Positions 1 to 64,000 of a DNA stretch of 64,000 bases are shown here, piece after piece. The notes beneath the pieces are model-generated. The model was not told the origin of the DNA. It did not search any database and saw only the letters and a list, made by a program, of their open reading frames with translations. Where the stretch lies: contig CM072344.1 of NCBI GenBank assembly GCA_036874045.1, positions 3,444,501 to 3,508,500 of the forward strand. Direction: 5' to 3'. Position 1 is the first letter of the stretch, and every line of letters begins with the position of its first letter. Made by a program: the position numbers and the translations under genes. The stretch is from Cymodocea nodosa (Eukaryota; Streptophyta; Magnoliopsida; Alismatales; Cymodoceaceae).

Positions 1-92
1 GTTGACACAGAGAAGAATACACCAGGTCCATACATCAGGTAAAGCTTAGTGGATGCCCTCCCTGATCCCAGTAGCTCTGCCATTATTGCTGC
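1..92 (-). CDS. TMEM97/sigma-2 receptor-like protein, exon 2 (partial, runs off left edge)
   Basis: Read on the minus strand from 92 this gives 30 open codons: AAIMAELLGSGRASTKLYLM followed by YGPGVFFSVS. This is the C-terminal part of the EXPERA-domain family (plant homologues of human TMEM97, a four-helix ER membrane protein tied to sterol handling). The exon begins right after a TTTGTAG acceptor and is phase 0, matching the phase-0 donor of exon 1 at 11126, so the joint reads ATSM|AAIMAEL. The YGP segment corresponds to the YAPY motif before the last helix of human TMEM97. The end of the exon lies outside the window; the second copy at 20881-20700 suggests about 30 more residues ending in a lysine-rich tail. 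The exon is open throughout, so the gene may be functional. I see the exon and splice sites; function is inferred from family. Confidence 0.85.
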
Positions 93-1340
93 CTACAAAT
101 ACATGTTTTTTAAGCCAAGACGATGCAAGAAAGGCAATAAAATTACCAAAAGCAGAGATATTACTGACAAGTAGACATCGCAAACCAACTGGAAAAATCA
201 CAAAATCCAGAGAATTAAGAAAAACAAACCTAAGGAAGAGGTTGAAAAGATAGAAGACATAAAAGTGAACTTCCAAGCATCATTCAGCATAAGACATTGC
301 GGTGAACTGGATAGGAAGTGTAGTCCCACCATCAAGATCATCACTCCTTTGAGGTGCGTGGTATGTTTCTTGTTTCATTTCCATTATCTTTTGCATAATG
401 TATTCTGCAAAGTTATGCTGAAATGTTTTGTTTCCTTGATTAAATTAGTTTCCGCCTAAGTCTTTAATTACATAATTTCCCAATTATATGAAATTAGCTT
501 TCTCAAATTTAGTTCATATTCTTCTTTCTCTTTTTTTTTTATAATTTTTTCAGCCTAGTTGCAGTAATCAATCATTTGTGGGGAAATTATAGCTTCAAGT
601 TTGGATTTTTTATTCATCCAATCTTGTTTTCCTTGCAGTAAGTGTGTCTTCTTTCCTCATCTCCATTGAGAAGTCTTGAGTCCGATTGCTTTTCCAAGAT
701 GTTGCTTTAATATCATGGAGTTTGAACATTTCATCCCAATTCACTTTGTTGAAGGTAGTTATATATCCTTTCTCCACTTACTACCCATAAAAGCTTAAGA
801 TTTTGTTTAAATACCAACTTAGATTTTTCGTTAAAGGTTGATATTTTCTTGAAACAAATTACAATTTGCGATGAAGTGGTCTATGCCCAAATAATAATAT
901 CCTATTACTTCTCATTATGCTGATAAGGACTGGACCTTTGATCTCATCTCTATGGTCATCAAAAGATTATCCCATTATGAACAATCCATTCTTGTATTAC
1001 ATTAAAGCTCTACTTTACTTAAATTTAAGAACATTACTTCTTACTTGTATTACTTTGTTTAAATGATAACTTACTTGATAATCCCGTAAGGATATCAAAT
1101 CCAGGTAATAACAAATTATCTTTCCTACCATCTACAAAAAGTTGTTTTAACTTTTAAACCCTCCTTAATGACATTTATATTACGAAGGAGATGCTCTGTT
1201 TCTTTGGATGGATCACCATCATATATTTTAAGTATTCTATGTGATATTTGACCTATCCAACATGAAATTATAATAATATAACTTTGTTAGATACATGCTA
1301 TGATTCCATGCAATGGATGATTCTAAACTATATGCTAATT
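93..1340. repeat. Duplicated segment, partner of 20882-22519 (intron of TMEM97-like gene)
   Basis: This stretch aligns with 20882-22519 nearly base for base over long runs. Shared landmarks are the block 261-470 with 21731-21940 and the segment near 1200-1320 with 22395-22510. The second copy has about 670 extra bases (21055-21725); this copy has about 274 extra bases (917-1195). Together with the adjoining exon 2 copies this shows a local gene duplication. Confidence 0.85.
917..1195. repeat. 274-bp presence/absence insertion flanked by atgct
   Basis: The segment is absent at the matching point of the second copy (near 22390). It is bounded by 'atgct' at 917-921 and 1191-1195, which is what a small insertion with a 5-bp target duplication would leave. 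I see no terminal inverted repeats or family signature. Confidence 0.4.
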
Positions 1341-1815
1341 GTAACAGCCACGACACCAATTTGCATATTTTTATTCCCAACTGTAAGCACAATCACTGAC
1401 TTAACAATAACATGTATTGTTCAGCTTGCTATTGTCAAAGTACATGGAGATGATGAGTTAGACATTTAAATGGTAGCACTAAGACTATAACATAGATTTA
1501 ATCGATAGAAAATTGCCACTTGAAACCACTGAGATATTTCTGTTAATTATTGAACAACAATATTGTTAAAACAGAAGTAGACATTATATGGATTGAAAAT
1601 TAAAACATTTTTAAATAAGGGTTCATTATGTATAGACAAATTTAAATATAGTTGCATACATATGGTCATCATTATTATCAAATTAAGTGAATAAACCAAA
1701 ATTTAAATCAATTACGTATAATATATTTCAAGAACATACCTTGAATGTACGTTTATCAGTTAAGAATAAGACATTAAACATTGAAGAAGCACAAGTAAAG
1801 TTTTAAACAAGTACA
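1341..1815. other. AT-rich intron remainder, nothing recognised
   Basis: No coding signal, repeat or RNA signature is visible here. The homology to the second gene copy stops at about 1340 because that copy is interrupted at 22519 by an Athila LTR. Confidence 0.5.
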
Positions 1816-2214
1816 TGTTAGAATAAATGGATCCTGTGAAGACAAAGCAATGGTGGAAGAGAGATGTTAAATTAACAATAATATAAGGCCTCTTATATAG
1901 AGGCTACCAAGGGGACACAAATGGGACTCTAACAATGTGAGATTAAACCCCACTACAACACACCTAATAACTCTAATACATTGAGAATATCACAAGACAC
2001 ATTAATGACATTACACTTAATACCTAATCACTCATACATTTAACAGATCCTAATGTGAATCCTTTTAGGGGGTTAGAGTAATAGTTTCATTAGAAGTTGT
2101 GTATCTCATCATCCTACGTAACCACTACTTATAAGAGGTTATTCCTATAAATATTTATAAGAGATTATCCCAATGAGTAATAACAATATCTATCATATAT
2201 ATTCCCTCTTAACA
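1816..2214 (+). repeat. Left LTR of small copia fossil (split by solo LTR)
   Basis: It matches the right LTR (3123-3290) around 'ggttagagtaatagt', 'gttgtgt' and 'gtaaccacta.ttata.gaggtt'. The LTR proper is about 180 bp once the 211-bp insert and its target duplication are set aside. Confidence 0.6.
1835..2045. mobile_element. 211-bp solo LTR inserted in the copia LTR
   Basis: It starts TGTGAAGACAAAG and ends ATTTAACA (TG...CA) and is flanked by a 5-bp direct repeat 'gatcc' at 1830-1834 and 2046-2050. It contains a TATA-like 'ttatatagagg'. Its size and ends fit a TRIM-type short LTR left by LTR-LTR recombination. Confidence 0.65.
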
Positions 2215-3122
2215 TGGTATCAAAGTTAGGTTTTGAGTGAAAAATGGAGAAAGGAAAATAAAGGAGTGGTAAAAAGCGGTGACTGCGAATTTTAGAGTTT
2301 TCTTTGTTTGCTAAATTTAAATTTCATTCCAAAACTATTTCTAAAGTTGCAAGAAAAATCCAAAAGGACCCTAAAGTTCAAATTTCGCAGAAAAGTCTTT
2401 GAAGTTTAAAGTAAAGGAGAGGAAGATATATTGTTCCTTGATTTTAGTTTGGTAAAGAAAGAAAAACAAAAGAAAGTAAAAATGATGGAAGATCAAAAGA
2501 GAGGAAAGAAAAATTTTATTAAAAAAGGAGATGACAGAAGAAGGAAAGGTTCAATTATGCAGACATAATCATGTTTATGTTTGCAGATACTTGTGTTCAT
2601 GTTTCCAGATACCTGTGTATGTACACATTGTAATCTTTAAGTTTGGTGAATATTATTGGCCGAGTCAAATAAAGTGGAGGTAACTAACTAAAATTGATCA
2701 GTGTTAACACGTACCTACTAAAAAGTCAACCTGAATGACTACTCTTGACGTCTACAATCAATATGATTGACTTTTGTTCATGAATGATTGTTGCTACTTT
2801 TCTATTGCTTCTGTTACCACTAGAAAAACCACTAGTGCCTGTTTGGTCACGATTACAATTTTTTACCTCTGTTTCAGCTAATTTTCTTTTCTTGTTTTTG
2901 TTGTGTTTCAGTTTGAGATTATTACCACTGCCTATAGAGGATATCCATACACAATCAGTCCCAAGATCGGGTATTGATTGACAGCTGGAAAGACACATTA
3001 ATCCAACACGAACATGAATTGGTTGACTCCATATAGTGGAATTAAGGTATAGATTGTTGTCATTGATACATTTTAGTTTGTTGCCAATTGTGCATCTTAG
3101 ATGCAACAATTTGAGGGAGAAC

Positions 3123-3290
3123 ATTAGAGTAAATGATATAATGATTGGATCATCAAAGGTCCTTCATTAGGGAATAAGGTAATAGTCTCACCTGGGAAGT
3201 TGTGTGCCCTACTCTATAATGTAACCACTATTTATAGGAGGTTGTCTCATACAAGTGATAATAAATTCTCTCATATTTTTTCTCTTGATA
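3123..3290 (+). repeat. Right LTR of small copia fossil
   Basis: It follows a polypurine tract and aligns to the left LTR over most of its length. No target duplication is recognisable. Confidence 0.5.
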
Positions 3291-4457
3291 TTATCAAAAT
3301 AGTAAAACCATGTCAACAACTCATAAAGGAATAAAAAATAAAAATAGCCATTTAAACGGAAAAAATGGGGAAATGGCTGTTTCTCCATAAAAACAGGAAT
3401 AGTGGTAATTTAAATGAAAGTGGTTGATTTTTATCAAGTGGTAATTTAGCAAATGTAGAAATCAGAAAATTATTAAGTTAAAAATCAAGCTTATAAGGAA
3501 TTATATGATAATTTGAATACAAAACACTAGAAAAATAGAACATATAAATTGACTAAGGATAGAGAAAGAAACTTTAGAGATTTGAGTCAACTATATTAAG
3601 GATGAAGACAATAAATTTTTAGTAAAAGCAAGTGAAATAAAAGATGGATGTAGGTATTTTAGTAATATTTTTAATTAATCTATAATAGAAAACTCTCACA
3701 TGTAAAATTTCCGTAGCATTACAAAGGATAGAAGTTATAGTTATTTTTGAAGAATAAGTAGTTTGGATGTAAAAAAAGCTATTAAGAAAATGAAATTTAG
3801 GAAAACTATTAGACTAGATGGTATCTCTATTAAGGTGTGGAAGTAAATTGGTGAAGTAGAAATTAAGTGGTTAACTAAGCATTTTAATATAATTTTAAAG
3901 ACAAAGAAGATGCTAAATGAATGAAGAAATAGTTCTTTAATACTTATATTTAAAAATAAGGGGGCACACAAAATTGTAATAATTATTGTGGTATTAAGTT
4001 AATGAGTCATATTATAAAATTATAAGAAAGGGTAATTAAGCAAAAACTAAAACATGTAACTAAAATCACAAAAAATCAGCTTAGTTTATGCCAAGTAAGT
4101 CAACAACGAAAGCTATTCACTTCCTTAGATAATCAATAGAAAATTTTAGAGTTAAGAAAAATGAACTCCACATGGTTTTCATTAACTTAGAAAAAGTTTA
4201 TAACAGAGTACCTAGAGATCTATTATGGTGAGTTTTGGAAAACAAAGAGTATCTATAAAATATATTGATACTATAAAGGGCATGTATAAAAGAGTAGTTA
4301 TTAGTGTCAAACCTTAGAAGAAGAAATTAGGAAATTTCTAATAAACATAGGTTTACACTAAAGGTCCTCTTGAAGTCCATGCTTATTTGTTTTAGTTATA
4401 GATAAAATCACAAAAGCAATTTAAAGAGCAATACCTTGGTGTATGTTAGTTGTTGAT

Positions 4458-5429
4458 TGTTATAGTTAAATCTGATCGTTTAGTCAACATATTATGATAC
4501 GATTCTAAAAACACTCACCTCTAAAACTCACCGAAACTGGAAAATGAAGAGAAAGAGGAAGAAAAAACACTGAAGACACATGATTTACGTGATTCGACAA
4601 TAACCTATGTCCACAAATAGTTGAGATTCTTTTATGAGCTTCGGTACAATCAACTGTATAATTTTACAACATCATAAAGGTTTATATATTACCCAACCTA
4701 GGGTTAATAAATCCTTAATTACAATTGAGTCATTACAGTAGCGAGAAAGTGCTTCGGAGAAGGAACACTCAAGTTCAAAGCCTCTTCTTTCTATCTCTTC
4801 GAAATCTGCAACACTTCAGATAGTTACAGAGCTTAACCATCCGAAGAAAATTCTTCTTTCTTCATTTGTTGTAACAGACGGTACTGTAGCAGGCTAATTG
4901 TCTAGAGAGATTCGGTCTTTCAGATAGTTACAGACTTAACTGTTCGAAAACCCACTCACGTCTCTCTCAATCCATTCAGAAGGTTCTGTCGGTAACTTTC
5001 TGAAAATTACTTGTCTTTCGGATAGTTACTATCTTAACTATCTTAAAACCCACTTAAGTGTCTCTTCAATCACTTCGGAAGGTTGTAGTTGTAACCTTTC
5101 GAAAAACTCATGACTTTCAAATAGTTATTGCCTAACTATTCGAAGATCCACTTAAGTCTCTGTCTTTCAGATATTTAGCTTCTTAACTATCCAAGTATCT
5201 ACTTAAGTATCTTCTAAGTCATTTCGGATGGTTCAACCTGTAACATTCTGAAATCTCCTGATTTTCAGATAGTTAGCTCAAAGTCTTCCGACTGTTCTGT
5301 TATTTTCAGATACTTTAGCCTAGTAACCTTCTAAAAATATTAATCTACTGAAGACTTACAGTTGATAAGCTTTCGACTGAACTTGAACTTCTTGTGGCAT
5401 ACTCCACACCTATACTACTCGCTCTAACA
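4458..5429 (-). repeat. 3' LTR of the intronic copia element
   Basis: Opens 'tgttatagttaaatc' and closes 'gctctaaca' as read on the plus strand. The middle (about 4740-5350) is a run of short inverted repeats of the type 'ggatagtta...taactatcc' mixed with 'acttaagt'. Confidence 0.85.
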
Positions 5430-5894
5430 ATCTCTCACTTGGAGTCTAACACAATGATCAAAGAAAAAATAATTTTAACTCTTGACTCATAAATTATTTG
5501 CAACAGTAGCTTAAATAAAACATCAACTCCACGTCTCCTTTTCTTAATTATTTAGGAGACCAATTAAGACCATACAAAACCTTAATTTCTGTAGATTCAG
5601 AACTTTGATTAATATGTCTACAGCATTTTCAGCACCAGCAATCTTCTGTAGATCTAACCTATTCTGCTTTATCTTTTCCCTTATGAAATGAAAACTCATT
5701 CTCATATGCTTGGACCTTGAATGAAATTTCAGATTTTCAGCTAAATAAATGGCACTTTGATTGTCACAAAATAGAATGCTTCTTTTCTATTTGTGCCCTA
5801 ATTCGGTTAGTACATTCTCTAATCAGATTCTTTCTTTAGTTGCCTCTGCAATTGCAATATATTCAGCTTCTATGGTCGAGAGTGCAATAATACC

Positions 5895-7000
5895 TTACAG
5901 CTTGGATCTCCAACTTATTGCAATACTTCCTATGTAGAAAACATAGTCTGAAGTACTTTTGCTTTTATCCAACTCTTTTCCTAAGTTAGCATTACAGTAG
6001 TCAATCAATTCAATTGGTTCTTTCTTGAAGTTTAAATCTACATCTAAGAAATATTTAAGATATCTGAGTATCCACAATACAATAGATCAATACTCAACTT
6101 TTGGTTTTGCTATATATCTACTGACCACTCCCACTACATGAGATATATCAAGTCTTATGCATATTATGACATACATAAGACTTCCCACTACTAAAACATA
6201 TGGTATTCTAAATATTTTTGTCCTTTCTTCTTCAGTTTTAGTTGACTAATCTTTAGACAATTTGAAATGAAGTTTGAGAGGAAGTTCAGTTTTCCTCTCA
6301 TTTGAGATGTTAAATCTCCTAAGTACCTTTTCTAAGTACTTCTTTTGATTTAATTTCAATGTGTCTGTCATTTTATCTCGGATGATTCTCATACCCAAGA
6401 TTTGTTTGGCTTCTCCCATATCTTTCATATCAAATTCTTTTGACAGTTGTCTTTTTAATTGCTTAATCTGTTTCATACTTGAACAAACAATTAACATATC
6501 ATCTACATAAATCAGTAGAATAATGAAACAATCATTAAACAATTTTATGTAGCAGCAATAGTCTATATCGCATCTTTTGAAACTTAAGGTACAAATAAAA
6601 GCATCAAATCTCTTGTACCATTGTTTTGGTGCTTGCTTCAAATCATATAGACTTTACAGCAATCTACATACTGTCTTTCTTTTCTTGCCAGTTATTGTAA
6701 ATCCCTTTGGCTGCATCATGTAAAGTTCTTCCTACAAATCTCCATGTAGGAAAACTGTCTTTACATTCATTTGCTTCAAGAACAAATCTTTTACAGCAAT
6801 AATGCTTAAGACTATTCTTATAGTATTCATCTTCATAACTGGAGAGAATACTTCAGTATAGTCTATATCTTGAATTTGCTAAAAACCTTTAACTACAAGT
6901 CTAACTTTATATTTCTTACTATTATTTGGTTGTTCTTTCATCTTAAACACCCACTTGTTTCCTAAGATTTTCTTTTCTTTTGGCAATGAAGTTAGCTCCT
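5895..7000 (-). pseudogene. Copia reverse transcriptase and RNase H region (fossil)
   Basis: Minus-strand open stretches hold the reverse transcriptase core with the YVDDM catalytic box (in 6246-6641) and copia motifs such as QLSKEFDMKDMGEAKQILGM. The RNase H part near 5895-6077 has YLKYFLDVDL and, further on, an SAEAEY-like segment (5850-5880). It is part of the 4458-10506 element and broken. Confidence 0.8.
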
Positions 7001-7429
7001 AAGTTTTATTCTTCTTTAGGGACTTCATTTCTTCTTTCATTGCTAACTCTCATTTATATGCATTACTTGCACAGATTGATTCTTGATTTGTTTCAGGTTC
7101 ACCATCATTCATTAGTAACAGATAATTGAATGATGGTACATACATTTCTGGTGGTTTAGAAACCCTTCCAAATTTTCTAAGTTGTCTGGTGACAACTTCA
7201 TTTTCTTGATCATCTAGATGTTCTTGTTGTTCAACCCTTGGAAGCTGAATTTCTTCTACAGGTTCCTTCTGAAGTTGTTCAACATTATTATCTAGATTGA
7301 TCTCAGCAGTACTTTCAAACTGAAACTCTGACTGTTGTTCATCTGCACTTTCTCTGTGCTTGTATATTTTGGATTCAATAAAGGTGACATCTTTTGCATA
7401 GATTATTTTCTTGGTTTCTTCCACCTAGA

Positions 7430-8230
7430 ATTTGTAACCAAAATAATCCTTACCATAACCAATGAAATAACACTTCTGTAATTTTGAATCCAACTTATCT
7501 TTTTTGTCACTGTTCAAGTGGACAAATAACTTGGATCCAAAGACTTTCAAGTGAACATAGTTAACTTCTTTCCTAGTCCACAATTCTTCAGAGTTTTTAA
7601 GTCTTATTGGGACAGATGATCCTTTATTTATTAAATAGGCAGCTGTATTGACAGCTTTTGCCTAAAATGTCTTGGGAAAACCTGTATGTAGCCTCATGTA
7701 TCTTGCCTATTCATTCAAGGTCATGTTCATTCTTTCAACAACTCTATTTTGTTATGGAGTTCCAACTATAGTCCTTTGTCTTCTAATCTCTTGCTCCTCA
7801 CAGTAGACTTTGAATTCATGACTATCATATTCTCCTCCATTGTCTGACTAGATGGATTTGATTTTTCTTCCACTCTGATTTTCCACTTTTGCCTTCCATT
7901 TCTTGAAGACTTCGAAAACTTCAAACTTTTGTTTTAGAAAATAAATCTATACCTTTCTAGTACTATCATCAATGAAGGTGACATAATAGAGAACACCTCC
8001 TAAAAAACTGATAGGGGCAGACCCCCATAGATCTGTGTGAACCAACTCTAATTTCTGTGACTTTGGATCATGAGGAGTCTTAGCAAAACTAACTTTCTTC
8101 TGCTTTCCCTCAATACAGTCCTCACATATCCCTAAATTGACATTATTCAACTTAGAGATTTTCCCTTTTGCCACTAAAACCTTCAGTCTATTTTCACTGA
8201 GGTGTTTCAATCTTTTATGTCATAAGTTAG
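7430..8230 (-). pseudogene. Copia GAG-pre-integrase and integrase region (fossil)
   Basis: Contains the integrase zinc-binding approach (GICEDCIEGKQKKVSF), the start of the catalytic core (LVHTDLWGSAP, VTFIDDSTRKV) and, at lower coordinates, the SDNGGEY-like and 'ERMNMTL' regions. It lies between gag and reverse transcriptase as expected for copia. Confidence 0.75.
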
Positions 8231-8918
8231 TATCTTCAGTATCATTGACTGCTGTAATAGAGTCATCTTGATCTAATGTCAAATATAAGGTACTAGTATT
8301 CTGTCTTGAGACAACAATTCTTGCACTTTTGGTTACCTTCCATTTGTCTGCACCAAAGTTAATCTGGTAATCATCATTGTTTAAGAAACTTATGAAAATT
8401 AATTGATTTGCAAGATTGAGAATATATCTGACTTCCTGCAATTTTCATATCCCTTGTTTTATTTTAATATATACCTCTTCTTTTCAACACATCCAAGCTT
8501 GTGTTATTAGCTAAGTACACTTTCTTCACAGGAGTTGCATGATAATTGTGCAACAAATCTTTCCTGTAGATAATATGGAATGAAGCTCCCAAGTTCAGTA
8601 CCTATGAGTCAATGGAACTGTCCACACAACATACTAAGACATCATCTGAATCGTAGAAGATAACATTTGCACTTACTTCTTTTGATTCTTTCCCTTTGTT
8701 GTCTTCTTGAGAGCCTTATACTGTGACTTGAAGTATCCTCATTGATTGCAGTTCTAACATTTAATGTCTGATCTTACTTTGCTAGTACCTTTGGACTTTT
8801 ACCTTCCTTCAGATTTAAATTGTTTTGATTTACTTCTCCCTCTACTTTCAACACTAAAGGCAGAAGTTGAAGCTGACAATTCACTTTTCCTATGAATGTC
8901 CTCACTCAAAATTAAATT

Positions 8919-9293
8919 TCAGATGTCACTCATTTTGAGCTTTTCATGACCTAGTGAACTACTTATACCAGTCACGACAAGAGACCAGCTTTCTAGTAAT
9001 GAGGATAATAAAATCAAAATCCTGACTTCATCATCAAATACTATATCTATTGAATGCAGTTGATTTAATATAGTATTTAATTCATTAATGTGATCTGTAA
9101 CATTTCCACCTTCATGTATTTTCAGATTAAATAATCTATGCATGAGAAATACCTTGTTGATAGTTGATGGCTTCTCATACATGTTGGACAGTGCTTTCAT
9201 CAAGTCAGCTGTTGTTTTCTCCTTAGTAACATTCAAATGAATGTTCTTTGCTAATGACAATCTGACAAAACTTAGTGTTTTCCTGTCCAGCAA
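8919..9293 (-). pseudogene. Copia gag (UBN2-type) region (fossil)
   Basis: One open stretch shows the capsid helices of the UBN2/gag family: ALSNMYEKPSTINKVFLMHR, LFNLKIHEGGNVTDHINELN and LSSLLESWSLVV. A degraded zinc-knuckle region follows near 8750. Confidence 0.75.
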
Positions 9294-9483
9294 CTCTCAC
9301 TCTTCCTGATCCATCTTCTCTAGTTTTCTTCCAAACAGAGGTTGATGAAGATCATTCTGATACAAACAGTCTTCTATTTAAGACCTCTAATATCCGAAAT
9401 CTTTTCCATCAAATTTCCTGATTCTGAGCTTTCTATCATTTGTCATTCTGTTAAACTGAAAAACATTTGACTCTGATACTAGT

Positions 9484-10506
9484 TGTTATAGTTAAATCCG
9501 ATTGTTCAATCAACATACTATAACACGATTCTGAAAACACTCACCTCTAAAACTCACCAAAACTGGGAAGTGAAGAGAAAGAGGAAGAAAGAATATTGAA
9601 GACACAGGATTTACATGATTCGACAATAACCTACGTCTACGGAGAGTTGAGATTCTTCTATGAGCTTCGATACAATCAACCGCATAGTTTTACAACATCA
9701 TAAAGATTTATATATTATCCAATCTAAGGTTAATAAACCCTTAATTATACTTGAGCCATTACAATAGCGAGAAAGTGCTTCAGAGAAGGAACACTTAAGT
9801 TCGGAGCCTTTTCTTTCTATCTCTCCAAAATTTGCAACGCTTCGGATAGATATAAAGCTTAACTATCCGAAAAAAATTCTTCTTTCTTCATTTGTCGTAA
9901 TAGACAGTACTATAGCAGGCTAACTGTCTAGAGAGATTTGATCTTTCGGATAGTTATAGACTTAATTGTCTGAAAACCTACTTACGTCTCTCTCAGTCAA
10001 TTCGAAAGGTTCTGTCAGTAACTTTTCAAAAATTACTTGTCTTTCAAATAGTTACTGTCTTAACTATTCGAAAATCCACTTAAGTGTCTCTTCAGTCACT
10101 TCAGAATGTTGTAGCTGTAACCTTCCAAAAAACTCATGACTTTCGGCTAATTACTGCCTAACTATTAGAAAATCCACTTAAGTCCCTGTCTTTCGGATAC
10201 TTAGCTTCTTAATTATCCGAACATTCACTTAAGTCTCTGACTTTTAGATACTTAGCTTCTTAACTATCTAAATATCCATTTAAGTATCTTCTAAGTCATT
10301 TCGAATGGTTCAACCTGTAACCTTCCGAAATCTTCTGACTTTAAGATAGTTAGCTCAAAGCTTTCCGACTGTTCTGTTACTTTCAGATACTTCAACCTGG
10401 TAACCTTTCAAAAATATTAATCTGTCGGAAACTTACAGCTGATAAGCTTTTGACTGAACCTGAAGTTCTTATGGCATACTCTACACTTGTATTACTTACC
10501 CTAATA
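9484..10506 (-). repeat. 5' LTR of the intronic copia element
   Basis: Pairs with 4458-5429 end to end and carries the same series of short inverted repeats (about 9770-10440). Confidence 0.85.
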
Positions 10507-11125
10507 GTTGATGACATAGTTTTATAAGTTAACAAAAGTAAAAAAGGAATTAGTTTTAACTTAAAATTATGGAGAGATACTTTAAAGTTGAAAAGATTTA
10601 AATTGAGTAGAATAATAGTTGAATGTATAGAGTAGGTTCAATAAAAATAGGAATAATGATGAGGATATTTAATTAGATAGTCATGAGAATTATAAAAGTA
10701 AGATTTATAAATTCCTAAGATTTACAAGTAGCAATGGAAAGATTATAGAAGATGTTATTTATAGGATTAAAGTAGGGTGGATAAAGTGGAGAAGAACTTC
10801 TAGAGTGTTGGCTGAGGGAAGGATACTTTTAAAAATAAAAGTAAAATTTTATAAAATTATTATTAGCCCAACTATACCTTTTCCGCCAAAATCCTAGGTT
10901 GTACTAAAATCGAGGCAAATTGCATTTTTCCGCCAAAATCCTCTAGTTTAAGCTTAACGTCACTCCGTCGGTAACCAATTTCACCTCCAATTTCTATGAA
11001 AACAACCAAATCAATAGCCAAAAATAAAATAATTTATGGTAGCCTTTTCTGATCAAACGATTTTCAAAAAAGAAAAAGAGGTACACCAAAGAAAGACCGA
11101 GAATCACCCAAAATGCATCACTTAC

Positions 11126-11458
11126 CATGGAAGTAGCGGTGGAGAAGCCGACCATGAGGCAGGTGGTCGGGAGCCAGCTCTTCCGGGCGAGAATCGCGTA
11201 GGAGCTAGCTACACAGAGCGGCCAGAGCAAACCGATCTCGGCCCAAACAAGACCGACGAAGAAGTGGGGCTTCTCCGCCATAAGGTAGTCCCCGTACTCC
11301 CGGATGTACCAGGCCTTCAGATCGACCAGAGACTGGGGGTGGAGGTGCAGGCAGGTCTGGGCGTCGATGAGCGGGATTACAAGGGAGAGGAGGAGGAAGA
11401 AGGGGAGAAGGAGGATGAGGTCGACGGCTCTCAGGAGGAGGGAGGGGAAGCCCGCCAT
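11126..11458 (-). CDS. TMEM97/sigma-2 receptor-like protein, exon 1
   Basis: Exon 1 has 111 codons from the ATG at 11458 (MAGFPSLLL) to a phase-0 splice donor. Residues 10-31 form a hydrophobic helix ending PLIDAQTCL. Then come an amphipathic stretch (LKAWYIREYGDYLMAEKPHF), a second helix (FFVGLVWAEIGLLWPL) and a third (ILARKSWLPTTCLMVGFSTA). Asp32, Asp57 and Glu74 align with human TMEM97 Asp29, Asp56 and Glu73, the ligand-pocket and structural acidic residues. The family is a multi-pass ER membrane protein (EXPERA domain) implicated in cholesterol/sterol trafficking. The frame stays open upstream to 11692, but this start matches family length and has G at +4. With exon 2 the protein would be about 171 residues, close to the Arabidopsis homologue. 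The exon is GC-rich against AT-rich surroundings, as expected for host coding sequence. Confidence 0.9.
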
Positions 11459-11815
11459 CTGCGCGTACTCCGGTGGAGGACCAGGTTCGGTCGTCGGCGG
11501 TCGGTACCTGGAGCGAAAGTCCCGAAGAACCACGCCACTTAAGTTTACTCCCGTGCGATCGCGTTTTTTTTCGTTTTTCGATGGCTTAATTTTTGTTATG
11601 GAAAAGTATTTTTTTTCGTTTTTCGATGGCATAATACTCGTTGTGTTTGTGTAAACACCACGAAAGCACCTATATCTTCTATGTTTAAACACTAAAAGTT
11701 AACGAAAATACTTATTCATTAAGTTTATCCTCCACTTACACCTCTCAAGTGAAAAATGAACGCAGTGTCTTAACATTTGTAGGAATTACCCAATCTTGAA
11801 TGTATGTTTTTTTTT
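11459..11815 (-). promoter_or_regulatory. 5' flank of TMEM97-like gene with a short direct repeat
   Basis: This is the region upstream of the exon 1 ATG. It contains two copies of a 28-bp unit, 11563-11590 and 11608-11635, centred on 'cgtttttcgatggc' and 45 bp apart. I cannot place a TATA box or transcription start with confidence. The gypsy fossil begins at about 11816, so the intact upstream region is only about 350 bp. Confidence 0.4.
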
Positions 11816-12500
11816 TATGGCTAAACCATTCCATCCACAACAATATGGCCTAGATATTCAATAAATGAAACTCCAAAACTACATTTGCTTTGGTTAATAA
11901 AGAATTTATAAGTTTGTAATAATTCAAAAACTTGCCGTAAATGTTGAAAATGATCATCAAGAGAGGTACTAAAAACTAAAATATCGTCGAAAACACATGA
12001 GCACCAAAATGTTGTAGAAAAGGTCAGAAGACTTCATTCATTCATGATTGGCAAGTTTGTTAAACCGAATGGCATTACGATGGAACTTGTAATGGGGATC
12101 GTGTGTCTGGAATGTCGTCTTTTTGGTATCATTCAAATGCACCCTTATTTGGTGATATTCGATTCGAAGATCCAATTTAGAGAAGATTCGAGCTTTGGCC
12201 AGTTCATCGAGTAATTCTTTAACGATGGGAATTGGAAAATAGTCTCAAATTGTGTATCAGTCTAATTGTCAGTAATCGACACAAAACCTTCATGATCCAT
12301 CTTTTTCCAAACTAATAAAATCGATGTTGAATGTGGACTCAACCTAGGCCAGATAATTCTTGCATTCAAGAATTCATTTACTTGCTTCTCGATCTCCTTT
12401 TTTTTGAAAATGTGGATATCTATATGGTGGCACCACAATAGCTTATCATTCATCTTGGAGGCAAATTCGATGGTCCTACTGTTGAATCAGTGGCAACTCT
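11816..12500 (-). pseudogene. Gypsy reverse transcriptase region (fossil)
   Basis: Minus-strand similarity to the gypsy reverse transcriptase: EKQVNEFLNARIIWPRLSPH (fingers), then a core with FDDILVFSTSLDDH and ending LGHIVVDG. It abuts the 5' flank of the TMEM97-like gene. Confidence 0.75.
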
Positions 12501-13300
12501 ATTGATTTTCCAAAAAGATCCTTGTATTGATCAAGTAATGGTTGGAGTCGTTCTAGTACATCTATCGCAGCCTCCCCACCATGTGTGCTGTAAATAATAA
12601 TGCACCCATTTCCAATCTTGCTAGATTTGCATGGCTGATACTTCTTTCATCTCTTCTTGCCTCTTTCCTAGTAATATATCCTTCAACCACACAAATTTTT
12701 TTCCTTTTTAAATTCTAATATTTTGTTTTTATACTCATTGAAATTTAGGTAAACTTTCTAGCCATTGGGATCCTAGAATAATAATGTCATATAATCCAAC
12801 TTTAGCTAATAACACATCAATATGAAACTCATAGTCTTGGTTGTAGATTTTCAATCCTTCAAATATCTTCATCGAAAAGTTTTCTACCACCTTGGCTCTC
12901 GTTTTTCTCCATTGAATACTTTCCTGTCCTTCTAGTAAACACTATGGATCAATGAAGTTGTGCATTTCACTGCTATCAATCATGATGAGGGTGTGTTTGC
13001 CATCAACTATCCCCTAAAATTTCATGGTTGTTAGCCCTTTTGTTCTGCCTATTACATGCACGGGCACGATGACGTTGTCGTCGACGTCTTCTTCCCTTAT
13101 TGATTTTCCTCATCTATCTCTTCCTCTTCCTCATCTTTGTCCCCTTCTATGGTATATAGTGTCCTGGATTTGCAATGGTGCCTGTTTGTCCATTGTTCGT
13201 CACAATGGTAGCATAGTCATGTCCTACGTCGATTTGCCATTTCATCAGGTGTGTCTTTTCGAATTGTGGGGTTCTTGTTTTTATTGTTAGAATTATTCAT
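12501..13300 (-). pseudogene. Gypsy gag-pol linker and protease-like region (fossil)
   Basis: A protease-like stretch (NFIDP near 12960; ILGSQWLESL near 12770) precedes the reverse transcriptase on the minus strand. The 88-codon plus-strand frame at 13024-13290 is a shadow of this region. Confidence 0.5.
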
Positions 13301-13791
13301 TGGTCTTCCTTGTCAAAGTCTTACTCCTGCGCCTGGTTCAGCCTATGGAAACCCACCCAACCAAAACCTTGTGCTCCCTGCTGCTGTCACCTGTGATGCT
13401 AATCGTAGTGTCGCTGCAAGGGTGATAGGATCCCTTGTTGTGACGTCGGATCAAACTTCCTCTCACAAACCTTGAATAAAAAGCTTTGTTACTTCTGGTT
13501 CCAGTAGTCGAGGCAACCGATTCAATAGCCATTCAAAGGTGTCCTAGTAATCTTTGAGGTTGCCCATTTGCTGTAGGTGTGATAGCTGCACCAATGACAT
13601 GTTGACCTCTTGAAAGGTGAATCTTTGAATAATATTTTCTTGGAAATCCTCCCAATAGATGCAAAGCCATGACAACCGATATTGATTGTGCCATTGATGG
13701 TGGTACCTTGGAAATTAGCGATAGTGTACCTGATCTTTTGATGTTCCATGGTGGCATAGATGTTGAAATACTATTCTACTTGTAGGACCCT
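13301..13791 (-). pseudogene. Gypsy gag C-terminal part (fossil)
   Basis: Reads VLQVE then YFNIYATMEHQKIRYTIANF, followed by WATSKITRTPLNGYIDP; this is the 'FRVEQYF...' capsid region of plant gypsy gag. The reading continues from 18583 across the copia insertion. Confidence 0.7.
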
Positions 13792-13954
13792 CTCAAGAGT
13801 TGTTATTGTCTGTATACATTTGAGATAGTAATCCTTGATGTGAGAAGATCTATAATACATAAAGGAGGAATGTGCTCATAGAGTAGTTTAGGAGAAGGAA
13901 AAGAAAAAGTTGATTAATTTGCTAAATGACAGTACAAATATGTAGTTTTTAACA
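13792..13954 (-). repeat. 3' LTR of copia element 13792-18582
   Basis: Aligns with 18396-18582: both have 'cttgatgt', 'gtttaggagaaggaaaagaaa'-like text and 'agttgattaa.ttg'. The boundary is set by the gypsy reading frame and polypurine tract. Confidence 0.75.
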
Positions 13955-13984
13955 CTCCTTCAAGTGGGGGGGGGGGTTCAAAAA

Positions 13985-14330
13985 AGTCTTGAATACCAAG
14001 CTTGCCCAAAAGTTTATGAAAAGTAGTAGTATCATTGAGTTTGGTGAGAATATCAACAACTTGATCTTCAACTTTAATATACTTTGTCTTGTTGGTTCCA
14101 TTCATGATTTTCTCCTAAATATAGTGACAATCTATTTTGATATGTTTAGCTCTTTTATGGAACACGAGGTTGGCAGTGATGTGGATAGCTATTTGATTAT
14201 CACAATAAAGCTTAGTTGGTTGATTGATGAATATTTGAAGGTTGTTGAGCAGATAATGCAACCAAGTGATTTCACAACATGTGGACTTCATGGAGTAGTA
14301 TTCAATTTTGGTTGAGGAGAGAGATACCAT
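13985..14330 (-). pseudogene. Copia RNase H region (fossil)
   Basis: MVSLSSTKIEYYSMKSTCCE is the SSAEAEY motif region, followed by LYCDNQIAIHI, KRAKHIKIDCHYI and QVVDILTKL. This is the standard copia C-terminus, ending at the polypurine tract. Confidence 0.8.
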
Positions 14331-14692
14331 AGACTACTTCTTACTTCTCCACAAGATCAAGGATTCTCCAAGAAAGATCGTTATCCTGAGGTAAAGTGAT
14401 GACTTGTAGGACAACTACCCTAATTTGCATCATAAAAGGCTTTGAGAGAAGTATTTAGTGGAGTAGAAGAGACCTTGGCTTGGAGCCCTTTTGAGATACT
14501 TCATGAGATGCATAACCACTTCAATATGTTCTTTGTATGGAGTGTACTTGAACTGACTCAAATGGTTGACAACATAGGTGATATCGAGTCTTGTAATGGT
14601 GGGATAGATTAACTTGCCAACTAATTTCCTGTAGGTCTCAAGGTTCTTGTGCTTGTTTTTTTCTTCATAGTCTTTAAGAAGATGTTTGATGA

Positions 14693-15539
14693 TCAGGGTT
14701 TTGGATGGTTTACATCCGAGTGCCCAAGTTCATTAAGGAGGTCCAAGATATATTTCCATTGGCATATGTTGATTCCTTTGTTGTTACGTGTTATTTCAAG
14801 CCTAAGGAAATAATTTACGTCACCCAAGTCTTTGGTGGGGAAATGCTTCTTCAGTTCATCTTTCAATTCTTGAAGTTTACCTTCATCATTCCCTACAATA
14901 AGAAGATTGTTAACATATACTAGGACCATAATATGAGAGTTCCCATCATTTAACATGAAGAGTGAGTAATTAGATTTAGATTGGTGGAAACTAGTAGTAA
15001 TGAGACATTGAGATAGTTTGTGGAACCAATTTCGAGAGGCTTGTTTGAGACCATATAAGGATTTCTTTATATGTTAGACTTTGTCACCAAACTCTCCCTT
15101 TCCTCTTAAACTAGGTGCCAACTCTATACAAACCTCTTCTTCCAAGTCACCATGGATAAAGGCATGCTAACGTACACCCAAGTTGGTCCATTTGTTGTAG
15201 TTTCCACCCAAGTTGAGCAACAAGAGTTAAAGTAATTTTGAGAGATCCCATTTCTATGATTGGTGCAAAGGTTTCTTGGTAATCTATTCCCTCTTGTTGA
15301 TTATACCCTTTTGTGATCAATCGAGCTTTGTATCGTTTTATAGAGCCATCATCTCTCCTTTTAATTTTGTAAACACATTTACATCCTATGGTTTTCTTAT
15401 GAGTAGGTCTTTCAACAAGTTCCCAAGTCCCAACACTTTTAAGAGCCTTGAGTTCTTTTGCCATGGCAAAGATCCATTTTTCATCTTTGATGACTTCTTT
15501 GAATGTGGATGGTTCTGACTCTACGTCCAAGGAATACAT
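14693..15539 (-). pseudogene. Copia reverse transcriptase region (fossil)
   Basis: Contains the N-terminal signature (KWIFAMAKELKALKSVGTWE, YKARLITKGYNQQEGIDYQE, TFAPIIEMGSLK) and the catalytic region (VLVYVNNLLIVGND) followed by PTKDLGDVNYFLRLEI. Confidence 0.85.
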
Positions 15540-15899
15540 AAATTATTTTTGTTGAGTAGGGGTTTTGCTATAGTTTATATAATGATGCAGAGGATAACGG
15601 GTTTTGATGTAGTTTTCCTTTTCTATAGTAGGGTAGGCATAATCATATAAGGTTGAGGGTGGCCATTGTTCTCTTTGTCCTCTTTGAAGGGTGGTTTCAT
15701 TGCTATCTTCACTATTCGAGTCAATGTTGGTGGTATCAACATTGACAACTTCGACAAGATCATTGTATTCTTAAGCATGCCTAGTAGTGTTGTGGTCTTC
15801 AATGCTATCTTGAACCTATCTAGTGGTGGTGGTATCTTTCCAAGAAAAAGGGTTATCACGTAAAGTGTTTTCACAGGCAATAATAACTTCATGGTGTTT

Positions 15900-16760
15900 T
15901 TCTTGGATTCTTTTATATGGAAAATCATGCTCAAAGAAAGTGACATCATGGCTAACCATGATCTTCCTAGAATCTAAATTATAGACTTTATACCCCTTTT
16001 GTCCAAGTGGGTATCCTACAAAAATGTAGTAATGAGTTTTAGAATGAAATTATTATTTTGATCAAGATTAGTAGCAAAATAAGAACAACCAAAAACTTTA
16101 AGTCTGTAATAATCAACTTTTTTATTGAACAAAATAACATGAAGGGTTTTATGTTGAAGGACAGATAAAGGTATGCAATTTATGAGGAAAATGGTTGTCA
16201 AGACACATTCTCCCCAAAACTCAATAGGGAGGCTAGCTTGAAATCTTAAACTCCTAACGACTTCAAGAATATGTTGATGTTTTCACTCAACCACCCCATT
16301 ATGTTGGGGTGTTTTTGGGCAACTTCAACTATGAACAGTCCCTTGATCGAGGAGAAAACTCTCGATTTCATTGCACATAAACTCCCCACCATTATTTGAC
16401 CTAAACTCTTTAATAATTTTTCCATGTTGTGTTTTAACAAGAGCAAAAAAATGTTTAATGCAATTAGTAACATCAAAATTGTATTTAATCAAATAAAGCC
16501 AGGTGAATCTACTAAAGTCATCTGCTAATGTCAAGAAATAATGTGCATCAGTGATAGAAGGGATGCCAAATCTCCCCTGTATATTAGCATGCACAAGATC
16601 AAAAGTAGCATGAGTGGTAATAGTTCTATTTGAAAATTTAAAACGAGTTTGTTTACCCATATGAAAAATTTCACAATCAAGATCTGTGGCAGAGATATCT
16701 TCGGGTAAAATTGTAGATAAGACTTTCATTTTTGTCTTGGATATGTGGCCAAGCTATTGG
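15900..16760 (-). pseudogene. Copia integrase region (fossil)
   Basis: GAG-pre-integrase tail, then DLVHANIQGRFGIPSI, LTLADDFSRFTWLYLIK and EFRSNNGGEFMCNEIESFL, the first two acidic residues of the DDE core. The 'QNGVVE'-like region is near 16270. Confidence 0.8.
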
Positions 16761-17249
16761 TGCTAGATTTCATTGGAAATAGTGCCCACAAAAAACCCTT
16801 TCTGTTTAGGTCCCTTGTTGTTGTTCATGTCGAAGAGGTAAAGACAACTTGACCTTTTAGCAAGCCCAATTATGTTCATCGTCTTCAAGTCCTGTAACAC
16901 ACAATAGTTAAGTAAAAAATTGGCCATACAATTTAGAATTTTAGTAAGCTTATTGATAGATACAAGGTTAATACTAAATGAAGGAATAAAGAAGACTTCT
17001 TTTAACTTGATGTTTTGATTCAAGGAGACGTTACCAATGCTAGAGGTTTTGATTTTTTCATTATTTGGTAATGTATAACGTTAGTAGAATCTTTATTGAA
17101 GGTATCAAAGGAATTGATGTTAGAGCAAATGTGGTTGATGGCTCTTGTGTCAATGATCTAAACATCCATTTCTAAGGAACCAAGAAAACCACCGTACTTA
17201 ATGTCATACCCGCCACAATGGTTGATTGATGTCATCTTTGTTTTCTTTT

Positions 17250-18240
17250 TTTCATCAAGAAGGCTTAATAGTTGCTAGAATTGATCAGTTATAAATCTTG
17301 TGTTGACTTTGCTTTTCTCATTTCTAATTTTAGAAGAGTTATTGACAGAATTGGCCATTTTTCCTATTTTTGGATCATAGATTTTGTGTAGCTTATGACT
17401 AGGTGTGAATCCAATTAGCCAGAAACACTTGTCCTATGTGTGCCTAGTCTTCTTACAATTGTTGCAGACGAGTTTGATGTTTTTATTCTTTTACTTTGTA
17501 GTAGTTTTCTCCCTTTCAATATTCATTACAACGTGGTCCATGTTCCTTTCCCTAGTTTTGATTCTTTATTATTTTTCTTCTTGTGAAAGATGTGAATACA
17601 CCTTGTTAAGGTTTGGCATAGTGTCACTGTATAAGATTTGGCTTCTTACATTGTCGAAGCTATAGTTGAGACCCATGAGTAGCTGCAACAATTTTTTTTC
17701 ATCCTTTTCTTCATTTTAAATCTTTTAAGAATTACAAGTGCATTTTCCACATGTGCGTGCACTTAGAATTTCTAATAAGTGTAGATAACTCGTCCTATAG
17801 CTCTTTGAGGTTACTATAATATTCAATGATATTCCTGCCAATCTAAGTGTACATGGCGATTTCCTTTTGAATACAATAAGCCATTGGTGCATTCTTTTTG
17901 GTAAATCTGTCTTGTAAATCAATCCAAAGATCTCGAGCATTTTCATGAAAAGAAAAACCCCTTTGAAGACTTGGCTGTATGGAATGAGTTGGTTAAGATA
18001 AAACAATATCATTGCTAGTAGCTTAAAGATCATATCCCTCTAGGTCTTTATCCAAATATGGGAGTTTCAAAGTACTGTCTATGAAATCAAATTTATTTTT
18101 GATTCGTTACAAATGTTTCTAACCCAAGAGAGGTTATTATCAAACTTGAGAAGTTGTGTGACAAGAGGAGTGATTGGATTGTCATTTACATGAATGTAGT
18201 AAGGATGAACATGAGTGGGTTTGTCCATGTTTCTTACCAA
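17250..18240 (-). pseudogene. Copia gag region (fossil)
   Basis: The start near 18230 (MDKPTHVHPYYIHVNDNP) is typical of copia gag. The capsid region follows (IYKTDLPKRMHQWLIVFK) and a knuckle-like segment lies near 17460. Confidence 0.65.
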
Positions 18241-18395
18241 CTAGGCCAAGATAATAAATTGATAATACCTAGAATGATAAAAGTTGGTGAAGAAGCCAAA
18301 ATGATCGTCTTCTAGATGTATTTGAAGAAGATATTGTGTTAATGTTGTTCATTGATTGAAGATGCAGTGAAGAGATGCCTAAAGTTCTAATACCA

Positions 18396-18582
18396 TCTTA
18401 AGATTTGTTGTCGTTAGTCTTCATATCATCGTAGTAAGAGTGAAGGTTACATTTAGGGTGGTAACCCTTGATGTCGTAAGGAGGAAGGTGCATGAAGAGT
18501 GGAGAGTGGTTTAGGAAAAGGAAATGAAAAAGTTGATTAACTTGTTGAAGAATGGTACAAATATAGATATGTCAACATAACA
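18396..18582 (-). repeat. 5' LTR of copia element 13792-18582
   Basis: Directly follows the primer-binding site at 18395 and ends where the gypsy gag resumes. It opens TGTTATGTTGACATATC on the minus strand. Confidence 0.75.
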
Positions 18583-18965
18583 ACTCTAAACCAACTAGCA
18601 AAGCAATGGTAAAAAAAAATGTTAAAGGAAAGAAATGAAGGAACAACTTTTAACAGACCCAACTCAAAGGGTCATCATTGTTGGCAAATGTTGGAAAAAT
18701 GAGGCACACCAGGGAACTCTGTTGTGACAATCCTCATCATTATCGTGGATATCTTCATCTCCCGAACCATTTCGCTCTTGCCTTCTTGAAGGCAACCCGA
18801 CTTGCGATCCTCCAATCATGCTACGGATTGCATCTGCCAAGCCATGAATCACTAATTGAGTTTGTTGATTACCTTTGGTGGATTCCTTGAATCATGAGAC
18901 ACATCTCTTCCGTCGTAGGTGAACCTCCTCCTCCTTCATTTGTCATCACCATTGTGCTCTGATAC
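18583..18965 (-). pseudogene. Gypsy gag N-terminal part and primer-binding site (fossil)
   Basis: Minus-strand gag start MVMTNEGGGGSPTTEEM with the primer-binding site a few bases upstream (TATCAGAGCAC at about 18957-18967). The open stretch GLADAIRSMIGGSQVGLPSR follows. Confidence 0.6.
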
Positions 18966-18967
18966 GT

Positions 18968-20064
18968 TGCTATTACGTGTCACATCATCCTTGCCCTAAG
19001 TCGTCATCTTGTCTGAAGCCTTGCAGATGTTAGGTGGAGGACGATGTTGACAGTGAGAACCTGACGTCACCATGGATTTGATGATGATGATGTGAATAGC
19101 TCCAGGATTCTCGGTCCATAGCTCCAGTTTGAATTTCCATGCACCCCTCAACGATGAAAGATCATAGAGAAGACAAGTAGGCGGACTTCCCTTGCTTTCG
19201 ATTGATTTATTAAGTAAGAGTTGTTAGACTTATAAAGTGTGGATGTTCTAAGCTTAAGTTCTAAATGTACACTTATGTGTGCAAAAAGAAAAGAGAGGAA
19301 ATGAGAAGAATGTACTAAGGTGATCTATGTGAGATGAAGTAAATTAGAATGAAAAAAATATATGAGAGAATATGACCTAAGGTATCTAGAAGGGGAGAGA
19401 ATAGTCATGTAAGAATCTTCCATTTAAGTGTGAGTATGAAGAAGAGATAATCCAAGTACGCGTGCGCAAATAAGGTAATATTAATAATTTTGATTATGAC
19501 AATAACAAGGAAAAGAAACATCGTTTGTGTAATAACAAAAAGAACCGAGGGTGTTAGAACGATAAACTCTCATTTGCAATCCATAATCAACCAACTTAGG
19601 TTGAAGCAAAATCATGGCATCAGTGTGGGGAGTATGATACCTGCGAAAGAGAGGGTGACTGGCGGCCGATCGATCGAAGGAGAGCTTTTGCCGGCTGCCC
19701 TCGTGCTCGTGCTGGGCGGTCTATTTGAGAGTTGCCGCCACGAACAAACGAACGATATCTTGTGTGGTATCGTCGCCACGAACAGATGAAGTCACCATGA
19801 TTCGGAACCATCGTCACGTAGCTGCTTGAAGCTTCCGCCACAAACGGACAGAGCTACCAACCGTTTGTCACCCAACACTGGTTCTGTCTATCTGTCTAGA
19901 TAAATATTCTCTAGCCTCAGTGATTTCTTTGAGGTTCACATATCTATACGAGTAATTGATCAAATCACTTCGCCTGTGATCGTCCTTTCCCTTTCTTCCT
20001 TCTTTTTCCTAACGGGGTGATGCATGTACTTTTTCTTATTCCTTTAGAAATTTAAATGCCAACA
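18968..20064 (-). repeat. Candidate 5' LTR of the gypsy fossil
   Basis: Lies upstream of the primer-binding site. On the minus strand it would run from TGTTGGCATTTAAATTTC (20064) to CGTAATAGCA (18968). No second LTR is present to confirm it. It includes a GC-rich patch (19650-19860) unlike its neighbours; the frames there show nothing recognisable. Confidence 0.3.
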
Positions 20065-20699
20065 ATGGGTAACGAGAAAATGACTTCATTTTCCACCACA
20101 CCATGTCATTTCCCTCCATTCCTGGTGACACAAACCCCTCCTAAAGCAATCCAGCGTACTTGTCTTTGGACTTCTTTTCTGACCGTTCCAATTTAAAAAT
20201 GAAGGACGTACTTGTCATGGAACTCCTTTTGCAGTTATTTTAAGCCATGAATGGTTAGATGTATGCCTTCCGAATCGTTTCAAAATCAAAGGTGATCAGA
20301 CGTATCTTCCCCTTAGGCCCTTTTTCTGATCAATCTAAGTCGAACTTACGTACATTTGAATTTGTATTCCAATTACTTCAAAGGCTCAATTATTTTCGTC
20401 AAAGAAAATCTTCAGCTTGTTCCATAAGCAGTAAAAAGGAAAATCATAACAGTTCAAAGCATCTTTTAATCTCATTGTTTGTCAAAGAGAATATGACCTC
20501 TACACTTCCATGTGAAGCAAGCACAAAATCAAAGGCAGCAAATTGACCAAAGCACAATCTTATTAGCAGGAAAGCTGCGTTCAACCTCTATAAATACCAA
20601 CAACAAGATCACAAGATGGGAAATATCTGCAAACTAGGACGAGATGGCAATCTTCAGACCACTCAAAGAAAGAATAGGATTCTTCAACTCCTGAAATTC
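20065..20699. other. Downstream flank of the second TMEM97-like copy, no gene recognised
   Basis: A 95-codon plus-strand frame (20259-20546) is open but shows no known domain, and the bases look non-coding. A TATA-like 'ctataaata' lies near 20587 on the plus strand, directed toward the antisense of exon 2; I do not call a gene there. Confidence 0.4.
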
Positions 20700-20881
20700 C
20701 TAAGCTCTTTTCTTCCTTGCAGCCCTAGCCATGCCCATGGATGTGGTCTTTTCACCAGAAGAGGAGTAGGGGAGAAGCCCCCTCAACAAAGCTAGCGCAG
20801 AGAAGAATAATAGGGTGCATACGTCTGGTAAGGCTTAGTGGATGCCCTCCCTGATCCCAGAAGCTCTGCCATTATTGCTGC
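20700..20881 (-). pseudogene. Second copy of TMEM97-like exon 2 (broken duplicate)
   Basis: After a CTTGTAG acceptor (20885-20882) the minus strand reads AAIMAELLGSGRASTKPYQT then YAPY. Next, in a neighbouring frame, comes LFFSALALLRGLLPYSSSGE and a tail MGMARAARKKRA with a stop at 20702-20700. Comparison with exon 2 at 92-1 (GGTGTATTC against TAT-TATTC) shows one base missing near 20811, which shifts the frame. The family's last helix and its lysine-rich, ER-retrieval-like C-terminus are both visible, so this copy also shows what the first copy should encode beyond the window edge. Exon 1 of this copy is not in the window: the intron homology is cut at 22519 by an Athila LTR. Confidence 0.8.
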
Positions 20882-22519
20882 CTACAAGTACAAGCTTTTT
20901 AAGCCAAGAGGATGTAAGAAGGGCAATAAAATTAGCAAAAGCAGAGCTATTACTGACAAGTAGACATCGCAAACCAACTGGAAAAATCACAACATCCAGA
21001 GAATCAAGAAGAAAAAAACCCAAGAAGGAAGAGGTAGAAAAGATGGAATGAATAAAAGAAGGAAAAGACAAGGTACATTGTGATCAAAGGTCCATCTCAT
21101 TGCCCACTGGGGCAGTGCTCCTGGTACAAACTTCCATCATGCGTTTCTAATATACAAGTTCCTAACTGTAATGCAACATACAGAAGCAGAGTACCCTTTT
21201 CAAATAAAGATTCTACTTCAAAAACATTAACACGTCTCTTTTACATGGAAAACTTCACCAACAATAACTTATCATTTAACGTAACAAACAAAATAAGGCA
21301 TGACAAGGCAACACCTCTCCCTTTTAATAAAATTTGGAGTCTTGTTTTCATCATTTTCTTTTCAAAAGAATCCTTGTGTAAAGAAGATGTTTCCACAGAC
21401 GTCCTCAACAAGTAAAGATTCCTCCACAAACTTCTCTTTATTGGCCCACACTCCATGTTGCTCCTCTTCATCTTCCATCAACTCCTTTTGTAGCAAACGC
21501 CAAATCCTCCCACTGTCCTCTCCTTCCTCTTCCCTGACTTGTCCTACAACATTTTTCTTCTGCTACATCTTTCCCCTGCGTGCTGATAATCACAGCTCCT
21601 CATCCAACCACCAGTGCCCATGCAGCATGCCCACTCACTTTGGGGATATACCGGATGTTAGAACAGAGAAAGACGCTACGTACATTGACCGCAAGGAACA
21701 TGAATTGTTGTTTGAAGAGGCTGACATAGACATAAAAGTGAACTTCCAAGGATCATTCAGCATAAGACATTGTGGTGAACTGGATAGGAAGAGTAGTCCC
21801 ACCTTCAAGATCATCACTCCTTTGAGGTGCGTGGTATGTTTCTTGTTTCATTTCCATTATCTTTTGCGTAATGTATTCTGCAAAGCAATGCTGAAATATT
21901 TTGTTTCCTTGATTAAATTATTTTCCGCCTGAGTCTTTAATTACATAATTTCCCAACCATATGAAATTAGCTTTCTCAAATTTAGTTCATATTCTTCTTT
22001 CTCTTTTTTTCTTTTATACTTTTTCCAGCCTAGTTGCAGTAATCACAATCATTTGTGGGAAAAATTATAGCTTCAAGTTTGGATTTTTTTATCATCCAAT
22101 TTTGTTTTCCTTGCAGTAAGTGTGTCTTCTTTCCTCATCTCCATTGAGAAGTCTTGAGTCCGATCGCTTTTTCCAGAGTTTGAACATTTCGTCCCAATTC
22201 ACTTTCTTGATGGTAGTTATATATCCTTCCTCCATTTACTACCCTTACAAGCTTAAGATTTTGTTTAAATACCAACTTCTCAGACTCTTTTCGTTGAAGG
22301 TTGATATTTTCTTGAAACAAATTACAATTTGCGATGATATTGTCTATGCCCAAATAATAATATCCTATTACTTTTGTTGTACTCATCATGCTTTGTTTCT
22401 TTGGATGGAACACCACCATATATTTTTAAGTATTCTATGTGATATTTGATCCATCTAACACAATATTATAATAATATAACATTGTTAGATATATGCAATG
22501 ATTCTATGTAATGGATAAT
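20882..22519 (-). repeat. Intron segment of the second TMEM97-like copy (partner of 93-1340)
   Basis: Homologous to 93-1340 with about 670 bases more (21055-21725). That extra part holds a plus-strand frame (about 21300-21932) and a minus-strand frame with an acidic stretch (21600-21400), neither recognised. It ends exactly at the start of an Athila LTR (22520). Confidence 0.8.
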
Positions 22520-24427
22520 TATTTAGAATAAAAAAGTATATAATATTAATGATTAATGAATAGTTAATTACATAATATTTAAATTATCATATGAGAATTA
22601 AATCATTATATTATAATTACATGATTACATGCCTTAATTAAAGAATATGCATAATTTCATGGAATTAACGTTAATTAAATATCATTTCTAAAAGATTGAA
22701 AACCTGACTTACATGTGGTTTATAGTGTTAAACATGATATATTTTATTTGCACATATTTATATCATGTCCAGGTTCATAGTAATATCGTTGAGTTACAAG
22801 TTTAAAGGTGTAAAATTATCACAAACTTTCGTAATGTTATGTAAGTAAGTTTACGGACCTTCGTAATGTTATGCTGGTAAGTTTACAAACTTTTGTAATA
22901 TTATGCTAGTAAGCTTATAGACCCTCGTAAAGTTAAGAATTATTACACACGTCAACTCTTAAATGATAAATGTTATAAAAATACTTGTTTTATTAAGCTA
23001 CAGAGTTGAACGAGTCTGTTAAATTAAACTTAACTCAATGAGATAAGTCCATTGAGTTACAGTTAACTCAACGAAGTAAGTCCATTGAATTACACTAGCT
23101 CCACAAACCAGTTATTTTCTAATATTCAAATGTGAGTAGTTGTAAAAATAGGAAATTCGAAGTAAAACCACGATTGCATATATCACGTAGGATTTAAATC
23201 ATAGACTGAAGAAAAAATCATCATTGTTGATACGAATGAAGGAGATCCAACTAGTCATTTAGGTGGAAGCAGTTACTACTAAAAGAAATATAAAAAGAAA
23301 AAAGAAAGAATGGAGAAGGGTGTGGAAAACCGCATTAACTACAGTAAGCGTCGGTAGTTCCCTAAAGCTCTACAACACCACCAAATACCACTATCAATCA
23401 TTGGAAGTTTATGAGGATACTTTCTAGATGTCGGGTCGATTCCAAGCCAAACATGGTGACTAACAATTATTGTGAGGAGTGATCGCATCACAAGAAAGGA
23501 AGTCATTTTCACCAAACACCGAATCATCTCTTAGAAGATAGTAAAATTTCTAGCCTTAATTTCGGGTTGATGCTAATATACTAAAAAGGAGATTAACTTA
23601 CAAGTCTTGGTTAGTGATTTTATAGGGAGAGAGATGTTTGACAGTAAATAATTAAGTTTTTAGTGGTGTAATTGTGTCACATGTAGTGACGAGAGTTTTT
23701 AATATCAATAAAGAATTTTACATTTCAACTTTCGTTCATCTTCAATAACATATCATAACAAAAATAAATCAAAAACTCATTATATGTATTTATATATATC
23801 AAATCAGTGTTGTATTGTTTATTTAGTATTGTCAGTATTATTGAATGTTTTATATTTATTTCATTCTAGAAAATAGAAAATTATTTTACTGATTATTGAA
23901 ACTAGTTCTTATACAATTCTAAAATCTTGATTAATATGGTTACTATTTGAAATATCTGAGTGTTAGTATTTATTAATGATAAATATCATATAAGCTAACA
24001 TTAAAAGCTTAATTGATGTTATTTATATTCTGTGGAACCACTCAATGGATGACCAAATTACTCTATGAATAGTAAATTTAATTGAAAGTTACTAGTGAGT
24101 CTCGTGGAGTTAACTTAAGTCTATGAGGGTAGTTTATTGAGTTAACTATAACTCAACGAACTAAGTCTGTTGAGTTAGCAATAAGTCAACAGAGTGTGTA
24201 ATTCAACACACATAAACTTATGGCTGTAAAAATCAAAATAGTACAAAACTTTTACTTAGTCTCTATGGAATTGACCTGTACTTATACATTTATGCAATAG
24301 ACACTGTACACTTGCAGTTAAAAACAAATTAGATATTAGATTTAATATCTAATTTATAAAAATTATTTGTTTACTTCTAAAAGAAGTTATAAACATATAA
24401 TTAAAGCAAACGAAATTCACCCAAACA
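22520..24427 (+). repeat. 5' LTR of the outer Athila
   Basis: Follows the Athila LTR model seen at 24896 ('tttagaat.aaaaagt.cataat' start, 'ccaaaca' end). Contains the same blocks: 'aatttcatggaattaacgttaattaa', the exon-like 'ggaagcgtcggtagttcccta' segment near 23345, and the 'gttgagttaactataactcaacg' hairpins near 24140. Confidence 0.75.
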
Positions 24428-24895
24428 AGTTTTCTAGCATCATTGCTAGAGACTAAAAAGCTAAGCAATTGTAGTGTTGTTTTGTTTTCATATCATAGGA
24501 ATGTTGGGTGTTTCTATCATTGAGAATGTGGCATATGCTTATGCTTAAAATTTTTTGAAACTTGTAGTTAGTATATGTGAATTTTGTAATTTGGAAGGTC
24601 ATGATATTGCTGATTATTTGAAATTGAGATGATTGTAGATGGGTAGATCAAATGAGCAACAAATGAATTATATCCAATATAATAGAACTAAGTATGAAAA
24701 TCCTATAGTTTACAAAACCAATAGTCAATTTAGAATATGTAATATGTCGAGAGACAAAGAAGTTTCTAATAGATATGACAGACTTGAACGTAGTTTAGAA
24801 CAAAAATTAGACAAATTGGAACAATACATGTATTCTCAATAAGAAGTTAACCAAATAAACTATAAAGAAAATTATTCAAAACCTAAAATCGATAT
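24428..24895 (+). pseudogene. Outer Athila primer-binding site and zinc-knuckle region (fossil)
   Basis: The segment after the LTR (ttttctagcatcattgctag) is a degraded form of the Athila primer-binding region 'TGGCGCCGTTGCCGGGGA'. The coding part reads SICEFCNLEGHDIAD (knuckle-like), then RDKEVSNRYDRLERSLEQKL. No capsid region lies between LTR and knuckle. It continues at 47522. Confidence 0.6.
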
Positions 24896-26901
24896 TGTTT
24901 AGAATGAAAAAGTGCATGATATTTACGCTTAAATGATGGTTAATTGCATAATATTTAGCTTATCAGATGAGAATTATGCCATTATGTTATAATTTCACTG
25001 TTATATGCTTTAATGAAAGAATCTGCATAATTTCAAGAAATTAACGTTAATTAAGTACATTTCTGAACTATCGGTAAGTTACAAGCTTTGAAATTCTTAT
25101 GTTTTCAAATTTTTTGTTATTTTGGAGAGTTATATTGCATGTACCAGATAGTTATGTTTTAAACGCTTAAAGAATATTTTATTGTTTCTTGGAGTACACG
25201 TGTTGTAACCTTAATGCATGACTTAAGTGAGTATTTGGTAAGTTATTTGTTAACTATCCGAAATGCATTTGAGCATCGGATAGTTAAGTTTGTAAGTATC
25301 CGAAATATCTAAATTCGTTAAGTTAGAATTATGCACGTGTTGAATTTAAATACTTTATTATGTCACGTGAGCTGCACATGTATAACTCATTAAGTTATCA
25401 TAACTATACGCGTTTAGTTACTTGAATATACACTAAGGCAACGCATTGTGTTAGTGTTATAATCTTATAAGTTATTTCTTTATTGCACGTGTTTTATAGT
25501 TAAATCAACGAAGTAAGTTTGTTGAGTTACACTAACTCTACGGACCATTTATTTTCTAATATACCACTATAGCAATTGCAGAAACAGGAAATTCAAAGGA
25601 AAACCACGATTGCACGTATCATGTAGGAATTCATTTGTGGAATGAAGAAGAAATCACCATCGTTGATATGAATAAAGGAAATCCAACCGATCATTTAAGT
25701 AGAAGCAATTACTACTGAAAGAAATATAAAAGAAGAGGAGAAAGACGAAAAGTGTAGGTGTGTAGGAGGAGAACCGCGCTAACTACAGGAAGCGTCGGTA
25801 GTTCCCTAAAGCTCCACATCACCACCAAAACCACCAACATCACTAACCATCAAAGGTCTGTAAGGATACTTTCCAAATGATAGGTCGATTCCAAGTGAAA
25901 CACGGTGATTGACAACTACTGTGAGGAGTGATCGCGTCACAGGAAGGGAAGCCATTTTCACCAAGCACCGACTCATATCTTAGGAGATTGTAAAGCTTCT
26001 AGCCTTGGGTTCGAGTTGATGCTAGTATGCTGAGGAGGAGATCATCTTACAATTCTTGATTCACGATTCTGTAGGGAGAGGAGGCAAGATTGTAAGTGAT
26101 TAAGTTTTCAGTGGTGTAATCACGTCGCATGTAGTGACGAAAGTTTTTACTATCGATAGAGATTTTTACATTTCACCTTTCGCTCATCTTCAAGAACATA
26201 TTAAAACAAAAATACCAAAAACAACAAATTATATGTGTTTACATTTAGTATTAAAGTGTTGTATTATTTGCTTTGTATCGTGATTAATTTTATCATTGTC
26301 AATATTTTGAATGTTTTATGTTTGTTTGATTCAGAAAATAGAAAATAGTTTTACAGTTTACTGAAATTGAATTGTCCCAAATACTTAAAGATTTTAATGG
26401 TTACTATTTGAAATATCTAAATATTAGTATTGCTTAATGACAAATCTAATATTAATTAACATTAAAGAGCTTCAGTAATGTTATTTACATTTTGTGGAAT
26501 TGCCCAATGGTTGGCCGAATTCCTTTGTAAATAACAGTATTTAGTTGGAAAAATAGGCTTGTGGAGTTAGCTTAAGTCTACGAGGTTAGTCCGTTGAGTT
26601 AACTATAACTCCACGTACTAAGTCTGTTAGGTTAACTATAACTCAACGAAGTGCTTTACTGAATACATATAAACTCTAATATAAAAATTGAAACGGTACA
26701 TAATTCTTACTCAATCTCTGTGGGATCGACATGTACTTGCACACAAATACAATATACACTGTGGACTTGCAGTTTAAAATACAAATTGGACTTCATATCT
26801 AATTTGTGTGAAAGGTTGTTTGTTTACTTCTAAGAGAATTTATTAATATAGGCATAAAAAAATCAAGCAAGTTTTTGATTTAACCTTTTACAACCAAGAC
26901 A
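24896..26901 (+). repeat. 5' LTR of the inner Athila
   Basis: 2006 bp. A perfect 11-bp inverted repeat (TAACTATCCGA at 25251-25261, TCGGATAGTTA at 25276-25286) and the block shared with Sirevirus-type LTRs (about 25310-25500) lie in its first third. G-box cores (CACGTG) occur in the same part. The primer-binding region (ttttcgaatgctattgtcgg) follows at 26902. Confidence 0.85.
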
Positions 26902-26939
26902 AGTTTTCGAATGCTATTGTCGGGGATTGAGAAGTTAAG

Positions 26940-27895
26940 TAACTGTGAGTGCTATTTTGTTTTAATATTAGAATGAGGGTTGTGTGTTTTATTTTCTAAT
27001 TGAGAATATGATATATGCTTATGCTCAAAGATTTCTGAAACCTAGAGTTAGCATATGTGAATTCTACAATTTGGAAGGTTATGACATCTCTGATTGTTTA
27101 AAATTGAGACGATTGTAGATAGTTAGATCACAAGAACAAAAAATGAATTATATTCAATATAATAGAGTTGAGTATGAGAATCTTATAATTTACCTGAGTA
27201 ATGATTCGTTTAGAATGTGTAATATGTTGAGAGACAAGGAAGTTTGAGATAGGTATGAAAAATTGGAGTGTAGTTTAGAGCAAAATATGGACAAATTAGA
27301 ACAATACATGTATCAGCAACAAGAAGTCAACCAATTAAATTATAGGGAAGAATATTAAGAACCTAAAATTGATATCATATACGAAACTAAAAAAATTATA
27401 ATGAAAATCAATCAAAAATTGAATGCAATGAGATTAGATGATTTGAAAAGAAAATTAAAAGCATTGGATGAATTTACAATTAAATTACAAGTTATGCAAT
27501 AGGAAAACACAAATGAAAACTTTAATGTTACAAAAGTGTATAATTTGCAAGATATTCAAACAAAAGAAAATACCAATGCAATAGAATTTAAAGAATGTAA
27601 TTTAAAATTGAAAACAATTGAAGATCATAATCATGAAAATGAAATACAGGAATATCATGAAAGTAATGAAAATCTGGAAGATGTATGTATAACATTAAGA
27701 TCTAGAACTAATATACCACCAAGAATTCAAAGAGAAAGTAATATGAAGGTGGATAAGAATAAAATTCAAAATAATAATGAAAACATAATATCTAAAAACT
27801 TAGAAATTAATGAAGAAAAATCTGAATCTGAAAATGAGATTAAAAATGATCAACTGAATCAAATGAAAGAAAAAGAATCTTGTAAATCACAATGA
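26940..27895 (+). pseudogene. Athila gag tail, pol-bearing type (fossil)
   Basis: Starts with a knuckle-like segment and continues through a coiled, Asn/Glu/Lys-rich stretch. It ends with ENLEDVCITLRSRTNIPPRI, the Athila 'ITLRSG' region that precedes protease. As in the outer copy, no capsid domain is seen upstream. Confidence 0.7.
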
Positions 27896-27919
27896 TTAGC
27901 ACCCTATCTTGAAAGATTA

Positions 27920-28399
27920 TAACAAACATTTCCTAGAACTCAAGAAAGAATTAGAGAAATTTTTGAAAAAGTACAAGTTAACATACATTTATTAGATTTA
28001 TTGTAGAAAATGTCATCTTGTGCAAAATTTCTTAAGGATTGGTGTACTAAGAAAAGAAAGCGGAAAGTTTTAAGGAAAGTCCTTTTAGCTAAGCAAAGTA
28101 GTTCCCTATTTCTGCCACAAATGCCTAAAAAGTTATCTGATCCTAGAATCTCTGCTATATCATGCACCATAGGAAATACCATTCTAGAAAGAACCTTAAT
28201 AGACCTAGGTGCAAGTATAAATGTTATGCCTAGTGATATATTTGCATCCTTAGAATTAGAAGACTTAATCTCTACTAAGACTATCATTCAATTAGCTGAT
28301 AGAAGTATAAGATACCCTAAAGGAAAAATAGAAGATGTCCTAATTAAAATCAAAAATTTCATATATCTCATTAATATTGTGATTTTGGATTCCCAATAA
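27920..28399 (+). pseudogene. Athila aspartic protease region (fossil)
   Basis: Contains FPRTQERIREIFEKVQVNIH (the Athila 'F.kVqInIPLLdai' approach), SSCAKFLKDWCTKKRK and the protease core CTIGNTILERTLIDLGASIN with VMPSDIFASLELEDL. This arrangement (short protease after 'KFLKDL') is diagnostic for the Athila lineage. Confidence 0.85.
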
Positions 28400-28779
28400 A
28401 TTAAGCATCAGAATTATGATACATCTTTAATTTTGGAAGACCATTCTTAGCAACATCAGGGGCTGTTATAAATTGTAAAACTAGAGTGATGAGATTAGCA
28501 TATGGTAATGAGGATACTCAATTAAAAATTTTCAAACTAGAAAAGTTTGAAGAGTTAGAAATGTCCTTACATACTATAGACTTTTTAGAGGATGAAGGAG
28601 ATATGCTAGATGATGTGATTAAAGAAGAATTAAATAGGTAACTAGACTCTGAAACTACAGAAGTAAGTGAAAGCATAGATGTAGAAGGAGATCAAGAAGA
28701 GTTTAATATTGAAGATGAGAATGTTCAATTAGGAGCTCTACTTCTGATGGTCAACATTTAGAATTGAAACATTTACCTC

Positions 28780-30290
28780 TTGAATTAACCTATATATTTC
28801 TGGAAGAAAAACGAATATGTCCAATCATTATTGCTTCAAATTTAAAAGAGGATCAAATTTCTAAATTAAAAGATGTAGTAAAAACGTATAAAGAAGCAAT
28901 AGGATGAACTATGGTTGATATAAAAGGGTTAAGTGCAACTTTATGCTATCACTATATATATTTAGAAGAAAATGCTAAACTTGTTAGAATTCCTAAGAGG
29001 AGATTAAATTCAAACCTTAAAGAAGTAGTTAGGAAGGAAATAGTAAAATGGTTAGATAATGACATAATTTATTCGATTTCTGATAGCTCATGGGTTAGTC
29101 CAATCCAAGTAGTCCCAAAGAAATCAGGATTAACAGTTATTAGGAATGAAAGTCAGGACTTGATACCTACTAGAATTCAATCAGGCTAGAGAGTATGTAT
29201 AGACTATAGAAAGCTGAATGCTGTTACTAGAAAAGATCATTTTCCCTTACCTTTTATAGACCAAATGTTGGAAAAATTAGTAGGGCAAGAATATTTTTAT
29301 TTCCTAGATGGTTATTCAGGATATAACCAAGTTCTAGTAGTATTAGAGGATCAAGAGAAGACAACTTTCACATGTCCTAATGGAACTTATGCTTTTAAGA
29401 GAATGTCATTCGAATTATGCAATGCACTAGTTACCTTTCAAAGGTGTATGCAAGGCATAATCACTAGAATGATATAAGATTTTTTAGAAATATTTATGGA
29501 TGATTTTACTATATATGGAGTTTCATATGAAGTGTGTTTAAACAATTTAGACCAAGTATTAAAACACTGTGTGGAAAAAAATCTGGCTTTAAATTGGGAA
29601 AAATGTCACTTCATGGTTAAACAAGGAATAGTCTTGGGACATATTGTTTCAAAGAAAGGGTTGGAAGTAGATAAAGCTAAAATAGAAGTAATTTCTAATC
29701 TATCAGAACCCAAATCAGTAAAAGATATTAGATCATTTCTAAGACATGCGGGATTTTATAGAAGATTCATTAAAGATTTTAGCAAAATAGCTAGACCTTT
29801 AACTAATCTATTAAAAGATGTCCCATTCAACTTTAATAAGAATTGCAAAGAAGTATTTTTCAAGCTTAAAACTAGCTTAATTTCTACTCCTATAATACAA
29901 GCACCTGATTGGAGCCATCAATTTGAATTAATGTGCAATGCATTTGATTTTGCTATAGGAGCTGTGTTGGGACAAAAGATGGAAAAATCTCCTAGAGTGA
30001 TTCATTATGCAAGCAAAACTTTGAATGATGCTCAAATTAATTATACTACTATTGAAAAAGAACTATTAGCTGTTGTGTTTGCCTTAGAAAAGTTTAGACC
30101 ATATCTGATTGGAGCTAAAGTGATAGTATACACGGATCATTCTATTTTAAAACACCTAATAGGAAATAAAGGGACTAAACCAAGATTGATCTAGTGGATA
30201 TTATTATCACAAGAATTTGATCTAGAAATTAAAGATAGAAAAGGTTGTGAGAATGTAGTAGCAGATCATTTATCAAGATTACAAATAGAA
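28780..30290 (+). pseudogene. Athila reverse transcriptase and RNase H region (fossil)
   Basis: Reverse transcriptase motifs: SSWVSPIQVVPKKSGLTVI, VCIDYRKLNAVTRKDHFPLP, FYFLDGYSGYNQ, TFTCPNGTYAFKRMSFELCN and FMDDFTIYG at the catalytic box. RNase H follows with FELMCNAFDFAIGAVLGQK, YASKTLNDAQINYTTIEKEL and VYTDHSILKHLIGNK. Long open stretches remain (28911-29189, 29496-30194). Confidence 0.9.
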
Positions 30291-30858
30291 AAATCAAAGA
30301 TTGAAATTAAGGATAATTTTCCTGATGAACAATTAATGACCATCAACACAATACCTTGGTACGTAAACATAGTTAATTACTTAGTTATTGGTTTAACACC
30401 TAAAGATTAGAATAGACAGGATAAGAAATTATTCTTTTCAAGAGTAAAATATTACTACTGGGAAGACCCATACTTATTTAAGAAATGTCCTAATTTGGTT
30501 TTAAGGAGGTGTGTTTCAGAAACTGAATATCAGAGCATATTATCTTTCTGCCATGACCAAGCATGTGAAGGACTTTTTGGTTTAGGGAAAACTACTGCCA
30601 AAATTCTACAATGTGGATTTTATTGGCCAACACTATTCAAAGATGCTCATAAATATTGTTGAAGTTGTTTAAGATGTCAATAAATAAGAAGAATATCAAA
30701 GAGGAATATGATGTCTCTTAATCCTATTGTTGAGGTTGAAATCTTTGATGTGTGGGGAATAGATTTTATGGGTCTATTTCCTATGTCTAATCAATTTAAG
30801 TATATATTGTTGGGGGTGGATTATATATCTAAATGGATAGAAGCTATTCCTACAAAGG
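30291..30858 (+). pseudogene. Athila integrase region, partial (fossil)
   Basis: Zinc-binding segment (FCHDQACEGLFGLGKTTAKI, SCLRCQ) and the start of the catalytic core ([34 protein letters not shown]). The recognisable part ends at 30858. Confidence 0.85.
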
Positions 30859-30916
30859 TCTATTGAGTTATGCTTAACTCAACGAACTTACTCCGTTAAG
30901 TCTAGAATAAGTTAAC

Positions 30917-32266
30917 TGTTAGGAATTTTGTTTTGATGATAAATGCTTTATTAAAGTTTATAAAATAAGTCTAAATAATATTCTCTAAGTATAATAGTCA
31001 CGTAATTAAATGTTGAAAATTTTTTGGATAGTTAACTTTCAGATAGTTACAGTTTTCGAATAGTTAACTTTCAGATAGTTACAGTTTTCGGATAGTTAGA
31101 TTTTCGAATAGTTAAAGTTTTTGGATAGTTAGATTTTTGGATAGTTAACTTTCAGATAGTTACAGTTTTCGAATAGTTAAAGTTTTTGAATAGTTAGATT
31201 TTTGGATAGTTATAGTTTTTGGATAGTTAACGTTTCGATTTAGTCAAAGAGTTATGTTAAAAACTCGTATAGTTAAGTTATTTGCATGCGTGTTTTTAAT
31301 GTTTTAAGTTGTCACGTGTTTTCCATGTACATTCGGTAATGAAAATCGAAGAGTTAGATAACTGTTAGAGTATTTATACGCATGGATAGATAACTGTTCG
31401 AGTTTTATAAAAGGACTAACGAATAGATAAGTTTTTTATATTCAGTCACATGTTTGGTAGGTGCAAAAACTCGAAGAGTTACAGATAAGTGTTTGAGTTT
31501 TTACAAAACTTAAAGGATAAGTGTTCGACTAAAACGAAGACTTAGAAGATATTCTACAAAACTCTAGGAAGATAAAGTTTTAGTGAATCTATGAGTGGAG
31601 ATCATGGAAACTCAAAATGATAGTGGAGATAGTGGAAATTCAAAAAGATAGTGGAAATCATGGATGATTTGAATTTGAAATTAGTACGTGGATTATGGAT
31701 TATAGATTAAGTGGATGAACGTGTTGAACGTGAAATCAAAGTTCGACTACTAATAGAGAGTACAAACTACATTACAACGAGAATCCCTAATCTCAAAAAC
31801 CAAGTTTGAATATTCAATCTAGATCCCAAATTGAAAAATCAAGTCTGAATATTCATATCTAGAAAAATTCTCCAACATCAGAAGAAGTTCGAAATTCCAA
31901 GCAATTTTAGAAAAGGAGTTGCAAATGAAAGAAATCTGGAAATTCGACAACTGGAGAAGAAGAGATATAGAAGCTGAGCAAAAAGAAGGAAATGAGCTAT
32001 ATGCATAAAGATCAGGTTTTATACAATTCGAAATTAGTTTTGAATAAGAACTTCATTTTCTATTTGAACTGTACATCAGACATTACTATATCAAAATCGT
32101 CAAGAAGGGAATTGAGTTGAAAAGATATTGTAAATTCTATCTTTAAAGTTTATAAAGAATAGAATTTTATTTACGAGTGCTTTGTGCTCTTGTTTTATTC
32201 GTTGGTAATTTTAATTACTAAAGACACAATTCACCCCCCCTCTTGTGATACAACGATCCTACAACA
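30917..32266 (+). mobile_element. Sirevirus-type solo LTR (1350 bp) with intact ends
   Basis: Starts TGTTAGGAATTTTG and ends ACGATCCTACAACA, flanked by the 5-bp duplication 'ttaac' (30912-30916, 32267-32271). The end block 'attcaccccccctcttgtg' is characteristic of Sirevirus-type copia LTRs. It holds a 16-bp minisatellite (31021-31235). Confidence 0.9.
31021..31235 (+). repeat. 16-bp minisatellite inside solo LTR
   Basis: About 13 tandem units of the form 'ttttcggatagttaac' with variants (cagatagttaca, gaatagttaaag). Each unit carries the GATAGTTA core found elsewhere as one arm of LTR hairpins. Confidence 0.85.
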
Positions 32267-32271
32267 TTAAC

Positions 32272-34745
32272 GAACTTACTCCGTTGAGTTAACTGTAACT
32301 CAACAGAATACTATAGTTAAGTCTACGAATTCCATGGAGAAGTAAGTGAGATAGCAAGAGTTTGTGCAAGAAAATGACCCGATTACTCGCCTAAAACTTA
32401 GGGTTTATTTATACTAAAACTCAGGGTTTGGGGGCATTATATGCAGAATCATTTAGAACTTAGAATAGTGAACATCAGAGGGATTCTATTTTGTTCCATC
32501 ACACCACGAGGTCAAGATGACGCTAGAGTTTTGGGAGGAAGTTGACACCACGAGATTTCTTAGAGAATCAGAAGAATGACATACAAGACAAAAGATTAGG
32601 AACACAACTTGGGAAAAAGAACTACAAAAGGTAGAATCTGACATCTTTTACTAGAGAAAAGTTTTAGTAGATTTAGATATAAAAATACCTCAGATTGTGA
32701 AAACGAGGATTAAGGTAGCAACAGAGGTTGCTGTGAATAGAGAAAGAAAAATAAGACCAAACAATGAAGTTGCCCTAGAGTTAATCCAACGCAAGTCCAA
32801 ATTATGGTTTTTGTGATAAATTGCTAGTTGTGTAAGGGGTGTAATTCGGTGGCAACAACAGAAAGCAACTGAAGAACCTGCAGTTGAAGAGCAGGCTGCT
32901 AAAAAACCAGTTATTGAGGAACAGTAGCTAGGACCATCTATTCCACTGCTAAGATCGATCGAAAGAGCAACATTTTTGGGACCATCCATGCTAGAGGAAT
33001 TAAGAAAATTTGTAGAGTTTGTTAAAGTTGCCAAGAGTTAAGGAAATTCTGAGGATATGGCTGTGACAAAAATGCATTTACTATATGATTCACTCTATAA
33101 GAAAATGACCGCAGATAAGTTGAAAGCCCAATATAAAATTAAAGTAGAGTAGCATCAAGATTAATGGCTGCAAAAGAAACTAAAGTTGGCCCTTTGAGAC
33201 TAGTAATTATAGAAAGAGTAAAATAGGAAGAGCTAGTACTTGTGGCTCGAGGGCCTATAGAGCCTATTTTTGTAGATTTAATCACAAAGGAGGAAGAAGA
33301 AGACCAGACACAACTATTTAAAAGAAGGAAAGGAAAAGAGATAGTGCCTAAAACTCCTGTAGAGATTAAACCTGAGCTTAAAATATTAGAAGAGTCTGTA
33401 GAGTTTATTTTTGTTAACCTACTATCCGAATCTGAGGAGGAGTAAGAGCAGTAGTAGCAAAAGCAAAGAGAAGAAGGAAAATAGATTAAAATTAGTCTGT
33501 AGCCTGTACAAATAGAAGAAACTGAAATTAGGGTAGAAGTTGATTTGCTTGTGACTCCATCCCAATCTACCATAGAATTAGAAAGAACATTGACAATGCA
33601 GATTGGTAGTCAAGAGGAAGAAGAAAGAGAAGAAACTAAACAAGAAGCTGAACAAAAGCACCAAGAAAAAAAAAGAAATATCTCGACAAATTCCACTAAA
33701 GAGGGAGAGACTTTTCAACAATTAATTGAAAGAATTCAAGATAGAGTAGAGAGTTCTACCAGCTCTCCACCATAGATAGAAAGAGAGGCTGAAATACAGG
33801 AATCTCTAGATTATTTCCAACAAGTCCAAGTTTAGCAAGTTGAAGAAGAAATTTAAGAACAAACCCCTCTAGAGCAACAAATTCAAATTCCTAACCTGGT
33901 TGAAGCAACAGTTCTAAATGAAATATACTTTTGGAGTCAGTAAGCATACAACAAATATCAAGAGATAAGGGGGTATGATATTATTTATAGTAGGCCAGTA
34001 GATTGGACTGTAATGGAGGAGATTAAAGAATTATTTGAATTTTAGGGCCTACTGAACTTTATTTCAAAAGAAAAAGGGCATGCTATATATGAAAATTTAG
34101 TGCCCTATTTTTATGCAAACTTAAGAGAGGAAGAAAGAAATTTAATTTCTAACATGGAGCAAGCTGATGTATAGATAACACTAGGGCTTCTCCATAATAT
34201 TTTTGGATTGAAGAATGATGGCATTGAAATTTTGGAGAATACAACTACAATTGAATGAATAGAATAAACAATTAAGCAATGTTTGGCCATCAACCCTAGT
34301 GTGCCATTACTGAATAGACTAAAGTATTTAAATGGGAAAGTACACATGGTGACAAACATTTTAGTTAAAACTGTCTATTAGAGACAAGGTTATGACATTG
34401 AACTTAGTCAATTTGTTAAATAGGCCACGTATGCAGTTGTAAAAAGAATTCAAGTTAATTAGTGTCAAGTCTTCCTGTCAAAGATAAAGTCTACAAAGAA
34501 GAAACTTTTTTATGGAGATTTGATACTAGTATTAATGAAAGACAGTATTGACTTCACGAAATGGACATCCAAAAGGATAAGATCTAGAGTCCTTTCAATG
34601 AAGGAATAAAGAAATTACAATGTTGTAGCTGTTGAGATTGCTGGACATTCTAGAGACATTATAGGAGTTATTGAACGGATAAATCAATTAGAACAACAAT
34701 TAGAAAAGCTCTAGAAGGAAGTAGATGAACTTAGGAAGAAGGACT
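32272..34745 (+). pseudogene. Transpos_ret-like retroelement protein region (fossil)
   Basis: A long decayed coding stretch. The acidic, Gln/Glu-rich N-terminal half includes ESVEFIFVNLLSESEEE and QSTIELERTLTMQIGSQEEE. The C-terminal half is conserved: VDWTVMEEIKELFEF, HAIYENLVPYFYANLREEER and RLKYLNGKVHMVTNILVK. It ends with a coiled coil (INQLEQQLEKL, EVDELRKKD). It parallels the better-kept frame on the minus strand at 43020-45290 and resembles the plant 'putative transposon protein' (Transpos_ret) family by pattern. Function unknown. Confidence 0.5.
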
Positions 34746-35976
34746 AAATGTATTGTTCGTCTACTTATATTTGTATTGAAAAATATCTGATTGTATGTAA
34801 ATATAACTATTTATATAAATGAATGTTTGAATTTTAGATGTTTTTGAATTCGTGTTTGAGAATGAATGATATAATTGAGAATTGTATTGAATATTATATA
34901 ACTGTTTAAAGATGTGCAAGACTATTTAAAAGTTTACAATTTTATGAATGACATGATTAAATGCCCGATAATTGGTTAATTCTTGAATATATCTACATGC
35001 TAAAAAGTAAAATGTAATTTCTGCATAATAGGAAATGAACTGTAAGTTAAATATGCATATAATGTTCAAATTTAAATGAGTTTAAATTAAAACACTACAT
35101 TACTGACATATATTTAACTTTATTTAAGTTGACAAAATGTAGGAGAAGAAAAAAATATAGAAGTTAATATGAAGAGTAAGTTTTAGAAATTTGCTAAGTG
35201 TTAACTCAACGAAGTAAGTCTGTTGTGTTAACCTTAACTCCACGAGGTCAATAATAAAATTGAAGGTCACTCCGTTGAGTTATCTGTAACTCAACTCCGT
35301 TAAGTTATTTGTAACTCAATGAGGTTAGTTCGTGGAGTTAGCAAATAGGCAACGAAGCTAGTTCGTTGAGTCATCTATAACTCAATGAGATTAGTTTGTT
35401 GAGTTAGAAATAGTAACTGAAGCTAGTTTGTTGAGTTAGCTGTAACTCAATGAGGTTAGTTCATGGATTAAGCTGAATAGTTATTCTTTTAACCACGAAC
35501 GAAACTTCGTCGTTTTAGTGGTTATGGAAATTTGAAATTAGAAGTGAAACACGTATCCATAAAAATAGGAACCATACGACATGTTACAAGACACATTCTT
35601 GTAACAAGATTCATTTGCCTTATGGACGTGCATTATAAATATAGAACATAATGTTATTTACGAGTTACTAGCAATTAAGGAAAGAAAAGAAAATTTGTTG
35701 GGGAACTGGAAGGAGAAGTAGTTGATTCAACTTCATCCGTCAACAACTACTTACTGAAAACAAAGCATCAGTCTGGTATGTAATTAATTTTCTGCTATTT
35801 TACTTTATGTTAAGAGTTTATGAGTACATGGATTTGTTCTCTTAGTACTAAACGATTAGTAAGAACACTTACACAAGATTATTCAACATAGAAGCATATT
35901 GAAATATTTTTTGAATTGGACTTTAACGAAATCCTTAGGGGTGTAGCTAACCTTTCTTTAAGGGAGAACGAAGATA
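34746..35976 (+). other. Non-coding leader before the capsid gag, with hairpin repeats and TATA-like box
   Basis: AT-rich, no coding frame. It includes an irregular hairpin array (35205-35475), a TATA-like 'ttataaatatag' near 35635 and a donor-like 'tctggtatgtaat' near 35775 before the gag start. A transcription start here is only a guess. Confidence 0.4.
35205..35475. repeat. Irregular array of GTTGAGTTA/TAACTCAAC hairpins
   Basis: Six or so imperfect units alternate 'cgttgagtta' with 'taactcaa(c/t)ga', separated by 'ggttagtt' or 'gctagtt'. Adjacent arms are self-complementary, so the block could fold into a series of short stems. Confidence 0.75.
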
Positions 35977-36990
35977 TGACTGCTCTAGTAGAAAAACCAT
36001 TAGGGGAAATTCTGTATCCTGAATTAGTTGATGAACCTTCATGTATTTGATTGCCAAACTTTGAGAGAGATAGGTTTGAATTGAAATCTAATTATATTAG
36101 TCAATTGCCACACTTTCATGGATTAGAAAGAGAAGATGCCTATTATTTCCTTAGAGAATTTAACGAAGTTTGTCAAATGATGAAAATGCTGAACATGAGT
36201 ATTGATGCTATTAAACTTAGATATATTCCTTTTTCTTTAAAAGACACAACTATGAGATGGTTATATACTTTGTCACCTGATTCAATTTCTACATGGACTG
36301 AATTTTACTCTATTTTTTTGGAAAAATATTATCCAACACATCAAATGATTAAAAGGAAAAAGGAAATATTAATATGTAGCCAAAAATAGGGAGAATCATT
36401 CTGAAAATATTTTAAAAGATTTAAAGATTTACTGATTCAATGTCTGCATCGTGCAATGAGTAAAGCACAATTAATAAGTATAATTTATGAAGGCATAGAT
36501 GTTTCAACTAAATCTTTATTAGAATCTACTTGTTAGAATAGATTTTTAAAACTGTGTAGTGAAGAAGCATGGACATACTTAGAAAACTTTGCAAAAAGAA
36601 CTACACAATGGAAAAATTTAGCTAAAGCTGTTACAAATAAAAGAATATTACCAAGGAAAATGCATGAAATAGATTCAAGCACTATGCTTGAAATTAAATT
36701 AACTGAGTTAACAAAGAAAATAGAAGAGTTATCATTAAATCAAAAACTAGCAGAAAAGAATACAAATATTAATGATTTAGATATTATTTATGCTAGAAAT
36801 CAGAAAGATAACTTTGGAAATTCTTATAACCCTAATTGGAGAAATCACCCGAACCTATCTTAGAGAAATAACAATTTCCAAGGAGGAGAAAATATAAATG
36901 ACAAAAATATAAGTTATGAAGTATTAATTGAACAAGGATCTAGAATAGAAAACTTAGAAAAGATAATTCAATAATTAAACAATCATCTAG
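35977..36990 (+). pseudogene. Athila capsid gag, F-box-associated type (fossil)
   Basis: Begins MTALVEKPLGEILYPELVDE. The Retrotrans_gag-type capsid follows: YISQLPHFHGLEREDAYYFL, DAIKLRYIPFSLKDTTMRWL and STWTEFYSIFLEKYYPTHQM. It ends with the Athila 'GNSYNPNWRNHPNLS' segment. An Athila LTR (36996-39177) is inserted near its 3' end. It lies upstream of the F-box gene and downstream of the pol block. Confidence 0.8.
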
Positions 36991-36995
36991 ATCTT

Positions 36996-39177
36996 TGTTT
37001 AGAATAAAAAGTGCATAATATTAACGATTAAATGATGGTTAATTACATAATATTTAGCTTATCATATGAGAATTAAGCCATTATGTTATAATTGCACTAT
37101 TATATGCTTTAATGAAAGAATCTACATAATTTCAGGAAATTAACGTTAATTTAGTACATTTTTGAACTGTCGGTAAGTTGCAAGTTTTTAATTCTTAAGG
37201 ATCCGAATTTTCTGTATTTTGAAGAGTTATATTGCATGTACCAGACAATTATGTTTTAAATGCTTAAAGAATATTTTATTATTTCCTGAAGTACACGTGT
37301 TGAAACATCAATGCATGACTTAAGTGAATTTTCAGTAAGTTATTTGGTAACTATCCGAAATGCATCTGGCTATTGGATAGTTAGATTTGTAAGTATCCAA
37401 AATATCCTTTTATTCATAAAACTTATTAAGGACATGTGTCGTGATCTGAAAACCTGATTTAAGTGTGGTTTTATAATATTAAGCATGATCCATTTTATTT
37501 GCATACATTTATGTCATGTACAAGTGAACAGTAACAACTCGTTGAGTTAATGTTCTTTTTGTTAAAAGATCACGTGCCGAACTCGTTGGGTTATAAGTTT
37601 AAAGGTATAAAAAGATCATGTGAGAACTCGTTGAGTTAGCAAGTAAAAATCATAAGTTATATATCTGAACTCGTTAAGTTACATTTATGCACGTGTTGAA
37701 TTTAAATGCTTTATGATGTCACGTGAGCTGCACATGGATAACTCGTTAAGTTAGCATAACTATACACGTTGAGTTAATTGAATATATACTAAGGTAACAC
37801 GTTATGTTAGTAAGCTTATAAGTTATTTCTTTATTGCACGTGTTTTATAGTTAAATCAATGAAGTAAGTCCGTTGAGTTATTTGTAACTCTATGGAATAT
37901 TTATTTTCTAATATGCCACTGTAGTAGTTGTAGAAAAAGGAAATTCGAAGGAAAATCACGATTACACGTATCATGCAAGAATTCACTCATGGAATGAAGA
38001 AGAAATCACATCGTTAATAGAAAGTGTGTGTGCAGAGGTGGAGAACCGCGCTAACTACAGGAAGCGTCGGAAGTTCCCTAAAGCTCCACACCACCACCAA
38101 AATCACCAACCATCGGAGATCTATAAGGATACTTTCCTAATGTCAGGTCCATTTCGAGCTAAACACGGTGACTAACAATTATTGTGAGGAGTGATCGCGT
38201 CGTGGGAAAGGAAGCCATTTTCACTAAGCACCCACTCATATCTCAGGAGATCATAAAACTTCTAGCCTTGGTTTCGGGTTGATGCTAGTATGCTGAAGAG
38301 GAGATCATCTTACAATTCTGGATTTGTGATTCTATAGGGAGAGGAGGCAAGATTGTAAGTGATTAAGTTTTTAATGGTGTAATCGCGTCGCATGTAGTGA
38401 CAGAAGTTTTTACTATCGATAAAGATTTTTACATTTCACCTTTTGCTCATCTTTAAGAACATATCAAAACAAAAATACCAAAAACAACAAATTATCCGTG
38501 TTTACATTTAGTATTAAAGTGTTGTATTGTTTGTTTTGTATCATGATTAAAGTTATTATTTTTAGTATTGTGAATGTTTTATGTTTGTTTGATTCAGAAA
38601 ATAGAAAATAGTTTTAGTGTTTACTGAAATTGATTCGTTCTAGATACTTAAAGATTTTAATGGTTACTGTTTGAAATATCTGAATGTTAGTGTTACTTAA
38701 TGATAAATCTAATATTAACTAACATTACAGAGCTTAATTGATGTTATTTACAATCTATAGAACTGCTCAATAGTTGGTCGAATTCCTCTGTAAATAGCAA
38801 TATTTAATTGGAAAGATAGGCTGGTGGAGTTAACTTAAGTCTACAAGGTTAGTCCGTTGAGTTAGCCATAACTTTACGAACTAAGTCCGTTGTGTTAACC
38901 TTAACTCAATAGAGTGCATAATTGAACACATATAAACTCCAATATAAAAATCGAAACAGTACACAATTCTTACTCAATCTCTATGGGATCAACCTGTATT
39001 TACACACAAATACAATATACACTATGCACTTGCAGTTAAAATACAAATTGGAATTAATATCTAATTTGTGAAAGGTTGTTTGTTTACTTCTAAAAGTAAT
39101 TATTTATATAAGCGTAAAAACAAATTAAACAAATTTTCTAGTGTCACTTAACAAATAGAAGTTAATAAATCAATACA
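36996..39177 (+). mobile_element. Athila LTR inserted between gag and F-box gene
   Basis: Starts TGTTTAGAATAAAAAG and ends AATACA, flanked by 'atctt' at 36991-36995 and 39178-39182. The gag text on either side joins the same way as in the minus-strand copy near 61290. The last 60 bp differ from other Athila LTR ends, so the right edge is less certain. Confidence 0.65.
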
Positions 39178-39182
39178 ATCTT

Positions 39183-39536
39183 GTACTTGGAAATGTTGCC
39201 ATTAAAAATCATAATATAAATAGAAATATACCCCCTAGATAGAAGGAATCAATAGAAGTTAGACCTACTAGAGGATTGCCAATGCAAGTAATATCTAACA
39301 TTGTTAATAGAATTGATACCTCCTTTGGAGGGAAACTGAATGAAGTAGTACAACTAAAATAATTATGTATAATATAGTAAATAGAAAAATATAAAAAGAA
39401 AAAATGTGTAAGTGTAATTATAGTTAGTAATATCGTAGTGTTATTACTTAACAAACTTAGTCTGTTGAGTTATAACCTAACTCCACGAGGGTAAGTAAGT
39501 AGCTATGTTAATTTTATTTTTACAGAATCACAACAG
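39183..39536 (+). other. gag end and spacer before the F-box gene, with splice-site-like motifs
   Basis: The first part (to about 39360) continues the gag frame (PTRGLPMQVISNIVNRI). The rest is spacer with a 'gttgagttataacctaactccacg' hairpin, a donor-like 'gggtaagtaagt' at 39490-39501 and an acceptor-like 'ttttatttttacag' ending 39524, 12 bases before the F-box ATG. The minus-strand copy near 60885-60955 keeps the donor-like box. Confidence 0.5.
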
Positions 39537-40240
39537 ATGGAATTGATGAAATTACCATTGGATGCACTAAGGGAAGTATTGAGTAACCTACCGATTAAAG
39601 ATTTGTGAAGATTGTATTGTGTGTCAAAGGAAATTAAAGAATGTGTTAGAGGAAAATATTTTAATGGACTACAGGTTGCAAAAATGACTAATATTAGAGA
39701 TTGATTTTATGAAAGTCATTTAATCATAGTTCAATTAATTATGAATATCCGAATATGGAAGAAACTATTGGAATTCCACCCAATACATTAGAAGGAATAG
39801 ATCATATAATGGGGATAGATGAAGGATTAATTATTTATAGAACCAAACCAAGGTATGCAATTCTATTACTCGATATTTTGATTAGAAATCTTATCACTAG
39901 AGAAGAACGGAATATAGGAAGGCCTAATAGATGTGAAGTATCAACTGAAAATTGTGGGTCGGCATTAATCTTTTCTGATAAAAATTCAACCATTCCTGAA
40001 AAATTGTATTACTAGAGACCAACTGGAAATTGGGATGAAAATTTATGTTTAAGTGTGTATAATTTTCTGAATAGATCATAGACTGAAAATACTAGGATAT
40101 ATCTAGGACAGAAAACATTAATTAACAACATACATGTCATACTTGATGGATATATATATCTAGTCACAGATATATCGGTTACATTTAGATCTGATTTATA
40201 CATAGTAAGCATAGAAAGCTCTTGTATGATTCAAGCTTTT
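39537..40240 (+). pseudogene. F-box gene copy 1 inside Athila derivative (fossil)
   Basis: The start MELMKLPLDALREVLSNLPI then RLYCVSKEIKECVRGKYF is a clear F-box (LP..l..iLs.LP...L.r...Vsk...). Downstream, SALIFSDKNSTIPEKLYY, RIYLGQKTLINNIHVILDGY and IYLVTD fit an F-box-associated beta domain. F-box proteins are substrate receptors of SCF (Skp1-cullin-F-box) ubiquitin ligases. The gene occupies the place of the third ORF, between gag and the polypurine tract at 40775. It is part of a virus-like element and broken; whether any copy ever made protein is unknown. Confidence 0.7.
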
Positions 40241-40790
40241 TAAAATAACTTTTAAAGTACAAATATGCATATACTGTTCCGAAAAGATAAAAGTGTTTTG
40301 TGAAATATAGATATCTTTTAAATCAAGTATATTTTCGGTTATCTAAGATTGCTGAAGTATGAATCTAGATTAGACTTTCGAAGTTGTTTATCTGATATAC
40401 AATTCATTATTCTTCTTGTTTTAATCATATTGAATTAGATTGTGTTTTGATTCATATGTAGTTGAAATTTATTCTGGAAAGCATATTGGAAAATTCAGGA
40501 TGACAGATGTTTGAAAAAAAAATGATAATATAATTACCACCTATGTGATGCTAATATATTTTGTATGTATTTTACATATGTTTTAAATATATTTGCAGGT
40601 TGAGGAGGAGAAAATAATGTTAAATTAGAATACGAAATTAATACAAAATATCTTTACATTAATCTAAGCTATGTATTCTGAAGTTACAAAATGAAGAATT
40701 AGTTCTAGTACTTTAGAAAGACACACTAGTTAGATCTTAGTAGTTTGCTAAGGGACTAGCAAAATTTAAGTATGGGGGAAGTGTTTAGAA
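40241..40790 (+). other. 3' non-coding region and polypurine tract of the inner Athila
   Basis: AT-rich, matching the minus-strand copy at 56180-56740. It ends 'aagtatgggggaag' immediately before the LTR start TGTTTAGAATG at 40791. Confidence 0.75.
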
Positions 40791-40867
40791 TGAAAAAGTG
40801 CATAATATTTACGTTTAAATGATGGTTAATTGCATAATATTTAGCTTATCATATGAGAATTACACCA

Positions 40868-42520
40868 TGTAGGATCGTATGGCTACACAAGAGGGGGGTG
40901 AATTGTAGTTTTCAATATTTTCTAAAATATAATTGAAACTTTAAATCTCAAAAACAAGTCGAGACATTGTTTTCATAAAATCATTTTTATTCAAGGTTTC
41001 AATTACAATATACAATTCAATTCTCCTCAAAAATTGTAGATGCAATTATATCTCGATACCATGTATCATCTAAATAATTTCATAACTACAAACAGAGAAA
41101 ACTAATTTGCAGAATTTAAAACATTTCTCCTTGTTTGAGATCTTTCTTCTTGTTTTTCTTCTTCAGCAATTCTTCAGTGACGAATATCTTGTCTTTCTCT
41201 GCTTCACCGAATTTGCTTTCTTCTAATACTTTAAATCTTTAGTGACATAAATAATACCTATTTCTGCTTCACTGAATTTTCTTCCACTTGAGAGATTTTC
41301 CCCGAAGAGGTGTTTTTGATCCCTGAAAAAGATTTTTCTTTTGGTGTGTAGGGATAACTCGATCCTTGAAAAGATTTTTCGTTTTGTGTGCAAGGATAAT
41401 TTGATCAACGAGAATTCTATGCCTTTTATACTATATCTTCATTTCATGCATATCCTTCACATTTAACCACTACCAGTTTTCCACTTCTTCACGTCTTTTC
41501 TTTTTCCTTCATCTAAATACACATGTTCTGACCCACGTTTACATTACGAATTTTCTTTAATCATCAGTCTTAGATCTCTGAAAAATTTCCTGCAAAATAA
41601 ACTTTCTCATCCAAAAAATTTTCCATCAAGTGTAATAAGAAGTCGTTACTTTAATGTTAACTAAACGAGTAACACAAGTATATATATATAACTTAACGTT
41701 TCTAACTTAACGAGTTCCTCATGTGCCATTTCACGTGACAAGTACTGTAGTTAACTCAACGAACTAAGTCTGTGGTGTTACGCTAACTCAACGAACCAGC
41801 TTAACCTTTCTTTCGGAAGGTTAAACGATAACTCACTGAAAACAGTTTAAGTTTCAGATAGTTACGGTTGTAAGTCTTCGAAAAACTTTAACTCACCGAT
41901 TCAGCAATAAACAAATGTTTTTATAATAAGAATTTTACCACGTGCAAAAATAACAACTTAAGTTTATAATGCTAACCTAACGCGTTGCCTTAGTGTTCAA
42001 TCTAGCAACTCAACGCGTTTAGTTATGTTAACTTAACTAGTTAAACATGTGCACCTCACGTGATACAATACAACATTCGTAACTTATAATTTCACCACGT
42101 GTATAATACTAACTTAACGAGTTCGTCTCTTCTTTTACTCACTAACTTAATGAGTTCTCACGTGACCTATTTTAACCTTTAAGCCTCTAACTTAACGAGT
42201 TCTCACGTGACCTCTATACAAACAAAACTCTAACTTAACGAGTTGTCTAAACGTGCACTGTTCATGATACAGAAGATATAACTTTAAAACATATCATGCT
42301 TTTCACTAAAAACACACGTTAACTTAACGCTTAGTTAAATGAGAAATTAATGCAACGAAATGACTAGTTATTAACTTCAGATCCAATACAGACAAGTATT
42401 TATGTCAGTAAGCCTTTTCTGTATTAATTGATGATTTTAATTTCTTTTCACAAGCAATAGTAATTGAGCAAATATGATTATTTTCATTCAGCACATATCA
42501 TCAAAACAAAATACTCAACA
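40868..42520 (-). repeat. 3' LTR of the minus-strand Sirevirus-type element
   Basis: 1653 bp; same family as the solo LTR 58822-60527. Contains G-boxes, 'aacttaacgagtt' hairpins, two 45-bp units (from 42143 and 42188) and the block shared with Athila LTRs (41939-42124). Confidence 0.85.
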
Positions 42521-43019
42521 ATCTCCCCCTTTTTGATGATGACAAAACCATATTAAATCAATTATGAAATATGTTTAACTCAACAAAGCACCTTCGTTGG
42601 GTTAACTTTTAATTCAACAAACTTGTTTGTTGACTTAAGTTCACTTAAGCTTATTTCTATTATTTGTGTAAATTTTACCTCTCAGAACTAAAACTCTCAT
42701 ATGTCAATAATTATATAAGTATCAGTTTTCTAATTATCATCTGTCAAATTACAATAACCATTTAAATATCATCTTCCTTTATAATATATGCAATTAAGAT
42801 CATAATCATCTTTTTATAATATTTCTCCCCCTTTTTGTCATTAATCGAAAAGATAATTACAGAGAATATATATATATATATAGTAAGAGATATATTTACA
42901 ACAACAATTTCTTTAAACAAGAATAATAATTGAACACATTTACAGAAAAATGTATTATTCAATGAATCAAACAAGAAATACAAACATTACATTTTGTATT
43001 CAGAAATAAACAAAAACAG
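42521..43019 (-). other. 3' non-coding region of the Sirevirus-type element, with a second polypurine-like box
   Basis: Besides the tract at the LTR (42521-42535), a second box (taatgacaaaaagggggaga on the minus strand) lies at 42822-42845. The same box occurs in the other Sirevirus-type element at about 52364-52384. A short (ta)n run is at 42867-42884. Confidence 0.65.
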
Positions 43020-45290
43020 TTATCGAGCCCTCCTAAGTATGTCACTTATAGCATTACATATTTTATCTCCTAGATGCCTAATATCATTTCTGATGTTGTT
43101 AAGCACTACATCTAAGTCATGAGGTAGCTGGGTTTGTTGTTCTACTTGAACTGAATAACTTTGTTGTTGTTGTTGTATATGGTCTGTACAATCAGGTTGT
43201 TGTTGTTGTTGTCGTTGAGGTTTATGCATGGCCTGAAATTTTTGCAAATCTTTAACACTAAATGCTCTCATGCCTTTAGTTTCAGAGGGCCAGTTGGATA
43301 AATTCAATTGGCTTGCAAGGATTCTACATACAACATCACTATAAAATAACTTTGAACTCATATGCTATAGTTGAGAAGTAAAAACATCAAACCAATTGAT
43401 TTGAATTCTATTCAACAGGCCATAAGTTGCATATAAACAACTTCTGCTAACTCCCAAATTGTGTCCAACTCTCTGAAATAAATTTACATGCAATATATTT
43501 GCAATAAACCTTGCCTCTACATTTAGATTTTCCATTAATCTCATTTTAGAATATACATCTGGAATTTTTGATAAAGACTGAATGTTCCATTTTAATTGTC
43601 TAATCATGTCAAATCTGTTTGTAACAACAACACCTTCATTCTTTAATCTCAAAACTTCAAAAATTAACTCAGGAGATAATACAAACTCCTATTGATTTAT
43701 TTGAGTTTTCAGAAAATTTCCATTCTTGAGCAAATTGCTATAAAAAGTTGCAATAAGTTTTGTGTATTGCTTCCATTTCGTTCCTACAGGCAAGAATTGA
43801 ATGAGACCTTGAAATTCAAATAGATCTCTTATTTCCATCAAATTTCTGAACTTTATTGGACGAGTATGCAGAATCTAACATGTAATCAGATTATTGTATT
43901 TCTGCAATGCTTCTTCAGATCTAAAATGAATTGAATTACCTTGAATTTGTAATACTGTACACAAAGAAGGTGATACCTGAAGCCGTGATTTAGAGTTTAA
44001 TTCATCTTCAGGAACCTATTCTTCAAAATGAATGTCATGTTGTTCCTCTTCCAAAATATTATCTTGAAGCTGCTTAGGTAAGCTTGATTCTTCAACTTCA
44101 ACAGTGTTAGGAACATCTTCAATATGCTCAACATTCATCTATTCAGTCTCTATAAAATGATCAGAGTTCAATGTTTCCATAAATTCTACAGTCGATGTAT
44201 CTGTCTATAATTATTCATTTTGTTCAACAGATATCTCCATTGATTCATGCTGTGAATTCTCAAACTTTGCTTCTATAGATTCTGTAGAAGGTTGGTTAAC
44301 TTTTAACTCTTCTAGAGTCTTAACATTTTCAATATCTGTTACTCCAAACAATTCAGCCTGTGAACTAGTTACTGCCTCAACATTGTCAATTATATCTACA
44401 ATAACTTTTTCAATGTCAAGTGCCTGATGCTCTGATTTATCAATTTCTACATCATCAGGACTTGTACTAATAGAAAAACTTGAGCTCATATTTGACTTGT
44501 ATTTCTTCTCAAGCTTTCTAGCAAGGGAAAATAAAGTCTCATTATCTTCATCAGTTTCAGTGTGTTCAGAACTGATGAGTTTATCAGATGCACAATAAGG
44601 TACAATGTCTAGACATACATTGTCCTTTGAAAATAAATTTTCATCTGATTTTCCTTTTTCAATAGACTTTGTTTCCTTAGACATAATTTTTCTGATTTTT
44701 CTTCTTCTATAACAAGTGAATCGCTCTTCTTGAAGTATTGCTGTTTTCTTTTGAAATTGTTCCATAAAAGTTTTCTGCTTTAATTCTACTAAGGCACTCT
44801 CTATTGCTACGGCCTTTCGAAGATTGTTAACTTTTATTTTGTCTACAGCAATATTTGATTCTATTTGTTTTGAATATAAAGGAGTAGGGATAGCTGATTC
44901 ATGCTCTTCCTCAAATGCATGTAGTCTAGTACCATTTATTGGTATTTGAGGAGTTCTAGTTGAAGTACCTACACCTTTTTCCAAATATTTTGCATACTAC
45001 TCGAGAAATGCAATCTCAGCACATTTCATTCTATATTCTCTATCAAATTTACTATGAATACCCATGTATGTAATATTTGCATCAGTATTTTAAAGTTCTT
45101 GTCTAACTTCATTTAGTATACCTTTAGGAAAGAAATATTCACTATAAATTTCTGTTAACCTTTTGTCCACTCAAAATATTTTCTTGAACCAAGTGCGTGG
45201 AGCTTCATCATTCTCTATTTCTTTTTCTTTTGCATCTCCTTTGCTTTTGCCTTTTCCTCTGCCACGACCTTTGTAGAACTTGGAGACCAT
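43020..45290 (-). pseudogene. Transpos_ret-like protein of the Sirevirus-type element (fossil)
   Basis: Starts MVSKFYKGRGRGKGKSKGDA, a basic Gly/Lys-rich head. A long acidic Glu/Ser-rich middle follows (44984-44211 open). The conserved region has FRNLMEIRDLFEFQGLIQFL and YTKLIATFYSNLLKNG, then MENLNVEARFIANILHVNLF. It ends with a Gln-rich tail (runs of Q near 43200 and 43160) and LDVVLNNIRNDIRHLGDKIC. It parallels 32272-34745. No catalytic motif is visible; a structural or nucleic-acid-binding role is only a guess. Confidence 0.55.
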
Positions 45291-47521
45291 CGTCGTAGGT
45301 TGTAACAGCAACTAGCGGGAAAGATTTTCTTGACAAAGTTTACAAATAACATTATCTTGAGAACAATAAGTGTAATAAGTGTTTAATAGAAGTGTTTAAC
45401 ATCTATAACATTTAGTTAAATGAAAAATTAATGCAATGAAATGACTAGTTATTAACTTCAAATCCAATACAGACAAGTATTTATGTCAGTAAGCTTTTTC
45501 TATATTAATTGATGATTTTAATTTCTTTTCACAAGCAATAGTAATTGAGCAAATATGATTATTTTCATTCAGCACACATCATCAAAAAAAAATACTCAAT
45601 ACGCCATTATGTCATAATTGCATTGTTATATGCTTTAATGAAAGAATCTACATAATTTTAGGAAATTAACATTAATTAAGTACATTTCTGAATTGTTGGT
45701 AAGTTACAGGCTTTGAAATTCTTATGTCTTCAAATTTTCTGTTATTTCGAAGAATTATATTGCATGTACTAGACAGTTATATTCTAAACGCTTAAAGAAT
45801 ATTTTATTGTTTCCTGGAGTACACGTGTTGTAACCTTAATGCATGACTTAAGTGAGTGTTCGATAAGTTATTTGTTAACTATCCAAAATGCATCTAAGCA
45901 TCGGATAGTTAAGTTTGTAAGTAATCGAAATATTTGAACTCGTTAAGTTAGAATTATGCACGTGTTGAATTTAAATGCTTTATTATGTCACGTAAGCTGC
46001 ACATGTATAACTCGTTAAGTTATCATAACTATATGTGTTTAGTTACTTGAATATACACTAAGGTAACGCGTTATATTAGTGTTATAATCTTATAAGTTAT
46101 TTCTTTATTGCACATGTTTTATAGTTAAATCAACGAAGTAAGTCCGTTGAGTTACACTAACTCTACGGACCATTTATTTTCTAATATGCCACTATAGCAA
46201 TTGCAGAAACAGGAAATTCAAAGGAAAACCACGATTGCACGTATCACGTAGGAATTCACTTATGGAATGAAGAAGAAATCACCATTGTTGATATGAATGA
46301 AGGAAATCCAACCGATCATTTAAGCAGGAGTAGTTACTATTGAAAGAAATATAAAAGAAGATGAGAAAGACGAAAAGTGTGGGTGTGTAGGAGGAGAACC
46401 ATGCTAACTACAAGAAGTGTCGGTAGTTCCTTAAAGCTCTACACCACCACCAAAACCACCAACATCACCAACCATTGGAGGTCTGTGAGGATACTTTCTA
46501 GATGTTGAGTTGATTCCGAGCGAAACACGATGACTGACAACTACTGTGGGGAGTGATCACGTCATAGGAAGGGAAGCCATTTTCACCAAGCATCGACTCA
46601 TATCTTAGGAGATCGTAAAACTTCTAGCCTTGGTTTTGGGTTGATGCCAGTATGCTGAAGAGGAGATCATCTTACAATTCTTGATTCGCGATTCTATAGG
46701 GAGAGGAGGCAAGATTGTAAGTGATTAAGTTTTCAGTGGTGTAATCGCGTCGCATGTAGTGACATAAGTTTTTACTATCGACAAAGATTTTTACATTTCA
46801 CCTTTTACTTATCTTCAAGAACATATCAAAACAAAAATACCAAAAATAACAAATTATATGTGTTTACATTTAGTATTAAAGTGTTGTATTGTTTGCTTTG
46901 TATCGTGATTAATATTATCATTGACAGTATTTTGAATGTTTTATGTTTGTTTGATTTAGAAAATAGAAAATAGTTTTATAGTTTACTAAAATTGAATTGT
47001 CCCAAATACTTAAATATTTTAATGGTTACTATTTGCAATATCTGAATGTTAGTATTGCTTAATGACAAATCTAATATTAACTAACATTAAAGAGCTTCAC
47101 TAATGTTATTTACATTCTATGGAACCACCCAATGGTTGACCGAATTCCTTTGTAAATAACATTATTTAACTGGAAAAATAGGCTCATGGAGTTAACTTAA
47201 GTCTACAAGGTTAGTCCATTGAGTAAACTATAACTCCATGAACTAAGTCCATTAGGTTAACTGTAACTCAATGGAGTGTTTTACTAAACACATATAAACT
47301 CCAATATAAAAATCAAAATAGTACACAATTCTTACTCAATCTCTATGGGATCGACCTGTACTTGTACACAGATACAATATACACTATGCACTTGTAGTTT
47401 AAAATACAAATTGGACTTCATATCTAATTTGCATGAAAGGTTGTTTATTTACTTCTAAGAGAATTTATTAATATAGGCATAAAAAAATCTAGCAAGTTTA
47501 TGATTCTTTACAACCAAGACA

Positions 47522-48167
47522 GATATCATTTATGAAACTGAGAAAACAATAATGAAAATTGACCAAAAATTGAATACAATGAGATTAGATGAGTTGGAAA
47601 GAAAGCTAAATGCACTAGATAAATTACCAATGAAATTACAAGTTATGCAAGATAAAAATGAGAACACAAGTGATAAGTTCAATGTCGAAAGTGTGTATAA
47701 TTTACAAAACACAAAGATAAAAGAAATTACCTCTGGAATAGGAATTGAGAAAGTAATCCAACTGAGAAATATATAGAAACAATTAAAAATCAAAATCACA
47801 AGAAAGAAATGGTAATACAAGAACATCATGAAAATGTTGAAAATCTAGAAGATGTTTGTGTAACATTAAGATCTAGAACTTACGTACTACTAAGAATTCA
47901 AAAAGAAAACAAAGTGGGGTAAGTAAGAACAAATTTCAAAATGAAAATGAACACGTAATACCTAAAAACTTAGAAATCAATGAAGGAAAATCTGAATCTA
48001 AAAATGAAACTGTAAATGACCAAAAGAAAGAAATGAAAGAAAACGAATCTTTTAAATAATAATCATTAGCACCTTATCCTAAAAGATTAAAACAAACATT
48101 TCCTGAAAAACAAGAAAAAATTAGAGAAATTTTTGGAAAAGTACAAGTTAACATTCCTTTGTTAGAC
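47522..48167 (+). pseudogene. Outer Athila gag tail and protease approach (fossil)
   Basis: Continues the outer element after the inner insertion: RLDELERKLNALDKLPMKLQ, then DVCVTLRSRTYV and IFGKVQVNIPLLD. It is homologous to 27380-27990. Confidence 0.7.
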
Positions 48168-49623
48168 AGCTCAGCAAAAGATCAGAAGACAGATAAATAG
48201 ATACAGATAGTTCAGAAATTGCTACTATAGAACTACAGGAAAATCGGACAGTTCTAGGCTTATGTATCCAGAAGAAAGTTAATCTTTGGTGAGTTATAGG
48301 CTTAAGTATTTGAAGAGTAAAAGCAGCAGAAACACTGTCGAACAGTTAGAAGAATAACTATTCGAAATTACAAGGCCTACGGAGAGTTGTGAAAGATAGT
48401 TGGTTGAATGATCAAAGAGTTAAGGAGTTAACTATCCGAAAGCTCAAGGAAAATCAGAAAGTTAGAAAGGCAAACTATCCAAAACTTAAGTCATTCAATT
48501 ACTCACGTGCAAAAATCCAAAACCGAAGCTTAAAGGAGTTTTCGGAGAGTTAGAAAGCTAACTATCCGAAAAATAGGAAGATTCGGAAGGTTATAGACTT
48601 AACTATCCGAAACTTAAGTTATCCTATTATGCACGTGTAGAATTAAGAAGACAACAGTCGGAAACTTAAAGGAAAATTGGAGAGTTACTGTAGCTAACCA
48701 TCCGAAAGTCAAGAGAGTTTCAGTGAGTTACAGTTATAACCATCCGAACGTAAGACTCATCACGTGTATGACTTAAATCTCACGTGACAAAAGAACTTAA
48801 GTGGGTTTTCGGTAAGTTACGATCATCCTTTAGAAAGTTACATAGATAACTATTCTAAAGTTTGAGTGAATCAAAAGGTTATCTTGAAACACCTTTCTAA
48901 ACGGTAACTTACCATATTTGGATCTATAAACTCAGCAAGTACAGTAGAATAAATCCATTGAAGAGAAAATATGATCGTTGGACATTCAAGCATAAATACA
49001 GACAGATCATTCAATATTCAGTAGAATTGAGAAGTGAGATTACAGATATAATTACATACAGAGATACAGTATACATTGTAGATCAATTACTGATATAGAA
49101 GAAAGCTCAATTCAGTTTAACAAGGAATCGATTGAAAGCTAAATTTACGAGAAGATTCTCAAAGCTCTCCAAGTGCTGAAAGTTTGATCCAAGAAAGATC
49201 ATTTGGTTCGTAGCTTCTACCTTAAAGCTTCATTCAAGTGGTTGGTTTGAGTTTCAACTTGAAAACTCAAAAGGTTGGTTTACTGAAGTTTATACCTAAA
49301 AACTTCTGTGTGGTTGGTTAGAGCTATGACCAGAAAGCTCAAGTGAATGGTTGGTTCCTGCTTCGACCTGAAAGCAAGTGTATGTAAGTGTTGAAACACT
49401 TAGTGAAGCCCAAGTGATCCTTGGGGGTGGACTTGCCAAGTTGGTGAACCACTTAAAATTCCCTTGTGTTTCTTACTTTTATTTCTGTTGTACATGTTTA
49501 TTTATATTTGTTTAGTACTTGTGCTAGCTATTTATTAAAATTGGATTATCAAGTTAAAAATAGTTTTAAAGTATACATAGATCACATTCATCCCCCCTCT
49601 GGTGAAGCCATACGTTCCTAATA
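48168..49623 (+). repeat. 5' LTR of the gag-only Sirevirus-type element
   Basis: Aligns with the right LTR from 'agctca.caaaagatc' to 'cgttccta'. It contains several 'gagagtta...taactatccgaaa' hairpins and CACGTG boxes. The U5-like end has 'tcccccctctggtgaagcc'. Confidence 0.85.
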
Positions 49624-49677
49624 ATTGGTATCAGAGTAGGTTGATCTCTTTTTATACATTTAACCATCTAAGATCAT

Positions 49678-51025
49678 GACATCTTTTCATAGAGAGGGTC
49701 AGAACATCCATCGTCCTGCCCTGTTTGATGGTATTAACTATAATTATTGGAAAAACATGATGAAATGTTTCCTTAAGAGCTTAGATGTGAGTCTTTGAAA
49801 AATGGTAGTTCGAGGAACACCTATTCCACTTAATCATGAGGATGATTGGACTAAGGAGGATGAAAGAATCATCCAAATAGATGCTTGAAGGTTGAATATT
49901 ATTTACTGTACCTTATCTATTGAACAATATAATAAAGTTTCAACTTGTAAATTTGCTCACAAGGCTTGGAACACTCTTCAAGTAACCTTTGAAGGAACCA
50001 GCCAAGTGAAAGACACTAAAATCAGCATTTTACTTAGAAAGCTTGAATTATTTAAAATTCTTGATGTTGAAACAATTACAGATATGTTTGTTAGATTCAC
50101 TGAGATTATTAATGGCTTAAGAGGTTTGGGAAAGGAATTTTCTATCCATGAACAAGTGCAGAAAATCCTTAGAAGCTTAACTATGGAATGGAAGCAAAAG
50201 TCCACATCTATACAAGATTCTAAAGACCTCAACAAATACTCAGTAGAGGATCTAATGGGCAATCTACTAACCCATGAAGTTCAAATGAAAGAATGGAAAG
50301 ATGATGAAGGTAGTGCTAAAAAGAAAACTGAAAAAGAACTAGCTTTTCCATCAACTCAGGAACTTCAAAACTTGGATGATGATGAAGTTGTGCTATTGGT
50401 TAAAAAATTCAGAAAATGGATGAAGAAAAAGAACCAAGCCAACACATCAAAAAGCAATGCTCCAATATGCTTTAAATGCAAGAAGCAAGGACATATACAA
50501 CCTGATTGTCCACTACAACTAGAAGAAGAGAAAGAAATGAAGAAGAAGAAGAGGAGTTACAAAAAGAAAATGGCATTGAAGGCTACTTGGGATGACAGTA
50601 GTTCTTCTAGTAGCTCATCTAGTTCAGATGAAGAGGTACTAGTAAATGTGTGCTATACAGCACAAGAGGTATGTTCCACTTCATCTCAAAGTGATTCTAA
50701 TGTAGACAATGATAATCTAGATTTAAACATTCTTTTGACTACTATTGACAATTTATATGTTAAATGCAAAAATTATAAAAAGGAAATTAAGCATTTAACT
50801 ACATGTTTAGAAGAAGCACATACTGAACTTGAAAATTTACATGTTGATAATAGAAAATGTAATAATGATGAATTGATAAATGAAAATGAAAATTTGAAAT
50901 CTGAAATTACTGATCTGAAAAATACTGTGTATAAGTTTACCAATGGACAGAAAGGATTAGATCAAATCATTGGTTCTCAAAGATACAGTTCATGTAGACT
51001 TGGCCTAGGGTATGCTACTCCATAG
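49678..51025 (+). pseudogene. Sirevirus-type gag (UBN2 family) with zinc knuckle (fossil, long open part)
   Basis: The N-terminal part starts MTSFHREGQNIHRP and has FDGINYNYWKNMMKCFLKSL. A 377-codon open stretch (49892-51025) carries the UBN2 capsid helices (AHKAWNTLQVTFEGTSQVKD, LRGLGKEFSIHEQVQKILRS) and one CX2CX4HX4C knuckle (CFKCKKQGHIQPDC, residues 193-206). A Ser run, an acidic segment and a C-terminal coiled coil (LTTCLEEAHTELENLHVD) follow. It is the best-kept retroelement frame in the window. No pol follows it. Confidence 0.85.
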
Positions 51026-52643
51026 GAAATACCTTATTGTGGTGGTGTTATCCGATCTTATAGAGATGGTACAATAGTGTTTGCCATCAAAAGATCTAGA
51101 TTAATGTGGCTACCAAAAGGTAATAAATTAAATATTGTCAAGACTAACACTTATGGACCAAAGAAAGTATGGATACCAAAATCTATTTCTATTTGAATTG
51201 TAGGATTATATCATTTAGTGAGAGCAACTATTTGGTATTACAAGAGGCACCATAAATTGGTAGAAAGTGCTCACTTAGACTGAGTGGAAATTATGCCTAA
51301 AATCTTGATATTCAAGGAGAGCAAAATCTACATTAGCTAGAATCAAGTACATAGAAAAGAGAGCAGTAGCCAGACTATAGTCACAAATTGCTCTCTGCAT
51401 ATGTTTTGAAGGAATCTCTTAAAGAGAGATTTTAAGAAGCTAAATAGTTGGTAATCAGGAGGCAATCAGTTAAAAATCAGTTATGATATTCTGAAATTAA
51501 CAATTAGTATCAAAGTGGCATCAATGATTGAATCATGTTCTTTAAAGGAAATAAGATCTGCACAAGCCATGATGAATGTATACAAATCTTATTTATCAAA
51601 GGACAACCAAAATCTGTAGTAGACAGATTATAGTCTTCAAATTATCTTCTGCAAATTGAAAAACCTCTGAAAATAAAGATCTAAGAGAAGATAAACGGAT
51701 TGGAATCAGAAGCTAAATAATTGAGAATCATTTATGATGTTTTTGATTAACAATTGGTACCAAGTTAAGTTGGTATTCTATATGTCATTTTGCAAAATAG
51801 GTGCAACAAATTTGTCTACAAGGAAAAGCATATAAGTAGGGGGAGAACCTACTATATGAAGGGAATTCAGAATGCTGCTTTAGTGCAAAATGAAAGTGTA
51901 TAAAGACGGCATGCATATAGGGGGAGAGCCTATAACTTGCTATTATAAATCAAAGAACCTCCATACAGATAGGGGGAGAGCATGTGGCAGCAATTATAAA
52001 TATTAACTGTATATTTATAAATTGCTACATTAACTATTAGCATTTCACTGTTTTCAGTTTTTACAGATGATGTAGTAAATAAATGAGACAAAGGAAGAAA
52101 GATCACAAATCAGGAGAGCAATTACTGACTTCTTAGATGTTAATATGTCAACAATTGATATTAGACAAGGATTGAGAAAGAAGAAAATAGACTACAATGA
52201 TGAAAATATCTCAATAATTGAGATCCGCACACCAACAGTCAACATTTGATGGAAAATCAAAATTGGTATTCGAAGATATTGATGCATTTGATTCCTTTCA
52301 CAAGTTGATATCAGACAGGTTTATAGAAATCAGAAAATTGGTATAACATCAGATACCAATTTAATGACAAAAAGGGGGAGAAGAAAATTCAGCAAAAGAA
52401 AATTGTGGAACTCTTTTTATCTAATGACAAAAAGGAGGAGAATATTAAAGAAAATTACATAGAAGGCAGGGGGAGCATTCCCAACACACAGATAGGGAGA
52501 GAAATTAACTTCATTGTATTATATTCTCTATAAATCTTTGCTTTATTTAGTTTCTATGTGACTGAATGTATAGAGACAATCTAGGGAGTGAAATACATGT
52601 AATTTAATGTAAAGGATTTTGTCATTATCAAAACGGGAGAGAT
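51026..52643 (+). other. Sirevirus 3' non-coding region with serial polypurine boxes
   Basis: Purine boxes of the 'agggggaga' type occur near 51836, 51917, 51968, 52371, 52431, 52467 and 52490, with the functional-position tract at 52632-52643 next to the LTR. Two of them share 'taatgacaaaaaggrggaga' about 60 bp apart. Serial polypurine-like motifs before the 3' LTR are a known Sirevirus trait. A short coding remnant (VIRSYRDGTIVFAIKRSRLM) is at 51040-51190. Confidence 0.75.
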
Positions 52644-54171
52644 TGTTAGGACCCTAGTATTTTGATAATGCAAAAACCTATGTGAGGAAACAAATTGTAT
52701 TTCACAGTTATGATAGCTCACCAAAAGATCAAAAGGCAGATAAACAGATACAGGTAGTTCAGAAATTGCTGCTATAGAGCTACAAGAAAATCGGACAGTT
52801 CTAGGCTTATGTATCCAGAAGAAAGTTAATCTTTAGTGAGTTACAGGCTTAAGTATCCGAAGAGTAAAAGAAGTAGAAACACTATCAAACAGTTATAAGA
52901 ATAACTATCCGAAATTACAAGGCATTTGGAGAGTTGTGAAAGATAGTTGGTTGAATGATCGGAGAGTTAAGGAGTTAACTATTCGAAAGCTCAAGGAAAA
53001 TCGAAAAGTTAGAAAGGCTAACTATTCGAAACTTAAGTCATTCAATTACCCACGTGCAAAAATTCAAAACAGAAGCTTAAAGGAGTTTTCGGAGAGTTAG
53101 AAAGCTAACTATCCGAAAAACAGGAAGATTTAGAAGGTTACAGACTTAACTATCCGAAACATAAGTTATCCTATTATGCACGTGCAAAATTAAGAAGACA
53201 GTAGTCGAAAGCTTAAAGGAAAATCGGAGAGTTACTATAGCTAACCATCCGAAAGTCAAGAGAGTTTCGGTGAATTACAGTTATAACCATCCGAACGTAA
53301 GACTCATCACGTGTATGACTTAAATCTCACATGACAAAAGAACTTAAGTGGGTTTTCGGTGAGTTATGATCATCCTTCGGAAAGATACATAGATAACTAT
53401 CCGAAAGTTTGAGTGAATCGAAAGGTTATCTTGAAACACCTTTCCAAACAGTAACTTACCATATTTGGATCTGTAAACTCAACAAGTACAGCAGAATAAA
53501 TCCGTTGAGGAGAAAATATGATCATTGGACGTTCAAGCATAAATACAGACAAATCATTCAATATTCAGTAGAGTTTAGAAGTGAGATTATAGATACAATT
53601 ACATATAGAGATACAATATACATTGTAGATCAATTACTGATATAGAAGAAAGCTCAATTCAGTTTAACAAGGAATCGATTGAAAGCTAAATTTAGGAGAA
53701 GATTTTCAAAGCTCTCCAAGTGTTGAAAGTCTGATCCAAGAAGCATGATTTGGTTCGTAACTTCTACCTTAAAGCTTCATTCAAGTGGTTGGTTTGAGTT
53801 TCGACCTGAAAACTCAAAAGGTTGGTTTACTGAAGTTTATACCTGAAAACTTCTGTGTAGTTGGTTAGAGCTACGACTAGAAAGCTCAAGTGAATGGTTG
53901 GTTCTTACTTCGACTTGAAAGCAAGTGTATGTAAGTGTTGAAACACTTAGTGAAGCCCAAGTGATCCTTGGGGCTAGACTAGCCAAGTTGGTGAACCACC
54001 TAAAATTTCCTTATGTTTCTTACTTTTATTTTCGCTGTGTATGTTTATTTATATTTGTTTAGTACTTGTGCTAGCTGTTTATTAAAATTGGATTATCAAG
54101 TTAAAAATAGTTTTAAAGTACACATAGGTTACAATTCACCCCCCCTCTAGTGAAGCCATACGTTCCTAACA
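52644..54171 (+). repeat. 3' LTR of the gag-only Sirevirus-type element
   Basis: 1528 bp, TGTTAGGACCC to CGTTCCTAACA. The inner 78-codon frame at 53409-53645 is LTR sequence, not a gene. Confidence 0.9.
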
Positions 54172-55141
54172 AACCATTGTGAGGAGTGATCGCGTCGTGG
54201 GAAGGGAAGCCATTTTCACCAAGCACCGACTCATATCTTAAGAGATCATAAAGCTTCTAGCCTTGGTTTCGGGTTGATGCTAGTATGCTGAAGAGGAGAT
54301 CATCTTGCAATTTTGGACTCATGATTCTATAAGGAGTGGAGGCAAGATTGTAAGTGATTAAGTTTTCAATGGTGTAATCACGTCAAATGTAGTGACGAAA
54401 GCATTTACTGTCGATAGAGATTTTTACATTTCATCTTTCATTCATCTTTAGGAACATATCAAAACAAAAATACCAAAAACAACAAATTATCTGTGTTTAC
54501 GTTTAGTATTAAAGTATTGTATTGTTTGTTTTGTATCATGAGTAATGTTATCATTGTCAGTATTGTGAATGTGTTATGTTTGTTTGATTTAGAAAATAGA
54601 AAATATTTTTATAGTTTACTGAAATTGATTCGTTCCAGATAATTAAAGATTTTAATGGTTACTGTTTGAAATATCTGAAAGTTAGTAGTGTTTAATGATA
54701 AATCTAATATTAACTAACATTAAAGAGCTTAATTGATGTTATTTACAATCTATGGAACTACCCAATGGTTGGCCGAATTCCTCTATAATTAACAATATTT
54801 AACTAGAAAAATTAAGCTCGTGGAGTTAACTTAAGTCCACAAGGTTAGTTCGTTGAGTTAGCCATAACTCCATCAACTAAGTTCATTGTGTTAACTATAA
54901 CTCAATGGAGTGCTTACTTAACACATTTATACTCCAATATAAAAATCGAAACAGTACACAATTCTTACTCAATCTCTGTGGGATCGACTTGTACTTGCAC
55001 AAAAATACAATATACACTGTGCACTTGCAGTTAAAAATACAAATTGGAATTAATATCTAATTGTTTGGAAGGTTGTTTGTTTACTTCTAAAAGAAATTAC
55101 TGATATAAGCAAGTTTAAGATTTAACATTTCACACCAAACA
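54172..55141 (+). repeat. 3' half of an Athila LTR
   Basis: Starts inside the LTR at 'gtgaggagtgatcgcgtcg' and continues to the LTR end 'caccaaaca'. It may be the end of the outer Athila, but that link is inferred from orientation only. Confidence 0.75.
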
Positions 55142-56176
55142 ATGCTTGGTGAAAATGGCTTCCCTTCCCACGATGCAACCACTCCTCACAGTGGTTGTCA
55201 GTCATCGTGTTTGACTCAGAATCAACCCAACATCAAGAAAGTATCCTCATAGACCTCCGATGGTTGGTGATTTTGGTGGTGGTGTGGAGCTTCAGGGAAC
55301 TTCCGACGCTTCTTGCAGTTAGCGCAGTTCTCCACCTCTACACACACACTTTCTTCATCTTCTTCCTCTTCTTTTATATTTCTTTTTGTAGCAACTACTT
55401 CTACTTAGATGATTGGTTGGATTTCCTTCATTCATATCAACGATGGTGATTTCTACTTCAGTCACAAATGAATTACTGTGTGATACGTGCAATTGTAGTT
55501 TTCCTTTGAATTTCCTATTTCTATAACTGCTACAGTGGCATATTAGAAAATAAATGGTCAGTGGAGTTACAAATAACTCAATGGACTTACTTCGTTGATT
55601 AACTATAAAACATGTGTAATAAAAAAATAACTTATAAGCTTATAACACTAACATAACACGTTACCTTAATGTATATTCAAGTAACTCAACGTGTATAGTT
55701 ATACTAACTTAACGAGTTAAACATGTGCACCTCACGTGATATACTAAAGCATTCAAATTCAACATGTGCATAATTTTAACTTAACGAGTTTAGATATACA
55801 ACTTATGATTTTTACTCACTAACTCAACGAGTTGTTACTTGTACTTTTCACACATTTAAGCCTTTAACTCAATGAGTTGTTACTATGTACCTAAATATTC
55901 TATTAGCGTTTAAAATATAACTATCTAGTACATGCAATATAACTCTTCGAAATAATATAAAATTTAGAGACATAAGAATTTCAAAGCTTGAAACTTACCA
56001 ACAGTTCAGAAATATACTAAATTAACGCTAATTCCTTGAATTTATGCAAATTCCTTCATTAAAGCATATAATAATGTAATTATAACATAATGACTTAATT
56101 CTCATATGGTAAGCTAAATATTATGCAAATAACCATCATTTATTTGTTAATATTATGCACTTTTTCCTTCTAAACA
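55142..56176 (-). repeat. 5' part of an Athila LTR, minus strand
   Basis: Reads from TGTTTAGAAGG (56176) to about 'ccattttcaccaagca' (55144). A polypurine tract (taatggggaag) lies at 56177-56187. The plus-strand frame 55195-55449 is LTR antisense. Confidence 0.8.
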
Positions 56177-58026
56177 CTTCCCCATTACTTAAATTTTGCT
56201 AGTCCCTTAGCAAACTAAGATCTAACTAGTTGGTCTTTCTAAAGTTGGTAGAATTAATTTTTCATTTTGTATATTCAGAATACATAAATTAGATTACTAT
56301 ATAGATATTCTGTATTAATTTAGTAATCTATTTCAACATTGTTTTCTCCTCTTCAACCTGCAAATATATTTAAAACATATATAAATTACATACAAAATAT
56401 ATTAGCATCACATAGGTGGTAATTATATTATCATTTTTTTCTTCTATTCAACATCTGTTATCCTGATTTTTCTAATATGATTTCCAGAATAAATTTCAAC
56501 TACATAAGAATCAAAACACAATCCAATTCAATATGATTAAAACAAGAAGAATAATGAATTGTATCTCAAATAAACAACTTCAAAAGTCTATTCTAGATTC
56601 ATACTTCAATAATCTTAGATAATAGAAAATATACTCGATTCAAAAGATATCTGTATTTCACAAAACACTTTTACCTTTTCAGAACAATATATGCATATTT
56701 GTACTTTAAAAGTTAATTTGAAAAGTTTGAATCATACAAGAGCTCTCTAGTGTACCCATGTATCAAGCTTTCAGTTAACAATCCTAGATCTGATCAGGAT
56801 CTTAGGTTGCTAGATTTAAAGAGTCCTATTTTAGGTCAACAATCTTTACATACCTATTTACTCAAGTACAAAAGGCTTATGATCAAAAAAGTCAATAAAC
56901 TCTCAAAGTTTTTCTTTTTTTTTTCTTTTTTTCTTTTGAACACAGTATATATACGTATTTCATTAATATAGATGCAATAAAACACCAATCTCTTATAGTT
57001 CTACTTCTATTATTTCCTGAAAATATGAATCTATATCAATAAGCTCATGCTTTTTCTATAGTTTAATAAGATTTACACATAAATCATTCTACAAGTTTAA
57101 TCAATCAAATTAAATGTATCTTTGATCCTATGTATTTCATTTAATCCAAAAATCAACATTTCAGCTCTTTCAGGATTTCAAATAATTTACTAAGTTTCAA
57201 TTAAGCATTCTGATTTCTTTTTAAAATTGTGAAACTGTTAAATTCATAAAATTCAGCAAAAACATAAGATACTATATCTAGATTTGTATTAATAGTAAAA
57301 TTTTGTAGCATCTTATATAAGATTCTAAATATAACATTCAAGCAGTTACAATTCTTAAAAATTTGACAATCTCAATTATCGGATAGTTATAGCAAATTCA
57401 TAAAAAAAATTTTCAATTTTCACAGAATTTTTGCAACACCATTCTAATTCCTTTAATTAACAAAATTACTTGGTTTTTAATCTAATTACCTCCCCCATAC
57501 TTACATTTTGCATTGTCCTCAATGTAGAAGATTTTATAGTAAATATAGTAATTGTTAGTAGGCATGAATATTGTTTCGTTGATTTACACCTAACTCAACG
57601 AACTTAATTCATTGAGTTAATGAATAACTCTACGAATTGAGTTTAAATGTAAATTCAGGATAAGTAATTAAGTACATACCTTGTTCTTTTGTCTCTCCTT
57701 TAATATCTTTTGACTTTTGATTCTAAAAAACTTTTCAATCATGAGTAAAAGCATAATATATAACAAAATAACAAAACATAAATTGTTAAATTAGTGTCTT
57801 GTGTGGAACCTAGGCTCTAATGCTTTTGGTGGCTCACAAGCAAGTCAGTTGGTTTCCCAAAACAAATATCAATAAACTGGATTGATATTTTGTTTTTCTT
57901 TTTTTCTTCTTTTTTTTATAAAATAAAACAAAAACTAAAAAAATTTCTTCCTTTTCTAAAAATAAATACAGATTACACAACATTAAAAGTACAGAATCAT
58001 AAGTTAAGAACATGATTGAAAGGTAG
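56177..58026 (-). other. 3' non-coding region of the F-box Athila derivative
   Basis: AT-rich. 56180-56740 matches 40240-40790 in reverse. 56930-57160 matches 63770-64000 in the same plus orientation. No coding frame is supported; the 73-codon frame at 56750-56971 looks spurious. Confidence 0.55.
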
Positions 58027-58821
58027 TCACAAATGGAATAAACGTATCAGTTCAAGCAAACTTTTAGGCATAATTCTTTTTACTATTAATTCTATTTTAA
58101 TGTAGTCTGCTTTCCTTTTTAACTTGTAAACTTGCAGTATGTTATCAATACTAAATATAAGTATATTTCCATTAATGAAATGAAATGCAGAAAGGGATCT
58201 TTTTCTGTTCCAAGATAATGTAATTGTTTCTATTTCTACATATATTTCAATATATTCCTCTTCCCACTTCCATTCATTTAGGTCTTTCATAATCCATATT
58301 TGAAATTTCATCAATTCATCTCACCATCTTATCAGACATAAAGTAAGATCATCATATTCATTATACCACATTCCTAATTGAATTTTATCATATTTTGCAG
58401 GCGATGGTTTAACTATATCACTTAGTATAGGCAATATTTCTATAAAGTCATCATCATAACTATCTATGCACACAATGTATAAATCAGATCTATATGCTTA
58501 CAATGTATAAAGCAGATCTAAATGCAATTGATATATCTGACACTAAATATATATATCCATCAAGTATGACATGTATGTTGTTAATTAATGCTTTCTTTCC
58601 TAGATATATCCTAGTATTTTTAGTCCAAGATCTATTCAAAAAATTATACACACTTAAGCATAAATCCTCATCCCAATTTCCAGTTGGTCTTTAATAATAC
58701 ATTTTTTAAGGAATGGTTGAATTTTTATCAGAAAAGATTAATGCTGACCCACAATTTTTTGTTGGTACTTCAAATCTATTAGGCCTTCCTATATTCTATT
58801 CTTTTCTAATGATAGGATTTT

Positions 58822-60527
58822 TGTAGAATCGTATGGCTACACAAGAGGGGGGTGAATTGTGTTTTTCAACATTTTCGATTATAATTGAAACTTCAAAACT
58901 CAAAAACAAGTCGAGACACTGTTTTCATAAAATCATTTTTATTCAAGGTTTCAATTACAATATACAATTCAATTCTCCTCAGAAATTGTAGATGCAATTA
59001 TATATCGATACCATCTTTCATCTATACAATTTCATAACTACAAACAGAGAAAACTAATTTATGGAATTTAAAACATTTCTCCCTATTTGAGATCTTTCTT
59101 CTTCTTCTCTTTCTTCTTCAGCAATTCTTTAGTGACGAATATCTAGTCTTCCTATGCTTCATCAAATTTACTTTCTCCTAGTACTTCAAATCTTCAATGA
59201 CATAAATCTTACCTTTTTCTGCTTCACTGAATTTTCTTCCATCTGAGAGCTCTTCCCTGAAGAATATTTTTGATCCCTAAAAGGAATTTTCGTTTGGTGT
59301 GCAGGGATAACTAATCAACGAGAATTCTATGCCTTTTATACTGTATCTTCATTTCATGCATACCCTCCATGTTTAATCACTATTAGTCTTCCACTTCTTC
59401 ATGTCTTTTCTTTTTCCATCATCGAAATACACACGTTTTGACCCACATTTACATTTCGAATTTTCTTTAATCATCAATCCTAGATCTCTAAAAAATTTCC
59501 TGCAAAATAAACTTTATTGTCCAAAATCTTTCATAAAGTATAATAAGAAGTCGTTACTTTAATGTTAACTAAACAAATAAAACAAGTAGATATGTAACTT
59601 AACGTTTCTAACTTAATGAGTTCCTCATGTGCCAACTCATGTGATAAGTATTGTAGCTAACTCAACGAACTAAGTCTGTGGTGTTACAATAACTCAACGA
59701 ACCAGCTTAAACTTTCTTTCGAAAGGTTAAATGCTAACTCAACGAAAATAGTTTAAGTTTCGGATAGTTATCGCTATAAGTCTCTGAAAAACTTTAACTC
59801 ACTGATTCAACAATAAACAAATGTTTTTATAATAAGAATTTTACTACGTGCAAAAATAATAACTTAAGTTTTATAACGCTAACCTAACGTGTTGCCTTAG
59901 TGTTCAATATAGCAACTCAACGCGTTTAGTTATGTTAACTTAACGAGTTAAACATGTGCACCTCATGTGATACAATATAACATTCGTAACTTTTAATTTC
60001 ATCACATGTACAACACTAACTTAACAAGTTCGTCTCTTCTTTTACTAACTAACTTAACGAGTTCTCACGTGTCCTATTTTAAGCTTTAAGCCTCTAACTT
60101 AACGAGTTCTCACATGACCTATTTTAATCTTTAAGCCTCTAACTTAACGAGTTCTCACGTGACCTATTTTAACCTTTACGCCTCTAACTTAATGAGTTCT
60201 CACGTGACCTCTATAACAATAACACTCTAACTTAATGAGTTGTCTAAACGTGCACTGTTCATGATACAGAAGATATAACTTTAAAACATATCATGCTTTT
60301 CAATAAAAACACACGTTAACTTAACGTTTAGTTAAATGAGAAATTACAGCAACGAAACGACTAGTTATTAACTTAGTATAATTTTAGATTCAATACAGAC
60401 AAGTATTTATATCAGTAAACTTTTTCTGTATTAATTGATGTACTTAATTTCCTTTCACAAGCAATAGTAATTGAGCAAATATGATTACTTTCATTCAGCA
60501 CACATCATCAAAAAAAAATACTCAACA
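58822..60527 (-). mobile_element. Sirevirus-type solo LTR (1706 bp) inside F-box copy 2
   Basis: Reads on the plus strand from TGTAGAATCGTATGGC to AATACTCAACA, flanked by 'atttt' (58817-58821) and 'atttc' (60528-60532). Same family as 40868-42520. Confidence 0.85.
60050..60240. repeat. 45-bp tandem repeat inside solo LTR
   Basis: Units start at 60050, 60095, 60140 and 60185, each 'taacttaacgagttctcacg' plus a pyrimidine-rich tail. The related LTR at 40868 has two units (42143, 42188). Each unit has a G-box (CACGTG) or a one-base variant, and the half-palindrome aacttaacgagtt. Confidence 0.85.
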
Positions 60528-60881
60528 ATTTCTAATCAAAATATCGGGTAACAGAATTGTATACCTTGGTTTGATTCTGAAAATAATTAATCCTTCATCT
60601 ATCCCCATAATATGATCTATTCCTTCTAATGTATTGGGTGGAATTCCAGTAGTTTCTTCCATATTCAAATATTCATAGCTGATTTAACTACGATTAAATA
60701 ACTTCCATAAAAATTCATCTCTAATCTTAGTCATTTTTGCAACTTGTAGTCCATGAAAATATTTTTCTCTAACATAGTCTTTAATTTCTTTTCATACACA
60801 ACACAATCTGCACAAATCTTCAACTGATAATTTACTCAGTACTTCCCTCAGTGCATCTAGTGGTAATTTCATCAATTCCAT

Positions 60882-61775
60882 CTGTTGTAATTTTGTATAA
60901 CATAAACAAAAATTTAATAGAGATAAAATCAACATAGCTACTTACTTACCCTCGTGGAGTTGGGTCATAACTCAACGGACTAAGTTCGTTTAGTTAAGTA
61001 ATAACTCTACGATACTACTAACTATAATAAAACTTAAATTTTTTTCTTTTCATATTTTTCTACTTACTATATTATACATAGTTACTTTAGTTATACTGCT
61101 TCATTCAGCTTCCCTCTCATAGGAGGTATTAATTTCATTAACAGTTTTGTTGACAGGGTTAGGTATTGCTTGCATTGGCAATCCTCCAGTAGGTCTAACT
61201 TCTATTGATTCCTTCTATCTAGGGGGTATACTTCTATTTCTATTTATATTGAATGACAGTGTTTCCAAATACAAGATCTAGACGATTGTTTAATTGTTGA
61301 ATTATCTTTTCTAACTTCTCTATTCTAGATCATTATTCAATTAATGCTTTATAACTTATATTCTTATGATTTATATTTTCTCCTCCCTGGAAGTTGTTAT
61401 TTCTCCAAGATAGGTTCAAGTGATTTCTCCAATTAGGGTTATAAGAATTTCCAAAGTTGTCTTTCTGGTTTCTTGCATAAATAATATCTAAATCATTAAT
61501 GTTTGCATTATTTTCTACTAGCTTTTGATTTAATGATAACTCTTCTATTTTCCTTGTTAATTCAGTTAATTTAACTTCAAGCATAGTACTTGAATCTATT
61601 TCATGCATTACCCTTAGCAATATTCTTTTATTTGTAATAGCTTCAACCAAGCTTTCCCATTATGTAGTTCTTTTTGCAAAGTTTTCTAAATATGCCCATG
61701 CTTCTTCACTACACAGTTTTAAAAATCCATTCTTATAAGAAGATTTTAATAAAGATTTCGTTGAAACATCTATGT
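60882..61775 (-). pseudogene. Gag end and spacer of the minus-strand Athila derivative (fossil)
   Basis: Gag is at about 61775-61130 (MHEIDSSTMLEVKLTELTRK, IEELSLNQKL, NFGNSYNPNWRNHLNLSWRN). A spacer then leads to the F-box start, with a 'gttgagtta'-type hairpin and a donor-like 'gggtaagtaag' near 60945. It is homologous to 36480-36990 plus 39183-39536. Confidence 0.75.
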
Positions 61776-62672
61776 TGTTTAGAATGAAAAAGTGCATATT
61801 ATTAACGGTTAAATAATGGTTAATTACATAATATTTAGCTTATCATATGAGAATTAAGCCATTATGTTATAATTACACTGTTATATGCTTTAATTGAAGA
61901 ATCTGCTTAATTTTGGGGAATTAATGTTAATTTAGTACATTTATGAACGGTCGGTAAGTTGCAGGCTGTGAAATTATTAAGTATCCAAATTTTCTGATAT
62001 TTCGGATAGTTATGTTTAAATTACCGAACAGTTATATTTAGAGAGAATATTTTATTATTTCCAGATGTACACGTGTCGAAACCAGAATGAATGTCTTAAG
62101 TGAATTTTCGGCGAGTTAGCTGTAACTATCTGAAAATGCATCTGAGCATCGGATAGTTAGACCTGTAACTCTCCGAAATGTTATTTTTAAATTGCTACTG
62201 ACATGTGTCGAGAGCTGGTAGATTTACTTAAGTTATAACTTGTTAAGTTAGCATAACTATACGTGTTGAGTTACATGAATATACACTAAGGTAACGCATT
62301 AGGTTTGCGACTTATTTCTTTATTGCATGTATTTTATAGTTATTTTCTAAAATGCCACTATAGCGGTTGCAGGAACAAACAGTTGGAAGGAAAAACCACG
62401 TCTGCACGTATCACGCAGGAATTCAATCGCAGAGGGAGAAAGAAATCATCGCCATTGATCTGAAGGAAGGAAATCCAACCGATCATTTAAGCAAAAGCAG
62501 TTACTATTGAAAAAATATAAAAGAAAAGAAGAAAAAAAGAAGAAAGTGTGATCGATGGACGGCCCGTGTATACAGAGGAGGAGCACCGAGCTTTCTACAG
62601 ATAGTATCGGCGATACTCCAAAGTATCACACCAACCATCGTATCACCACCATAATCACCAATCATCGGAGGT
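61776..62672 (+). repeat. 5' part of an Athila LTR joined to F-box copy 3
   Basis: Starts TGTTTAGAATGAAAAAG and follows the LTR to 'atcatcggaggtttgta', where it passes directly into F-box sequence. It includes the 'tatttcggatagtta' and 'gcatcggatagtta' hairpin arms. Confidence 0.75.
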
Positions 62673-63708
62673 TTGTATTGAAGAAAAATATTTTCAGGGA
62701 CTACAAGCTGCAAAAATGACTAAGATTAGAGATGGATTCATATGGAGGTCATTTAATTGTAGTTCAAATACCCATGAATATTTGGCTATGGAAGAAACTA
62801 CTGGAATTCCACCCAATGCATTAGAAGGAAAGAGTCATATTATGGGGATAGATGAATGATTAATCATATACAAGACTAGACCAAGGTATGCAAGTTTATC
62901 ATTACCTGATATTTTGACAAGAAATCCTATAACAGGAGAAGAATGGAATATAGGAAGACCTAATATATTTGAAGCACCAACTGTAAATTGTGGGTGAACT
63001 TTAATATTTTCTGATAAAAATTCTGCAGTTCCTGAAAAATTATATTATTGGAGACCTATAGGAAATTGGGGTGAAGATTTACGCTTAAGTGAGTAAAATT
63101 TTCTGAACAGATCTTGGAATGAAAACATTATAATATATCTAGGACAGAAATCATTAATTAACCAAACACATGTCATTCTTGATGGATATATCTATTTAGT
63201 CACGGAGATATCATTAGCATATGGATCTGATTTATACATAGTGAGCATAGATAGTTATGATGATTATATAGAAATTTTACCTATACCGAGTGAAATAGCT
63301 AAACCACCATTTGCAGAATTTAATGAAATTCAAATAGGAATGTGGTATAATGAAGAAGATGATTCTACTTTATGTCTGATAAGATGGTGGGATGAACTGA
63401 TGAAATTTCAAATATGGATTATGGAAGACATGAATGAATGGAAGTGGGAAGAGGAGTATATTGAAATAGATGTAGAAATAGAAACTGCTACATTACCCTG
63501 GAACCAAAAAGGATCCCTTTCTGCATTACATATCATTAATGGTAATACACTCGTATTTGGAATTTATAATATATTGCATGTTTACAAATTAAAAAGGAAC
63601 AAGAACTGCATTAAAATAGAATTAATAGCAAGAAGAACTATGCCTAAAAAGCTTGCTTGGACTGATACATTTATTCCATTTGTTTCTACTTTTCAGTCAT
63701 GTTCTTAA
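62673..63708 (+). pseudogene. F-box gene copy 3 (fossil, best-kept C-terminal half)
   Basis: Begins within the gene after the F-box proper (EKYFQGLQAAKMTKIRDGFI) and runs to the C-terminus. The last 155 codons (63241-63708) are open: IVSIDSYDDYIEILPIPSE region, GMWYNEEDDSTLCLIRWWDE, FQIWIMEDMNEWKWEEEYIE, LVFGIYNILHVYKLKR. These are beta-strand repeats of an F-box-associated domain. Upstream, RPIGNWGEDLRLSE and LGQKSLINQTHVILDGYIYL match copy 1. Good preservation of the domain text relative to the surrounding LTR sequence is notable. Confidence 0.75.
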
Positions 63709-64000
63709 GCTGTGATTTTGTGTGTTTAAACTCTCAAAATTTTCCCTTCTTTTTTTTTTTAAAATACACACAAAACAAAACATTAATCACATACTGTATG
63801 TGTACATATTTCATTAATACAGATGTAGTAAAACACCAATCTCATATAATCCTGCTTCTATCATTTACTAAAAATATGAATCCATAACAATAAGCTCATA
63901 CTTTATCTGTAGTTTAATAAGATCTACACATAAATCATTCTACAAGTTCAATCAGTCAAAGTAAATGTATCTTTCATCATATGTGTTTCATTTAATCTAA
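63709..64000. other. AT-rich end of window, matches 56930-57160
   Basis: From about 63770 the sequence follows 56930-57160 in the same orientation ('caataagctcat.ctttttctgtagttt' type text). The F-box copies to which each is attached lie on opposite strands, so the joint near 63725 is a rearrangement point. The 62-codon frame at 63699-63887 is spurious. Confidence 0.5.

What the first reader, a model, noticed from the sequence alone, without database searches (positions are those of the whole stretch)
39537..63708. An F-box gene occupies the third-ORF position of Athila-type elements, in three copies
Three copies (39537-40240 plus, 60881-58027 minus, 62673-63708 plus) encode an F-box followed by an F-box-associated domain. 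In two of them the gene sits between an Athila capsid gag and the polypurine tract/LTR, where Athila elements usually have an env-like ORF. The repeated presence and the shared flanks mean it travelled with the element rather than being hit by it. Seen: motifs and positions. Known: F-box proteins are receptors of SCF ubiquitin ligases, and plant poleroviruses use an F-box protein (P0) against Argonaute. Inferred: a retroelement captured a host F-box gene, perhaps to act on host silencing.
Basis: partly seen in the sequence, partly recalled or inferred. Interest (0 to 1): 0.9.

Follow-up and report, generated by a model that had tools for sequence, protein, structure and literature searches.

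The report
Plant retrotransposon carrying an F-box gene
An abundant family of jumping genes in this plant genome carries its own gene for an F-box protein (the kind of adaptor cells use to mark chosen proteins for destruction), and the pattern of changes in that gene suggests it was kept working while the family spread, rather than being accidental cargo.

Summary
The window lies in an unnamed 374.6-Mb plant genome. The three copies are real, broken copies of a 379-codon F-box gene. Pfam F-box is significant in copies 1 and 2; copy 3 has lost the motif; the claimed F-box-associated domain reaches no Pfam significance. Genome-wide the gene belongs to an Athila-like LTR family. Of 20 loci fetched by F-box match, 19 have the LTR start downstream, 17 at 1,749-1,820 bp. 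Three insertions have 5-bp target duplications. In one 12.5-kb insertion the gene is the last ORF after integrase. Of 39 sampled copies, 11 have an open full-length frame. dN/dS is 0.36-0.42 between the older window copies and the open ones, against 0.37 for the element's capsid, 0.30 for RT and about 0.8 within the young subfamily: the protein evolved under purifying selection while moving. Unexpectedly, capsid is absent between LTR and NC (9 of 9 junctions); in copies with integrase, capsid, where present, lies after it, before the F-box gene. No donor or homologue was found; target and function are untested. Most likely the element acquired a host-type F-box gene that recruits the host SCF ligase against a host or competing protein.

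The parts
24896..26901 (+). 5' LTR of element E1, which holds copy 1; target duplication GATAT at 24891-24895
   Evidence: TG...CA ends; 91-92% identical to the 3' LTR in the two long parts compared; GATAT repeated after 47521; uninterrupted site seen in E1's own internal homologue
26902..27499 (+). Primer-binding-site region and degenerate zinc-knuckle (NC) part of gag (NC by recalled motif, no Pfam hit); no capsid here
   Evidence: six-frame reading; tblastn; same LTR-NC junction in other copies; no Pfam zinc-knuckle hit
28007..28396 (+). Aspartic protease
   Evidence: Asp_protease_2 E 0.0025, below its cut-off
28908..30191 (+). Reverse transcriptase and RNase H (broken by stops)
   Evidence: RVT_1 E 2.7e-10, RT_RNaseH E 1.7e-29
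30195..30863 (+). Integrase, broken off at 30863
   Evidence: Integrase_H2C2 E 5.2e-6; rve weak, E 0.19
34712..35890 (+). Leader region ('lead') before capsid; found upstream of the F-box gene in 20 of 20 genomic loci
35892..36992 (+). Capsid gag (broken), downstream of pol
   Evidence: Retrotrans_gag E 6.7e-6; open homologue in L014 E 4.4e-19
36997..39175 (+). Solo LTR inserted late in the gag region; target duplication ATCTT; empty site in copy 2
39537..40227 (+). F-box gene copy 1 (stops, one frameshift, 3' part deleted)
   Evidence: Pfam F-box; alignments
40228..40781 (+). 3' region and polypurine tract (40762-40781) before the 3' LTR
   Evidence: PPT pattern, 0 expected by chance; 91% identical to copy 2
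40782..47521 (+). 3' LTR of E1 (40782-40868 and 45600-47521), interrupted by a 4.7-kb insertion at 40869-45599
61263..61774 (-). gag C-terminal part of copy 2
   Evidence: 90% identical to copy 1
58007..60881 (-). F-box gene copy 2, split by a solo Copia-like LTR at 58822-60527
   Evidence: Pfam F-box
55143..56196 (-). Polypurine tract (56177-56196) and start of the 3' LTR of copy 2
61776..62676 (+). Truncated LTR of the element holding copy 3, abutting copy 2's gag
62677..63708 (+). F-box gene copy 3 without the F-box motif (3 in-frame stops)

Best explanation
This is an abundant Athila-like LTR retrotransposon family that has a complete, uninterrupted 379-codon F-box gene as its last ORF, between integrase/capsid and the polypurine tract. 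SHOWN: the gene lies inside LTR- and target-duplication-bounded insertions; it recurs at many loci; 11 of 39 sampled copies have an open frame; and between older and younger copies its protein changed under purifying selection, about as strong as on the element's capsid and RT and weaker than on its RNase H and gag C-part. INFERRED: the protein binds host SKP1 through its F-box and uses its divergent C-terminal region to bring a target to the SCF ubiquitin ligase. Because selection acted while the gene moved, the target is one whose removal helps the element: a silencing or restriction factor of the host, or the gag of a competing element. Which target is unknown. SKP1 binding is more likely than not from the motif; a silencing target is a guess.
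For: Pfam F-box E 8.7e-11 to 1.1e-8 in four of the open copies. Same order, lead - (capsid) - F-box - 3' region - LTR: of 20 loci on 15 contigs, lead in 20, capsid in 16, 3' region in 19, LTR start in 19, F-box stop to LTR 1,749-1,820 bp in 17 of 19; a polypurine tract directly before the LTR start in 16 of 20. Target duplications: GATAT (E1), GTGAG (L013), CATAG (L032/L027). 3,856 and 4,233 first-look candidates with two F-box probes; only the best 40 of each were scored, all 97-100% identical. 11 of 39 copies open. dN/dS 0.36 (copy 1) and 0.42 (copy 2) against 11 open copies; 0 of 1000 neutral simulations at or below 0.40 and 0.45; about 0.8 among young copies. Comparators 0.37 and 0.17 (two gag parts), 0.30 (RT), 0.19 (RNase H). 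Single-copy variants fit neutrality closely: synonymous 27 seen, 28.4 expected.
Against: No expression, SKP1-binding or target data exist here. The C-terminal region matches no Pfam family, none of 3,870 candidate proteins at E<=1, and solved structures only at chance level. Inside the young subfamily, variants shared by 3 or more copies show only a weak synonymous excess (17 seen, 11.8 expected, p 0.07; against single variants p 0.09, or 0.13 without stops), so current selection is not shown. A codon-position test on the three window copies was not significant (p 0.07), and the first neutral model gave only p 0.007-0.03. The loci and the 39 copies were taken from the 40 best F-box matches, so neither the share of family members that carry the gene nor the share of open copies in the whole family is known.
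Confidence: 0.6

Rival explanations
1. Passenger: the F-box gene was transduced once and has been copied along as inert sequence.
For: Gene capture by plant LTR elements is common (PMC3726574 and PMC13317346, passages read). 28 of 39 copies are broken and dN/dS within the young subfamily is about 0.8.
Against: dN/dS 0.36-0.42 between older and young copies, with 0 of 1000 neutral simulations as low, and close to capsid and RT. Broken copies and near-neutral change after insertion are expected for any element gene.
Confidence: 0.15
2. Self- or competitor-directed: the F-box protein degrades the gag or pol of its own or rival elements (copy-number control or competition), not a host defence factor.
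For: The gene sits beside a capsid gene; in some loci capsid is deleted while the F-box gene stays (L011, L015, L027), and pol-less copies have it.
Against: No direct evidence; loci were chosen by F-box match, so retention after loss of other genes is biased.
Confidence: 0.2
3. Env-like role: the ORF replaces the Athila env-like ORF in place only and does something unrelated to SCF.
For: Same place as the Athila sense-strand extra ORF (PMC7264820, passages).
Against: A significant F-box motif in window copies 1 and 2 and in the four young copies scanned.
Confidence: 0.08
4. Host F-box genes that happen to lie beside retroelements, multiplied by segmental duplication.
For: Three copies lie within 25 kb of the window.
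Against: Near-constant F-box-to-LTR spacing at loci on 15 contigs, three target duplications, an empty site for E1, and the LTR of copy 3's element abutting the broken gag of copy 2.
Confidence: 0.01

Closest known systems
Athila-lineage Ty3/Gypsy elements with a 3' sense extra ORF (env-like, Athila ORF-1/Transposase_32)
   Same: Ty3 pol with integrase following RNase H, TGGCGCC primer-binding site (Athila type by recall), GGGGGA-type polypurine tract, long LTRs, a sense ORF between pol and 3' LTR (papers PMC7264820, PMC6317226, PMC11728184, passages read)
   Different: The extra ORF is an F-box gene. In copies with integrase, capsid, where present, lies downstream of it. A Transposase_32-like ORF was seen only in E1, L010 and L012, with a sub-threshold Pfam score (E 0.043 in E1, no such hit in L012).
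Orchid Ty3/Gypsy elements with an AlkB-type m6A demethylase ORF (PMC9289625, section 12 read)
   Same: A conserved host-type domain acquired as an extra ORF in a lineage of large Gypsy elements
   Different: Different domain. That screen of 121 angiosperm genomes names extra domains in the section read, and F-box is not among them; the word is absent from the main text. It was anchored on RT, so pol-less copies would be missed; its supplementary chart was not seen.
Bs1 and other LTR elements with transduced genes (PMC13317346, PMC3726574, passages)
   Same: Host-type gene inside LTR borders
   Different: Here one complete gene is shared by a large family and shows purifying selection between older and young copies.
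Polerovirus P0 (F-box-like silencing suppressor) and the host F-box protein FBW2, both acting on AGO1 (PMC6593998, PMC9035678, PMC2914764; search listing with abstract starts)
   Same: F-box or F-box-like motif in a selfish element (P0); a plant F-box protein with a silencing target (FBW2)
   Different: No sequence relation beyond the motif was tested; the target here is unknown.

Membership tests
F-box proteins (PF00646) | F-box domain above the curated score | tested here: met
   four open copies 35.1-41.7 bits against 20.5; copies 1 and 2 as they stand 21.3 and 27.8 bits; copy 3 lacks the motif
F-box proteins (PF00646) | Binding to SKP1 in an SCF complex | not testable with these tools
   needs a binding assay
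F-box-associated (FBA_1/FBA_3) proteins | FBA domain above the curated score | tested here: not met
   FBA_3 8.2 bits against 20.7, 7.2 bits on the read-through; no FBA hit at E<=1 in four open copies; AlphaFold model unusable, pLDDT 31.6
LTR retrotransposon | Two LTRs, primer-binding site, polypurine tract, 5-bp target duplication | tested here: met
   L013 has all four with an exact TGGCGCC; E1 and L032/L027 have degenerate primer sites
Ty3/Gypsy, Athila lineage | RT-RNase H-integrase order without the extra RNase H of Tat | tested here: met
   L019 ORF: RVT_1, RNase H, Integrase_H2C2, rve in that order, no RNase H hit between RNase H and integrase; criterion from PMC6317226 (passage)
Ty3/Gypsy, Athila lineage | Placement inside Athila in an RT tree | not tested
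   no tree built; Athila is otherwise recalled from gag, pol and primer-site motifs
Ty3/Gypsy, Athila lineage | Canonical gene order with capsid gag before pol | tested here: not met
   no room for capsid between LTR and NC in 9 of 9 junctions seen; capsid after integrase or its remnant in L009, L014, L019, L026 and E1. Pol-less copies do have lead-capsid next after the LTR.
Transduced host gene | Identifiable host donor gene | tested here: inconclusive
   no homologue at E<=0.01 (517 candidates) or E<=1 (3,870 candidates); genome-wide F-box listing has 4,219 candidates, 150 scored, none fetched
Silencing suppressor of P0 type | Suppression of RNA silencing | not testable with these tools
   needs a plant or cell assay

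The most novel reading that the evidence does not exclude
A plant retrotransposon lineage has reorganised its genome: the capsid is parted from NC-pol and sits in a 3' module with an acquired F-box gene, by relocation or by fusion of two elements. The F-box protein recruits the host SCF ligase to destroy a host defence factor. That would make it a retrotransposon-encoded, selection-maintained counter-defence of the F-box kind, carried at very many loci of one genome.
Probability: 0.25. Interest if true: 0.95.

Novelty: new variant of a known kind. Interest (0 to 1): 0.82.

Why it matters
Extra ORFs of plant LTR elements mostly have no known function (PMC7264820, passages). Here one carries a domain with a well-understood partner (SKP1), is open in 11 of 39 sampled copies, and shows the selection expected of an element gene. 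That makes a long-open question, what the third ORF does, directly testable by ordinary binding assays. Such copies might also be counted as host F-box genes by annotators (inference). The listings of my literature searches and the passages I opened showed no report of an F-box ORF as a family-wide part of a plant LTR element; I did not open most listed papers, and most subscription papers are outside that library.

Tried and rejected
Internal promoter before capsid: a TATAAATA at 35.6 kb in the window suggested it, but the motif was found at that place in none of the 20 genomic loci, so I dropped it. A diverged 5' LTR at 34.7-35.9 kb was dropped: 46% identity to the LTR end; it is the 'lead' region found in 20 of 20 loci. 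The idea that gag plus F-box is always a separate pol-less element was dropped when loci with integrase upstream appeared. Structure of copy 3: pLDDT 31.6, unusable. Viral contigs and plasmids: no relatives. FBA_3 genome search: nothing, in the control genomes too, so uninformative. A count of F-box presence downstream of RT copies, not biased by F-box choice, could not be fetched. Comparing the printed lists by eye instead, 4 of 40 RT places have a listed F-box place within 7 kb downstream on the same strand, one being the query's own locus; the F-box lists are partial, so this is no estimate of the share of carriers. A pattern count of the gene was asked for repeatedly and never answered.
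Full report
What the window shows. The three places encode parts of one gene. Copy 1 (39537-40227, plus) and copy 2 (60881-58007, minus) begin with a Pfam F-box. Copy 3 (62677-63708, plus) lacks the first 36 codons; LTR sequence runs straight into codon 37. All are broken.

Context of copy 1. The F-box gene is followed by a 3' region, the tract AAATTTAAGTATGGGGGAAG and the LTR start TGTTTAGAATG. The partner LTR lies at 24896-26901. In the two long parts compared, the two LTRs are 91-92% identical and closest to each other among the LTRs compared; in the first 85 bp the 3' LTR is as close to the solo LTR. The pair is flanked by GATAT, and the uninterrupted site is visible in E1's own internal sequence. 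E1 lies inside an older relative, E0 (LTR 22520-24437). Between E1's LTRs, and interrupted by later insertions, lie an NC-like piece, protease, RT, RNase H, broken integrase, capsid gag and the F-box gene. A solo LTR (36997-39175, ATCTT) sits between gag and F-box; copy 2 shows the empty site.

Copies 2 and 3. Copy 2 has the same gag-F-box-PPT-LTR order on the other strand, with a solo Copia-like LTR inside the gene. The LTR of copy 3's element abuts the broken gag of copy 2, which suggests that it inserted there; its other end lies outside the window, so no target duplication could be checked. Gag, spacer, F-box gene and 3' region of copies 1 and 2 are all 88-91% identical: they diverged as one unit.

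The genome. The genome search placed the window in a 374.6-Mb unnamed assembly of 28 contigs; that it is a plant follows from the retroelements and from the named RT relatives. The last 609 bp of the F-box gene gave 3,856 first-look candidates and the full gene 4,233; the best 40 of each were scored and were 97-100% identical. These are candidate counts, not a copy number. An RT probe of the family gave 4,212 (40 scored). A Pfam F-box scan gave 4,219 candidates, of which 150 were scored, all 150 over the cut-off.

Structure in 20 loci (L009-L028, on 15 contigs, taken from the 40 best F-box matches). The lead region precedes the F-box gene in 20 of 20, capsid (whole or part) in 16, the 3' region follows in 19 and the LTR start in 19. 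The distance from F-box stop to LTR is 1,749-1,820 bp in 17 of 19 (the others 950 and 3,659). L019 has no LTR in range on that strand. A polypurine tract stands directly before the LTR start in 16 of 20; the start pattern missed the other four. RT or integrase lies upstream in 6 of 20 by tblastn; one search adds an integrase remnant in L014. L013 is an 8.9-kb insertion with both LTRs and no pol match, flanked by GTGAG, with a TGGCGCC primer site. L032 plus L027, neighbouring stretches, hold a 12.5-kb insertion flanked by CATAG with LTR, NC, protease, RT, RNase H, integrase, lead, F-box gene, PPT and LTR; capsid is missing there and the F-box frame has three stops.

Capsid position. At every LTR-to-NC junction seen, 9 of 9, there is no room for capsid: NC starts 158-198 bp after the end of the LTR match in seven (L014, L023, L024, L030, L031, two in L032) and about 60-70 bp after the LTR end in E0 and E1. 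Where capsid occurs together with integrase it lies after it: L009, L014, L019, L026 and E1. The upstream stretch of L019 adds its own LTR, NC and protease. Against a simple 'relocation': in pol-less copies (for example L016, L021, L025) lead and capsid come next after the LTR, so the arrangement with pol could also have arisen by fusing a capsid-F-box element to an NC-pol element. The capsid ORF in L014 scores Retrotrans_gag E 4.4e-19. One literature search on gene order listed nothing of this kind, which is thin.

Selection. 11 of 39 copies (20 plus 19) keep a full-length frame of 378-379 codons. Window copies 1 and 2 against these 11 give dN/dS 0.36 (range 0.33-0.40) and 0.42 (0.39-0.50). 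Neutral simulations average about 1.0, with 0 of 1000 at or below 0.40 and 0.45 respectively (1 in 1000 at or below 0.50). Among open copies the ratio is 0.83 (55 pairs), among 24 broken ones 0.78 (276 pairs; copies with larger gaps left out). The same comparison for E1's own genes gives 0.37 (capsid part, 13 copies), 0.17 (gag C-part, 13), 0.30 (RT, 4) and 0.19 (RNase H, 5). Weaker results: three window copies alone, p 0.007-0.03 with a milder null; codon-position test p 0.07; shared against single variants p 0.09, 0.13 without stops, and 0.07 against expectation. Single variants fit neutrality closely (27 synonymous, 28.4 expected; 13 stops, 11.7 expected). I conclude that selection acted between older and younger copies, while the gene was moving, and that sampled copies decay after insertion.

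Origin and function. No protein matched: none of 517 candidates at E<=0.01 and none of 3,870 at E<=1. The same collection gave 7,998 RT relatives, and those named in the 120 listed are from plants. The C-terminal part is therefore far from any sampled F-box protein. A host donor is assumed from the domain alone. The SCF-adaptor role is inferred from the motif. A silencing target is only an analogy with P0 and FBW2 (search listing and abstract starts).

Age. LTR pairs are 93.6-96.1% identical over 630-2,016 bp in nine loci (two shorter overlaps, 353 and 379 bp at 98.3 and 95.8%, left out) and 91.7% for E1's second LTR part; with recalled plant rates this is a few million years.

Literature. Section 12 of PMC9289625 was read whole. 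Passages only: PMC7264820, PMC11963269, PMC11728184, PMC6317226, PMC3726574, PMC13317346, PMC8764390, PMC3852528, PMC13359793. PMC8764390 mentions one LTR-gene in the F-box family of Thlaspi arvense, so single captures of F-box genes are not new.

Verdict. The mechanism remains inferred.

Noticed in passing
10994-11695 (minus): ORF with an EXPERA (EBP/TMEM97-like) domain, Pfam E 4.3e-8, G+C 0.50 against about 0.31 for the element parts measured; probably a host gene or retrocopy.
   Followed up: no
40869-45599 and 58822-60527: A Copia-like element (type by recall; ORF of 261 aa at 44211-44996, minus) inserted in E1's 3' LTR, and a solo LTR of the same family in copy 2.
   Followed up: partly
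48161-54172: Copia element with 92% identical LTRs and a Retrotran_gag_2 ORF at 49889-51025; its two flanks (E0 linker and an LTR interior) do not look contiguous in any element seen, so an earlier rearrangement is likely.
   Followed up: partly
57489-57508 (minus): A second PPT-like tract followed by 58%-identical LTR-like sequence between copy 2's F-box gene and its 3' LTR; possibly an older LTR boundary.
   Followed up: no
33944-34171; L010 and L012: ORF with weak Transposase_32 similarity (E 0.043) upstream of the lead region, with relatives in L010 and L012; may be the usual Athila extra ORF still present in one sublineage.
   Followed up: partly
L011, L015, L027: Capsid missing, with the lead joined to the F-box gene at about the same lead position (1063-1064) in each, which suggests a heritable capsid-less sublineage.
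   Followed up: no
L031: F-box gene, LTR and NC of the next unit in direct succession, a tandem arrangement sharing one LTR.
   Followed up: no
genome-wide Pfam F-box scan: 4,219 F-box candidates, 150 scored; the listed hits include open frames of up to 452 aa that could be host genes or further element subfamilies.
   Followed up: no
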